From the NCBI GenBank assembly GCA_009829735.1, contig CM020618.1, positions 1,677,547 through 1,741,546 on the forward strand: 64,000 nucleotides of DNA, given 5' to 3'. Source of the DNA: Pyropia yezoensis (Eukaryota; Rhodophyta; Bangiophyceae; Bangiales; Bangiaceae). The translations under genes and the position numbers were made by a program. Under the pieces are notes generated by a model. That model was not told where the DNA came from. It ran no database searches and was given only the letters and a program-made list of their open reading frames with translations. Below, one piece after another: positions 1-64,000 of this stretch; the first letter of the stretch is position 1; every line of letters starts with the position of its first letter.

Positions 1-1418
1 CAGCATACGTAGCAGCGCAGCGGTCCACGTCCCTCTTGCGTCCGGCTGGCCAGATAGCGACGAGTGGCGGGCTCGTAGGCCCACGGCGAGGGGGTAGCCT
101 TGTCATCGGCCTGATGGTTGGACGTCTTGTCTGTTCCCTCCGTGGCCCTCACCTCACCGATGGCCATCGCAGGAAGCCGCGGCCGTGGCGTAGGGGGATG
201 TGGGATAAATGAGGTCCTTCGACAACCGTCCTCCTCCTTAGAACTCCCCTTGGCCAACTCGATGACATCCTTGGCCGCCTTAAGCTTTCCGGCCGTGTAG
301 GTAACCAACTTTTGGTACGTGCATGCGGGGTCGTTGTAGACGAAGGCGTCCGTACGCAGGAATTCCGGTAGGCCTTGAATGAGTTGTTGTTTCATAGTCC
401 CTTCGGAATGGATATTCCCACAAGACTCAGAGAGGCTTCGTAGGCGTAGAGCGAAGGCCTCAACGGTCTCATCCGACTCCTTCGTAGCCCGACTAAACTT
501 GTCTTGCGCCAAGGCCAGCGTATGCGGCTCCGCGTAGGTCTCCAAAAACCAATTGATGGCCTCGGGGTACGTCGTAATAGAGCAACCACCCGACGTACTT
601 GCCGAGTCAGGGAGGGCCCGCGTGTACCGTGTCTCCGCGTCGCCCGAAAGAAAGTGGGGCACCGCGTAGAGGGCCATCCCCTCCGACACACCATTATCGT
701 CGCAGGCCTTGGTGAACTTGCGTAGCCATGAGAAGACCTTCAGGGGCTCCGTGGCAGAAAAGGGGGGGTAGCCCCCAAAAGAGTGTTTCATGTTCTTGGC
801 CGTCCTCCCCATCTTGCTGGCCTCCTTCGTACCGTATTTGGTTGCCCGGTTCCGCAGCCGATACGTGTTGTAGTCCAAAACACGGGCAAAGCGGTCGTCC
901 ACTGCCGCGATTACCTTGGGGCCTTCCGAGACGTTGGGAGCCACGTGTTCACTTTCGTCCTGGTCACCCTCGGTGGCCGATGATGTACACGACTTAGAAT
1001 CCGAATCCGACGACGAATAATGGCCACGACGGTGACGACGGCGGCCACTACGGCCCTTGCTCTTCTTGCTTGTGCGCGAGCCACCGATAAAACCCGGTTG
1101 GCCCGCTTGATCCTCAACGACCGTCGGCGTGCTGGCCGCCTGGCTGGCAGTTACAGCCCGTGACGCCTCGGCCAAGATGTCCGTTCGAAAGTCGTTTAGG
1201 AACGACCGTAGATCAGTTGGCCCCAGGGTTGGTAGGCCACGGCTAGGCCCACCAAAGGGCGGAGTAAGAGAACGGGGCGGGGGGAGTCTCGAGGGCCCAC
1301 CGCGACCACGGCCACGGCCAACTCCTGAGCCTTCACCTCCGCCCGCCGGCGTAACTTGGGACACGTCCGACGGCGCACCGCGACCCCGGCCCCGACCGTC
1401 AGGGGGTAGGTCCGCCAT
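1..1418 (-). CDS. gag: Gag of gypsy element B, open and running off the left edge
   Basis: Reading the minus strand from the ATG at 1418 gives about 472 codons without a stop to the first base of the window, so this is a 3'-incomplete gag. The N-terminus is rich in RGRGRG and Pro. An Arg/Lys-Ser segment (SKKSKGRSGRRRHRRGHYSS) precedes a Ser-rich patch, then a capsid-like region with FSWLRKFTKACDDNGVSEG, which matches FAFLRRFVKACNDNDVSEG in the gag at 24734. The last visible residues, CYVC, look like the start of a CCHC zinc knuckle. It lies just downstream of the primer-binding site at 1545-1562. Unlike the neighbouring element A the frame is undamaged, so B is the younger of the two. Assignment rests on similarity to the other two gags in the window. 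Confidence 0.85.
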   Translation of the reverse strand, partial: MADLPPDGRGRGRGAPSDVSQVTPAGGGEGSGVGRGRGRGGPSRLPPPRSLTPPFGGPSRGLPTLGPTDLRSFLNDFRTDILAEASRAVTASQAASTPTVVEDQAGQPGFIGGSRTSKKSKGRSGRRRHRRGHYSSSDSDSKSCTSSATEGDQDESEHVAPNVSEGPKVIAAVDDRFARVLDYNTYRLRNRATKYGTKEASKMGRTAKNMKHSFGGYPPFSATEPLKVFSWLRKFTKACDDNGVSEGMALYAVPHFLSGDAETRYTRALPDSASTSGGCSITTYPEAINWFLETYAEPHTLALAQDKFSRATKESDETVEAFALRLRSLSESCGNIHSEGTMKQQLIQGLPEFLRTDAFVYNDPACTYQKLVTYTAGKLKAAKDVIELAKGSSKEEDGCRRTSFIPHPPTPRPRLPAMAIGEVRATEGTDKTSNHQADDKATPSPWAYEPATRRYLASRTQEGRGPLRCYVC

Positions 1419-1544
1419 GTTGGCCGTCGACACTCGACTAGCAAGCCGTCTGGCCCCACTAGGAAGGAACAGGATCCACGAGAGCACGACGATCCGCTAC
1501 CAAAGAGGGAGAGAGGCGTCCTGATACAGGAGAAAGTTTGCCCC

Positions 1545-1562
1545 TCCCCTGCTGCTCCACCA
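1545..1562 (-). promoter_or_regulatory. Primer-binding site of gypsy element B
   Basis: On the minus strand this reads TGGTGGAGCAGCAGGGGA, starting TGG as expected for pairing with the CCA end of a tRNA. The same 18 bases follow the LTRs of elements A and C and diverge exactly after position 18. It lies four bases from the LTR end at 1567. Confidence 0.85.
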
Positions 1563-1566
1563 TTAA

Positions 1567-2210
1567 TGTAGCGTTATGACCACCGCGTGCCCACAGGGAA
1601 CCCAATCCACCCCAGAGGGACCGCGGGTAACCACTAGAAGGAACGGGCCAGGGAACCCCACGCGCGCTTGCCCACCTCAAGGTCCGAGGTAAAGGTAAAA
1701 GGCTTTTGCCCAAGGGGAAGGAGAAAACCAAAGCAACGTTATTTTACAAGAGGGACCTCGTCGGGACCCCGGGCCAAGCCCCTAAGAACCCTCCAAAGAG
1801 CTCCCCAATGGACCTCCCAGGCGCCCTACCCAGCGGGCCAAGTGCCAGCATGCACCCGGCCTACACCGGAGCGCACCGGGGCACCCGCGCCAACAATAAT
1901 CCCTCGAAAGAAAAGCAAGTGAAAACCCCCCACACACAGATGCAATCCGCCCGAAAAACCCAATGGGAGAAAAAGGGCGAAAAGCACGAAAATACGCAAG
2001 GAAAATCGAGAAAAGACAAATGCATAGGGAAACAATCAAATCCCAGGCCACCAAGTCCAGGGGGGTACAACCACCTCCCTCTGTCAGTCCACAACGGGCG
2101 GCCAGCAAGGCCCGCCATCCCGTGACGGCCGACCAAGGATCCGCTGACGCCCCAACGTAGGCCAGCACTCTGCTGTCTCCGGAGAAGGAACGAGGGCCAC
2201 GAACGCCACA
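1567..2210 (-). repeat. LTR of gypsy element B (5' LTR in element orientation)
   Basis: The segment ends at CTACA four bases before the primer-binding site and begins TGTGGCG on the minus strand, giving TG...CA termini and about 644 bp. It interrupts the RNase H region of element A, whose coding similarity resumes immediately at higher coordinates. The 1567 boundary is firm. The 2210 boundary is inferred from the TG terminus and the loss of RNase H similarity. Confidence 0.65.
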
Positions 2211-4849
2211 GTTCCCGCCACCTGTAGCGGCGGGTGTTGGTGCAATCCGATTAAAGATGAACTGCAACGCGCTGTGGTCGCAGCGGATGAGAAACTTCTC
2301 ACCCTCCAGGTAATAACGAAGTGACATCACCGCCCACACCACCGCGAGTCTCTCCAACTCGGTGACTCCATAGTTTTGCTCCGCCGAGCTCAGCCCCTTG
2401 CTAAAATACGTCCGGCTGCTTGTAGCAATATGAGAACCCGCATTGCGACCCTAATCTATGGGGGCTACCTCTGTCCCTTAGATGTCAAGTTGGGAGTTCA
2501 CTATGTTTACGGCATCTACAAGTTAAGTATAACCAGTGGGACTTGCATCTTGGGGTGAACGGTAGTTTGTAGTGTTTCCGCGGGCATATGACGAAGGGAC
2601 CAGCGGCGGATCCACCGCCGGCCATGGTAAAAGAACGAGCCCCTCATTTGGCATTCAATATTGGTCTCGTGGCTTGCGATGCAAGGACAGCAACCTTGGC
2701 CTCCCGATGACTTTGGTGCCAATGTCCCCTGGTGAGTGTTCCTTGAGCGTGGACAGATAACGGACTTCTGTTTTGCTACACTGGTGCTGCAGCAGCCCAC
2801 AACCAAGTTGGTCGTAGCTGGCGTCCACTTTCAAGACGTAGTGGCCTCTCAGCCTGCAAATAGCCAATATTAGAGGTTTCAGCAGCTGATCTCGAAGGGT
2901 ATCAAAGGCTGTCTGCTCCACCCGACTTAGGGGAGGCAGGTTCTTCGGCGGCGTCGAGCTCACTAGCTCGTTCAGCGGCTTCACCGCCTTGGCGAAGCCC
3001 TCTGTAAAATTTCGGCACACGTGACACATCCCGAGGAAGCTCCTCGTTTGGGTCTGCGTCTGGGGATACTGGGCCATACGAATGGCCGTCAGGCTCTTCT
3101 CTTTAACGCTGAGACGCCCCGGATGGACAACTTGTCCCAATTATTCCACCTCCTGAGTCAGGAGGGGGCACTTGCTGGCCTTCAGCGACACAAAGGCGTC
3201 AGCCAGTGGCTTGAACAACTGACCAAGGTGGTCCATAGGATCTTCCGGAGCTTGAGAAGACACGATGATATTGTCAAGATCCACTAGACAGATCTGCCAC
3301 CGTACTTCGGCCAGATTCATGTCTATGGCGCGCTGAAAGATTGACGGAGCGTTCTACAGCTCAAACGGCAGCCGCTTGCACTGATAGGTACCACAGTGAC
3401 AGGTAAATGTAATTTCATGGCTGGCCTCCGGGACAATGGGAGTTTTCCAGGACCCCGCGTTGCAGTCTAGGGTGGCAAACACTCTCGCTTCCTCCAGCGC
3501 GTCCAGACAGTCATCCATCCTAGGAAGAGGGTAACTATCCTTCACCGTGCTCTCGTTTATCTTGCGGTAATCGATACATAACCGCGGGGTCCCGTTAGGC
3601 TTAAGGTCGATCACCACCGGGCTCGCGCACTCGGCTGTGCAGGCCTCAATCAGGTCTAGAGCCTCCATGATAACAACTTGCTCCTTGACGAGGGCCCTTG
3701 ACCGGGGCCCTTCCTTATACGATTACTGACGTATAGGGGCCACTCCGGGTATTAAATCGATCCGGTGCATCGTGGCTTTCATGAGTCCTCATTAACCATC
3801 CCACAACTTGTGACCTTGATCCAAGAGGCGTTTAGCCTGAGCCCACAACTTGGGCTGTACATTCTCTATACCCACATGGGGTCGAGGAGGGGCTGCCGAC
3901 TCGGCTTGGTGCCTCACCGGTGCGGGCTTCGTGCCACTGGTCGTACCCGCGTTGAGAATGGCCGCTGTCATGGGCCCCTCATGTTGGTCAATGTAGCCGA
4001 ACTTGGCTCCTGACTTCAAGTACTTGGGTGAGGAACTTGGGTTCATCACCTGAACCTTCCACGGGACCCTGGATTTGGATTCCATCGTGCGAAGGGCAAC
4101 ATGCACTTGGTGCTTTCAAGCAAGACGGGGGTTCGGGTGCACCAACCCGTTCCCCGTATACTCAGTTACAACGGCCACGTGTGCCACCGAATTGGAAGGC
4201 AGCGTGACTTCATGGGCCTTATGCAATGTAGCAGTATCCTCTTCTGATACAGTAAAAGCCGGCTTCGATTGAGGGACTGTCGCACGAGCCACAGACTTCC
4301 ACTTTCCGAGGATGGGGATTGTGTCCCCATTCATCAACTTGACCCAATACTCGGGGCCACGAATCAAAGGCACTTGAGCCACCACATAAGGGGTGCCCAG
4401 AAGCAGGGGCACTGAAATATTCTCAACTACACAATAGGTCACGTCGATCTCATGGGACCCCAGCCGAGTGAACAGGGCACGGCACCAACAATAGGAAGTA
4501 CACCGTTATTGATGTTGATCATATAGATGGACTTAGACCTCCAACGTTGGAGTTCCACCTTCTTAGGTAACAGCGACTTGCGTATCAAGGAAGCCCCACA
4601 GAAAGAATCAAGTACGATACGGGCACAACACGCGCGGCCTTGGGCTAGTTTCACCTGGCCAGGCACCTGGAAGTTCTCTCCTGTCAGCACGGCGATGATT
4701 CGACGTGGGTTCACGTTCTTATGGAGTCCTACCCGAAATGGGCGGACCCCTTCGGGTCGACACAGTATCCGACAGGGCTGGCTCGTCCTCTTGACCCACT
4801 TGGCCGAGGCTCCCGCTGTGAGCTTAGGACGTCCAGCTCCAGCGGTCAC
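2211..4849 (-). pseudogene. pol: Broken pol of element A (protease, RT, RNase H fragments)
   Basis: Successive minus-strand fragments in different frames carry pol domains. 4439-4849 has a protease-like LDSFCGASLI in place of the usual DTGAG core. 3354-3668 has RT motifs including GTPRLCIDYRKIN, PLPRMDDCLD and FATLDCNAG. 2655-3140 has the RT end (FLGMCHVCRNF) and RNase H start (LKVDASYDQLGCGLLQ). 2211-2357 has RNase H RCDHSALQF. Frame changes and stops between fragments and a degraded protease site show it is not functional. Function is by family knowledge only. Confidence 0.8.
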
Positions 4850-5138
4850 GCGCTTCCCGCCGTCTTGGCTTTGGAGTCTCAGGGCTAAGTGGAGGACGAC
4901 GAGTGCGAGGACGACGTTCTCGCTTCCTCAGCCGAGGGTGTAGCCACAGCCACCACCGGCCGCGTGCCATATTCGCGGCGCGAGCGTACTTCGCTCTTAA
5001 CCGATCTCTTGTGCGCATTCGTGACAAGTTGTTGAATGCGCTTACTCAACTTCGGGCAGTCGTATGCCCAGTGTCCATCGGCGTTGCAGTTCTAACACCG
5101 ATGCTCTGTTCCCGGAAGGCTCCTCCCGACTTGGAAAC

Positions 5139-6767
5139 TTAATGAACTACTCTAGGAAGATCCCACAGCGGCCACCATCTTCTCCTGCGGGCCTCTCGCA
5201 GCTCTCGGGCTTTGCGAGCCTTTTCTTTCTCCTTTACCAATTTGGCCTGCCGCACTTGGCGTTGCTTATCCCGTAGCTTGCGGTAAGCCTCACCCCTGCT
5301 ATAGGCGAAACGGGCATACTCGGCCAATGTCGCCCGGGAGGTATTATGCTCCCGGGTCTCCATACGGACCGACCAATGGAGACCTTCCACATAGCGACTC
5401 TTCACCACAGCTTGTGCACGAAGGAAGCCACAAATGTTGTTGAGCTTTCGTACGCGCTCTACAAAGAACAATTCGTGCTCATCATCATCTTAATGAGCCT
5501 GCGTAAACTCCTCGACGTGAGAGGCCAACTCGGCTTCATCAACCATAGCCCTCAACAACCAGTTGATGAGCTCCAGGTAGGACGTCACCTCACCGGCTCC
5601 TCCACTTGAGGAACTTGGCATGATGGACATAATTTCCGTCCGTAGGTCGCCCTTAGTGAATTCCTGTAGCATGTCTTCACTTATGGAATTGTCGTCACAG
5701 GCTTTTGTGAAACTACGTAGGAACAAAAAGACACGGAGGGGAAGAGTTCCATCCCACTCTGCTTTGTGCCCAAGAGAGTGACTTACGTTCTTCTTGGAAC
5801 GCCCCATAGCTCGAGCCTGAGTAGTACCATACGCCACAGACTCGTTGTTTAGGGCGTAGGTCCCACAGTCAAAGATCCCCTGGTAGACCGGCTTGGCGAC
5901 CTGGATCTCGGACGCCAACTCATATTGAGGGAACAGCCGCTGAGGCAGAGGGGTACACTGACCCGAAGTCTCTGCCGTCAGCACCGGCGGGCTAGGTGTA
6001 ACCACCGGCGTCTTTGCGGGGAACGCCTCTTTAGAAGGCGTTCGACCAGATGATATTGACGCGGCACCCACGTGGGGAGTCACAGGGGTCGATCCCTGTT
6101 CGGGAAGCCCCATTGCAGGCGTAGGGGGAATTGTCCCCTGCGTCTGCGGCCTCGAGAGCCCCACTGCGGTCTGGACATTGAGACCATCTGGCAAACTTGC
6201 CACAATATTCAAAAAGGTAATCGTCATCGTGACCACCAGTTTCGGCCAAGCCTGCCGCAGCACATCGGTCGCCTCCCGACGGACTGTGTCCGCCAGGAGA
6301 TGGTTCTCGACTCCAGTTGAGTCTCGGTCAGCCTTCGGGAATCCATCTGAGGGGTGACCACGGCCCCCAGGGGTCACAACCGAGGACAAGGGCGCGAGCC
6401 CATCACCGACCAATGGAGGTGCACCGTCCTCCGAAAGCCTAGTTGGCGATGGCTCCATGCCAAACTTGTCTCTAAATGGAGAGGTTCCCGTTGAAGACGT
6501 CTCCTGACCTCCATACGTCCCCACAGGACTCACCGCTCGGTGGCCGGACTTCAGCCCACCAGCATCGGGGGTGTCACCCGAATGAACTCCCGACTGAGCC
6601 GGGGTGGCCAGTTTCCCGCCCGTACTCCCAGTCCTGCTGGCTTGAGGGACCTCTTGTCCCTCTGCGACCCCAAGTACACCTACCTGTGTATCACCAGTAT
6701 TCAAGGGCACTGGAGTATGTGCGTCACCCGTGTACTCCCCGGGCGACGGGGGGTCCGATCCAGGCAT
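5139..6767 (-). pseudogene. gag: Gag of element A, frameshifted
   Basis: An ATG at 6767 opens 425 codons to a stop at 5490, followed by another-frame fragment at 5139-5471 that continues gag-like charged sequence. The first ~250 residues are Pro/Gly/Thr-rich. The capsid-like region has FLFLRSFTKACDDNSISED, matching the other two gags. The early stop and frame change fit a decayed copy. It lies about 100 bp downstream of the primer-binding site. Confidence 0.75.
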
Positions 6768-6866
6768 GTTGGCTAACGATCCGTACGACGCAGTCCAAGA
6801 CCACCGCTCGTCTGAGACAGAGGGCCCCCTACACCCGGGTGCACCCGGAGGTACAGTTTACCTCTG

Positions 6867-6884
6867 TCCCCTGCTGCTCCACCA
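6867..6884 (-). promoter_or_regulatory. Primer-binding site of gypsy element A
   Basis: Minus-strand TGGTGGAGCAGCAGGGGA, identical to the sites of elements B and C, two bases from the LTR end at 6887. Confidence 0.85.
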
Positions 6885-6886
6885 AG

Positions 6887-7470
6887 TGTGGCCAAAACCA
6901 CTCGCGCACCCAGCACCCAAGTTGGGGAGGTGCACAAGTGCTGCCTCCCGTGTCGGGGGAACGGAAAGAAGTACAAGTCGCACACACGCTGTCTCTGTTG
7001 TGGGGCAGTCCCCCCACCAGTAAGCAGGAAGATGGTGTGTGGGCCAACAGCTTCTTGGTCTGGACGGGGAAGCGAGGCCAAGCCGCGCTGTCCCTCCCCT
7101 TATCCCCCCGGGGTCCCATCAGAATCTCGCCACTCAGAATCTCCCACCCCAGCACCTGCCCACCGGGCTACACGAAAATTCAAGACGATAAAAGTGCAGA
7201 AAACCCTGAAATCCAAGTTGGATTTACTATCAAGCAAGGTATCCCTGACTTAGGGAAATTCGGGATCGAAAGCAACGGGGAAAACGCGTCAGACCAGTTG
7301 TCTCCTGTTCCAGTATGGCGCGCCCTGCCCCCCTGCGCAGTGGGTCTAAAACCGAGTACCTACATTCGCGCGCATCGGGCCCGAATCGGACGTGTCCGCT
7401 CGTGCAAGGTCTCCCGTAGGGCCCGAAGAGGCCGAGTGTTTGCAAGAGACGCACTCTCGGGGATGCTACG
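6887..7470 (-). repeat. LTR of gypsy element A
   Basis: The LTR ends with TTTTGGCCACA two bases before the primer-binding site. Its start is placed at a minus-strand CGTAGCATCCC resembling the TGTAGCATCCC start of the element C LTR, giving about 584 bp against 574 bp in C. The inner boundary is firm and the outer one approximate. Confidence 0.55.
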
Positions 7471-7586
7471 GGCAGGGAACAGAACAGTTTTTTTAACGCT
7501 CCTTGACGAAGAGAAAGAAGACGTCGACACCTACCGTCTTAAATGAGAAGGCCGTTTTCTGTTCTGTTCTCGCCCAGATAGCTTTT

Positions 7587-7765
7587 TTCCAACACGCTGT
7601 TGCATCGCTGTTCTTGCACTGGGATACACGAAAAGGTGTATTCCCGAGCAGGTTCCATTGCGGTGCGAAACCATGTTTTGCAATGGCGTTGCATTGCAAA
7701 TCAATGTTTCGCACAAGGCGCTGCAGAGAGTGGCAAATGCATGTCAGCACTAGCACGTGTTGGAA
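7587..7765. repeat. Imperfect inverted repeat / hairpin
   Basis: Core arms 7663-7685 and 7692-7714 pair in 20 of 23 positions around a 6-base loop. Outer arms TTCCAACACG (7587-7596) and CGTGTTGGAA (7756-7765) also pair. This suggests a small foldback element. No target duplication was identified. Confidence 0.5.
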
Positions 7766-9112
7766 CGAAATATGAGGCTTGATGCGTGACACGGTGTCTG
7801 TCTTGCCCCACTCTACACGTGTTTGCATGTCGTCCGATGAGAGACGGGCTCGCTAAAGACACCATCCACGTCATGGTTGGCACGCTTCTTGCCAAAGACA
7901 ATCCTCTCCAGAGATGTCCACGCCCTCTCGCGGTGTGGCTGCCCATCGCCACGCCGTTCTCGGGTCTCCAAAAAGTAAACAACGACCTTGTAATGCAGGT
8001 GCTGAAACATGGATGGTGTGACATCAAACATGCAGGAACGTGTCAACACGATGCGAAACTCTGTTCGCGGGTGCAATGTTTTCATCGGGCGTTGCAGGAG
8101 CGTGTGCAGCCAGTGTCAGACCGCGTCCCGAGGGACGTGCTGCGCGCGGCATTCGAGGTCCAAAAAGACCCCTGCAACGTGCGCCCGCGGACATGAAATA
8201 GAAATAGGGTCTTCTTGTCGCGGCGCGCAATTCCGGAAGGGCTGCAAACACGCAAGAACACGTGCGCGCACCGACATTCGGGAAAATCTAGGTACTCGGT
8301 TATAGACCCACTGCGTTGCGTGGGCCAGTTCTGCCACACGTGTGATTTCCACGAGTAAAGGTGAACGCCCATTGGCTGAATGCGTCACAGGCGTTGGAGG
8401 AGGGCGGTCCGTGAGTGACCGGCTCGCGAGCGGTTGGGGGCGGGGCATACACAGAACCCTTGCATTGAGGCAGCTGTCGGGGGTCGCGACAAGCGTGGGG
8501 CGCGCTCGGGGATTTCAGTTAAACGCCCATTGGACGAGCGAGCAAGCATCAGACGATAGGGGGGCGCGCAGGGGGGGCGGGAGTGAGTGCCCCCTGGGCA
8601 GGACCTTTGCGCGAAACAGGGGGGAGGGGGGCGTCAGGGTGCACCGAGCGTGCGTTCTGGGATCCGCGATGCATATCTGACTTGGAAGAGTGACCACTGG
8701 AGGAAGTCGTGGCTATGAATGGCGAGGCGCGTGTCAAACTTCCGTGCAGTGCCGCACTTGTAGCCCGCCTGCGGACACCGCACCGTGCATGGAGCAGTCG
8801 AGATGACCGCGCCCAGGCGGGAATTGAAAGCCGCGAGACTTGTAGCCCGCGTTCCTCGCGACCCAGTACAAAGAGTCTGCCGAATTCTGCAAGAAGCCTA
8901 CTGACTATCTCCCACTACCACTCAGTATCGTACTGTGACACCCAGTACGGGTGGTACGTTTTAGAGACGATGTAGATACTCTTCGTTGTCTTCGGATACT
9001 AGACCGTTCTGCAATACAATTTTTGAATAGTCTCGCACGCCACTGTGTGGCGCAGCTAGAGAGCTTCGGCAACTCGGGTCGTGGGATTGTCACAGGTTGC
9101 AAATTCGACATA
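7766..9112. other. No gene recognised
   Basis: Only short overlapping ORFs without recognisable domains occur. GC is mixed and several CCAAT/ATTGG pentamers are scattered through it. Nothing further is supported. Confidence 0.5.
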
Positions 9113-9566
9113 TTGCAGTTCCCCGAATTTTGTCTCAAGGAGACAAGAGCAACAGCGTGACAACGAGGCCATGAGCCAACCGCGTGCTGGGAGCTCGCAG
9201 CGGACCAATAGCGTGCTGTGGGGCTTTCCTTTTTTCATCAGGCGATGATTGGCTGCAGTCGCGGCGGATCTCGTACCGAACGATGGTTGGTCAGATAGCT
9301 GTTGTCTTCGATCACGATCTCGGCGGATTCCCCTCTCTCTCGGCCCGATCCACTCAAGAGCACTGGGAGAGGTCGCAACTGGTTCCTAGGATGCCTGTTC
9401 CCACTTCGATGTGGGCAGAAATCTCGAGAAAGTCTCAGATCGCACTGTTTCCACACTAACGCGGAGCACTCATTGGCCAGTGGTGCGCCATCTGAAGCAT
9501 GCCATTGGCCTGTTGTGGGTCTGTTGTTGTTATTGTCGCCATGAGCCAAAATTCAGAGTACTGCAA
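9113..9566 (+). mobile_element. MITE-like element, copy 1
   Basis: A 454-bp unit begins TTGCAGTTCCCCGAATTTTG and ends with the inverted equivalent, CAAAATTCAGAGTACTGCAA. It has no coding capacity. It is flanked on both sides by TA, which may be a 2-bp target duplication. The interior resembles the reverse complement of copy 2, including the CAGAAATCtCGAGAaA region and ATTGGCCAG. Confidence 0.65.
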
Positions 9567-10327
9567 TATTTATGCCACAAGTGACAAAGCCACAACGAAC
9601 CTACGACGTCTTCGGCAACTTTGGAACATGGGTTCGATTTATATTATTTTGCAGCCCCGAGAGAGCGCGGCGTCGCAGCACGCCGTGTCTTTCTCGACTG
9701 GGGTGTTCCGCCTCCTCACTGATTGTCGCTCAAATCGACAGGCGTGGAGGCAAGAACCGCCTTTGATTGGTTGTAGGCCACCCACATTTGCCCTCATTTG
9801 CCCTCATTAGAAACATACGAACGGAGCCTCCGAACCCACATGTGGCGTGCCGCTGGTGGGTTGAAACGCTAAAATGGGGTCAACTCGCGCTGAATCGGGG
9901 GAACCCACTCCACAGGTAACCGAAGAGTAACTTGCCGAAACCCTGTACTGACCGATGCTGCCACACACATGCCGCGAACTTTGATGAACGCGAATGCATT
10001 CATACACAGTCTACGTAAATTGATAAATGCTACATACTACACATGAGGCAGTCGCACCAGCTAACACCGGCACGTAAAACAGCAAAGCGACAGCATCCAG
10101 CTGTACTTTCTATACCTAGATAGCTGCGGCCGCAGCGCCACACAACTCTTCCCGCCCCCCCCCCCTCTCCCCTGCCCCCCCACACCATCCCGCCACCCAC
10201 ATCCCTATCGCAACGGCAGTCGCAGCCGGAGTGGCTATCAGCCAGAGCGGGCCAAACCGGCGGCGTGGCGACGGCAGCAGCGCCGGAGCGGCGCCCTGCA
10301 AACAGCAGCCGGGTATGTACCTACACA
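9567..10327. other. No gene recognised
   Basis: The spacer between the two MITE-like copies has short ORFs only and a poly-C stretch near 10155-10185. Confidence 0.4.
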
Positions 10328-10778
10328 TTGCAGTTCTCCCAATTTTGTCCCATGTGGACAAGAGCAAGAGCAAACTGTGTTTGACCAATGATATGACTCA
10401 GATGCTGCCTCTCTGGCCAATGACTGCTCTGCATGAGGGTCCCTTGTTGTACGAACAGTGTGATCGGGGGTTCTCTCGGGATTTCTGACCACTTTGAGGG
10501 CAGAACAAGCACCGGCTGAGCGCTTCGGACTGTTCTTGACAGAGATGACCTGAGATAAAGGGCCAACCGGCGAGATCCGATGAAAAAACAAGAGTGTTTT
10601 GACCAACCAGCGTTCGTTGCGAGAGCAGTTGTGGCCATAGCCAATCATCAGGTTCTTCCGACAGACGTGTTGCAGCACGCCATTGGAAAGCCCTCTGCTG
10701 CGAGCATGCGATTGGCCCTTGCTCTTGTACACTTGCTCTTGCTCTTGTCCACATGGGACAAAATTCGGAAAACTGCAA
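10328..10778 (-). mobile_element. MITE-like element, copy 2, inverted relative to copy 1
   Basis: A 451-bp unit begins TTGCAGTTCTCCCAATTTTG and ends CAAAATTCGGAAAACTGCAA. Next to the termini lie GGACAAGAGCAAGAGCAA and its inverse, which extend the terminal inverted repeats. The reverse complement aligns with copy 1. No coding capacity. Its right flank is TA and its left flank CA. Confidence 0.65.
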
Positions 10779-13700
10779 TACATCAGGCCTGATCAAGGGT
10801 ACCGTTTTTGGCCATCTGTATGTGTATTGGGGAAAAGTCCGAACGTGGGTATGAGTATGGGGCACACACCATTCCTCATGTATAGAATATCAGCGGGCCA
10901 GCGCCCTCGCGGGTATGGCGCGTAGGTATACCTTTGACCCAGGCAGGCCCAAAAGTATGCGGCAAAAATGGCAGGTAAGAGTATCAGTACACGGGTATGA
11001 GACCTAGATTACCTGCGGACGTCGCCTAACTGCAGGTGTCTCACAAATACAGTGGCCTCTTGGCACGCCCTCCTCCCCCAACGCCGTCTGCTGTCCCTCC
11101 AGGCACAGGAGAGCTGCCGTCGAACACGCTCGATGGCGGCTCCTTGCGTTGCCTTCGCCTCGTCGATGGCGGCCCCGACGTCGTCGTTGTATGCCTGGGG
11201 CGGGGGGGAAGGTCCTGAACTTGGGCACGATTGATGCGGTGCGACGGTGTGCGTCGCCGCAGACGAGGCCACGGACGGCTGTTGGGGGGGTCTTCAAGGC
11301 AGGCGGCAGCCCCGACGTGCGGTCTTGGCGGCGGCTGCGATGGCGGAGACGGCGACGTTGTTGGCACCTCCCGCTGCAGGCTCGGCCGGCGCATCGGCGG
11401 CGGATGCAGGCGGCGGCGCCTCCTTCCCGCCAATGCCTGTCGGTGCCCGCCGCCATCTCCCCCCTGCCTCGGCTCTCCCCCCGGCGGGGGCGCCGCTGTC
11501 ATCCCTCCTGCTCGCCGCACGCTCGATGCTCACCCTGGCGCCCACCCTCATCACCTCCAACGCCTCGACGCTGCCCTCCACCCTCGCCGACCGCGAGCAC
11601 ATCCTCATGGTCACCCTATTTGGCGACGTGCCCGCCGCGACTGGCGTCTCCGCCGCCCTGTGCAAGGTCACCAACGCCCTCGCCGTGACGGCGGCGACGG
11701 TAACAGGCGCCGCTGCCGGTGGGTGGGCGGATTGGCGCGGGGTGTTGACCGCGTCGGCGGTGGGTGTCGCCGCAGTCGCGGCGACTTGGGGCGCGCCGTG
11801 GGGTGTCGCGGGGTCTATAGGGGGGGGGTGGTGGTGGCCGCGCTGGGCCAGTGGCTGTTCACGATCGCCGCGCTCGTGGCGGACGTTGCGGACGGCCAGG
11901 GGGTGGTGTGGGGCGGGCGTCCGGATGTGGCTGGCTGGGCGCCTTCTTTGGGCTGACGTTCGCGGTTTTGGGCCGGCGGTGGGGGGTGGACCCGTGGGGC
12001 GCTGGGGGAACGCGCTGCTGTTCCGCGTGGCGCCAGTCACCGGTTAAGGTGGCCATGGACGCCAATGGCCTGCGCTTATGATGGTGCTGCCAGACGCGGA
12101 GGTGGTGCGAGGGGGGGGGGGGGGGTGCGCCTCGGACTAGGAGACTCGCTTTTCCGCCGCCGCCTGTGCCGCTGCCGCCACCACCGTTAATGGCCTGCCG
12201 CCACCGCTGCCGGTGCCGCTGGCGCTGTCTCGGTCACTGCTCACGAGGAGGGCGGCGGGGCTGCAATGGTCGCCCTCGCCGCCGTCGGCGAGGGCCGCCG
12301 TCCCTATTTTATGCTAAAACGCCGGCCGGGGCGTGGCGTGGGCGCTCGCTACGGTAATTTCTTTCCCCCCTCTGCGGCGCATTGCTGCTTCCCCTTTCGG
12401 CGCACCTCACCACCAGCGCCGCCGTGCATGCATCGTGTCGGTCTCTTGCTAAACCGCCGCCCACTACGGCAAAACTGAGTGTCCGACGCCACCCCCAACT
12501 CTTTTTCCCTTCGTCCACTGTGGGCACTAGGCTGAAGAACCGGCACACGCTGACCCATCGCCCTCCCCCACAACCTCATCTCGTCCCGGAGGCGTGGACT
12601 TGCAGGTGACGGCCACCGTGGCAGATGGGCTTGGCGCTCGCCCCCATAATCACATCCCGCCTTAAGCCCGAGTCCGCGAGAGGTTGCGTCCGCCGATCGT
12701 GCCCGGCGCAAGACACAATGTGCACCCGAGTGTGGCGCGGCGGTAATCACCATCGGCAGCATGTCCAGCGCTTCGCCACCATGGCGGCCAGGACGACCGT
12801 GGCGACTGCGATGTCGGCCGCCTCAGCTAGCCTTGCCCAGGTTTAAAGACCCCCGGGCAGCGACGCCTCCTGTACCAAAAGCGGCTGCCACCCCCCCCGG
12901 ACACACCTCCCACCGACACGTCAACCGTGGCCACACTGGGACCCCCCCCACCGTGTCACGGACGGTGCTGATGCACTAGGCAGTCACTGATGCCGCCGCC
13001 AGACCGGCTGGGCCTCCACCTGTCACCGCCGTCGCGGCGCGCCCATCGCACAGTCGTGACCAACACTGGTCGTGGGCACATAGGGGGTGCGTCGTGGACG
13101 TGGCAGATCAGTAGAGAGGGGTGGCAGAAAAGGGAAAGGAAACGGGAGAGTCAATGGGTAGTCAGCAGGCGGCGCCCACCCGCGGGGTAGCGCCGAGCGC
13201 CAGCGACTGCGGCACCCACGCCCGCGGCGCGCGACAATCTTCGCGGCCGCGCTCACGGGAGTAGTCTACGGCGAGGCGAAGCAAAGAGAACGATTCTTAA
13301 GCTCGGGGGGCAGCGGGGGGTGTGTGTGTCGCCACTTGAATTGGGTGCCAGGCTAGGGGGGGGGCCCGGAGGAGCTTGCTGTTCCAAGTGGTACGGGGCC
13401 GAGACGCTGGCTCAAGGCACATCTCTGCCCGCTGCGCGCCGCCTGATGTTCATCCCGCCCGCCCCCCCGCCTACCCACCCGCCCGCTCACAATGAGTCCA
13501 GCGGGTCGGCGCGCGGTCCGCCTGCGCGGTACCCCTGCCGCAGGAGCCCCTGATTCCACCACCATGGCCACCGTCTCCAACGCCGTGTCCGTCCCAAGTG
13601 CCAACTCGGACCTGCGTGGCCGTCTGGGCCGGTCTGGGTCATCCCACTACACCGGAGGGCGGGGGCGGAAACGATGGCCACCAACTGTCGGGCAGTCCCG

Positions 13701-14010
13701 GCACCCGGTGCTCACGAGAAGGGCGTCAGTTCCTCAAGAACCGCGTAACTTGCCGAGAAAATGAACGCGGCCTTGTGGCGCTTTATTCATATCCACCGGC
13801 ACGCACTTTCACCTTGCAAGCCGCAGGTGTAGTGCGCCCCTGAATGCCCTCTCCAACCAACCGCTATGGCCACTCACACTCGTCGCGTACGCACGATCTC
13901 TCGCGCAGTCGCCTCACGGCACTATAACACTCCCAGTACACCCCCCCTCTCCACCCGCCGGCAATGAGACACACTCCCATGACTCGTCCCAGTGCCTGCT
14001 GCCGAGGCGG
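10779..14010. other. GC-rich, gene-poor region
   Basis: Contains long poly-G/poly-C runs (for example near 12107-12125), Ala/Arg/Pro-rich ORFs on both strands and no recognisable domain. One plus-strand ORF is listed separately with low confidence. The 3' flank of the hAT gene lies at the right edge. Confidence 0.45.
11340..12047 (+). CDS. Weak hypothetical ORF
   Basis: An ATG at 11340 opens about 235 codons of Ala/Gly/Trp-rich sequence beginning MAETATLLAPPAAGS. The middle part (STLADREHILMVTLFGDVP) has less biased composition than the rest. No family is recognised, and equally long open frames occur on the opposite strand over the same bases, as expected for very GC-rich DNA. It may be a decayed gene or simply non-coding. 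Confidence 0.15.
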   Translation: MAETATLLAPPAAGSAGASAADAGGGASFPPMPVGARRHLPPASALPPAGAPLSSLLLAARSMLTLAPTLITSNASTLPSTLADREHILMVTLFGDVPAATGVSAALCKVTNALAVTAATVTGAAAGGWADWRGVLTASAVGVAAVAATWGAPWGVAGSIGGGWWWPRWASGCSRSPRSWRTLRTARGWCGAGVRMWLAGRLLWADVRGFGPAVGGGPVGRWGNALLFRVAPVTG

Positions 14011-16356
14011 CTACTGGCCTGCAGCGTTGTCCTCGTCGGAGCTCGAACAGTCGTCGTCGTCGGAAGTGCGCCGCGACCGCCCGGTAGACATGGCAGTGCG
14101 CACCATGTCCGCGGCCGCGTGGGACAGCTTGGGCACGTCCCCAAGGTTGACTGGCAAGAGTTGGACGTTCTCCTGGATGAAGCAATGCATTTCCAGATGG
14201 CGCGCCAGCATGGACGACCGCTCCTTGCGCATGATGCTCGCCGCAACGGAGAAGTCACGCTCAGAGGCCGCGGACGTGCCCACGGCCCCTAAGACAGCAC
14301 AGGCCACCAGATAGAGGGTTGGGTAGCGCTCCTTGTTCCCCTTCCAAAACTCCAGCGGGTCCTGCGACTTGGACGTGGCGACGGCCTTGAGGCAGCTGTC
14401 CAGGTGGATCTTGGCCAGAGATGCCTTAGTCTGCTCGGGCACCATCCCTCCCATGCTGTCCTCCTCGTCCGTGAAGTCAGCCAGGCAGGACCACGCAGCG
14501 CGAGAGGGTCCCGACCGAGACGGCGCCTGTGTGGGCGCAACAGCCGCGGGCACAGGATCCTCCAGTCGGTCACACATCTCCCGGACAGCCGCGACCGCCC
14601 GGTTGTAGACAGAGGGCCTTCCAAGCATCTTGGAGGCTGCCTTGAGCACCTTTGCCCCACCGGGGGCCATCACAGTGCTCATTAGCACAGGTACCGCCTC
14701 CAGTAGGTCGCGCGTCTCGTCCTCACGGTTGAAAAAGCGCGTGTCGAGCTGCTTGCGCAGCAGCCGCACGGCCGCCCTCGACGCGTCGCAAAGGACCTCT
14801 TGTCCATCCTTCTCGTCGTAGTAGAGCTGCTCGGACGGGTACAGGCGGTCGTCAACCTCGATCACGCGCGCGTCCTGGTAAGCCTCACAGTACGCATCAA
14901 TGTCTTTCTTGCCAGCGGCCAGGGGACTGGAGCCGGGCATGCAAGGAACCACGAAGCAATCAGACGCAATCATACGACGAAGAGAGCAAATAGCAAAAAA
15001 CGCAGCGGAGACGGGGTCAGTTGCGCTTTGGCTGCGCCGAGAGGCCTCCATGGCACCCTTGAGCACCCCCAAGAGCTGGCGCAGGCGGTCCCAATCGCGG
15101 CTGGAAAGGCGGTGCCTCTTCACACGCGCGGGCTGGCCCGATGAGTTGAAAAAGGCCGTCAAGCGCGCGTGACACGTGAACATTCTCGCACACGCGTCAT
15201 AGGTGGAGCTCCACCTCGTAGACACCTCCGTGATGATGTTGCGCGCCTCAGACTCGCCTGGAATGGACAGACCGCGGTACGTCGTCACGCTCTTATCCGA
15301 GTGGTTGAAATGCCCAGAAATCTTTCTGAGTCGCCCAAGCATCGCCTTGGCCGTCGGGTTGGCAGAAGAGTCGTCAGACGCGCCTGCGTCCTGCGTATTG
15401 GCGTCACAAATATGCCCGTCAAAAGACTGCTGCATCTCATCCGTGGACTTGCCCCCCGACCCCAAGGCGAACACAACGGAGTTGTGAATGGCGTGAGCCA
15501 TACACGGAATCCACGCCGCCGGCAACAGCCGCATCGCCTTCCTCACGTTGGCGCCCGAGTCCGTCGTGGTAGACCCCAGATCGTGGGCGTCGAGCCCGAA
15601 GTAGCGAAGGCGCTCATGAAACCAGCGCAAGATGATGTCGTGCGTGTGGTTGCCCATGAACTGGGAGACACCCAGATGGAGCACGTGCATGGTGGTCGTC
15701 GCTGGGTCCACAAAGCGGATGACAACTGACCCAAAAGCCAGCCGTGAGTGCCGCTCGGTCCAGAGGTCCATGGTGGCGTGGGCAAAAGGCAAGCCACAGT
15801 ACGTCGCCTTCGCCGTCCGCAAGAGGTTACGGACGGCGTCAAGGGTGAAGGAGTATAGCTCAGCCAGGATGTGCGTCATAGTGTTCACTGAGGGAGTAGA
15901 GTAGGAGGCATTTAAAGGAGATAAGAACGAGTCAAGATAAGGATTCGTGGTCAGTATGCGCGGAAAATGGGACATCACTTGCATGAGAACAAAGCGCAGG
16001 TGATGAGGGCGCACATCCGGGGTGAAGTGGCGGGCTATGTTGCCGTCCACCACTCGCTTCGTGCGGTTCCCCCCGCTCGGATTGCGGCAGATGTACAATG
16101 CAGCGCGGGAGTGCGCCAGCTTCTTCTCAGGCGCCCCCCTCCCATTGGCAACGTTCTCAAAGTGCTTCACGCTGTTACCGATAACTGCGGCGGGGATGGA
16201 CAGGACAGTCGTCGATCCGAGCCCGCCACAAAGACGACACCAGCCGAGCAAGTCCTTGCTGGCACTATCCTCCTGACGATATAGATCAAAAAAAGACCAG
16301 GCAACAGACCGCAGCTTCTGCCCAACGTCCTCACGGGCAATCAAAAGAAACTGCAC
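14011..16356 (-). CDS. hAT-family transposase, 5' end cut by an LTR
   Basis: About 781 codons are open on the minus strand, ending TAG at 14011. hAT hallmarks appear in order: HATMDLWTERHSRLAFGS near residue 195 with a catalytic-type Asp, TTTDSGANVRKAM near 265 with the second Asp followed by CMAHAIHNS, STRWSSTYDA, and a C-terminal dimerisation region near 672-735 (DPLEFWKGN, GTSAASERDFS). A CRLC motif near the N-terminus may be part of a BED-type zinc finger. hAT enzymes excise and reinsert DNA transposons in the nucleus. The frame has no ATG at its start because the LTR beginning at 16359 replaces the natural N-terminus; the missing part may lie in or beyond the gap. Terminal inverted repeats were not found. 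Confidence 0.85.
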   Translation of the reverse strand: MQFLLIAREDVGQKLRSVAWSFFDLYRQEDSASKDLLGWCRLCGGLGSTTVLSIPAAVIGNSVKHFENVANGRGAPEKKLAHSRAALYICRNPSGGNRTKRVVDGNIARHFTPDVRPHHLRFVLMQVMSHFPRILTTNPYLDSFLSPLNASYSTPSVNTMTHILAELYSFTLDAVRNLLRTAKATYCGLPFAHATMDLWTERHSRLAFGSVVIRFVDPATTTMHVLHLGVSQFMGNHTHDIILRWFHERLRYFGLDAHDLGSTTTDSGANVRKAMRLLPAAWIPCMAHAIHNSVVFALGSGGKSTDEMQQSFDGHICDANTQDAGASDDSSANPTAKAMLGRLRKISGHFNHSDKSVTTYRGLSIPGESEARNIITEVSTRWSSTYDACARMFTCHARLTAFFNSSGQPARVKRHRLSSRDWDRLRQLLGVLKGAMEASRRSQSATDPVSAAFFAICSLRRMIASDCFVVPCMPGSSPLAAGKKDIDAYCEAYQDARVIEVDDRLYPSEQLYYDEKDGQEVLCDASRAAVRLLRKQLDTRFFNREDETRDLLEAVPVLMSTVMAPGGAKVLKAASKMLGRPSVYNRAVAAVREMCDRLEDPVPAAVAPTQAPSRSGPSRAAWSCLADFTDEEDSMGGMVPEQTKASLAKIHLDSCLKAVATSKSQDPLEFWKGNKERYPTLYLVACAVLGAVGTSAASERDFSVAASIMRKERSSMLARHLEMHCFIQENVQLLPVNLGDVPKLSHAAADMVRTAMSTGRSRRTSDDDDCSSSDEDNAAGQ

Positions 16357-16358
16357 AC

Positions 16359-16852
16359 TGTGGTATAAAACTCGATCCTCTCAGACACGTGTCAATATCC
16401 CTCGGGGGAAAGGGACAGGTAACGCAGAAAGGGGAACTACGAGAATGGTATGCCTGTTGCCTCACGTGCCTGCTCGCAGGGCAAACAGATACGCACGGTA
16501 GTGCACACGGGGAAGAGGAAAGCAAACGCGCAGTTGTCTTTTTCCCTGAGGGCGCGGGCCGAGGGCGCCTCGCTGTCCCTCTTAACGTGCATCTGGGGGA
16601 ACCCCGGCACGTTGGCCCGGTAGCCCCCCCATAACCCCGAGTGGCCCCGACCCGAGTCTAACCTCGTCAGGTCGGGGGCCACTATCACTACTAATTCTAT
16701 TCCCACTCACTAATCTCACACTCAAATTCTCTCAAATCAAGTCCCTCACAAATATGCAAAAACACATCAGAAATCCCTCTCTCGCGTGTGGATAGCGTAG
16801 TCCACCGCATCCCAGTGCCGGGCACGGGCCACGGCCGCCAACCATCGCCACA
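16359..16852 (-). repeat. LTR of the element C family, inserted in the hAT gene
   Basis: The reverse complement of this segment matches the LTR at 23951-24524 from its CCACA end (16359) inward, with small differences such as a shorter G run near 16622 and single-base changes. It runs into the N gap at 16853, where the missing ~80 bp would lie. It could be a solo LTR or one end of an unassembled element. It is a separate and older insertion than element C. Confidence 0.8.
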
Positions 16853-17170
16853 NNNNNNNNNNNNNNNNNNNNNNNNNNNNNNNNNNNNNNNNNNNNNNNN
16901 NNNNNNNNNNNNNNNNNNNNNNNNNNNNNNNNNNNNNNNNNNNNNNNNNNNNNNNNNNNNNNNNNNNNNNNNNNNNNNNNNNNNNNNNNNNNNNNNNNNN
17001 NNNNNNNNNNNNNNNNNNNNNNNNNNNNNNNNNNNNNNNNNNNNNNNNNNNNNNNNNNNNNNNNNNNNNNNNNNNNNNNNNNNNNNNNNNNNNNNNNNNN
17101 NNNNNNNNNNNNNNNNNNNNNNNNNNNNNNNNNNNNNNNNNNNNNNNNNNNNNNNNNNNNNNNNNNNNNN
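16853..17170. other. Assembly gap (318 N)
   Basis: A run of N. The LTR end and possibly the hAT N-terminus fall here. Confidence 1.
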
Positions 17171-17525
17171 GATAGAAGAACGTTGCGCCGTTTTGAGTAA
17201 TGCTCCGAAGAATGGATGTCGCCACGCAAACGTAGTGGCTGCTCCGTAAGCCTACAATGACATGCCAAGTACGCAGAACTCATCCAACGAAGGGTCTGGC
17301 GAAACAGGGAACGAACGGGACAAAGGAACAGCGCCACATTAACCAAGTTGCAGACCTCCACACACTCGCGATGGAAAAAGTCGTTCGCGACCGCTTGACG
17401 CACGTGTCACAAAAGAAGGAAGGAGATTTGACAAAATGAAAATACATCCGTGCTGGGCCCCCCCCGCGCCCCCCTCGACCGACAATGATAAAGGTAAATG
17501 CATTCCCCATGTGAGAGGCACTCCC
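17171..17525. other. Spacer, no gene recognised
   Basis: Lies between the gap and the methyltransferase-SET stop codon. Only short ORFs; it presumably contains that gene's 3' UTR. Confidence 0.4.
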
Positions 17526-20266
17526 CTAGGCGAACGTGTGAGGCGTCGTCGCCGTCTGACCGCCAGTCGCCATACGCATTCGGTACTTGGTGCACATTTG
17601 CACATCGTAGGCCGACCCATAGTCAACAAGCACTTCGTCCCCAGCCTTGATCTCTCGCGTCGCTTGAATCAGGAATGCACAAGGTGAGACAAGCTCTTCA
17701 GGCCGTGTCACCGTGTCTGCAACTTGGCACAGGCAGGCGTTGGCACTCCGTTCTTGCGGCAGCGGGGGGAGACACGACGACGTTGCAACGCTCGTCGTCG
17801 GCTCAGCGCCCGACACCGCCGCGCTCATACGCACAGCGCTGTCGACGCCTGCAGACACAACGGCACGACCACCGTGCGTGCCAATACTCCCGTCCGCAGA
17901 GACGATGGCCGCCTCCACTGGCGACAGGCCCCTGTGGTCGTTAACATACCCAGCGACACAGGTTGGCGCCGGCTTCAACCACACACCCGACTGGCGGTGG
18001 GTACGCCAATCACCAGCGCCTCCGCGGACGGGCGCTGCTGTCGTGGCCCACTTGGTCGCGTCCACGCGGACCTTCAGCGCACGCGAATGGAAATCGGCTT
18101 GTGTTGTACCCAGCACACCCAAGACGTCCCCGGCGTATCGGCAGCTCAAACTGTCCCGCATCCTGGACAGGTCGCGGTAGATAATGGCGCCATAAAACGG
18201 GGCCACCATTGCCCCAGCGGAAGTATCTCTCAGGGCAAAAATGCCGAGACCACCTGCGCCCCCGTTTACAGAGGAGGGGGCGACGGCAACGCCGAGGCTG
18301 GCAGCTTCGGCACACCTCATCGCGTCAAGGTCCTCCACCATGAGACGGCACCGCAGCTCCAGCGGCCAGCGGTCGACGGCAACACCTCGGAGAGCCAAAA
18401 TCTGAGGCATTGACACGCGCTCGCCGTCCGACACCATGCCGGCGTGCGGCACTGCCCACCTGGAGGCGAGCCAGGAAATGAGAACGTCGGGCAGAGCACA
18501 GTGTGCAGGCTGGCCGGCCGGGACCTGCATGTCGAGTTGGTACGCCACCGGCCGGGGGAGACTGGGAAACGGCGCCGTGTAGGACGACCCATACGCGTAC
18601 GCCGACTGAGACAGGTATTGAATGCCTGACGCAATGTCCTCCCGCAAGGAAGCCTCCGCCAGAACCCGACAAGCCCGAACGATCCGGCCGTCGACATGCT
18701 CCGCCAGACCACCTTGCAGCACGGCGCTGACAAATGCGCGGAGGAGCCGTCCTCGAGAGGCAGCAATGCACGCCGCGTCAGAGTCACCCACAAGGGCCCG
18801 TCGATATTGGCCCGCGCGCATGGTCAGGGCCGCGACTGCAACGGATAGAGTACCACAAAAGGGGTCCGCCACCAAGTCCAGCGGGTGGGAGAAGCGAGCG
18901 ATCAACTCTTGCAGCAGCGCCAACCCCTTTTGCTCGGGTCTCAGGAAGCCGCCGGACCGGGCCGAAGGATTTCGCAGCACCACTTCTGCTCGGGGAAGAC
19001 TGCGAACATTGTTGACGATGTTGGTCGAGGCGGCGTAGTCGGACGCAACGTAGCCAAATCCCCGGTAAGACACCCGCGCATGCGCTTCACTGGGGGAGAG
19101 CCCACGGCGGGTGGCGTGCACAACAATCTCTGCCTTGCTCGTCAGCACCACAGAGCTGAACGTCTGACCAAAAGAAAAGGAATGAGGATCCTTGATCACG
19201 AGCAGGGGCACGCCGTCCACAATGAAAGCGGGCGACTGAGACTTGGGCGCGCCGGCAGCGGAACCCCCCCCATCCCTTGACCGCTTCGAGCCCCGCCGGG
19301 CGCCGTGTTCGCCTGCATCTTGCCAATCATCTTGGCATGCCCGCAGCGCATCCACCCACAAAGACCATTGCTGGAAGGAGCAAAAGATGAGGACATGGCC
19401 GCCTGGGCGAACAAGGTCGCGAAAGAGCCGCACAGAGAAAGTGTAGTCCTCTGCTCCCATGACATCGTACTCAGAGTGCTTGGCGTTCTGCTCCCGGCGT
19501 GTGTTGTACGGAGGGTCGGTCAGTACAAGCTGCACCTGTCCCACGATGCCCTTGTGCTCAGCTTCAGATGCACTGCCGCCCCGATGCGCCTCATGCGCTT
19601 TCAGGAAGTCTTTGTAGTCCCCGCTGTGCGTCCACACCACCTTGCTGAGAGCAGCGCTGACGACACCTTGCGCCTCCGCCACTGACAGGCCTTCCTGAGC
19701 AGAACGCACCAAAGAAGACGACGCAGCAGCCTTCTTAGACGATGGGGTAGGAGAGGTAGACCGAGCCAGAGGAGAACCGACAGGGGCAGCCCCGCCCGCT
19801 GCGGCCGTGCGACGACCGACACTCCCGCCGCTGCCGCCAGCTGCAGACAGCATAACACCGCCCAGAGCAGGAAGGAAGCCCCGACGACGGGCGGGGATCA
19901 GAGGGTGCACCGATGCCAAAGGCACAACAGGACCTGCAGCAGCAAGCACGCTCCCTGCGTACGCAGTGTCAATGCCACTCCCCGGTTGCCGCCTATATCC
20001 AACCCCTTCCGCTGACGAACACGACGCATACAGATCCGATATGACCGCCGATAATGAGATTCTTCGAAGCGGCGAGTCGGGCACAACCTGACCCGCCGGG
20101 GAGGTACCGCCGCTACTCCACGTGCGGTCGCTCCTGCTGCCGCCGCCACTCGACGAACTGCTGCCGCTGCCGCTGCTGCGCGTCCTGCTGCTGTCACCGA
20201 GAACGCTTTGCCAGTCCTCTACTGTTTCCCCTTGGCTTGAACGAGTGCCGCCCCCCCCAGAGCTCC

Positions 20267-20302
<36 letters not shown>

Positions 20303-21914
20303 TGCTGCGGTCGTCACTTTTGCTGCTGTCGCTTCCATCGCTGACCTCGCTGCTGCTGCTGCTGTCCCAAAACGGGAGCTTCCCCCCGTCCTCAGCAGCG
20401 TCCTCGGGCGGAGCGAGGGCATTCAGGCCAGCAGAAATAGCCGCCAGAATCGGGGGAACTCCATCTGCACAGCACAAAGAGCGCGGCAAGCGGTAGTGCG
20501 CCAAAGACAGACACGCAGCTTGCGGATGTGCTGGGAGCGCACTTCCGCTACTGCTTCCAGCAACTCGACCGCGCCGCCGCGTGTTGGCGTGCAGAGACTT
20601 CAACCGGTACCGCGGCTCTGTCGAAGGGTGCAAGGCAAAGCCCAAGATGTCGACACGAGATGTGACAGTCTCCAAGTGGGATAGAAAAAGCTTGGACGCC
20701 AGACGAAGCTGCTCATCCGCAACTGGCGAACGCCCCAGCGCTTCTGGATCCACACTGCCGCGAACAGCACTCGGAACAAGGCCGTGAAAAAGATCTCGAC
20801 TCTGAGCAAGGGGCGCCAGCCGCCCAATACCCCCCTCCACGAGCGCCTCGTACTTGAGACGCGAAGGAGACCACAGAATGTACGGACCCAGCATCTCCTC
20901 CGCAGACGAGAAGCGCGCGCGACGCGCAAGCGCGTCCCAAGCCCGCACTAGACTCCGAACAGCACGTGCAACAACCTCCGAGATGGCGTGCGCACGTACG
21001 AGCGCCGAAGAAGTACCCCCCGACGTGTCCTGGACTCCTTGATGGCGCGGTGGCTGCCTACTTTGTCGACCATGCAGCTCCCGCAGCTGCTCTTGGCGCG
21101 CCGTCGTGTGCTGCATCGGCGTCCCGCCGGTCAGCTCAATCACGCGAGATAGCCAAAGCACCTGCTCAAAGGGCGTGAGGGAAGAAGCACGATGCCGCCT
21201 TGCCCCGACGCGCCGACGCGCCGAACGATGCACGGAAGGTAGAGCGGGTGCCAGCACGTCGCCAAGCCATGATTGCCCGACATCAGCGTCGAACCGCATG
21301 CCAGACATGGACTCCATGGCACAGATCACAGCGGTCGCACCCGGAGAGCGCCCGGTCAGCGGTAAGCAGCCACGGCTACGGCTGACGGCATCTTCGAGAT
21401 CCGCAAGTTGTTGCCACCGACCGGTCCAAGCGAGCAGCAGCTGCCAAACGCGATAGTCGGCCGCCGGCGGAGGCCACGAGAGGTACGCATAGCCTGCATC
21501 TACCACATCGGTTGATAAAACGCCAGCAACGCGCTTTGCAACCTCTTCCACGTCTCGCGAACGGTAGTGCATGAGCGCGCAGACGGCTGCCGATAAATCG
21601 GCCACGAAGGGGAGCTCCAGCAACGCGACGTCATCATCGGGTTCGCCGCCAGAGGCAGCCGCATCGCGAGCCCAAGCGCACACCGCATCCCAAGAGCAAC
21701 GCACAGCCCCAGCACGCTGACCGACCGAACCCACTGCACGACCCGTCTGCAGCAAAGTCGACAGGTACGCGTCACGTGCGTCACCAACAGCGAACAACAA
21801 GGAAACCTGCAGCTCGACCCCAGACTCCACATCGTTCGGAGACAAGCTGAACCGCCTCGCGCACGCTGCCACTGCCTGCACGGCCCGAGACGTGCGATCC
21901 GACGGAGAAGCCAT
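17526..21914 (-). CDS. DNA amino-methyltransferase fused to a SET domain
   Basis: The ATG at 21914 (MASPSDRTSRA) gives about 1462 residues to TAG at 17526; the open frame extends 39 codons upstream, but that part is Cys/Leu-rich and unlike the rest. The first ~750 residues are unassigned, with a polySer/Arg tract. DPPY lies near residues 800-803 and DPFCGTLSVAVAAL near 1017-1030. This motif IV before motif I order is typical of beta-class N4-cytosine/N6-adenine DNA methyltransferases. From about 1222 to 1440 there is a SET domain: GLGIFAL, GYVNDHRG and DEVLVDYGSAYD. The protein may methylate both DNA and a protein such as a histone, using S-adenosylmethionine, in the nucleus. Palindromic iterons lie upstream. 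Domain calls are by motif. The target base and SET activity are unknown. Confidence 0.85.
20265..20365 (-). repeat. CTG/AGC triplet-rich tract coding polySer
   Basis: A run of CTG triplets (AGC on the coding strand) with a second cluster after an interruption encodes Ser repeats inside the methyltransferase-SET protein. It is a length-variable microsatellite in coding sequence. Confidence 0.8.
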
Positions 21915-22910
21915 GATGGATGTACAAAGCGACAGGAACAGACAACACCACAAGAAGCACCGGGAATCAAAGATCCACTGCAGCCGCCGCGGGCACATAC
22001 AACGCGGCAGAAAAAGCCAGAGCGCGCACAAACAACACTGTAAACATCCGACCGCGGTGAGCGATACACCACGACCGATTTCACGTCATAAAAACAAGCC
22101 AGTTCAACGCCCAAAGTACTTGCAACTATGAACCTACCATTACGGAACTCAATATGCGTTCTAAAATGGAATGCAACTTGTGAGTCGACAAAAAAGTCCA
22201 AAAACGAAGTGGTGGAGTGAACAAGATAAGACAACCAGGCTTCCTCGGCTGAGAAACCAACACAATAAGGCATCCATTCCGGGGATGACAGGGACTCTTT
22301 GCAAACAACTGAATCGCAGGTCAGGCAGATGGCGCAAATCACTGAGAAGTAGGTGATTATAGTACTATAAACACTCACATTCAAGGAATTGACAAGCGTG
22401 ATAAATACAAAACACAAATTCGAAACACTTTACAAGGTCCATATGGAGTCTGACTGTCTGTTCCCCGCCAATCCTAGCCGACCAATCGCTTTTGGTACTG
22501 CAAGCACTCACTGGGTCAGCCAAGGGGACATCCGGACATTTGACATGATGGCGATGGTGCGGTCAGAGGTAAACGATTGCTGTGAGGGAACGAAGGTGCG
22601 TCTGTTGGTTGTCCTGTAGACCTTCATCCGCTCGCAGGCAGACTAAACGTAGGCTGATGAAACCGCGCGATGTGTGCACACAACGCCAAGTACACTCACG
22701 CAGCCAACCGCCAAACCAAACAAGAATCATGTCAAGCAAATCGAAAGCAAAGATCACAAATACCAGAAAACCAAGTACACTCATAGCGTTGTGAGCTACA
22801 AGATTTTGCACAAGAGGCGTATGGGTAACATAACCACATTAAGAAACACGCGTGTAGGCGTCGTCGTGGGTTTGATCCCCAGTGGATTCACTTTCGCCCG
22901 TCCCGTGCCT
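21915..22910. promoter_or_regulatory. 5' region of the methyltransferase-SET gene, with a partial palindrome
   Basis: No gene is seen. At 22357-22370 the perfect core TTATAGTACTATAA occurs, followed by ACACTCAC as in the full palindromes, but the left arm is degenerate. This is the nearest palindrome copy to the ATG at 21914, about 440 bp away. No clear TATA box was identified. Confidence 0.5.
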
Positions 22911-23216
22911 GGATCCGCGTGGCTCACGTGGATCTGAGCACCTTCGTCGTCTACAGGCCTGACCCAAGTGAGTGTTTATAGTACTATAAACACTCACTCA
23001 AGATTGCCACGTGTTGCCTTGATCCACGTGGCTCACGTGGATCTCAGCACCTTGGTCGTTTACAGGCCTGACCCAAGTGAGTGTTTATAGTACTATAAAC
23101 ACTCACTCAAGACTGCCACGTGTTGCCTTGATCCACGTGGCGCACGTGGATCTGAGCACCTCGGTCGTCTACAGGCCTTACCCAAGTGAGTGTTTATAGT
23201 ACTATAAACACTGACT
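22911..23216. repeat. Three 109-bp iterons, each with two palindromes
   Basis: A 32-bp palindrome centred on TTATAGTACTATAA lies at 22967-22998, 23076-23107 and 23185-23216, spaced exactly 109 bp. The first two are perfect; the third has a small change in its right arm. Each is preceded by a 23-bp palindrome with CACGTG half-sites around a 3-base spacer at 22912-22934, 23021-23043 and 23130-23152, also 109 bp apart. The intervening bases (CTACAGGCCT, ACCCAAG) are conserved too. The array lies between the 3' end of the ParB-oxygenase gene and the 5' end of the methyltransferase-SET gene. Protein-binding sites are a reasonable inference. Confidence 0.9.
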
Positions 23217-23408
23217 TGGTCGACCTGGGTGATGTCGTTCCATTTGGTATGTCTGACTCGCTACGTCCAAGTGCATTTTGGTCAATGCAACAGTCACCGA
23301 CAGAGCGCTCGAGAATCCTGCAACAATGCCATCATCATGCAAAGCAGATACGCATACATGCCCAAGGCTCATTGTGCCCCACAATCTCTTACTCGCGCAT
23401 CTTCCTCT

Positions 23409-23945
23409 TCACTCTTCGATCACCATTCCTCCAGAATTCACTCTAGTTGACCCGGCAGCCTCCGTGGCTTCGCCACCACCCCGCGCCGGCGGAAGAAAGG
23501 TAAAGACGTCGGGCGCCGGATAGATGGCGTCCTGAATGGTGTCACCAACTTTCCGCACGTACATGTGTGCACGGATGTTGCGCCGGTAGTAACTACGAAC
23601 CTTCTTGACGCCGCAGAGACCATGCCGGTAGTGATCGTCGACATCAGCAGCACCAGCGTGCACCAGGTCACCACGGACAATCAGGACCGAGTAGGGAGGA
23701 ATTTGCAGCAGACGAGCCGGAGGCGGAACCGACTTGCCCGCCATGCCATCACGAAGTCGACAAGCATGGTTATGGCTGTCCGGCCACACCCAAAGTGGAA
23801 ACCCGTCTTCCGCCGACGCCATGACAAAGTACGACGGTGCCGCATGAGATCCTGCATCCCGGCTGGACGAAGCAGGTGATTGGTTTTCAAACGACGCCGC
23901 AAGATGCTGCGCCGCCAAGTGCTCAGGAACTTGTGTCAGCGGAGG
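23409..23945 (-). CDS. 3' part of the ParB/2OG-oxygenase gene (separated by gypsy C)
   Basis: From the retrotransposon junction the minus strand stays open for 178 codons to TGA at 23409. It carries the second half of a 2-oxoglutarate/Fe(II) oxygenase fold: SYFVMASAEDGFPLWVWPDSH, then VRGDLVHAG with the distal metal-binding His, then IRAHMYV with a candidate Arg for 2-oxoglutarate. The region aligns with the end of the paralogue at 58822 (FFIMASGRDSFVLAVWPGS, CRSDLVHAGCG, IRLHMYL). It continues exactly in frame from the segment ending at 36558 if the element and one target duplication copy are discounted, giving 1687 residues overall. Confidence 0.85.
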   Translation of the reverse strand, partial: PPLTQVPEHLAAQHLAASFENQSPASSSRDAGSHAAPSYFVMASAEDGFPLWVWPDSHNHACRLRDGMAGKSVPPPARLLQIPPYSVLIVRGDLVHAGAADVDDHYRHGLCGVKKVRSYYRRNIRAHMYVRKVGDTIQDAIYPAPDVFTFLPPARGGGEATEAAGSTRVNSGGMVIEE

Positions 23946-23950
23946 AGTAC

Positions 23951-24524
23951 TGTAGCATCCCTGGCCCCGACTTGGCGCCGACCCGGGACTGCAACCAGAG
24001 GGCACCAGGTGCCAGAACACGCCCGCCGTGTGGCGATGGTTGGCGGCCGTGGCCCGTGCCCGGCACTGGGATGCGGTGGACTACGCTATCCACACGCGAG
24101 AGGGGGATTTCTGATGTGTTTTTGCATATTTGTGAGGGACTTGATTTGAGAGAATTTGAGTGTGAGATTAGTGAGTGGGAATAGAATTAGTAGTGATAGT
24201 GGCCCCCGACCTGACGAGGTTAGACTCGGGTCGGGGCCACTCGGGGTTATGGGGGGGGGCTACCGGGCCAACGTGCCGGGGTTCCCCCAGATGCACGTTA
24301 AGAGGGACAGCGAGGCGCCCTCGGCCCGCGCCCTCAGGGAAAAAGACAACTGCGCGTTTGCTTTCCTCTTCCCCGTGTGCACTACCGTGCGTATCTGTTT
24401 GCCCTGCAAGCAGGCACGTGAGGCAACAGGCATACCATTCTCGTAGTTCCCCTTTCTGCGTTACCTGTCCCTTTCCCCCGAGGGATATTGACACGTGTCT
24501 GAGAGGATCGAGTTTTATACCACA
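23951..24524 (+). repeat. 5' LTR of element C
   Basis: Begins TGTAGCATCC and ends ATACCACA. Length matches the copy at 35984-36557, and translated frames through both copies are the same. The preceding five bases are AGTAC. Confidence 0.95.
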
Positions 24525-24528
24525 TATT

Positions 24529-24546
24529 TGGTGGAGCAGCAGGGGA
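24529..24546 (+). promoter_or_regulatory. Primer-binding site of element C
   Basis: TGGTGGAGCAGCAGGGGA, four bases after the LTR, identical to the sites of elements A and B. It should pair with the 3' end of a host tRNA used to prime minus-strand synthesis. The tRNA was not identified. Confidence 0.85.
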
Positions 24547-24733
24547 TTGGAGTGTTTGAGAAGAGACATTTGGGAGCAGCGGTTGCGTTGTTCCTATTCT
24601 GTCTTTTTCTGTGGTTTGGGAATTATTTGCACCCGTTCACGGGAACCCCATTCCTGGCTCTCCAACCCCTCTCTTGTGGTCTTGCGATCTTTGGACACGC
24701 AGGTAACTGGACTGTGGCTGTCAAGAGACCAAC

Positions 24734-26494
24734 ATGGCTACCCTCCCTGGCACGACGGTGCCCGAAGGGGTAGACCCCGCGTCCCTTGACGCATCCCTGG
24801 TCACCGCGGGGGACGGTGCCCAACCCGGCGTTCTCCCTACGGGTGAAGCAGACCTGGGCGTGACATCCGGTAGTGGACTGGAGTCTACAGGCGGCCAAGT
24901 ACCGCCTGCTCCCGTTCCTCCGGCTGTTCCTCCTGTGGGAGCCACCCCGGGGTCAACGGCGTTTGAGTCCGCTCGCAGCAGACGTCTCCCTCCTGTCGGT
25001 TCTACTCTTCAACCTCCAGGGATAGCCCCTGGTGTGTTTACTCCTGGACCCACACATGGCAGCTGGGTGTATACACCTCTTCCTGTGGGCACTAGCAGTG
25101 CCAGAGGCACCGCTATGACTGGTTCTACGGGTCTTCCTGAGACTTCGACTCCTGGGACCGGCCAAGCTTTTCCTCCCCTTGCGTCCTATGGGGCGGGGAG
25201 CTCCAAGACCGGTGACCGGAGCAGCCGTAGGCGTCGGCGTCGTCGCCGCCGCTCTAGCACCAGCGAGACCAGTTCCTCCAGCTCTGAGGAGGGATATGAC
25301 TGGGATGCATCTCCCGGTCCTACCCGGCGCAGGCTAGTCGAGTTCGACTTCCCTGCCCACCAAGTGGGAGATGCCACCCTGAACAAGGTCACGTATTGGG
25401 GTAACTACCGGCTGGAGAACCAAGACCAAGGTTACACCCGGAAGATGGCCAAGAAGATGGCATCCCTGAACCGGCGAATGCAGCCGAGCTTTGGGGGACA
25501 TCCTAAGTTTTCCGGGAAGAGACCGGCGCTTATCTTTGCCTTCCTGCGCCGGTTTGTCAAGGCATGCAATGACAACGATGTGTCCGAGGGCAAGGCTCTC
25601 TATCTCCTGGTTAACTTCATGACCGGAGAAGCGGAACAGCGGTTTGCACAGGTTCTACCAGACTCTGCCGGGCACATTGTTGGACGTACCGTCGCGAGTT
25701 ATCCGGAGGCGGTCAACTGGCTCCTGTCCAACTACGCAGACGCGGACTCCCTGCGTAAGGCAGTCGGTAGGCTGAACCGGGCAACCATGGAGAGACAAGA
25801 GACTCCAGAGGCGTTCGCCCGTCGTGTCCGGGAGATGAGCGATGCTTGTGGCAACGTTTACCCTGAGGACAGGCTCAAGATGATCTTCTCGGAGGGGCTT
25901 CCTGAATATCTTCAAGTGGATGCGGAGAACTACAACCAGGAACATCAAGAACATACCTTCCAGCAGTTGATGGCCTACACCCAGGGCAAGCACCGGCAAG
26001 CCAAGGCCCTCCAGGCTCCTATGGTATCAACCGCCAAGCCGTTGTCGCGAGTTCGTCCCGGACCCGACAAGTATAAGGGAGGTGATAACCCTGTACCGGT
26101 ACTCGCAGTTGGCGAGGCCTCACCCATGGAGTCAAGGGACAAGTGGGGCGGCTTCGTTTCTAAGGAGCAACCTTCCCTGGTCGCCCCCAAGCAGATCAGG
26201 AACCAGCGGTTCCGGTCTTGCTGGCTGTGCCAGAAGGAGGATCATATGTCCTACCAGTGCCCGACCATTCCCGAGGATCTCCAGGAGAAACTCAAGCGTC
26301 AAGGACTGGTGTTTGCAAAGGCGGTCAACTGGGCTGACCGGCGGGCACCCTCCAAGATGGACAAGGCACAGGTACATGCCATCCGAGTGGCAACCTTACA
26401 GAGCATCACGGAGGCTCTGGCAAGGGAAGCTCCTACGGACTTTGACCTGGAGACCGAAACCTCTAAGGACTCCTCGGAGCCGGGAAACGAGTAG
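24734..26494 (+). CDS. gag: Gag of element C
   Basis: The ATG at 24734 gives 586 residues. The N-terminal ~150 are Pro/Gly/Thr-rich, followed by a basic run of Arg and a Ser-rich patch. A capsid-like region (FAFLRRFVKACNDNDVSEG, then WLLSNYADADSLRKAVGRL) follows. Near the end a CCHC zinc knuckle is present, CWLCQKEDHMSYQC, for binding element RNA. The frame ends at TAG 26492-26494, only two codons after a candidate -1 slippery heptamer. It forms the cytoplasmic virus-like particle. The other gags in the window (1-1418 and 5490-6767) share the capsid motif. Confidence 0.95.
   Translation: MATLPGTTVPEGVDPASLDASLVTAGDGAQPGVLPTGEADLGVTSGSGLESTGGQVPPAPVPPAVPPVGATPGSTAFESARSRRLPPVGSTLQPPGIAPGVFTPGPTHGSWVYTPLPVGTSSARGTAMTGSTGLPETSTPGTGQAFPPLASYGAGSSKTGDRSSRRRRRRRRRSSTSETSSSSSEEGYDWDASPGPTRRRLVEFDFPAHQVGDATLNKVTYWGNYRLENQDQGYTRKMAKKMASLNRRMQPSFGGHPKFSGKRPALIFAFLRRFVKACNDNDVSEGKALYLLVNFMTGEAEQRFAQVLPDSAGHIVGRTVASYPEAVNWLLSNYADADSLRKAVGRLNRATMERQETPEAFARRVREMSDACGNVYPEDRLKMIFSEGLPEYLQVDAENYNQEHQEHTFQQLMAYTQGKHRQAKALQAPMVSTAKPLSRVRPGPDKYKGGDNPVPVLAVGEASPMESRDKWGGFVSKEQPSLVAPKQIRNQRFRSCWLCQKEDHMSYQCPTIPEDLQEKLKRQGLVFAKAVNWADRRAPSKMDKAQVHAIRVATLQSITEALAREAPTDFDLETETSKDSSEPGNE
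26482..26488 (+). promoter_or_regulatory. Candidate -1 ribosomal frameshift site (GGGAAAC)
   Basis: The heptamer lies in the gag frame as G GGA AAC, the X XXY YYZ arrangement needed for a -1 slip, and the gag stop follows one codon later. The -1 frame is open from here into the protease, with no stop between 26488 and the DTGAG motif at 26725. A downstream stimulatory RNA structure was not assessed. Confidence 0.65.
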
Positions 26495-29013
26495 GGCAGG
26501 CGCTCTCCCCAAGTGTCTTCCCGAATCTCCAACGGCAGGGTACTTCTACCTGTTCTCCCCTTGCGTGCCGGGAGAAAGGACGGCAGTTACCTGCTCAACC
26601 GGTAGCCGCCTGGACACCCTGTTTGTTCAAGGGGACCTTGCTCGTCCTGCGTAAGGAAAACCTCAAGATTAATGCTCGTATGCGTGTGGGGGATAGCCTC
26701 CCCCAAGCTGTTACGCCGGTGGTCGACACGGGAGCCGGACCAAGCGTCATCACTGAGAACCTGTTACCTCCGGGCTGGCGTCGACATGCCTGGAGAGCGC
26801 CTACCAAGACCCGGATTGTAGACGCATCAGGTCAAACCCTACGACCGCTTGGCCGTCTTCCCGTCGCCATCTATGTCAACAATGAACCAATGCTTTTTCC
26901 CTTTCTAGTAGTCAAGACCTTATCAGTCCCCCTCATCCTAGGCTGGGACTTCCAGAAGCAGCATGTCAAGAGCATCCTACCCGGAGAAGGAAAGGTGCAG
27001 TTCAACCATGGGTTTGTGTCACCAGTGCTGGAGCACCTGGACACCAAGGTTCGTGTGGCCAAGAACCAGAAGGAACGCATCCCACCCTCTACCTTGACCC
27101 TCATCAAACCGGTGCTCCTACCTCCTCGCTCGGAGACCAAGGTTCAAGTCACGACCCGGACTGCAGGTCAATGCCTGATCTACGGACGCAAGGAATTTCT
27201 GGCGAAACACCGATTATACCTAGCCCACGGACACCACAAGAAGGTGGAGAGGCACACCCCGTTCTCGGTGCTGATCGTCAACGTGAGCCGGAAGCCAATA
27301 ACCCTCGCCAAGGGCACTCGAGTTGGTACAGCAGAGCCTTACCGGGGGTCCGCCCGCGCTATGAGCAAGGAAGACCTCTTCAACCTGCAACAAGAGCTGG
27401 CATCCAACTTGACGGCCTTAGACGTATCTCCGGAACAAGAGCAGGCTGGCCGTACTACTCCGAAGCCGGAACAAGCACCGCCCGGGATGCCGAAGGTCAA
27501 CCAAGAAAACGTCCCTCCCGACTTGAAGGAGGCACTGGAGAAGCTTCTCCAGGAATATCGGCACCTGTGGTCTGGAGAGCTGGGCAAGATGGACGCCACC
27601 CTACACCGGATTCAACTCAAGCCAGATGCCAAACCAGTGCACATGCACCCATACCGGGCTGGACCTCATCGCCGGGATGAGATTGAGAAGCAGGTTAACA
27701 AGATGCTCAAGATGGATGTTATCGAGCCGTCTGATGGCGAGTGGGCTTTCCCGGTGGTAGTCGTCCCGAAACCTGGCGGTCACTTCCGTTTCTGCGTTGA
27801 CTACAGACGCCTGAACGAGATGACAGTCAAGGATGTATACCCGATACCCCGGATGGATGATTGCCTCGACTTTCTTGGTGATGCCACCCTCTTCTCGACG
27901 CTGGATTGTAATGCCGGTTACTGGCAGATCCCTCTGGCTGACGAGGACAAGGACAAGACTACCTTCACGTGCCACATGGGACTGTTCCGGTGCAAGCGTC
28001 TCCCTTTTGGTCTCACTAATGCTCCGGCAACCTTCCAGAGAGCCATCGACATCATCCTGTCGGGGCTAAGGTGGAGAACATGTTTGGTCTACCTGGACGA
28101 CATCATTGTTTTCTCCAAGACCCCAGCGGAACACCTGGAGCACCTTCGAGAGGTCCTGGCCCTCCTGTCCAAGGCTGGAGTTACCCTCAAGGCCGAGAAG
28201 TGCCACCTGTTTGAGACTGAGGTGGAGTACCTGGGGCACGTGCTGAGTCCGGGGGAGCTCCGAGTCAACGAGAAGAACATCAAGGCCCTCCGGCATGCAC
28301 GGCAACCTAAAACCCAGACGGAACTCAAGAGCTTCCTGGGTATGTGCAACGTCTACCGCCGGTTCGTACGGGACTACGCTCTGATTGCCCGGCCCTTGAC
28401 CAAGCTTACTAGCAAGAAGCTTCCAGCACAACTCCCGGTGTTCGACGAGAAGCAGACAGCAGCCTTCGAAGAGCTCAAGAAGCGCCTGACCACCACTCCA
28501 GTACTGGCGTTACCCAAGCGGGAGGGTCAGTTTGTTCTGGAGACTGACGCCTGTGGCGTCCAGGTGGGGTGCTCACTACTCCAGCAACAACCTGATGGGC
28601 ACTTCCTCCCGATAGGCTACTACAGTCGCGTCTTGACTCCAGCCGAGAAGAACTATTCCACGACCGAGCGCGAGTGCTTGGCGGTCGTCTGGGCTTGCTT
28701 CCTGTTACGTCCATATCTTGAAGGACAAGAGTTCCTCATCCGGACGGACCACGCCAGTCTAAGGTGGCTGCTATGCATGGACAGCAGTCAAGGAAGGGTC
28801 GCCCGGTGGCGCCTACGCCTTTCGGAGTTCAAGTACAAGGTGTGCACCAGAGCAGGGAGGGAGCACCACGCGCCGACACCATGTCCAGGCTGGAGACTCC
28901 TGCAGCCGATACCGGTCCTATCCCGTAGGAAATACCTTGCTTCATCCTCCCGAATGTCGGACGTGGCTGGCACGCTCCCCTGTACGAGACACCTGACGCT
29001 CATCAACCGGTAA
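26488..29013 (+). CDS. pol: Pol of element C: protease, reverse transcriptase, RNase H
   Basis: The frame is entered by the -1 shift rather than by its own start; no ATG lies at its beginning. Protease PVVDTGAGPSVI has its catalytic Asp codon at 26725. RT shows FRFCVDYRRLNEMTVKD, FSTLDCNAGYWQI, LPFGLTNAPATFQ and the active-site YLDD at 28089-28100. RNase H shows LETDACGVQVGCSLLQ, TTERECLAVVWA and RTDHASLRWL. Near 28870 the reading changes frame: ADTMSRLE, with the last RNase H Asp, is in another frame, and TAG follows at 28926-28928 before the integrase frame. Both contig copies carry the same lesion, so it is probably real. Confidence 0.9.
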   Translation, partial: RVGQALSPSVFPNLQRQGTSTCSPLACREKGRQLPAQPVAAWTPCLFKGTLLVLRKENLKINARMRVGDSLPQAVTPVVDTGAGPSVITENLLPPGWRRHAWRAPTKTRIVDASGQTLRPLGRLPVAIYVNNEPMLFPFLVVKTLSVPLILGWDFQKQHVKSILPGEGKVQFNHGFVSPVLEHLDTKVRVAKNQKERIPPSTLTLIKPVLLPPRSETKVQVTTRTAGQCLIYGRKEFLAKHRLYLAHGHHKKVERHTPFSVLIVNVSRKPITLAKGTRVGTAEPYRGSARAMSKEDLFNLQQELASNLTALDVSPEQEQAGRTTPKPEQAPPGMPKVNQENVPPDLKEALEKLLQEYRHLWSGELGKMDATLHRIQLKPDAKPVHMHPYRAGPHRRDEIEKQVNKMLKMDVIEPSDGEWAFPVVVVPKPGGHFRFCVDYRRLNEMTVKDVYPIPRMDDCLDFLGDATLFSTLDCNAGYWQIPLADEDKDKTTFTCHMGLFRCKRLPFGLTNAPATFQRAIDIILSGLRWRTCLVYLDDIIVFSKTPAEHLEHLREVLALLSKAGVTLKAEKCHLFETEVEYLGHVLSPGELRVNEKNIKALRHARQPKTQTELKSFLGMCNVYRRFVRDYALIARPLTKLTSKKLPAQLPVFDEKQTAAFEELKKRLTTTPVLALPKREGQFVLETDACGVQVGCSLLQQQPDGHFLPIGYYSRVLTPAEKNYSTTERECLAVVWACFLLRPYLEGQEFLIRTDHASLRWLLCMDSSQGRVARWRLRLSEFKYKVCTRAGREHHAPTPCPGWRLLQPIPVLSRRKYLASSSRMSDVAGTLPCTRHLTLINR

Positions 29014-29486
29014 CCATTCACCGGATGCTGGAGGCACAATTGACGGACCCTCAATGCTTGGAGCTTCGCCACCAAATGGACCTGAACCGGAACAGTCGCT
29101 TCTCCGAGTCTACAGACGGACTCCTGGTACGGGTGTCACCCTTCGATGGGGCAACTCAAGTCTACGTACCCCGGAGCCTACGGACTGACATCCTACGCCT
29201 GGAGCACTCGTCTCCCCAGGCCGGGCATCCTGGTATCAATCGGATGTATGCTTCCATGAGACGACATTATTACTGGGAAACCATGGCCAGTGACGTCCAT
29301 AAGTGCCTGGAGGCTTGTATTTCTTGTGCAAGGAACCGGTTGTCCCAGAGGAAGAAGACTTCTAAGCTACGCCTATTCCCTGCGGCGGAGCCCTTTGCAA
29401 GCTTAAGCATGGACATCCTGGGGCCCCTACCTGAGACCTCCAGTGGCAACATATACCTGCTCATCATTTGTGACCGGTTCTCCAAG
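28929..29486 (+). CDS. pol: Integrase N-terminal part, first contig copy
   Basis: Open from just after the TAG at 28926 to the N gap. It contains the integrase zinc-binding region, with HPGINRMYASMRRHYYW followed by CLEACISC (HHCC), and the first catalytic Asp region SMDILGPLPE. The same bases recur at 31883-32440, after which the rest of integrase follows. Confidence 0.85.
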
Positions 29487-29986
29487 NNNNNNNNNNNNNN
29501 NNNNNNNNNNNNNNNNNNNNNNNNNNNNNNNNNNNNNNNNNNNNNNNNNNNNNNNNNNNNNNNNNNNNNNNNNNNNNNNNNNNNNNNNNNNNNNNNNNNN
29601 NNNNNNNNNNNNNNNNNNNNNNNNNNNNNNNNNNNNNNNNNNNNNNNNNNNNNNNNNNNNNNNNNNNNNNNNNNNNNNNNNNNNNNNNNNNNNNNNNNNN
29701 NNNNNNNNNNNNNNNNNNNNNNNNNNNNNNNNNNNNNNNNNNNNNNNNNNNNNNNNNNNNNNNNNNNNNNNNNNNNNNNNNNNNNNNNNNNNNNNNNNNN
29801 NNNNNNNNNNNNNNNNNNNNNNNNNNNNNNNNNNNNNNNNNNNNNNNNNNNNNNNNNNNNNNNNNNNNNNNNNNNNNNNNNNNNNNNNNNNNNNNNNNNN
29901 NNNNNNNNNNNNNNNNNNNNNNNNNNNNNNNNNNNNNNNNNNNNNNNNNNNNNNNNNNNNNNNNNNNNNNNNNNNNNNNNNNNNNN
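29487..29986. other. Assembly gap (500 N)
   Basis: A 500-N spacer of conventional length. The 2455 bp before it (27032-29486) recur right after it (29987-32440), indicating unmerged contig ends. Confidence 1.
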
Positions 29987-32440
29987 AGCACCTGGACACC
30001 AAGGTTCGTGTGGCCAAGAACCAGAAGGAACGCATCCCACCCTCTACCTTGACCCTCATCAAACCGGTGCTCCTACCTCCTCGCTCGGAGACCAAGGTTC
30101 AAGTCACGACCCGGACTGCAGGTCAATGCCTGATCTACGGACGCAAGGAATTTCTGGCGAAACACCGATTATACCTAGCCCACGGACACCACAAGAAGGT
30201 GGAGAGGCACACCCCTTCTCGGTGCTGATCGTCAACGTGAGCGGAAGCCAATAACCTCGCCAAGGGCACTCGAGTTGGTACAGCAGAGCCTTACCGGGGG
30301 TCCGCCCGCGCTATGAGCAAGGAAGACCTCTTCAACCTGCAACAAGAGCTGGCATCCAACTTGACGGCCTTAGACGTATCTCCGGAACAAGAGCAGGCTG
30401 GCCGTACTACTCCGAAGCCGGAACAAGCACCGCCCGGGATGCCGAAGGTCAACCAAGAAAACGTCCCTCCCGACTTGAAGGAGGCACTGGAGAAGCTTCT
30501 CCAGGAATATCGGCACCTGTGGTCTGGAGAGCTGGGCAAGATGGACGCCACCCTACACCGGATTCAACTCAAGCCAGATGCCAAACCAGTGCACATGCAC
30601 CCATACCGGGCTGGACCTCATCGCCGGGATGAGATTGAGAAGCAGGTTAACAAGATGCTCAAGATGGATGTTATCGAGCCGTCTGATGGCGAGTGGGCTT
30701 TCCCGGTGGTAGTCGTCCCGAAACCTGGCGGTCACTTCCGTTTCTGCGTTGACTACAGACGCCTGAACGAGATGACAGTCAAGGATGTATACCCGATACC
30801 CCGGATGGATGATTGCCTCGACTTTCTTGGTGATGCCACCCTCTTCTCGACGCTGGATTGTAATGCCGGTTACTGGCAGATCCCTCTGGCTGACGAGGAC
30901 AAGGACAAGACTACCTTCACGTGCCACATGGGACTGTTCCGGTGCAAGCGTCTCCCTTTTGGTCTCACTAATGCTCCGGCAACCTTCCAGAGAGCCATCG
31001 ACATCATCCTGTCGGGGCTAAGGTGGAGAACATGTTTGGTCTACCTGGACGACATCATTGTTTTCTCCAAGACCCCAGCGGAACACCTGGAGCACCTTCG
31101 AGAGGTCCTGGCCCTCCTGTCCAAGGCTGGAGTTACCCTCAAGGCCGAGAAGTGCCACCTGTTTGAGACTGAGGTGGAGTACCTGGGGCACGTGCTGAGT
31201 CCGGGGGAGCTCCGAGTCAACGAGAAGAACATCAAGGCCCTCCGGCATGCACGGCAACCTAAAACCCAGACGGAACTCAAGAGCTTCCTGGGTATGTGCA
31301 ACGTCTACCGCCGGTTCGTACGGGACTACGCTCTGATTGCCCGGCCCTTGACCAAGCTTACTAGCAAGAAGCTTCCAGCACAACTCCCGGTGTTCGACGA
31401 GAAGCAGACAGCAGCCTTCGAAGAGCTCAAGAAGCGCCTGACCACCACTCCAGTACTGGCGTTAACCCAAGCGGGAGGGTCAGTTTGTTCTGGAGACTGA
31501 CGCCTGTGGCGTCCAGGTGGGGTGCTCACTACTCCAGCAACAACCTGATGGGCACTTCCTCCCGATAGGCTACTACAGTCGCGTCTTGACTCCAGCCGAG
31601 AAGAACTATTCCACGACCGAGCGCGAGTGCTTGGCGGTCGTCTGGGCTTGCTTCCTGTTACGTCCATATCTTGAAGGACAAGAGTTCCTCATCCGGACGG
31701 ACCACGCCAGTCTAAGGTGGCTGCTATGCATGGACAGCAGTCAAGGAAGGGTCGCCCGGTGGCGCCTACGCCTTTCGGAGTTCAAGTACAAGGTGTGCAC
31801 CAGAGCAGGGAGGGAGCACCACGCGCCGACACCATGTCCAGGCTGGAGACTCCTGCAGCCGATACCGGTCCTATCCCGTAGGAAATACCTTGCTTCATCC
31901 TCCCGAATGTCGGACGTGGCTGGCACGCTCCCCTGTACGAGACACCTGACGCTCATCAACCGGTAACCATTCACCGGATGCTGGAGGCACAATTGACGGA
32001 CCCTCAATGCTTGGAGCTTCGCCACCAAATGGACCTGAACCGGAACAGTCGCTTCTCCGAGTCTACAGACGGACTCCTGGTACGGGTGTCACCCTTCGAT
32101 GGGGCAACTCAAGTCTACGTACCCCGGAGCCTACGGACTGACATCCTAACGCCTGGAGCACTCGTCTCCCCAGGCCGGGCATCCTGGTATCAATCGGATG
32201 TATGCTTCCATGAGACGACATTATTACTGGGAAACCATGGCCAGTGACGTCCATAAGTGCCTGGAGGCTTGTATTTCTTGTGCAAGGAACCGGTTGTCCC
32301 AGAGGAAGAAGACTTCTAAGCTACGCCTATTCCCTGCGGCGGAGCCCTTTGCAAGCTTAAGCATGGACATCCTGGGGCCCCTACCTGAGACCTCCAGTGG
32401 CAACATATACCTGCTCATCATTTGTGACCGGTTCTCCAAG
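29987..32440 (+). repeat. Second copy of element C pol segment (likely assembly duplicate)
   Basis: Repeats 27032-29486 almost base for base. Differences are mostly single-base indels, for example GAGCGGAAG for GAGCCGGAAG, GTTAACCC for GTTACCC and CCTAACGCC for CCTACGCC, each of which breaks the reading frame. ORFs here at 30313-31500 and 31517-31966 are therefore pieces of the same pol. Confidence 0.85.
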
Positions 32441-33535
32441 TTCACTCGAGCAATCCCGTTGAGAACCATCACGGCTCTGGATGTCACGTCGGCCTTCTGC
32501 GAGTACTGGATAGCTGCCTACGGCCCTCCAGACTCCGTCTTAACCGACAACGGTCCCCAGTTTGCATCCCTGTTCTTCCAAGGAGTCTGTGACCTGATGG
32601 GCATCAAGAACTTGTACACCACGACGTACCACCCTCAAACGAACGGTCAGGTGGAACGATTCAACCGGACCCTAGTGGACATGCTACGGCACTACGTGGA
32701 GGAGCACCAAGAAGACTGGGACGAGCTCCTGGCTGTCCTCACTCTAGCCTACAACTCCCGAGTTCACCGGACAACGGGAGTCGCTCCACTCGACTTTGTC
32801 ACCCCAAGGCGGCTGACCAACTTCTCCCTGGAAAGAATACCGGATGGTCTCCAGCCTGCACTGAAGTCAGGTCCCAAGGCAAAGGATGAGTTCCTGGAAC
32901 AACTAAAGCTCCTGCTCCCAAGAGTCAAGGAGTCAATCTCAAAGACCCAGGAGCGATACAAGCGGGACTATGACAAGGGTGTCCGGGAAAAGAACAAGGA
33001 ACTGGGTGGTGGCGACTGGGTTTTTGTGGACAACCATAGCAAGACCCGGGGGAAGCTGGACTCTAAGACGGATGGACCTTATGAGATTCTCAATACGGAT
33101 GGCTGGACCTTCCTTCTAGACGTGGATGGCTCTCCGTACCGGGTGAGCAGCGACCATGTCACCCGAGCTCCACCGCCAAGCCAACGGGACTTGACCCGGC
33201 GTAAGCGGACTGCGATACCCTGGCTATCCCAAGAAGAAGGTCGGGAATTTGTCTACGTCAAGTTTGTCGACCATGCCTGGAGAGATGGACGCCTGTACCT
33301 GCGAGTACGCTGGTTCGGCTTTAACCCAGCAGATGATACATGGGAACCCTCAAACCGGCTACCCATCGCGGACGTCTGTGCCTACACGCGACGGAACGGG
33401 ATCGAGGGCACTCCAGTGGCCAGAGCCGGCAAGATTCTGGAGTCGGACACGGAGGAGGACCAAGAGGACGGGGCCAACCAAGACCCTCGGGACGAGACGA
33501 GCTCGCCCGCAACGGATGCGGAACAAGAGGATTGA
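32198..33535 (+). CDS. pol: Integrase with C-terminal chromodomain
   Basis: The DDE catalytic core is visible: Asp in SMDILGPL, Asp in LTDNGPQF and Glu in TNGQVERFNRTL. The frame continues through a typical gypsy C-terminal region and ends with a chromodomain, FVYVKFVDHAW then YLRVRWFGFNPADDTWEPS, placing the element among chromoviruses, which target insertion through histone marks. The acidic tail ends at 33535. The true integrase frame begins upstream in the zinc-binding region; the ORF start at 32198 reflects an indel in this contig copy. Confidence 0.95.
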   Translation: MYASMRRHYYWETMASDVHKCLEACISCARNRLSQRKKTSKLRLFPAAEPFASLSMDILGPLPETSSGNIYLLIICDRFSKFTRAIPLRTITALDVTSAFCEYWIAAYGPPDSVLTDNGPQFASLFFQGVCDLMGIKNLYTTTYHPQTNGQVERFNRTLVDMLRHYVEEHQEDWDELLAVLTLAYNSRVHRTTGVAPLDFVTPRRLTNFSLERIPDGLQPALKSGPKAKDEFLEQLKLLLPRVKESISKTQERYKRDYDKGVREKNKELGGGDWVFVDNHSKTRGKLDSKTDGPYEILNTDGWTFLLDVDGSPYRVSSDHVTRAPPPSQRDLTRRKRTAIPWLSQEEGREFVYVKFVDHAWRDGRLYLRVRWFGFNPADDTWEPSNRLPIADVCAYTRRNGIEGTPVARAGKILESDTEEDQEDGANQDPRDETSSPATDAEQED

Positions 33536-33680
33536 GAAGAAGGGAACGGGTATATCAAGGATAACACGCAACGCAAGCATGGAACAATCAAGGAAAACAA
33601 GCACCCGCTCGAGCAACCCTTCTCTCCGCCTCTTCCCTCCTCGCTTCTCCCAAGACCCTCACCCTCCTTGCATCCAACTA

Positions 33681-35798
33681 CTACTCCCGGCGCGGACGCT
33701 GAGCCGCGGGAGTGTCCTCCGGCGTTGCCTCCGCGGTACGACGGGAACCGGAGGAAGACGGGATGACGTAGTGCGGTGGACGCGGCGCATCCCGGTATGA
33801 CGCCATCGGAGTAGTACCAGTAGTTGCCGGTGGCTCCCGCTCATCCAGATATGTCCGTCGGCGCCGCTGGAAGCCCGTGAAGGTCTCTGACCACTGCTGG
33901 GCCAGGCCATGCCGCGTCAAAGTCGCCAGAAGTTCGCCAACCACCGGGTTGTTCGACATCTGGCCGCTGTCCGCGCAAGCAAACACCCGGTCGACCACGT
34001 CGTTCAAGACGCTGGCGTAAGTACCCAGCACCAGGGAGGACCCGACGCCTTCAACCTGCACCGGAAGACGACCCAGCTGGTCTTCAATCATGCCGACGTC
34101 GTACTGGTCGCATGTTGGACCACCTTGGTTCAGGTACCAGTCAGGCACCCGGAAGCGGGTAAGGCGCAGAGTCGGCGCCGGAATCTCGAACCGGCCCGAG
34201 GATGACACTACCGGACGGTCCACAACGGCCCCCGAGACCGGAGTACCCAACTCCAGTGGAGGCACAGCGCCGCCGGCGTTGGAAGAAGGCGTCCGGGGTA
34301 GAGCGACCGGGGTAGTCGGCGACCGCACGGCCACTCCCAGACTCGCCGCAGACAAGCGCGGTGCCGGAGGAGCTTGAAGTACCGGCACAGCAGGAACAGG
34401 GCGCGGACGCGCCGGTGACGGTTCAGGCGAGGCAACCGGGGCGACAGGGGCAACCGGAGGAAGCGGAGCCGCCGCAGACGCCCGACCGACCGCCGCGGCC
34501 CATCCCGACTCCCGCACCGGCGGCCCAACTGGCAGAAGATCAAGGGCGGCCGGAGCAGGAAAGCTACCTAGCTGCGGCCACGCCGGAAGCGGCGTCGCCA
34601 GCTGCACCTTAGCCGGAGAAGACTGGTAGACCACCTGCGCCCAACCGTAGCCATCCCGACGCGGGCGGTTCTGGTCGGCAATCGCGTTCAAGAAGCTCCG
34701 GTCATGCACCGGTACCAGACGCCGGAAGTCGATCATCGCCTGGAAGAGCTCCTTGTACTCCTCGTCCTCGCTGCACAGGAAGTCGACGGTCAACTTGTCG
34801 ACAATCCAGACCATCAGGAGGTCGGGGAGAAACCAAAGCCGGTTGGACACCAAGACCTCGTGAAGCCAGTGGTTGGCCGCCAAGACTGTCATCTCGGACG
34901 TGTACATCATGTACGGGATTGAATGCAAGAAGCCCTTGATCGACGCCTGAGTCAAGGCGTCCAAGAAGTACCAGGTGCAAGGGATGCTGGAAGGAGCAAA
35001 CCCGACCGGGATCTCGACTTCCTGCTGCTGCGGGATGACCTTGGGGTAGTATGCCGCCCGGTTAGCCTTGTCCAGCTTCCAGAACTCCTGGTGGTTGCAG
35101 CTCACAAGGAAGTCACGCTGACGCCCGCGTCGCTCACCCTGCTCCCGTGCCGGCGACAACTTGGAGTATTTCCGGGTCAAGAAAGGCGGCTCCAGAGCGA
35201 CCATGCTCGGACGGGGGTCGCAGTTCAAGCTTCCCGACCCTTTGAGCGCCTCGTCCCAGACCTTGAGCGCCCGGTGGACGTATCCTTCCTCCTCCGGCCA
35301 CCGGAGAACGGACGCGGACACGCGACGCTCGGTCAAGGGTAGATCCAGTACCAGCGCGAAGGGGAGATCCTCCAGACGAGCAACCCAAGAGGAACCCGAG
35401 AAGCTCTGGGAGCGGTCTTGTGCCAGGCGCATCTGGTCCGCCGTATGAAGACGTGCCTTGTCCATCTCGGTCAAGACCCCGCGCTGGAGTTCCTTGCGCC
35501 AGAGGTCCATGCAATCCTGCTGGCACTGGGCCGCGCCGGCGTTGCCAACCACCGTGGAGTAACGCCGGGCCGCCAGAGGGTCCTGCCCAAGGAGCATCTC
35601 CGGGAGACCCTCCGGGGGGGCCTCGACCGGGTGCATCGCGGAAGCCGGGGGAACTCGATCCGTCCCCGCCGTGGCGACCGGCGCAGGCACCGACATCCGA
35701 GGAACCGGAGGCAGGAGAGGGGCACGACGACCCGAGTTCTCCTCCGCAACACTCGCCGCCGGAACCACGGGCCCAGCTTGGATCTCGGAACTGGACAT
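33681..35798 (-). CDS. Antisense ORF inside element C, unknown function
   Basis: An ATG at 35798 (MSSSEIQAGPVVP) opens 705 codons on the strand opposite gag-pol, ending 146 bp from the pol stop (convergent). The open frame extends further upstream into the 3' LTR but lacks a convincing start there. Residues ~100-400 have ordinary amino-acid composition, including DLWRKELQRGVLTEMDKARL and SFLNAIADQNRPRRDGYGW. Residues ~430-530 are Pro/Ala-rich, and a structured-looking part follows before a charged tail. No family is recognised and no signal peptide or clear membrane span is seen, so it is not an obvious envelope gene. Some plant gypsy elements carry antisense ORFs in this position, but relation is unproven. 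Confidence 0.65.
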   Translation of the reverse strand: MSSSEIQAGPVVPAASVAEENSGRRAPLLPPVPRMSVPAPVATAGTDRVPPASAMHPVEAPPEGLPEMLLGQDPLAARRYSTVVGNAGAAQCQQDCMDLWRKELQRGVLTEMDKARLHTADQMRLAQDRSQSFSGSSWVARLEDLPFALVLDLPLTERRVSASVLRWPEEEGYVHRALKVWDEALKGSGSLNCDPRPSMVALEPPFLTRKYSKLSPAREQGERRGRQRDFLVSCNHQEFWKLDKANRAAYYPKVIPQQQEVEIPVGFAPSSIPCTWYFLDALTQASIKGFLHSIPYMMYTSEMTVLAANHWLHEVLVSNRLWFLPDLLMVWIVDKLTVDFLCSEDEEYKELFQAMIDFRRLVPVHDRSFLNAIADQNRPRRDGYGWAQVVYQSSPAKVQLATPLPAWPQLGSFPAPAALDLLPVGPPVRESGWAAAVGRASAAAPLPPVAPVAPVASPEPSPARPRPVPAVPVLQAPPAPRLSAASLGVAVRSPTTPVALPRTPSSNAGGAVPPLELGTPVSGAVVDRPVVSSSGRFEIPAPTLRLTRFRVPDWYLNQGGPTCDQYDVGMIEDQLGRLPVQVEGVGSSLVLGTYASVLNDVVDRVFACADSGQMSNNPVVGELLATLTRHGLAQQWSETFTGFQRRRRTYLDEREPPATTGTTPMASYRDAPRPPHYVIPSSSGSRRTAEATPEDTPAAQRPRRE

Positions 35799-35970
35799 CC
35801 CGTCCAGACTCCGGGGAACGAGAGGGCCAAGGTGAAGGAGCGGAGGGGGGGGGGCAGAATCGGGGCAGGTGATCGTGACCGGGGTGAAGACGCTCGACCT
35901 CGGCACCGGTGTGGACGTGCTCGAGGCTGTGCACGGTGGCACCTGGTTCGGCCCGAGGACGTGCCGGACT

Positions 35971-35980
35971 AGGGAGGGAG
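35971..35980 (+). promoter_or_regulatory. Polypurine tract of element C
   Basis: AGGGAGGGAG lies three bases before the 3' LTR start at 35984, the position expected for plus-strand priming. Confidence 0.7.
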
Positions 35981-35983
35981 CTA

Positions 35984-36557
35984 TGTAGCATCCCTGGCCC
36001 CGACTTGGCGCCGACCCGGGACTGCAACCAGAGGGCACCAGGTGCCAGAACACGCCCGCCGTGTGGCGATGGTTGGCGGCCGTGGCCCGTGCCCGGCACT
36101 GGGATGCGGTGGACTACGCTATCCACACGCGAGAGGGGGATTTCTGATGTGTTTTTGCATATTTGTGAGGGACTTGATTTGAGAGAATTTGAGTGTGAGA
36201 TTAGTGAGTGGGAATAGAATTAGTAGTGATAGTGGCCCCCGACCTGACGAGGTTAGACTCGGGTCGGGGCCACTCGGGGTTATGGGGGGGGGCTACCGGG
36301 CCAACGTGCCGGGGTTCCCCCAGATGCACGTTAAGAGGGACAGCGAGGCGCCCTCGGCCCGCGCCCTCAGGGAAAAAGACAACTGCGCGTTTGCTTTCCT
36401 CTTCCCCGTGTGCACTACCGTGCGTATCTGTTTGCCCTGCAAGCAGGCACGTGAGGCAACAGGCATACCATTCTCGTAGTTCCCCTTTCTGCGTTACCTG
36501 TCCCTTTCCCCCGAGGGATATTGACACGTGTCTGAGAGGATCGAGTTTTATACCACA
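35984..36557 (+). repeat. 3' LTR of element C
   Basis: 574 bp, TGTAGCATCC to ATACCACA, matching the 5' LTR. It is followed by AGTAC, completing the target duplication. Confidence 0.95.
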
Positions 36558-39500
36558 AGTACCTGCCCCAACTTCAACAGGACGAAGCTCTTCCGCCACA
36601 TCAGGTCCGTACGCGCCGTCAGGAATAGGAGTGTCGGTGTGCGGCCGCTGACGTTCAGCGCCCTTGGTCGTCACAAGAAGACGGGACCCGGTGCGAGGGA
36701 TGCACATAGGACCAATGCGCCGGTTGTTGCGCTGGATCCCGCCATGAAGAGTCCTCCAAACAATCGCAGCAAGGAAGAGGTCGACGTTCTGCTTACTCAT
36801 GTATACCTCGCGACTGGCGCGTTGCAGCTCGCTGGCGAGGTACTGCGCCGTTGTCATCAGCCGCCCTTCGCCACAGCTTGCAATCGCGGGATCGTCGACG
36901 GCCACCCTGTTGTGGATGAAGCAAAACTCCGTGGCGTCGAGGACGTCGGCCTCATGACGTTCCCGCAAGGTGGCCTCGTCTGGTAAAGCCTGGTGGAAGT
37001 GACGCAGGTATGAACGAAGGTGAAACCGAGTCCGCGATGGTGTCCCCGTCCGCAGCGCGTTCGTGTAGATCGTGTAGCCCCGCTCGTGAAGTTCCTCGTG
37101 CCCTACCGTGTACAGCAGCCGCGCGTGGACCTCCGCCGCCGTCACGTGGCGCTCAATCTCGGACGGGGCGTCGTTAATATTCCACATGTAGGGCTGCTCC
37201 GAAGCGATGCCGTGAGTGACCTCCCAGCGCCCATAAAGCGTGACGTGCTGGTCAATGGCAATGAAGTCCTCGGTGTCGACAACGCCACGAGCCGGGTGGT
37301 CATCTGGTAGAAGCTCGGCAAAGCGAGGCAGGTCTGACGTCTTCCGGGTCGCCATTCTCTGCCGGTCGGCTCGCGACATCTGCGCGGGCGTGTCTGGCAT
37401 GTCGGGCGGCGGTTGCGGGAACGCATCGGCACCCGTGGAACCACCGTCCCCTTCCACTCCACGTGAGGATGGTGCATTCTCCGCAGAGCCCGCTGCTTTG
37501 TCACCGCCACCGCCGTCGGATGACCCTACCGCCCGCGACCGTTTGCTCGCCCCATCTGGACAATCCGAGCCGCCATCAGGTGCCGGCCGCTTTGTGCCAC
37601 CACCTTCCGTCGTGGGCGTCGTTTCCGCCCGACCCGTGTCGACGCGGGCGACCGCAGCAGCTGCTGGCATCGCCGACGGATGCCCCCCCCCAGGCGTTGT
37701 AGGCGCGGTGCCCGCCCGACACGGCTCTACAGGGGCGACGGCAGCAGCCGCTGTTGCGGGAGCCGGCGGTTGTCCTCCACCGGGCGTTGAGGGCGCCGTG
37801 GCCGCCCGACCTGGCTCGATAGAGCCGACGGCGGCGGCGGGTGTAGGCGTTGGCGGTTGTTCATGACCAGGCGTCATGCCCGCCGCCTCGCTCGTGGCGG
37901 GCTCGGGGGGCCGCTCTGCAGATGGCTGAGGACCTCCAGGAGCACCGCCAGTCGCCGAGTTCGTACTGGTTGGCGGGCGCAAAGGAGAAATCTCGTCTCG
38001 AGCGTCACCGCTGACTCCACCTGGGCCTTCCTCTCCGCCACCACCCACCGAGGGTCCGGCGGGCACGATTACGGCGTCATGTTCTTTCTGGACCGCCGCG
38101 GGATCGACGTTGTCGGAAGGCCCTCTTGGACCGGCTTGCTCGGCTGCCGGGACAGCAGAAGAAGGCGGGCCGCCATCACTCCCAGCTTGGCCCGACGGTG
38201 AAGACACCTTTCCAGGGCCGCCCGCCCCATCGTCGGCACCCTTTTTGCCACCGCTACCACCGTCGGCGTCGACAGCGTCACCTCCGCTTCGGGTTGCGGC
38301 ACCACCAGTTCCGGCGTCAACTTGATTGGGTGCTGCAGCGTCGCCTTCGGTGTTGCCGCCTGTGCCACTCACATTGACGCCGCCACCGCCGGCGAGGGCA
38401 CGACGTGCGGGCAACGGCGTCGGTGGGGTGGGATCTTGCGGCATCGTCGGCCGCACCCATTCCGCGATCAAGGCACACCAGTCACCCCAGTGCTTCTGGA
38501 AAAATCCATGGGCGCGGGCCGCCTCGACGCCAACAGACTCGGTGGCGCCGCGCTTCACGCCGAGGGCCTTGGCTTTCTTGCCCTTGCGCTGGCCTTTGCC
38601 CTTGCCTGCAGGCCGACCCGATGACTGGCGCTTGCCCTTGCTCTTACGCCCGCCCGGGTCCGCCTCCTCCTCGTCTTCATCCAGCTCCTCTTGTTCGTCG
38701 TCGTCCGAGGCCTCTACGTCGGATGCGGACTCGACCTGAGTGCCCCCACCTTCTACGTCGTTCACGTCGTACTCCATAAAGAGGGCAGTCAGGTGCGCTG
38801 TCATTGTCTCGCCGCCAAGGAAGGGGTGCACAAGGCCCCACATGTTGGCCACATCAAAGTCCGGGCCAACCTCGTAGGAGCCATGGACAAGAAAGTCACG
38901 AGCACCTTCATCCTCCTGCGACGACTCAGAGTCGCTGGCTATGCTGCCCGTCTCCTTGTTCATAGCGCTCATGAGCCGCAGGATCTTGACTTGATACCCC
39001 GCCGGCTGCTTCTGCTGCAACTTGTCAATCCTCTTCTGCCGGGGGGCGTTGCGCGCTGTGATGCGCCGCTCATGACGACGTGCGTCCCGCTCGGCCGGGG
39101 ACTCGATGTTGTCAATGGCGCGCTTGCGCTCAATCACTTTTTCAACGTACTGCTTGCGCGCCGCCAGAGTGCTCGCCACCTGCTGCGCCGACGCGCCTTC
39201 CAGCTGACGCTTGGCCACCCGCACTGCGACACGCAGGTGGTTGAGGAAGACCAAGAGGACAGTAAAGAACATACTGTCGCACCCTTGCTTGAGCCGGTTC
39301 GGCGGCACACCAGCAGGCTTGGCCACCCCCGTCCACAACCACGCAATCTCGAGCATCTTGTCGCGCACAATGTCTGCATCCTCACGGGGCGTTCCAGGAC
39401 AAAAGATGAACGCCGGGGAGACCAGCCCCTCGCAGGCCAGGGAGCTTTCCCCCGCTTGAGGCGCAGGCCGGTCCTTTTTCTTCTTGATCGCCCGCACCAT

Positions 39501-41084
39501 CATTCGGTCGGCTTCCAGGATGGTCAGGTAGCGCATCAGGCGCTTCTGGGTGAGCGGACTCACCGCCAGCATGATACCGATCGTCACGAACCGCTTGAGG
39601 GACTGCAGCTGCACAGGGACACCCTTGTTGGAGCTCGGCACGTTGCCGCTCTTGAGCAGCTGCTCTGCCGTTTTTCCCACGTTCACATTGCCCGGCGCCA
39701 GCTGCAAGTTCTGCGTCCTCGCCATGGCCCCCATGATGTGGGTGGACCACTGCAGCTGATGGCCGGTGGACATAGGCAGAGGCGTGAGGGCCCCCGCATT
39801 GGCGGCTCCTGCCTCGAGGAGAATCTCCACGTCTGTCATGGGCTTGCCGTCCTTAAGCTCCTTGACTGCCATTTCCACAGCGGAAGCCGGCGCGCTGCCA
39901 AACTGGTCTTTGAGCTTACGCTCAAGGATGATGCACAGCGCCGTCAGCCGGTGGGCCCCGTCGACAAGGATGTACCGCCCAGGCTTCTTTGGGTTGGGCG
40001 TCACTTGAATGACGCCATTCGTAGGGATGTAGCCAAAGCTGGTAAACTTTCGAATGAAGTTCTTGACCCACTTGTCGGAGATCTCGCGCGCCGTGTTCTC
40101 GAGGAAGTCGACCTTGTCCAGCTGGATGACCTCGGAGCGAACCTTGTACAGCTGTGACTTGGGCTTCAGCGTCATCTTGGGGACGATCTTGTCATCGTTT
40201 GGGAGCTCTCGAAACGCATCGCTGCCAGCGTCCACGTTGCCTTCATTAATGTCGCTAACGAACGTGGCGTCGATGGTGTCGACGTTATCGCCGCCCGAGC
40301 GCTGCCTCGAAACATCGCCTTCCTCTTCCGCTTCGTCAATGTCCGACGCTAAGCGACCCGCCTCGGCCGAGGGTTCCGATTCCGCAAGACGTACCGCCCG
40401 GCGCTTGGCATGTTGGTCCTCCGTTGGGCCACCGCCGGATCGCGCAGCCCGAGTGTGAGTACGACGCGTCACCCGGTCAAGGTCACCGGATGATGCCGAA
40501 GAACTCTCGTTGGCGCGGTCCGCTCGACCGTCAGCAGAACCGGCGGCACTGCGGCGCGGCTCCCGGTCAGCAAAAGATGAAGAGCCTCCTCCCGTGCCGG
40601 AGGAGCCCCGCACAGGTCCAATGGCACCAGCGATTGACGCCTCACCGCCACGATCGCCTCCGCGGCCGCCTCCCACGCGGCCGCCGCCACGGCCACCGCC
40701 ACCGCCACGACCGCCACGTCCAGGGCGCTGGCTACCGTCCGCAGCCCCAGCAGCTTGGTCCTCACCACCGCTTGAAACCCCGCCGCCGCCACGGTCTCCG
40801 CCGCGGCCTTTAGAACCCGCAGAGGTCAGGCCGACACCCTGCATTACTGCCTCGGCAGCGCCACCGCCACCGCCCACGGCAGCCTCACCAACAGCTGATG
40901 GGGCGTTGCCGCCATGGCCGCGATCATCGTCACCAGGAGACGAAGCACGGGCGGCAACAATATCCCCAAAGCTTCCACCCGCGCCCACTTCCGCTGCGAC
41001 CGCCGCCCCGCGGTCCTGACCACGCCCACGACCGCCGCGACCGCGCGTTCCACGACCGGATCCGGTCGAACGCTTGCGCGCCAT
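36558..41084 (-). CDS. ParB-like / 2-oxoglutarate oxygenase fusion, main part
   Basis: The ATG at 41084 starts MARKRSTGSGRG, an RG-rich N-terminus resembling the paralogue at 63647. Around residue 375 a ParB-like fold motif is seen, YILVDGAHRLTALCII, preceded by GVIQVTPNPKK. A helical region follows, then a long acidic, Ala/Pro/Gly-rich stretch (about 750-1300). From about 1300 there is a conserved region and the first half of a 2-oxoglutarate/Fe(II) oxygenase site, RQRPHTD (His1482, Asp1484). Coding reaches residue 1509 at 36558, where gypsy C is inserted between the HxD and the distal His; the rest is at 23409-23945. ParB-like domains bind DNA palindromes or act as nucleases. The oxygenase could modify DNA, RNA or protein, and its substrate is unknown. 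As it stands the gene is disrupted. Confidence 0.85.
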
Positions 41085-41289
41085 CGGCGCAGAGAGAGTC
41101 TGCCGCGCGCGCGCGGCGCGAATTCGGCAAGAGCAGCCGCGATCTCCCACCAAACCGGCTCCCCAGCGTTCGCCGCCCACCCTGCAGCCAGCCTGGCTCG
41201 CGCAAAAAAGGGCACAACCACTCGGGCGCTGCGCCCTATCGCGGACGCCAGCCACCTCCACGCCCAACTACAGCAGGCCTCGTCACCGC

Positions 41290-41830
41290 AAAGTACGCCC
41301 AAAGGCACCCACCACCAACACGCCCGGCGGACCCACACGGCTGCCTGCGATGCCACCTGCAACCCCACAGCAGTACCACCCACGCCCCCGCCGAGCTGCA
41401 CCGCTGCACTCGGCCCCGCGAGGCAGACGGCCAAGCACCACCCTCAGGCCGCAGACGCAGGCACGGACCCACCGCCACCTGGCGGGCGTCAGAGCCACCT
41501 ACGCCCAAACACACACCTCTCACCCACACGCACAACAGACACACGGCTGCCAGCGATGCCCCCAGGCACCGCACAGCAGCACCACACAGGCCCCCGCCGA
41601 GCTGCACCGCTGCACTCGGCCCCGCGAGGCAGACGGCCAAGCACCACCCTGAGGCCGCAGACGCAAGCACGGACCCACCGCCACCTGGCGGGCGTCAGAG
41701 CCACCTACGCCCAAACACACAGCTCTCACCCACACGAGCAACAGACGCACGGCTGCCAGCGATGCCCCCAGGCACCGCTCAGCAGCACCACTCACGCCCG
41801 CGCCGCGAGCGAACACACAGAAGCGCACAC
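41290..41830. repeat. 206-bp tandem repeat, about 2.6 copies
   Basis: Marker GGCTGCC(T/A)GCGATGCC recurs at 41339, 41545 and 41751, exactly 206 bp apart. Units are C-rich on the plus strand (CACCGCCACCTGGCGGGCGT and similar). The period is not a multiple of three, so the long ORFs across it are unlikely to be coding. It lies upstream of the ParB-oxygenase ATG. Confidence 0.9.
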
Positions 41831-42337
41831 ACCAGCCGCACAGAGATCGCGGGGTGAAACAGCTGCAGAGGGGACAAACGCATGCACGACAGCATGCAAC
41901 GCAGACTCCAAGACGGCAGAGCACGGGGGCACCACGCGACTCATCGCCGAAGGAAAAAGAGTCAAGGCAGTTTCCAGTACTGTAAACGTTCCGTCGGCGA
42001 CTGACCCCCCCCAAGAAGATTTGTTCGTAATTTCATACAATCGAAACCATTCACAAGGAACAAATGGACGACACAGCATACCAAATGGCGCGTACAGCCA
42101 CATACCACACCCCTCCTCACGCGGCTCTGGATAATCGCAGCTCAGAGAGGCCGCCTCAATGTCGTCACGAGTATGCCCTGGGCAGAAAAAGGAGCGTTCC
42201 GCTGACCAAAGTCTGGAAATTTGCTGCGCATTTGACACTTGAGACCTGAATACTACCAATTCGAAATCTTGGTACAACAAGTACGATTAAATATATTTTC
42301 GAACTGAATCGACTGTCAGGACTCGGACGCCGACCCG

Positions 42338-42369
42338 AGTGAGCGTTTATAGTACTATAAACACTCACT
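42338..42369. repeat. 32-bp palindrome in the helicase/ParB-oxygenase spacer
   Basis: Same palindrome as in the 22967-23216 iterons, with core TTATAGTACTATAA and arms AGTGAGcG / CACTCACT (one mismatch). A single copy lies 86 bp from the helicase stop codon and about 1.25 kb upstream of the ParB-oxygenase ATG. Confidence 0.9.
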
Positions 42370-42454
42370 TGAGATGCCCATCCTGGGTCCACCTGTGTGC
42401 ATGCCCCAGGTACCGATGATACATTGCGGCGACATTCTTTAACGTGCACGAACA

Positions 42455-45400
42455 CTAGAGAGGCAACACGCCCAAAGCCTTTGCAAGCACTGGCGCGAAG
42501 AGCACAACATTTGGCAACGTCGTGCCAGACGTCAACCATTGAGCAAACGCTCTTGAAGACACACCGTCAAGAGAGTCGCCCCAGTCGAGGATGTTCCGTG
42601 GAGGGAGACGTACGCAGCGCCTGACCGCGTCTTCTGCCCCCAGCGCCTCCTCTGGCCACGTCCAAGCAGTATGGCATCGCTGCTGAAGAGCAACAGAAAA
42701 GAGCGGCCGTTGCATTGCCATGCCCGTACGAGCACGCGCCATTTGAAGCATTGCCACGCGGATGGTGAACGCCCATGGGCACTTGAGATTGCCGCGTTGT
42801 CCTTGAGCGTGTAGACCGAAAACCCCAACAGATGGGATGACCACACTCGGTGGGAGCCCACAACCCGTACACGATCCTTCAGGCTCGCCTTCCTCTGGGT
42901 ACACAGGAATCCACGGTGGTGGCACGTTCCTGCACTCGGCACTGGGCGTAGAGCACACGTTTTCCAATGGCCGCTCCGCCGATGCCGCCGACACGTACCG
43001 AGACGTCCGCAAGCACGAGCAGCAAATGTTCTTGAAACAGGCGGCGGGCGTATGCCGCCGGGCAGGAACCGAAGGAACGCGAAGAGCGCAGCATGCTGCA
43101 CAAGGCCGAACACGATCCGCCTGGCGGCTGTCCATAATCGCCGTAGCGGCCCTCCTACCAAACTCCAACGCTTGCACGGTAGCATCCCGTACTTGCAAAT
43201 TGGCAACATGCAGTGTGCCCAGGGTGCCCGGAGCAACAGCCGCCACGGACGGCCTAGTCGCCAAAGCCGGTGCACCAAGACTGGGGCGGGGCCCGTTGCT
43301 GTGGCGGGCACCTATGCCAACGACGGGTGGTCGTTCAACGACGAGGCGCCCCTGCACCAGTTGAGTCTGCACCAACGCACTATGCTCCGGCCCAGCCATC
43401 GTTCCGCCTGCCGACGTAGCTCGCCCACTGCTGTGCGCCAGTGTCACAGCCTGCCGACCACCGCTCGACTCAGGCGGAGGCGCCTGCCCACGCCCGGTCG
43501 TCGCCGACCATGACGCAGCACCCATTCGTTGACGCACTTGGCGGGGAGGGGTTTGAAGCTGTCCCGAGTACGTTAACCCCCGCTTCTCTGGGGTTGGGGC
43601 TGCCTCTTGTACGCGCCACAAAGAGGATTCTGGCAGACTTCCGGCAGCGTCGGCAGCAGGTGAAAGGGGGGAAGAAGTGACATGAGATGGTGGAACGGTC
43701 CGATAAGCCGCAGCTCCCGGAGGAGACGCGTGCGAGTTTCGGGAGCGTTGTACGACTTTCGCTACGGTCGCAGTAGCCAAGCCGGCCAGAGGCCTGTTGC
43801 ACGCGTGTGTACACACGTCACAGAGCGCAAAGCCGCCTTGAATGCAAGACACGGCGTCCGCTGCTTGCACACCGTCCATCACCTCGTCGAGGTACACGCG
43901 GCGACATGGCAACGGGCCGCTATCCACCTCCAGGGCCGCCCAGCGGTCAAAGTCACCCAGCTGATCCAGCCCAATGACGGCCTCTCGGGCGTCGTGCTCG
44001 TGCAGCATGTCAGAGTACCCGTCGGGGTTCCACACAACGGCAGTGCCCCCTTCGCGGGGGCTCCGCGAGAGACGCCCTGACGCTTGTACCAGCGTCATGA
44101 GGTTTCGAGCCCCAAGGAAGAAGCCCCAACTCATGTTGGTAAAGTCAGTGCCCGTTGAAATACCAGGGGAACCGACAACGACAATGACGCCGACACCGCC
44201 GCGCTTGCGTTGAAGCTCAGCCACAATCCACGGCGGTGACCCACTGCCTGCCGCATCGCCAGGCCCAAGGAACCGGCCTCGGCTCGGCGACTGTCCCTCC
44301 CACCTCTGAAAGTCGACACGGACGACGCGGCTTGGACAACGTGGACAGTAGAAATGTCGCCATTGACAATCTCAGGACGTGCAGGCGCTTGCCGCTCAAG
44401 GGACTCGTGGGCTGCTCCACGAGCTGTCGCTGCCGCGACGGAGCCAACGTCGTTCTCCGCGATGCGTGCCTCCGCACTTGATCCAGGCGCGCCACCAACC
44501 ACCAACTGGGCGCCGTCCACTCGAGAATGAAAGCGCAACACGTCCACATCCTGCAACTCGGGACCATCGGCCATTGCAAGTGCAATGGAGAGCGCGTCAG
44601 AGATGCCCTCCACATCCAAGACAGTCTCGAGAAATACGCCCACAACGGCACACCGGCTGTGCAGGTCCCCGCTGGGCGCACGCATGGTGCTTATCTGCTC
44701 GAGGACGCGGTCAGCAACGGCCATGTGGGAGGGGCGATACCTCATAGGGCGTCGAAGACGTCCCTCCGCCACGCTTTCTAAGGGCACCGGAGCCGGCTCA
44801 ACACAGTAGCGCAGGTTGGCCCGCCGCGTTGACGGAGGTCGTAGAATTGCCACAGGGCGGGTGGGAGTCCAACCGGTGGCGGCAAGCAGCGGCTGAACCC
44901 ACCGCACAGGAGCGGTGGCGGTCAGGAGTATGAGAGGACACGGCAGGGTGGCCAATACGTCCTTGACAAACACCAAAAGGTGCCGAAACGAGCCCCACAG
45001 ACCGAGAAGGTGCACCTCATCAATCACCACTCGCCCCAACCGACCTTGCGCGTCGAGCCCGCGGATGAGAGCCACAAACTGTGCTCGTTACGCACAATGA
45101 CGGCGGCATCGGCCACCACGACCGCCACGTCTGGCGCCAAGCGCTGCGCCCATGACCCGGCGCGGACGGGGCATGCGGGCGGCAGCGTCCGAGGATTGTG
45201 GCGCTGGACCGGCTCGCGTGGTTGTCAAGACAATCGTCACGGTGGGACACCACAAGGAAGCCCCGTCGGGAAAAGGCAACTGCGGCTGCCGCCCCGCGGC
45301 TACCAATCGAGGACGCGGTGGCACCACCAGCACCAGCTCCTGCACGACCGCAAAAGTCAGAGCTTCCGTCCGTTGAAATGGTCTGCTGCCCCTACCGACC

Positions 45401-45915
45401 GCCGGTGCTGCTCGTACTGATACAGCTCGTACTGCTGCTTGGCGGCTTCGTGCTGGTGCTCGCTTGTACAGCAGCGGTTTGCTGCCGCTGCGGCCTCAAT
45501 GTACGCGACGCAGCAGAAAGGTGGCACTCTTGCCGCCCCCCGTCGGAAGAACCGTCAGCTGCGTCACAGCGTCCACGGGCGCACAATGTACGAACTGTCG
45601 CTAGGCGCTGCGTGGGGGACTTGAAGCCACCAGGCCCGTATACCTGCCTGGCTGCAGCATCCACGGCAGCCTCGGCTACCGACAAGGACATACGGAATGC
45701 GCGCGCAGCCCAACGTAGGGGCCGAAGCCACAGCACAGGCGGGTGCGACGGCCAGTGTGGCGGCACTCGATACTGCGCCGCCAACGCCACCTGCTGGGAC
45801 GGCACCACCCCCGTCTGCTGTGCCAGATGCTCCACCAAGGGATGACGGGAGATGGCCATTGTCAGTGGCGGCGGCGGCGGAGGCGTGTTGGGCTGCGCGG
45901 CCCAATGGTGGGGGC
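42455..45915 (-). CDS. 3' half of the recombinase-helicase gene, first contig copy
   Basis: The minus strand carries the helicase motifs in two or more frames because of indels, then an unbroken C-terminal frame (44224-42455) with motifs V and VI (GISTGTDFTNMSWG, QASGRLSR) and a Cys-rich tail (CAACCALR, CTGCGLPP, then a region resembling the C-terminal domain of large fungal RecQ-type helicases) ending TAG at 42455. The 5' part is lost in the N gap. It duplicates 47650-51103 and is probably the same gene seen in another contig. It supplies the correct C-terminus, which is frameshifted in the second copy. Confidence 0.8.
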
Positions 45916-46415
45916 NNNNNNNNNNNNNNNNNNNNNNNNNNNNNNNNNNNNNNNNNNNNNNNNNNNNNNNNNNNNNNNNNNNNNNNNNNNNNNNNNNNNN
46001 NNNNNNNNNNNNNNNNNNNNNNNNNNNNNNNNNNNNNNNNNNNNNNNNNNNNNNNNNNNNNNNNNNNNNNNNNNNNNNNNNNNNNNNNNNNNNNNNNNNN
46101 NNNNNNNNNNNNNNNNNNNNNNNNNNNNNNNNNNNNNNNNNNNNNNNNNNNNNNNNNNNNNNNNNNNNNNNNNNNNNNNNNNNNNNNNNNNNNNNNNNNN
46201 NNNNNNNNNNNNNNNNNNNNNNNNNNNNNNNNNNNNNNNNNNNNNNNNNNNNNNNNNNNNNNNNNNNNNNNNNNNNNNNNNNNNNNNNNNNNNNNNNNNN
46301 NNNNNNNNNNNNNNNNNNNNNNNNNNNNNNNNNNNNNNNNNNNNNNNNNNNNNNNNNNNNNNNNNNNNNNNNNNNNNNNNNNNNNNNNNNNNNNNNNNNN
46401 NNNNNNNNNNNNNNN
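45916..46415. other. Assembly gap (500 N)
   Basis: A 500-N spacer whose two flanks, 41223-45915 and 46416-51103, are near-identical. Confidence 1.
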
Positions 46416-49400
46416 CGGGCGCTGCGCCCTATCGCGGACGCCAGCCACCTCCACGCCCAACTACAGCAGGCCTCGTCACCGCAAAAGTACGCCCAAAGGC
46501 ACCCACCACCAACACGCCCGGCGGACCCACACGGCTGCCTGCGATGCCACCTGCAACCCCACAGCAGTACCACCCACGCCCCCGCCGAGCTGCACCGCTG
46601 CACTCGGCCCCGCGAGGCAGACGGCCAAGCACCACCCTCAGGCCGCAGACGCAGGCACGGACCCACCGCCACCTGGCGGGCGTCAGAGCCACCTACGCCC
46701 AAACACACACCTCTCACCCACACGCACAACAGACACACGGCTGCCAGCGATGCCCCCAGGCACCGCACAGCAGCACCACACAGGCCCCCGCCGAGCTGCA
46801 CCGCTGCACTCGCGGCCCCGCGAGGCAGACGGCCAAAGCACCACCCTGAGGCCGCAGACGCAAGCACGGACCCACCGCCACCTGGCGGGCGTCAGAGCCA
46901 CCTACGCCCAAACACACAGCTCTCACCCACACGAGCAACAGACGCACGGCTGCCAGCGATGCCCCCAGGCACCGCTCAGCAGCACCACTCACGCCCGCGC
47001 CGCGAGCGAACACACAGAAGCGCACACACCAGCCGCACAGAGATCGGGGTGAAACAGCTGCAGAGGGGACAAACGCATGCACGACAGCATGCAACGCAGA
47101 CTCCAAGACGGCAGAGCACGGGGGCACCACGCGACTCATCGCCGAAGGAAAAAGAGTCAAGGCAGTTTCCAGTACTGTAAACGTTCCGTCGGCGACTGAC
47201 CCCCCCCAAGAAGATTTGTTCGTAATTTCATACAATCGAAACCATTCACAAGGAACAAATGGACGACACAGCATACCAAATGGCGCGTACAGCCACATAC
47301 CACACCCCTCCTCACGCGGCTCTGGATAATCGCAGCTCAGAGAGGCCGCCTCAATGTCGTCACGAGTATGCCCTGGGCAGAAAAAGGAGCGTTCCGCTGA
47401 CCAAAGTCTGGAAATTTGCTGCGCATTTGACACTTGAGACCTGAATACTACCAATTCGAAATCTTGGTACAACAAGTACGATTAAATATATTTTCGAACT
47501 GAATCGACTGTCAGGACTCGGACGCCGACCCGAGTGAGCGTTTATAGTACTATAAACACTCACTTGAGATGCCCATCCTGGGTCCACCTGTGTGCATGCC
47601 CCAGGTACCGATGATACATTGCGGCGACATTCTTTAACGTGCACGAACACTAGAGAGGCAACACGCCAAAGCCTTTGCAAGCACTGGCGCGAAGAGCACA
47701 ACATTTGGCAACGTCGTGCCAGACGTCAACCATTGAGCAAACGCTCTTGAAGACACACCGTCAAGAGAGTCGCCCCAGTCGAGGATGTTCCGTGGAGGGA
47801 GACGTACGCAGCGCCTGACCGCGTCTTCTGCCCCCCAGCGCCTCTCTGGCCACGTCCAAGCAGTATGGCATCGCTGCTGAGAGCAACAGAAAAGAGCGGC
47901 CCGTTGCATTGCCATGCCCGTACGAGCACGCGCCATTTGAAGCATTGCCACGCGGATGGTGAACGCCCATGGGCACTTGAGATTGCCGCGTTGTCCTTGA
48001 GCGTGTAGACCGAAAAACCCCAACAGATGGGATGACCACACTCGGTGGGAGCCCACAACCCGTACACGATCCTTCAGGCTCGCCTTCCTCTGGGTACACA
48101 GGAATCCACGGTGGTGGCACGTTCCTGCACTCGGCACTGGGCGTAGAGCACACGTTTTCCAATGGCCGCTCCGCCGATGGCCGCCGACACGTACCGAGAC
48201 GTCCGCAAGCACGAGCAGCAAATGTTCTTGAAACAGGCGGCGGGCGTATGCCGCCGGGCAGGAACCGAAGGAACGCGAAGAGCGCAGCATGCTGCACAAG
48301 GCCGAACACGATCCGCCTGGCGGCTGTCCATAATCGCCGTAGCGGCCCTCCTACCAAACTCCAACGCTTGCACGGTAGCATCCCGTACTTGCAAATTGGC
48401 AACATGCAGTGTGCCCAGGGTGCCCGGAGCAACAGCCGCCACGGACGGCCTAGTCGCCAAAGCCGGTGCACCAAGACTGGGGCGGGGCCCGTTGCTGTGG
48501 CGGGCACCTATGCCAACGACGGGTGGTCGTTCAACGACGAGGCGCCCCTGCACCAGTTGAGTCTGCACCAACGCACTATGCTCCGGCCCAGCCATCGTTC
48601 CGCCTGCCGACGTAGCTCGCCCACTGCTGTGCGCCAGTGTCACAGCCTGCCGACCACCGCTCGACTCAGGCGGAGGCGCCTGCCCACGCCCGGTCGTCGC
48701 CGACCATGACGCAGCACCCATTCGTTGACGCACTTGGCGGGAGGGGTTTGAAGCTGTCCCGAGTACGTTAACCCCCGCTTCTCTGGGGTTGGGGCTGCCT
48801 CTTGTACGCGCCACAAAGAGGATTCTGGCAGACTTCCGGCAGCGTCGGCAGCAGGTGAAAGGGGGGAAGAAGTGACATGAGATGGTGGAACGGTCCGATA
48901 AGCCGCAGCTCCCGGAGGAGACGCGTGCGAGTTTCGGGAGCGTTGTACGACTTTCGCTACGGTCGCAGTAGCCAAGCCGGCCAGAGGCCTGTTGCACGCG
49001 TGTGTACACACGTCACAGAGCGCAAAGCCGCCTTGAATGCAAGACACGGCGTCCGCTGCTTGCACACCGTCCATCACCTCGTCGAGGTACACGCGGCGAC
49101 ATGGCAACGGGCCGCTATCCACCTCCAGGGCCGCCCAGCGGTCAAAGTCACCCAGCTGATCCAGCCCAATGACGGCCTCTCGGGCGTCGTGCTCGTGCAG
49201 CATGTCAGAGTACCCGTCGGGGTTCCACACAACGGCAGTGCCCCCTTCGCGGGGGCTCCGCGAGAGACGCCCTGACGCTTGTACCAGCGTCATGAGGTTT
49301 CGAGCCCCAAGGAAGAAGCCCCAACTCATGTTGGTAAAGTCAGTGCCCGTTGAAATACCAGGGGAACCGACAACGACAATGACGCCGACACCGCCGCGCT

Positions 49401-51103
49401 TGCGTTGAAGCTCAGCCACAATCCACGGCGGTGACCCACTGCCTGCCGCATCGCCAGGCCCCAAGGAACCGGCCTCGGCTCGGCGACTGTCCCTCCCACC
49501 TCTGAAAGTCGACACGGACGACGCGGCTTGGACAACGTGGACAGTAGAAATGTCGCCATTGACAATCTCAGGACGTGCAGGCGCTTGCCGCTCAAGGGAC
49601 TCGTGGGCTGCTCCACGAGCTGTCGCTGCCGCGACGGAGCCAACGTCGTTCTCCGCGATGCGTGCCTCCGCACTTGATCCAGGCGCGCCACCAACCACCA
49701 ACTGGGCGCCGTCCACTCGAGAATGAAAGCGCAACACGTCCACATCCTGCAACTCGGGACCATCGGCCATTGCAAGTGCAATGGAGAGCGCGTCAGAGAT
49801 GCCCTCCACATCCAAGACAGTCTCGAGAAATACGCCCACAACGGCACACCGGCTGTGCAGGTCCCCGCTGGGCGCACGCATGGTGCTTATCTGCTCGAGG
49901 ACGCGGTCAGCAACGGCCATGTGGAGGGGCGATACCTCATAGGGCGTCGAAGACGTCCCTCCGCCACGCTTTCTAAAGGGCACCGGAGCCGGCTCAACAC
50001 AGTAGCGCAGGTTGGCCCGCCGCGTTGACGGAGGTCGTAGAATTGCCACAGGGCGGGTGGGAGTCCAACCGGTGGCGGCAAGCAGCGGCTGAACCCACCG
50101 CACAGGAGCGGTGGCGGTCAGGAGTATGAGAGGACACGGCAGGGTGGCCAATACGTCCTTGACAAACACCAAAAGGTGCCGAAACGAGCCCCACAGACCG
50201 AGAAGGTGCACCTCATCAATCACCACTCGCCCCAACCGACCTTGCGCGTCGAGCCCGCGGATGAGAGCCACAAACTGTGCTCGGTTACGCACAATGACGG
50301 CGGCATCGGCCACCACGACCGCCACGTCTGGCGCCAAGCGCTGCGCCCATGACCCGGCGCGGACGGGCATGCGGGCGGCAGCGTCGAGGATTGTGGCGCT
50401 GACCGCTCGCGTGGTTGTCAAGACAATCGTCACGGTGGGACACCACAAGGAAGCCCGTCGGGAAAAGGCAACTGCGGCTGCCGCCCCGCGGCTACCAATC
50501 GAGGACGCGGTGGCACCACCAGCACCAGCTCCTGCACGACCGCAAAAGTCAGAGCTTCCGCCGTTGAAATGGTCTGCTGCCCCTACCGACCGCCGGTGCT
50601 GCTCGTACTGATACAGCTCGTACTGCTGCTTGGCGGCTTCGTGCTGGTGCTCGGCTTGTACAGCAGCGTTTGCTGCCGCTGCGGCCTCAATGTACGCGAC
50701 GAGCAGAAAGGTGGCACTCTTGCCGCCCCCCGTCGGAAGAACCGTCAGCTGCGTCACAGCGTCACGGGCGCACAATGTACGAACTGTCGCTAGGCGCTGC
50801 GTGGGGGACTTGAAGCCACCAGGCCCGTATACCTGCCTGGCTGCAGCATCCACGGCAGCCTCGGCTACCGACAAGGACATACGGAATGCGCGGCAGCCCA
50901 ACGTAGGGGCCGAAGCCACAGCACAGGCGGGTGCGACGGCCAGTGTGGCGGCACTCGATACTGCGCCGCCAACGCCACCTGCTGGGACGGCACCACCCCC
51001 GTCTGCTGTGCCAGATGCTCCACCAAGGGATGACGGGAGATGGCCATTGTCAGTGGCGGCGGCGGCGGAGGCGTGTTGGGCTGCGCGGCCCAATGGTGGG
51101 GGC
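46416..51103. repeat. Second copy of 41223-45915 (likely assembly duplicate)
   Basis: About 4.69 kb repeated in direct orientation on either side of the gap. It includes the 206-bp repeats, the palindrome (47533-47564) and the helicase 3' half. The differences noticed are single-base length changes in short homopolymers, for example GGCGGGGAGG versus GGCGGGAGG at 43541/48738. This is the pattern of low-quality contig ends rather than evolution. Confidence 0.85.
47533..47564. repeat. 32-bp palindrome, second contig copy
   Basis: Counterpart of 42338-42369 in the duplicated segment. Confidence 0.85.
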
Positions 51104-54100
51104 GGTGGCCTGAATACCGGCGACAGTCCAGAATCCTTTGACGGATGAAGCGGGTGTCGCAGACCGTCCTGATAATGGCGTGACTCGACGCCCATAGAGG
51201 TGTGCCACCACGAGCTAGCTCGACGAAACCAGAAAACGCTTGCCGCCGTCAGCTCATTGACCGCCAGGTCCTCCAGGCCAGCATACCGCTGCGTGGCGGT
51301 TGTGGATGTGTGGCCTGCCTGAGCGTCGAGCACTCTCCCAATGTCGGCGACAACGCCATCCGTGCCGCCTCCTGGCCCGTCCGCACCAATGTCGTGGCTC
51401 AGGATGTCGTAGCCGGTTGCCATCTTGGTTATGCCTGCGAGAAACTGTCGCAAGACTCGGACGCCCACATACGAGCCCGACTGCTCCCGAAGACCGTGCA
51501 GCAAGCCCGACTCTAGCGCCTTGTTCAGCACATAGGGGGACAGCTGCACACCACGGGCGTCACGAAAGAGGAGAGCCCGGTCCACCTCCTCCGCGTGACC
51601 GCAGGCACTGCTCACGACGCCCCTGACGGCGGCGGCGGATGCGCCGCCAAGCCCGCCCAGGCTGTCGCCGTTGTTAGAGACTCGGGTGGCGCGAGACACG
51701 TAGGCTTGCAGGGGGTCCAGAAACACGACGACCAGCAAAATAAGGGAGGAAGTCTTGGCGGCCATCCAGCGAAGTACGGGGCGGCCCCTGCCTTCAGCAC
51801 GGGCCTGACCCTTGCTGTACGTCAGCACCGTGAATACGCTCCCAGCGTGGACAAAAAGGCTTCTACGGGCACGCGCGGTAGAGGCGACCACCTTGAGCGC
51901 CGCGTCCTCGGTTTGACGGCCCGGCGAGCCGCCGGCGACGTGCATGGCAGCCCACAATAGGGCGCGCAGCCGCTCAGCCTTTGCTTCCCAGCGCGCAATG
52001 GCGCCGCGCGCCACCTCTGCGGGCGGCGGCGCGGTGGCGCCGGAGCTGGCTGCAGGACCCTGCACGGGCCGCACCGGGCAGGCAGCCGACTCGAGAGCGC
52101 CAGATGCCACAAAGTGCGACAGCCACCGCCGTACAAGCTGCCGGTTTTGGGGCAGCTGAAGAAAGCCTACGCCCGGCGCGTGCGCCGATGGGCGGTCCAC
52201 CAGGCGGATGGCGTCCGCCCAAAAGCCACTCCCCGCAGGGTCGTACCCGCCAGTGAGCTCCCGGAAGAGGGAAAAGATATCGGCGTGAAGGCTCTCTAGG
52301 CGGCGGCCGAGCTCCCGGGTGCTCATGTGCAGCTGCGCTCCCAACAGGGTGCCGCAAACGGGGCGCCCTTGAGCCGGTGACCCCACCGTGACAGGCGGCG
52401 CATGCGACGGGTCGTCACACGGGAGAAAGACGGGCGCCATTGTTTCGCTCCGCCCAATGGCCTCGGCCATGCCCGACAGGTGGACAACGTAGGCGGCCGC
52501 CGTGACCCGGGAGGGGTCAGACTTGCGCGCAATCGCGGCAAACAATTCGTCAGACGACGCCTCGCTATGTGCCATGTAGTAGAGGGTGTTGGTGATCTTG
52601 ATGGAGAAGAGCAACGCAGCAGTCAGGCGCTGCGCGTTGCCGGCGTCGGCGTACCGGGCGGGGTCGGTGCGGCCAAGACCGAGGGAGCCGTACACCACCG
52701 CGAGAAAAGGCATCACCAGCTCGACGTCCGACTGGCCTTTGCAGGCTGGGTCGCCCCGCCGGGCACGGGGGTCGTACTCCTCGTGAAAGAGGGCGAGCAA
52801 AAGGGCCTGAAAGAGAGGCTCCGTGTCCGCGGCGGGGGAGGCCAAAGGGGAACCCAGCAAAGGCCCTTGGGCACCTTGACCTCTGTTACCGCCGCCAGCG
52901 GAGGCCACCTCTTGAGCGTCGAGCGCCACGGTGAGAGCGTCAGCGGCCGAGATAGATGAGGCCGATAACGTGGGGAGACGCCGGTCGTCTGCGACAATGT
53001 CTGCGGCGCAGCGGTGCCCGAGGCGCACAATGTCCATGACCACCAAGAGCAGGATGGACGTGTCCCGAACGTACCGCTGAACAGTGCCGGGCCGGAGGTT
53101 GACGTGGAAGGCTCGGCCGCTGTCGTCGCCGGCCGACGACAGACGCATTTTACGCGACAGCACCGAGGCGCTGCGGCTACGAAGAAACGCAATGGCAGCG
53201 TCCGTCGCACGCTGGATGCCGGCGCGGAGCGCCACGTACATGGGACGGTCGCAATGTTGACGACCCTCTGGGCCTTCCACATCGAGCAGCGAAAAGTGGT
53301 CCGCCACGGCAGCGGCGGTCCAGCCAAGGTCCTTGAGAGAGACGTCGTACCGCTCCATGTGCAGGAGGCCCCCCGCCTCGGTGTCATTGGTTGCCTCGGA
53401 TGAGGGCAGCCGTTCCAGCGGGGAGCCGAGAGTCGAAGACGCGCCAAGAAATGCATCCAAACACACACGCTGGTTGACTTGAGGGGGCGGCACCTGCGGT
53501 GTGTCGTCGACTCCAGAGGCGGCAGCGGCAGCGGCGGCGGCGTCGGCGGCGGCGTGGGGAGCAGGGGGCACGGGAGCGCCAAGGGCGGTGGGGAGCAGAG
53601 CACCTGCCGCGACTCGGACGTGCACCGCACCTGAGGCCGCTTGGGATGGCACCCCGCAAGAGACAGGGAAGAAGCACGTTTTGTTGCCCCGCTTGAGCGT
53701 CTGACCAGGCACAATGTAAAAGCGCTTGTTGCCGCACGCGTCGGTAGGGTCACTCGCGGATGCAGGCGACGCAGAGGACGGCCGCGGAGTTCCCGACGCC
53801 CTGCGGGTAACCGTCTTGTGCACGCCCTGTGCGCTCGGCGCCATCGAGCGGCAGGTGTAGCACGCGTGGAGCCCCGTACAAATGGAAAGGGCAGGAACCG
53901 CTGGTAGGTGAGCGGCGGCGGGGCCAGCGGGCCAGGCACGGAGGGAGTAGCGCTCTCTGAGCCCAACTTGGCCGCCAGTCGGCTCGACAGCCAGGGCTGC
54001 ACGCGCGGCGGCAATGCCCACCGTCTGAACACTGGCCAGGCGGGCGGCCACGCCGCTGTCCTCAGAACCAGTCGCCTGGGCGTCGGCGCAGCCCATCTTT

Positions 54101-54633
54101 TCCACAGCTGCCTTGTGCGGCCCACCGCGGACATGGTGACCAAGCAGGGCGCCGTCCAAAAACGTAGTGTCACACGGGATGCACACCACACTGTGGGCAT
54201 CAGACCAAATGTAAAAAAAATTTTCCGTGTCCGCGAGGTTGTAGGGGGCGTCGTACGCAGTGGACGTAGGAACACGCGTCGAGCCATCCTCCTCAGCATC
54301 AACGGGAGCACGAATAGGGGCGGCCGCCGTGGCAGGGCCACCACCGTCGGCGGTCAGCGCGGAGACAGGGACAGGGTCAGTGGCGACCACATCGGCTGCA
54401 GCTGAGGCAGGGGCACGGACAGTGGCCAGAGCGCCGACAGAGGTGGCACCCAGAGGACGCGCAAGAGAAAGGGCGACAGCCTGGGCTGAGACAGGCACAG
54501 CGCGCGGCGAGACAGGCGGAGGAGCGGAACGAAGTACAGCAACAGAAGAGGGGGCCGCCGCAGGGGCAGCCAGAGAAGCGACAGGCGAGCTGCCTTCCTC
54601 AGGGTCGGTGGAGTTCGGGACGGCTGTAGACAT
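47650..54633 (-). CDS. Zinc finger / tyrosine recombinase / RecQ-like helicase fusion
   Basis: The ATG at 54633 opens 1997 codons. A one-base loss near 48738 relative to the other contig copy then shifts the frame; with the copy-1 C-terminus the protein would have about 2.3 thousand residues. C151-C154-H166/H167-H173 form a zinc finger reminiscent of OrsD-type fingers. A tyrosine-recombinase-like C-terminal box follows: VRVLRQFL (Arg1062) and QAGHTSTTATQRYAG (His1108, candidate nucleophile Tyr1117). The superfamily 2 helicase has LPTGGGKS (Lys1305), IDEVHLLGLWG (Asp1473), LLTATAP, GISTGTDF and QASGRLSR (Gln1785). Likely nuclear, with ATP-driven DNA unwinding coupled to strand exchange or DNA binding. 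It resembles large fungal telomere-linked helicases. Catalytic competence of the recombinase part is unproven because the first catalytic Arg was not located. Confidence 0.8.
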
Positions 54634-54848
54634 GGTGGGTTGGTTGTGATGAAAGCTCCAGGGCGGGGGGACCGATGCCGGTTAAGGGGGTCGTCAAGGC
54701 CACTGTCGCGGAGGGTGCTTCACCGGAGGAGAAAGATACAGAGGGCGATACGCACAGCAGGAGATTAGGCAAGCGCCGAGAGGAAGACGTGTGAGAGACT
54801 GGGCTGTGGTGGAGTGGGTGGTGGGGTGGGCGGCAGGTTCCGTTTTTC

Positions 54849-54943
54849 GGCGCGAAACTGGGCCGCCATGTAACGGTCAACGGCGGTGCGCGACTGACCT
54901 GTAGGCGGGCACATCGCAGCTTCCGTTTCGTGGCGCGAAACTG
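54849..54943 (-). promoter_or_regulatory. Two E2F-like sites upstream of the recombinase-helicase gene
   Basis: CAGTTTCGCGCC occurs on the minus strand at 54849-54860 and 54932-54943, about 220 and 300 bp upstream of the ATG at 54633. TTTCGCGCC matches the E2F/DP consensus used for S-phase expression. Neighbouring bases (CCGTTTTTCGG, CCGTTTCGTGG) are also similar, so these may be remnants of an 80-bp repeat. Confidence 0.45.
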
Positions 54944-55099
54944 AGCCGTTCTGTCACCGATAACGGCAGCGGTGCTTCGGAGGCGAGTTGATCCCGTTGG
55001 TCTTGTCGAGCTCGCGCGCGCACGAGAGAGCCGTTTTTCTTGGAGGGTCGAATGGGGGCCCCGCGCGGGAGGCGTTCACTCTTTCCGAGGATGAACGCC

Positions 55100-55200
55100 A
55101 CCGGGCAGCCAATCAGATGTCTTGAATCGCAGCGTTCATCGTTGAAAAGGATGGGCGCGGCGGGCGTCCATCGTTGAAAAGGATGAACAGGGGTCTACTT
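55100..55200. repeat. Short direct repeat near 55138-55187
   Basis: CATCGTTGAAAAGGATG occurs twice, about 33 bp apart, and the outer GTTCATC/GATGAAC ends are inverted. Function unknown. Confidence 0.5.
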
Positions 55201-55229
55201 GTCGTACTGTAAATAAGCCATGCGGTGCG

Positions 55230-56680
55230 GGACCAACTGCAGATGGGCGGGCGGGGGAAAAGGAGCTCCGAGGGAGGGACGTTACAGTGCGGTAAAGTGT
55301 GGGGCCGCGCGGGGGCCGCCCTCACGAGGGGGTCTGGCAGTTGTGCGTGGCAAGGGCAGGGTGGAGAGGGGGGGGGAGGGGAATGAGGAGGTGAATGTGG
55401 GACGGGGTGGAGAATCAGGATGAGGTGGTCGGACTGGGGATCGGTGGTAGGGGAGTGCCGCGAAAGTGCGAGGGGGGCGACTGAATCATGTACTATCGAT
55501 GAGTGCGTGAGGCGAGCGGGAGGAAGGGAGGTCGGGGGGACAAGTTGGGGGTCGGAAAAGGCCAGGGTATGCTAGAGTTTGGGTAGAGGCGTCTGTAAAG
55601 GGGGGGGGAAGATAGTGGTAGAGGACTGGTGGGGTGCGTGTGGAGGAAGGGAAGTCAGGTTCTCGCGGGAGTGGGGGGGGAGCGGGGCAGCGGGGGTGCC
55701 ACACAAGCGGGGCGGTGGGTGAGGCACGGGGGACGATTTCGTGGGACAAGGGGGGGCAACGGGGAAAAGAAAGGACGTGTACGAACGCGGCGAGGAAAGG
55801 GGACGCTGGAAAGGATCGAATCGAAGGGGTCCGAGGGAGGCCACCTCAGCAAAGAATGACTATGCGCAAGGGCGGGGGAGGACGGGGAGAAAGGGGGCGA
55901 GTGGGCGGGGGTGGGACGTGACGCGGTAGAAGGGAAGAAAACAGAGGGACGGCTGGGAGACGGGGGGGCCGGGGGGGTGGGTGGGGGCGGCAGGGGCGTC
56001 AAAGGACTTTGGGCGGGGGGGGCTGTGGAGGGCGGCAGGGGTGTGAAGGGACTTTGTACAAACACGGGGTCGCTGGCCGTGAGCGGGGGAGTCCGCGGGA
56101 ATGGGGGCAGCTGGGGTGGAGCGGGGGGAATCGGGTGGACGGGACGAAGACAAAGGGCGGGGGGGTGACTTGGCGGAGGGGGGGGGACAGGGCTTAGGGG
56201 GCGGGACCGGGCGAAGGAGGGGGAACGGTGTGGAGAGCGGGGGAAGGCGCGGAAGGAGGCCCGGGGGGAGACCAAGGGCCGGAGAGGATACAGGGGGAAG
56301 GGGGAGGGCAGGGGAGAGAGAGAGGGCTCTGAGGGGTGGGAGGGGGGCGGGGTGGGGCGGCTGGGGCATAAAAGGACTATGTGCAAAGACGGGGTCGCTG
56401 GGGGTGAGCGGGGGAGTCCGTGGGGATAGGGGGAGATGGGGGGCGCTGGGAGTTGGGGGTCGGGGGGATTAACGAGGGGCGGGGGTGTGACGGGGAGGGG
56501 CGGGGGAGTGACGGGGAGGAGGGGGGGGGGCGGGGCGGGGTTGGGTTGAGACAGGGCGGACGGAGGGGCACGGGGCGTGGAGGGGGGACAGGGCGGAGGA
56601 GGGGGACCGGGGCGGAGAGGAGGGGTCTGGGCGGAGAGGAGGGGACGGGGTGAGGGGGAGGCTTACAGGGGCGTTTATCG
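55230..56680 (+). repeat. G-rich polypurine tract with internal repeats
   Basis: Nearly 1.45 kb is strongly G/A-rich on the plus strand, with many GGGG runs that could form G-quadruplexes. A sub-repeat containing CGGGGTCGCTGG, GTGAGCGGGGGAGTCC and an upstream AAAGGACT block occurs at about 55999-56110 and 56366-56430. The Pro-rich ORFs on the other strand (for example 55655-56386) are a by-product of this composition. Confidence 0.75.
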
Positions 56681-56787
56681 TACTGTTTCGGGGGAAAAAT
56701 CGAAGGGCGAATCGATGCACACAGCTCGGAATCGATGGACGCCCGGACAGGCCATTCAGAGCACCCCCCCAGGATTGGCTGGAATCG

Positions 56788-56945
56788 AGGTGTCCATCAA
56801 ATTGAAACACTGGCCGGAATGGGTCAAAACGGCCGCCCGCCCATCGATTTTTTGTAGAATATACATAGGTGTCCATCAAATTGAAACACTGGCCGGAATG
56901 GGTCAAAACGGCCGCCCGCCCATCGATTTTTTGTAGAATATACAT
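56788..56945. repeat. 79-bp tandem duplication
   Basis: Two adjacent, apparently identical units start AGGTGTCCATCAAATTG at 56788 and 56867 and end TTGTAGAATATACAT. A third AGGTG follows at 56946. Confidence 0.9.
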
Positions 56946-57539
56946 AGGTGAGGAACGATGGCCTAAGAGTGGCCGACTGGCGTAACAGAAAGCCAGGCCA
57001 ACATCGACAACCTGGTCGACCATATTTATGCACAAATGCGGACCACTGACAGGACACCAAACAGCTGTGTGAATGAATCTATAAATCAAATCATAAGTCA
57101 GAAAGTAATTGGACTTAAGAACAAGTAAGTCCAACAGAAATACTTACTTATGCCGGCAAACCCAAAGCAAGACTGGAACAAATCATCCCACATGACAGGT
57201 AGTCTTACTCGTCGGACGTCGAATTGCTCTCAAGGAAGAGAACCACAATAGTAGAACAGTTTCTCGGAACCAACAAACGAGTAGCACTACTCGTCACAAG
57301 AGAACGTTTTAGGCAAAATTTGCCCTACGTTGCCGCGAACGGTACCAGAAGAGTAGCTTCACTCATCGCCGCTCCTGGATATGTGGGGAAGATGAAGAGA
57401 CTGACAAGAAACAAGAGGAAGAACAAGGCCAAAAGGCACTGCTCACTGATGGCACTCGTTGTCCAAAAAGGGACCTCGACGTCCTGGAAACGCTAACTCA
57501 TGATGAGAAGCACGGGTGACGTCACAGAATAGCTCTTCT

Positions 57540-58460
57540 GCATACGAGACATTCTCTCTTGAGGAGTAGCACTACTGTTCTTCTTGTCATTTTCTCTTGA
57601 CGAGTAGTGCTACTCGTCGGGTGACATCACCGAGAACACTTCATGATATGAAACATTCTCAGTTGACGAGCAGCACTACTCCTTTTCTTGCCCTTCCCAA
57701 TTGACGAGTAGCACTACTCATCGGGTGACATCACCGAGAAGCCCTTCTCGATATGAGGCATTCTCAGTTGACGAGTAGCACTACTCCATTTCTTGCCCTT
57801 CCCACTTGACGAGTAGTCCTACTCGTCGGGTGACATCATCGAGAAGCACTTCATGATATGAAACATTCTCAGTTGACGAGCAGCACTACTCCTTTTCTTG
57901 CCCTTCCCACTTGACGAGTAGTGCTACTCGTCGGGTGACATCACCGAGAAGCCCTTTTCGATATGAGACCTTCTCAGTTGACGAGTATCACTACTCCTTT
58001 TCTTGCCCTTCCCACTTGACGAGTAGTGCTACTCGTCGGGTGACATCACCGAGCAGCACTTCTCGATATGAGACATTCTCAGTTGACGAGTAGCACTACT
58101 CCTTTTCTGGCCCTTCCCACTTGACGAGTAGTACTACTCGTCGGGTGACATCACCGAGACGCTCTTCTCGATATGAGACCTTCTCTGTTCACAAGTAGCA
58201 CTACTCCTTTTCTCTCCATTCCCTCTCGAAAAGCAGCACTGCTCGTCCATTGATATCACCGAGAAGCACTACTCAATATCAGGTATTTTCTGTAGACGAG
58301 CAGCACTACTCGATTTTTTCCTTTTGCTTCGGGCGAGTAGCACTACTCGCCCGATTGTTTTCCGAAATGAGAGAATCTCAAAATTAGAAATGCAATCGGA
58401 TAAAACGACGAGACGAGTACTGCTACTCATGGGGAATTTTCACGAGTAGCACTACTCATC
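57540..58460. repeat. 105-bp satellite with GAGTAGYRCTACTC palindromes
   Basis: The block GACGAGTAG..CTACTCGTCGGGTGACATCACCGAG starts at 57599, 57703, 57808, 57913, 58018 and 58123, a spacing of 104-105 bp. Each unit holds a second palindrome about half a unit away (GACGAGtAGCACTACTCC), and units also share TTTTCTTGCCCTTCCCA. Isolated copies of the palindrome occur from 57269 and decayed ones continue to 58460. The array lies just beyond the 3' end of the ParB-oxygenase paralogue. Confidence 0.9.
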
Positions 58461-58480
58461 AACATGACATTGACCATGCA

Positions 58481-58821
58481 AGACCGATCCATTGTTAGAG
58501 CACTAAAGCTATTGATACATCAAAGTTCAGTGAAGTGCGCAGATAATACGAGTTCTGCTGCTCTGCTGAGATTGATTTGTGGCCCAGACACCATGTCGAG
58601 ATTTCGAGAATTTTCTGCTTAAGGTGAGATTGTACATGTTGTCCGACTTGGTCGTGCACTGGCATGATGTAATGTACAAGGCCACCTGAATTCTGTTCCA
58701 AGCTGTCATCACTGCACATGGGAATGGAGATGTGAATGCATATGTCGGGAAAACTAATCATTATTGCTTGCTATTCTTTCTTCAAATCATGCCCACAACA
58801 AACACGCGCACGTACATGCTC
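58481..58821. other. Spacer, no gene recognised
   Basis: AT-richer DNA between the satellite and the stop codon of the ParB-oxygenase paralogue. Probably 3' UTR and flank. Confidence 0.4.
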
Positions 58822-61800
58822 TCACTGAGCGCCATCACCCTCAACATCCTTGCCTTCAGCATCATCACCGTCCCCACCTACTTTGCTCCCCCCGTCATCG
58901 TCTTCGTCTTCTCCGTCGACACTTGTATCCTTGGCAGAGCCGACGTCGTCGTTATTGTCATCCCCACCATCTTCTTTCATGGCATCGGACTCCTTGGCAT
59001 TTTGCCCCTTGTCGTCAGCCGCCTTGTCATCGGTCTCATCCTCAGAGACCTCGTAGCTGGAAGACGACTCTCCGGAGCTTTCCACCTCCCTCTCGACGAC
59101 GTCGGACATATCGACGTCCTCGTTCTCATCCGGCAAAGAACTTGGCTTGTCCGCAGCAGCACCAGCTTTCCCGTTACGTGAAGTGGGCTCGTCTGCACCA
59201 TTGACCGCGGGAACGGCGCTCACCGACGGGGAGGCGTTGCTCGCAAACGTCACTCTGCTTACGGGAAAGATGGCGTCCTTGAGGGATTGATGCGGGTGCT
59301 GCAGGTACATGTGCAAACGGATGGAGCGCGCGTACGCAAGCTCAACAGGCGCCTTGTTCAGCCGCGTGGTGTCTTCATCGGCTCCACACCCAGCGTGCAC
59401 CAAGTCGCTCCGGCAGAGAAGGATGGAGTTCTTGGGAACCTCAATGACTTCGCTGGCAAGCGTGCGGTCGACAACGTGACCATCCTCGATCCGCCGTAGA
59501 GCAAGCACGCTTCCGGGCCACACTGCCAACACGAAGGAGTCTCTCCCGGACGCCATGATAAAGAAGCTCTTGGACAGCGGCATCTTGTACTTCTTGGCGG
59601 AAACGAACTGAACTTCATCGTCCTCGGTTGGCTCGATCTTGTCCGCCCCTGTGGATGAGCCGCCAGCGTCTTCGACCGACTTGATCTCCTCCTGCTGCAG
59701 CTTGTCCTCGAGCAGCCCAGAGTCGATGTGAGGACGCTGTCGCACAGCGTTCTCAGTTGTCAGCAGCAGCCGAGCCCCAGTCTTGGGCGTCCTTACAACC
59801 GGGGGGGAACTTGAGCGACCTTCGGCGGCGGGAACGGCCTCTAAAATATTGTTGGCGATGGCGGCCATGCAGGTGTCGGCGTGAAGTTTGCAGATGAAGA
59901 CAAATGACTGCGTAGCGTCGTCGGAGGAAGCCACCACCTTGACTGGCACAGAAAATCGCCCTTGCCCGTCCGCCAGTTGCACCTTGTCCAAATCCGTGTC
60001 GATGTTGTGAATGGGAGCCCATACTGAAGGTGTTGCTGTAGTCCCCGGGCTAGCCGCGGCCTTGGCGACCTCGGCTTCACCTGGGAACAAGTGGACATAA
60101 TGGTCCAGAACGGCGTCCACGCTCGAAGGTCCACCTTGGAGAAGACGTGGCATGCCGTCCTCCACAGCATTCTCGATGATCACCCAGCCGCACTCGACGA
60201 GGGTCTTGGCAAACGCCAGACAGGCAGCGCCTCCAAGAAGAGAGTGAACACCCGAATTGTCGTCCGGAAGCGACGTCGGGACACCAGGCATGCCTGTCAG
60301 CAGCTTGACCCCCTGCTGCGCCATGAACAAAGACACGCACTTGTCGATGTCTTTCCACGCGTTCCCAGGTAGAAGGTCGCTGCCCTGGTGCTCCGTCGGC
60401 TGCAGAGCCGCAAAGCGAGGAAGTCGGACGTGCTGTGGGGGATCCGGGGGCGGGGGCACCCCAGGAGCCCCGAAGTGGGGCTCAAGTAGCTTGCGCCGGT
60501 TCGCCGCCGCTTGCTCGTGAAGACTCTCGACGATCGGAGGAACAGTGTCGTCGTACGGCTTATCAGCTACCTGGTTGCGGATGTCGTGACGGCCTTCACG
60601 ACGACCATTGACGGACACTCGATGTACCGCCCGAGCAAACGGGGACGTGGCGCGGACCGACATGCCGCGAACCAGCTGCGCACGAAGCTGCTGGTCAGTC
60701 GGAACAGCTACCAGCTCGCCAATCTCCGGAGGAGGATGACGGGATCGCTTGCTGCGCCGGTTTTCACTGCCCGCATCACCGTGCCGCTTTCGCTTTCGCG
60801 GCTTCTTCCCCGTCCCGTCGTCGCCGCCTTTTCCGCGATCACCGGCGCCGTCCGCGGTCCCGGCTTCACCAGCTTCCTTGTCCTTGTCGCCATCGCCTTT
60901 GCCGCCGTCCGCCCAGTCTTTCGCAGTCTCGGTGTCACCACCGCCTTGAGCACCGGCAGCGCCGGCGGGTCCAGGCTGTGATTCGGGGCCGGTTCCTGGC
61001 GGGACGCCACCCGATGGTGGAGCGCCCGCGTCAGGCTGAGGCGGCGTGTCAACGGTGGAAGCACCTGCATCCGCTCCAGTCGTGCTCTTCTGGCCTTTCT
61101 TGGACTTGGACTTACCGCCGCCTTTCTTGGACTGCTTCTTCTTCGACGGCTTCTTCTTGGCCGGCGGCGGCGGCGGCGGCGGAGGAGGCGCGATAAACTC
61201 GTCCACCATCTTCTTCCAGGACAGCAAGTACTTGAGCACGAACGGATACTGCATCGCCAGCACCAGCTTGCTGACGGATTGCCCCGCCTTGGGTGCCTCG
61301 TTACCCGCCTCGGTGTACTGCTTCACAAACAAGTCTGTCAGCTCGTCGCCCAACGTCATGGTCGCACCCGGACGGGTCTGCTGCAGCAAGTCCAGTGACC
61401 CTGTGGACGCGTGAATCGTCGCGGCCTGGGCAGACGCCTCGTCGGAAGCGGGTGCAGTCTGCTCTGCTGGGAGAGCAGGGACAGCGCTTGGCCGAGCGGA
61501 AGAACCGGCTGGCTGCTTACCCTTGCCCGACCACAGGGACCGCACACCGCTGGGCGTGCCGCCTTTCTGCTTGACAACTTTCAGAGTTGCATCTTGGACG
61601 TACTTGATGAAGAGCACAGCGCTTGCGTAGAATGAGCCGTCACTGCCTGCAACAAGCCGACGAACCTTCTCGTCGGGCGTGCGATGGCACGTATACTCCC
61701 ACGCCATCTTGAGAAGTCGAATACGCACGGCTTCCTTGTCCCTGTAAATCGACTCGGCGTGGAGCATAATGGGCGAGATGAGCGTGTCAAGGGCGAACGA

Positions 61801-62674
61801 CCTTGGACGCCTTCAGCTTCTCGACCATGTACCTTGTAGAAGCGCTGTCCTCCGACCCCAACAAGCCAATGTTGAGCATTCGACGCATGGATGCGACGCC
61901 GTACGCCATTTTCCCGTCGTCCTTGCACAAGCCGCCAATCTTTTTCTTGAGCAGCTCGCTCAAGAGATCTCCTGTCTTGGTGACGCCCAACTTCAGGCCA
62001 GCCAAATGCTTGAGACGCCTCTCGTTGTGCTTGCCTCGCACCCAGTGCGTGAGGAAGACGACGACGTCGGCAGTGTCCATAAGCTTGGTCTGCACCGTCG
62101 ACTCGTTCGAGTCCAAGCCCAACGACAGCACTTCCGTCTCTGTCATTGGCTTGCCGTCGCGACGTTGTACGAGAGCGTACCGGCAGGTCTCAGACGCATT
62201 CGGAAGATCCCGCTCCAGCACAGTCACCAACGCCGTCTGTCGGTGGTGCCCGTCAACTGTGACGTACTGGCGGTCGCTCTTGTCCTCCAAGACGCCATCC
62301 TCGCCCACCACCAGCGGTTCAAACTCACGGTCATTGTCTTGTGTGACGTCCTCGGTCACCTTGATCATACCGTGCGCCCAGTAGTAGCCCGTCGTGGTAA
62401 AAGATATGATGTACCTCTTGACGTCGGCGTTCTCCGTGTCGCGCACAGACCGCACCAAGACACGAACGTTTCGCACCCGACCGATAATCATGGTCACCTT
62501 GTAGATCCGGGCGAAGCGCTCCGACGCCGAGACAGATGACCCCGGCGTTTGAACGACGGACCCAGAAGCGCTAGGGGTAAACTCGATCCCGTGTACAAAG
62601 ACGGAAACGTTCCGGTTCAATTGCGACACCCGACGGGATGCCGCAGCCGAAGACGCAGGGGGCCGCTGTAGCAT
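58822..62674 (-). CDS. ParB-like / 2OG-oxygenase paralogue, main body, with one frameshift
   Basis: The minus strand is open from 62674 to 61787 and, after a one-base frame change at about 61785 (CGCCCTTGAC), from there to 58822. Similarity to the gene at 36558-41084 runs through the change: LISPIMLHAESIYRDKE...LKMAWEYT aligns with LVSPAFIFCPGTPRED...LEIAWLWT. This suggests either an inactivating indel or a sequencing error. The ParB-like motif is VTVDGHHRQTALV near 62231-62263. Then come helical, Lys-rich and Pro/Gly-rich linkers, and an oxygenase region with RQRPHID (His at 59730), FIMASGRDSFVLAVWPGS, CRSDLVHAGCG and IRLHMYLQ. The C-terminus is strongly acidic. The substrate is unknown. It shows that HxD...H and DGxHR are the conserved parts of the family. 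Confidence 0.8.
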
Positions 62675-62765
62675 AATACATAATCACCGATTGGCTTACC
62701 TAAAAGGTAGGTACTCGTAATGAGATGGGGCCAAAACCCCAAATCTGGCTCAAGATGTCAGGGAT

Positions 62766-62862
62766 TTCACCCGGTTGCCCAGTGGTTTGAGCGCGCCATT
62801 CTGCTTACTTCTCAAGGGCCCGGGTTCGATTCCGACTCTCCGATCTCTACTTTTTCGTTTTT
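62766..62862 (+). ncRNA. tRNA-like sequence with Pol III terminator (tRNA pseudogene or SINE remnant)
   Basis: A box-B-like GGTTCGATTCC (62823-62833) follows a D-arm/box-A-like GTTGCCCAGTGGTTTGAGC (62774-62792). TTTTT runs at 62851 and 62858 could terminate Pol III. The T stem and acceptor stem do not pair properly, so a working tRNA is unlikely. It lies in the ~170-bp interval separating the two coding parts of the ParB-oxygenase paralogue. Confidence 0.4.
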
Positions 62863-63647
62863 CCACAGCCGCCGCGGCGTGGCGACACGACCTCGCGGGG
62901 CAGGCGATGAAGAGCCCGCGACGGCTCTGCCGATGTGCCCTTCGACGGCGCGACCAGCAGGCGGCCCTGCCTTAGGCTGCCCGACCCACCATCGCCAGAG
63001 GATCGCTTGAAAGCCTGTACAGGAGGCGAGGAAGACCTCCAGCCCGTCCTTGAAGAATCGCTTTCTCCGCTGCCACTCGCACCACGACCACTGCTGGAGC
63101 CGGATTCGCCCGAACCACCAGCTGAACTTGACTCTCCGGAGCCGCCGCGGGAACGTGCCTCTCCAAAAGGACTGGCAGACTCGCCAGAGGACCTGCTTGA
63201 GCCAGACTCGTCAGAGCCGCCCCCGGAACCCGACTCGCCCGATCCGCTGCGTGAGGCGGATGAACGGCTTCCCCGGGATCGGGAAGCGCTCTGGGACGCA
63301 GAGCGGCTACGAGACGAACCACCAGACTCGGCGCCAGACTCACTAGCAGCCGAAGGCGGGCGCAGAAGCAAGGCCGCCTCAGCCGCGTCGCAGGCGGCTA
63401 CTTGGGTGTGGCTCACCCCAACCAAGGGAGCGCTCGGTTGAGGCGATGGCGAACGAGAGGGATGCCCGCGACCACCTCGAGGGGATGACAGAACGCCACG
63501 TCCACGACCACGCCCACCGCGACCGCGAGAAGGAGAGTCACCAACGCCTGCACCGTCAGCAGCCGCCGCAGCCGCGCCGCCGCGACCACGGCCACCACCG
63601 CCGCGACGACGGCCACGAGAGCTCGCCTTCCGCGGAGACCGGGCCAT
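62847..63647 (-). CDS. N-terminal part of the ParB/2OG-oxygenase paralogue
   Basis: The ATG at 63647 opens 266 codons beginning MARSPRKASSRGRRRGGGGRG, closely like MARKRSTGSGRGTRGRGGRG at the start of the other family member. Sequence is RG-rich, then Ser/Arg/Gly-rich low complexity, ending at TAG 62847. The ParB region begins only at 62674 in another stretch, so the two parts are joined by an intron (a weak GAG|GT donor and CTACAG acceptor are possible) or were separated by insertion of the tRNA-like sequence. RG-rich segments often bind nucleic acid. Assignment as one gene is inference from the paralogue. Confidence 0.6.
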   Translation of the reverse strand: MARSPRKASSRGRRRGGGGRGRGGAAAAAADGAGVGDSPSRGRGGRGRGRGVLSSPRGGRGHPSRSPSPQPSAPLVGVSHTQVAACDAAEAALLLRPPSAASESGAESGGSSRSRSASQSASRSRGSRSSASRSGSGESGSGGGSDESGSSRSSGESASPFGEARSRGGSGESSSAGGSGESGSSSGRGASGSGESDSSRTGWRSSSPPVQAFKRSSGDGGSGSLRQGRLLVAPSKGTSAEPSRALHRLPREVVSPRRGGCGKTKK

Positions 63648-63863
63648 GATGAAAAATTGCTGGAAGTCCAGGCAAGAAAAGAGGAAAGTATGGGGAAGAG
63701 GCGCGGAAAGGAAAAACGTGGGTAGGAGAAAATGAGGACAAGTGAGGTGAAGAAGAAAAAAAGGGGGGGAGATGTGGCAATAGAGAGCGGGGTACAAAGG
63801 AGTGGGTGTGGAGGATGAGGATGCGATGACGACCTGAGAAGCCAAGGACCCGACAAGCACCAA

Positions 63864-63870
63864 ATTTATA
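63864..63870 (-). promoter_or_regulatory. Possible TATA box of the ParB/2OG paralogue
   Basis: TATAAAT on the minus strand, about 217 bp upstream of the ATG at 63647, followed by a pyrimidine-rich leader. Confidence 0.35.
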
Positions 63871-64000
63871 GAGCCAGAGGGGCATCTCATTGGCCCGCGC
63901 TGAGGGGGCCCCAACATAGCACATGCGAGCATAAATCGGATCTCGTCATCCAAAACCAAGTGGTCTGGATCAATTCCGGTCAAGTCGTATTTGAAAAATG

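Follow-up and report, generated by a model that had tools for sequence, protein, structure and literature searches.

Gene content of the locus

The window, a stretch of 64,000 nucleotides from the red alga Pyropia yezoensis, the edible seaweed nori, carries one copy of a large unit, here called E1, whose three genes read leftwards starting from its right end (Table 1). The preliminary description had listed three very large genes on the minus strand; these are present, with corrections to the limits of the open reading frames, to the splitting of one gene by a gypsy element and to the palindromes. Its unit size of about 19 kb had to be raised, as E1 spans at least ~22.0 kb after removal of the young gypsy element and the duplicated contig ends.

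Table 1. Features of E1 and of the adjoining family 3 sequences (positions in the window)
Feature	Position	Strand	Remarks
E1 copy of the window	17171..56950	- (gene strand)	left limit behind a gap of 318 Ns; ends on the right at 56873, its terminal 79 bp being repeated as far as 56950
Methyltransferase-SET gene (gene 3, predicted)	17526..22031	-	1501-aa ORF; likely first Met 21914
Imperfect palindrome	22354..22373		upstream of the methyltransferase-SET gene
Array, ~3 x 109 bp	22906..23216		palindrome in each unit: 22967, 23076, 23189
ParB-like/oxygenase-like gene (gene 2), C-terminal part	23409..23942	-	SVLIVRGDLVHAG...R motif region
Gypsy LTR retrotransposon	23946..36557	+	inserted within gene 2
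ParB-like/oxygenase-like gene (gene 2), N-terminal part	36558..41267	-	ParB-like box VDGAHR ~39965, RPHTD motif ~36653
Tandem repeat, ~206 bp	41294..41805		upstream of gene 2; second assembly copy 46488-47002
Variant palindrome	42338..42369		spacer between genes 1 and 2; assembly copy 47533-47564
Recombinase-like/helicase gene (gene 1)	42455..54633	-	spans a gap of 500 Ns and duplicated assembly sequence
G-rich leader	54634..56873		adjoins the right end; GC skew 0.476
Right terminus	56785..56873	+	89 bp with GTAGAATATACATAGG as last bases; matched 12 times in the genome, at 11 loci
Family 3 array	57513..58450		GACGAGTAGYACTACTCGTC-type palindromes, 105-bp period
Family 3 ORFs	58822..62674	-	ParB-like 61787-62674, oxygenase-like 58822-61767

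Gene 1 is interrupted by an assembly duplication, in which positions 41223-45915 recur as 46416-51103 with 99.4% identity on the other side of the gap. The open reading frame at 48640-54633 is cut short where the second copy of the duplicated contig end carries a frameshift; the conserved C-terminal part runs in one open frame to ~42467 in the first copy, and only there is the C-terminal domain found in a single frame (42455-44224). Candidate recombinase residues (GRQTE, YSKG, RVLR, GHT and RYAG) are located at 51921-51291, followed by a helicase with its Walker A motif at ~50739 and motif VI at ~49281. R906, K941, R1059, R1062, H1108 and Y1117 are invariant in seven gene 1 sequences, which include two pairs of close relatives, and the HxxR position of tyrosine recombinases reads RxxR. 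Profile searches with the recombinase part gave no match to any recombinase family; a fold model of this region, built from the seven-sequence alignment, reached a pLDDT of 36, and Foldseek returned 0 hits for it at E<=0.001. The conserved motifs mark gene 1 as a candidate recombinase. Its homologue P0014 matches the RecQ family, and the family profile matches RecQ5/BLM.

Gene 2 lies in two pieces because a gypsy element inserted into it. The insertion is flanked by a 5-bp target duplication, AGTAC, and the long terminal repeats of the retrotransposon are identical across 574 aligned bases; the element holds a duplicated contig end of its own (27032-29486 equals 29987-32440). In three copies elsewhere (loci A, C and F), the gene is unsplit at this site, and at locus A its frame is open over 1748 amino acids. 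The motif VDG(A/H)HR is shared by the ParB-like proteins of families 1 and 3, and the oxygenase motifs PHTD/PHID and DLVHAG are conserved between two families. No profile match to ParB was found for the ParB-like part, a three-piece fold model of the oxygenase region had a pLDDT of 30, and PDB profile searches returned a single match at chance level for each of the two parts. On the strength of the conserved motifs, gene 2 is a candidate for a ParB-like protein joined to a 2-oxoglutarate oxygenase.

Gene 3 contains a DPPY motif at ~19517 and a weak SET match at its C-terminus. The methyltransferase profile PF01555 matches the window gene at 1.9e-10, DPPY is invariant in all six gene 3 sequences, and matches to DpnA/CcrM were also found; motif and profile together place the protein among the N6/N4 DNA methyltransferases. 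The SET matches of the window gene (E 0.0066), P0006 (0.0044), P0009 (0.0038) and the family 6 end (0.0028) all miss the curated cut-off; neither P0007 nor P0010 matched the SET profile, and P0008 was outside the scan. Among the domains named in the preliminary description, profiles confirm the RecQ-type helicase and the DPPY-type methyltransferase, and the match to SET falls below the cut-off. The tyrosine recombinase, the ParB fold and the 2-oxoglutarate oxygenase are candidates recognised by conserved motifs, and profile and fold searches confirmed none of them.

Relatives of genes 1 and 3 exist in other data according to three protein-database searches, in which scoring was confined to the ~8000 candidates with most words in common, so that relatives may be missed. 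In IMG/VR, the recombinase profile had no match, and gene 3 matched at least three loci over just 46-88 residues near the methylase motifs.

Palindromes and repeat arrays

Two sites of the palindrome AGTGAGTGTTTATAGTACTATAAACACTCACT, 22967-22998 and 23076-23107, are perfect across 32 bp, and the one at 23189-23212 is shorter. It had been reported that the same 32-bp palindrome occupies both spacers; members of the palindrome family do occur in both, but the site at 42338 is a variant, and its repetition at 47533 results from the contig-end duplication. Genome-wide, 27 sites with at most two mismatches were found, two of which are an assembly duplicate, compared with 0 for a reversed control pattern; the palindrome is far from chance. 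At C1:232 kb and at C3:29.33 Mb, the 109-bp array of the E1 copy has four units. Arrays with related cores are present in families 1-4 and adjoin the ParB-like gene in families 1-3.

Copies of E1 in the genome

Genome-wide probes detected copies with 97-100% identity of gene 1 (13), gene 2 (8) and gene 3 (4); with two copies at the left limit, the copy number falls from right to left. Colinear stretches of up to 11.6 kb with 96-99.8% identity occur at loci A-F. Two E1 copies with different right flanks have one gypsy insertion in common; therefore, E1 was copied recently. The preliminary description had viewed the locus as a selfish or formerly mobile unit and had named two contrary outcomes, namely that homologues of the three genes never co-occur elsewhere or that the palindrome is dispersed genome-wide with no link to them. 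Both searches were run: the genes were found together at other loci, and all 27 palindrome sites lie inside E1 copies. The locus can thus be described as mobile or recently copied, and E1 is very probably a mobile multi-gene unit. Taken as a whole, the earlier interpretation is supported in part, namely for mobility, gene co-occurrence and confinement of the palindrome and for some of the domains.

No gene copy found by these probes is farther than 1.75 Mb from a scaffold end, and for gene 1 ten of 13 lie within 205 kb of one. Scaffolding relied on Hi-C and BioNano, and the contigs had an N50 of 341 kb; such methods may displace repeat-rich contigs to the ends, and scaffold ends may differ from chromosome ends. 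No doubled TTAGGG or TTTAGGG unit was seen at six examined scaffold ends and no array of either unit in the fetched loci; in nori, telomere repeats were observed in reads and were absent from contigs (PMC3594237). E1 may be linked to telomeres. The idea that the unit is confined to chromosome ends was rejected for the wider group, where internal relatives argue against it: linked genes 2 and 3 occur within chromosomes at C1:18.99 Mb and C1:40.06 Mb, and a gene 1 piece is found at C2:9.50 Mb.

Right ends, left ends and head-to-tail chains

The right end of E1 is exact at differing flanks. The G-rich leader next to it contains 16 G-quadruplex patterns on the plus strand and 0 on the minus strand. 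Twelve of 18 right-end junctions lead into another, left-truncated element, always in the same orientation (12/12), and the remaining six have flanks without a recognisable element; inspection of the flanks by eye revealed no common target pattern. All five readable left ends of E1 (at loci C and F and three at ~50041) abut a right terminus, and no natural left end was seen among them. Seven further left ends lie behind assembly gaps (the window, A, B, two at D, E and the first copy at F). Overall, the exact right end is kept, the left is lost by varying amounts, and the elements follow each other head to tail. With respect to the scaffold end, the orientation is inconsistent at C2:4216, C3:29187200 and, at locus F, in the second copy. 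The preliminary description had anticipated neither the exactness of the right end and the truncation on the left nor the chains and the repeat arrays specific to each family.

Sister families

Divergent families with the same gene order and their own repeat arrays are present in the P. yezoensis genome. L020 contains gene 1 followed by ParB-like stretches, L023 an oxygenase, an array and a methyltransferase, and family 3, at 57-62 kb of the window, a ParB-oxygenase gene followed by an array. No methyltransferase part lies between the oxygenase-like ORF of family 3 and the E1 right terminus, and no relative of the methyltransferase-SET gene was found in window positions 1-17000, a possible place for the remainder of this family. 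The same plan and fixed right ends are also seen in sister families that differ in sequence. For family 6, a right end was searched for and not found; two internal copies share a left boundary with different left flanks, so that a natural left end probably exists. A gene X left of the family 6 methyltransferase gave 39 scored candidates scattered through the genome (44 matches, counting the two family 6 loci); a SET-part probe on these candidates, which also missed E1, detected only these two loci and one 71-bp piece.

Proposed mechanism and alternative explanations

We favour, with a probability of about 60%, the view that E1 is a family belonging to a novel type of large mobile element, with several genes, in a red alga and that its right end joins exposed eroded ends. 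No description of such an element was found in a search of openly licensed papers. The right end of a new copy would attach where the left end of an older, eroded element lies exposed, and chains would therefore grow outward. At chromosome tips, HeT-A/TART and Terminons grow in this manner, but E1 would do so by means of enzymes that act at the level of DNA. Two parts of gene 1, the recombinase-like one and the RecQ-type helicase, may act at the right end and drive leftward copying. Growth via the right end is conceivable at somewhat below even odds. The ParB-like protein, or gene 1, could bind the palindromic arrays as putative operator or partition sites, and the methyltransferase-SET protein and the oxygenase might mark or unmark the DNA and chromatin of the element; this putative self-control of chromatin is doubtful. 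Equally tentative is the wider proposal of a DNA-based counterpart of telomere-adding retroelements, in which the recombinase-helicase of a selfish multi-gene element would weld its right end, G-rich and TTAGG-like, onto chromosome ends that have eroded, with outward chains, partition-like arrays and self-marked chromatin.

Alternatively, E1 could be a subtelomeric duplicated gene block of the type of yeast Y' or the fungal telomere-linked helicases, spread by recombination or break-induced replication and not by its own enzymes. In its favour, a RecQ-type helicase is present, very similar copies lie close to scaffold ends, and recombination would carry the gypsy insertion along. Against this explanation, which we consider unlikely, the boundary on the right is defined to within a few bases despite differing flanks, the extent of the left ends is variable, the plan and the fixed right ends recur in sister families with other sequences, and internal relatives exist. 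An ordinary multi-gene DNA transposon with orientation-biased nested insertion, the missing left parts of which lie beyond assembly gaps, would fit the probable natural left end of family 6 and the seven left ends concealed by gaps. We consider it quite unlikely, as every readable E1 left end abuts a right terminus and not the remainder of a target, window positions 1-17000 lack a methyltransferase-SET relative, and the flanks show no common target pattern by eye.

Genes for methyltransferases, SET and ParB-like proteins and helicases are common in large viruses and plasmids, and E1 could be all or part of the genome of such a DNA virus, or of a linear plasmid, left as a remnant after its capture at chromosome ends; the G-rich right end and TTAGG-like termini would then be the tip of a linear molecule. 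Against this improbable origin stand the missing recombinase match in IMG/VR and the shortness of the methylase-motif matches of gene 3 there (at least three loci); moreover, inspection of the genes of the unit brought no capsid or polymerase gene to notice. It is highly improbable that the chains are an artefact of duplicated contig ends and mis-joins: the assembly does contain duplicated contig ends and Hi-C joins, but N-free junctions occur at many loci in three families, with differing flanks and consistent orientation.

Comparison with known systems

Same-orientation, end-truncated chaining has hitherto been known mainly from retroelements at chromosome tips. The Terminons of bdelloid rotifers and HeT-A/TART/TAHRE of Drosophila are large or specialised elements that form one-orientation, head-to-tail arrays linked to chromosome ends, in which one end is preserved and the other frequently truncated (PMC6431247, PMC5537684). 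E1 shares the head-to-tail chain with one kept and one truncated end. The former are retroelements with a reverse transcriptase, whereas Pfam scans of the three E1 genes revealed none, the reverse transcriptase of the window belonging to the gypsy insertion. Moreover, the kept end of E1 is the promoter side of its genes, unlike that of Terminons and HeT-A/TART/TAHRE, and its position at chromosome ends is putative. If the favoured reading is true, E1 would exemplify same-orientation, end-truncated chains without an evident reverse transcriptase, and one could test whether such elements build or patch the chromosome ends of nori.

Like Cryptons, Starships and DIRS elements, E1 has a large gene with a candidate recombinase series, R..K..RxxR..GH..Y, invariant in the seven sequences; unlike in these, the recombinase-like domain is fused to a RecQ-type helicase, has RxxR in place of HxxR and lacks a profile match. 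Starships, which are classed by a tyrosine recombinase, are giant elements as well. E1 would add a large mobile-element type to the red algae. The ParB-like protein beside palindromic arrays in families 1-3 recalls ParB/parS, a putative likeness based on motifs, and an exact end and operator-like sites are now at hand for bench tests.

TET/JBP-linked and methyltransferase-carrying transposons are mobile units with DNA-modifying enzymes, as E1 appears to be. They differ from E1, whose methyltransferase, of the N6/N4 DPPY type, forms a fusion with SET and whose oxygenase-like domain is joined to a ParB-like domain; E1 would be a mobile unit with a DNA writer, a possible histone writer and a possible eraser. 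We know of no element with the combination of methyltransferase-SET and ParB-oxygenase, and none was found in the openly licensed papers searched.

In yeast Y' elements and the fungal telomere-linked RecQ helicases, RecQ-type helicase genes are repeated near chromosome ends; that of E1 is likewise repeated, near scaffold ends that are not proven chromosome ends. Unlike in Y', the E1 helicase is fused to a recombinase-like domain, is linked to two more genes and to arrays, and belongs to a unit with an exact right end. The ends of Agaricus chromosomes provide an example of the fungal telomere-linked RecQ helicases.

Distribution and recent movement of E1

E1 is a mobile element of several genes whose right end is fixed, with a recent history of spread, divergent sister families in the same genome (families 2-6) and oriented chains of left-truncated copies. 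Without the inserted gypsy retrotransposon and the duplicated contig ends of the window (two, each repeated across a 500-N gap), it extends from around 17075, an equivalent position visible in locus F, to the right terminus at 56873, and measures about 22.0 kb. The 32-bp palindrome of both gene spacers, which the preliminary description had taken to link the three genes, has 27 genomic matches with no more than 2 mismatches, compared with 0 for the reversed control pattern. Two of the 27 represent an assembly duplicate, and all are inside loci aligning to E1 (Table).

DNA probes revealed, as lower bounds, at least 13 copies of gene 1 at 97-100% identity plus one at 70%, at least 8 of gene 2 at 99-100% plus two at 70-71%, and at least 4 of gene 3 at 100% plus two at 77-78%. 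The left limit was found in 2 loci; the gradient of 13, 8, 4 and 2 from right to left fits the loss of left ends, with assembly gaps adding to it. The right end gave 12 matches at 11 loci, including the window's second copy of its terminal 79 bp, a gap-cut match (B) and an 88% variant. The lengths of the three large scaffolds, 43.592, 34.332 and 29.385 Mb, correspond to the 43.6, 34.3 and 29.4 Mb given in a report on Pyropia yezoensis that describes PacBio contigs with an N50 of 340.8 kb, scaffolded with Hi-C and BioNano (PMC7423979).

Recent movement is recorded by the gypsy insertion in gene 2, which is flanked in the window by a 5-bp target duplication, AGTAC. In loci A, C and F, gene 2 is uninterrupted and AGTAC is present once; gypsy occupies that site in the window and in locus D, where its right junction is readable and its left junction is past a gap. 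No difference separates the two LTRs of the window insertion across 574 aligned bases, and the sequences immediately beyond the right ends of the two gypsy-bearing copies differ. Two independent insertions at the identical site are unlikely; the shared young gypsy and the differing flanks indicate that E1 carrying gypsy was copied after a recent insertion, with its exact end kept.

Coordinates of E1-aligning loci and associated features (L0xx, further fetched loci; P0014, a gene 1 homologue)
Feature	Location	Strand	Observation
Window	C1:1677547-1741546
Locus A	C1:0.23 Mb
Locus B	C1:0.76 Mb
Locus C	C1:43.54 Mb
Locus D	C2:4-37 kb
Locus E	C2:34.18 Mb
Locus F	C3:29.32 Mb
Probable LTR retroelement	window 2421-7257		repeated piecewise at A, B, D, L049, L051, L053, ~79-88% identical
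hAT-type transposase ORF	window 14011-16356	-	immediately left of E1; Dimer_Tnp_hAT, 2.9e-14
LTR	window 16359-16852		gypsy family of the gene 2 insertion, reverse orientation; adjoins the hAT-type ORF
Gypsy	window 23946-36557		very young; chromodomain integrase (PF00385, PF00665); same site in E1 copies on two scaffolds
Terminal repeat	window 56788-56950		terminal 79 bp exactly repeated at the right end; sole case among copies read
Family 3	window 57.5-62.7 kb		ParB-like ORF, oxygenase-like ORF
Family 2 ParB-like stretches	L020 6726-8584		two distinct stretches following gene 1; possibly a pair of genes or a single broken one
Family 6	C1:18.99, C1:40.06 Mb		chromosome interior; gene 2-gene 3 probe spacing 8.57-8.58 kb in both
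Gene X	L049 953-2150; L050 953-2146		ORF at the left boundary common to two internal family 6 copies
Helicase	P0014 1109-1430		DpdF (bacterial 7-deazaguanine DNA-modification system; NCBIfam, 2.1e-17) outscores RecQ (1.1e-8)

Junctions and proposed chain growth

Excluding gap-cut B, 18 right-end junctions were analysed: 10 of E1 (window, D1, D2, E, L040-L045), 5 of family 2 (two in F, L046, L047 and the 75% variant L048) and 3 of family 5 (C and two in D). Another left-truncated element of the same kind is abutted at 12 of them, in the same orientation in all 12 cases (p = 1/4096 under random orientation). The partners are family 3 in the window (its array starting 560 bp past the junction), the family 4 methyltransferase at D1, family 5 at D2 and D 37772, the E1 helicase gene at ~50041 at L040, L041 and L042 with differing junction bases, an oxygenase gene at L044, the E1 left region and a SET C-terminus at the middle and left junctions of F, family 2 gene 1 at L047 and E1 at 18229 at C. 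The flanks of the other six (E, L043, L045, L046, L048 and D 39660) hold no recognisable element; that of D 39660 enters an LTR-element region ~150 bp past the junction. All five E1 left ends that were read (C, F and three pieces at 50041) adjoin a right terminus, through which three of them were located, and seven others end in gaps (window, A, B, two in D, E and the first copy in F).

We infer that chains would grow by the joining of the right end to exposed ends. Known telomere-adding elements form the same pattern, but rely on reverse transcriptase (PMC5537684, PMC6431247). A purely terminal life is disfavoured by the internal family 6 copies, the absence of telomere repeats from scaffold ends, orientations that mismatch the scaffold end at C2:4216, C3:29187200 and the second F copy, and possibly biased Hi-C scaffolding. 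Searches of the openly licensed literature yielded no published account of such an element.

In three families, the final 1.2-2.2 kb before the right end has one G-rich strand (skew 0.37-0.51), with 16, 5 and 9 G-quadruplex patterns on one strand versus 0, 0 and 0 on the opposite one. The terminal bases are ATAGG in E1 and TTAGG in families 2 and 5; L041 and L042 vary slightly. For the host, a telomere unit of TTAGGG was reported from reads, not contigs (PMC3594237). The resemblance of the element ends to it may be meaningful or due to chance, and is given no weight here.

Gene content

The minus strand carries all three genes, and their transcription therefore starts near the right end. Gene 1 encodes a candidate tyrosine recombinase fused to a RecQ-type helicase, with a zinc-finger-like N-terminal part (by eye) and a C-terminal domain that is in a single frame in just one of two contig-end copies. 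Tyrosine recombinases are marked by an R/K/HxxR/H/Y-type residue pattern, in which gene 1 has RxxR in place of HxxR. R906, K941, R1059, R1062, H1108 and Y1117 are invariant in all 7 sequences of gene 1 compared, drawn from P. yezoensis and from other data; the seven include two pairs of close relatives. Pfam, NCBIfam and PDB profiles gave no support for a tyrosine recombinase and the AlphaFold model failed, and the recombinase is therefore a motif-level call. The candidate ParB (box VDGAHR) and oxygenase (C-terminal RPHTD and DLVHAG) assignments in gene 2 are equally motif-level and share this weakness. The helicase and the DPPY methyltransferase of gene 3 are firmly identified; the weak SET match in gene 3 falls under the curated cut-off. 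The roles of the three proteins are putative. The P. yezoensis database protein I4F81_005271 is identical across 66% of the methyltransferase-SET query region.

Sister families and arrays

Relatives elsewhere include recombinase-helicase proteins longer than 2000 aa, with identities of 38-39% and 88%. In family 2 (L020), a gene 1 homologue with 43% identity is open for 1821 codons and is followed by ParB-like stretches; in family 4 (L023), an oxygenase end precedes a 962-aa methyltransferase ORF, the last part of which runs into the E1 end. Five further methyltransferase homologues are 23-36% identical; SET profiles match 2 of 4 scanned, and one has a ParB-like N-terminus (by eye). The gene 2-gene 3 probe spacing in E1 without gypsy is ~8.0 kb.

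Spaced repeats adjoin gene 2 or its remains in four families, with a different repeat in each: GTTTATAGTACTATAAAC in E1 (109-bp units), GACGAGTAGYACTACTCGTC in family 3 (105-bp units; the same sites also follow a helicase end in locus C), GTTTCAAAGCAGTACAAAAC in family 2 (47-bp units, two stretches) and GTTTCATAGCAGTACAAAAC in family 4 (45-bp units). Many units share an AGTAC core. The changed sequence, with place and core kept, suggests a putative binding site that evolves alongside its protein; operator and partition site are both candidate roles.

Gene X had no significant Pfam match; 39 scored candidates are spread across all three scaffolds, the best of which, the two family 6 loci aside, are 69-77% identical.
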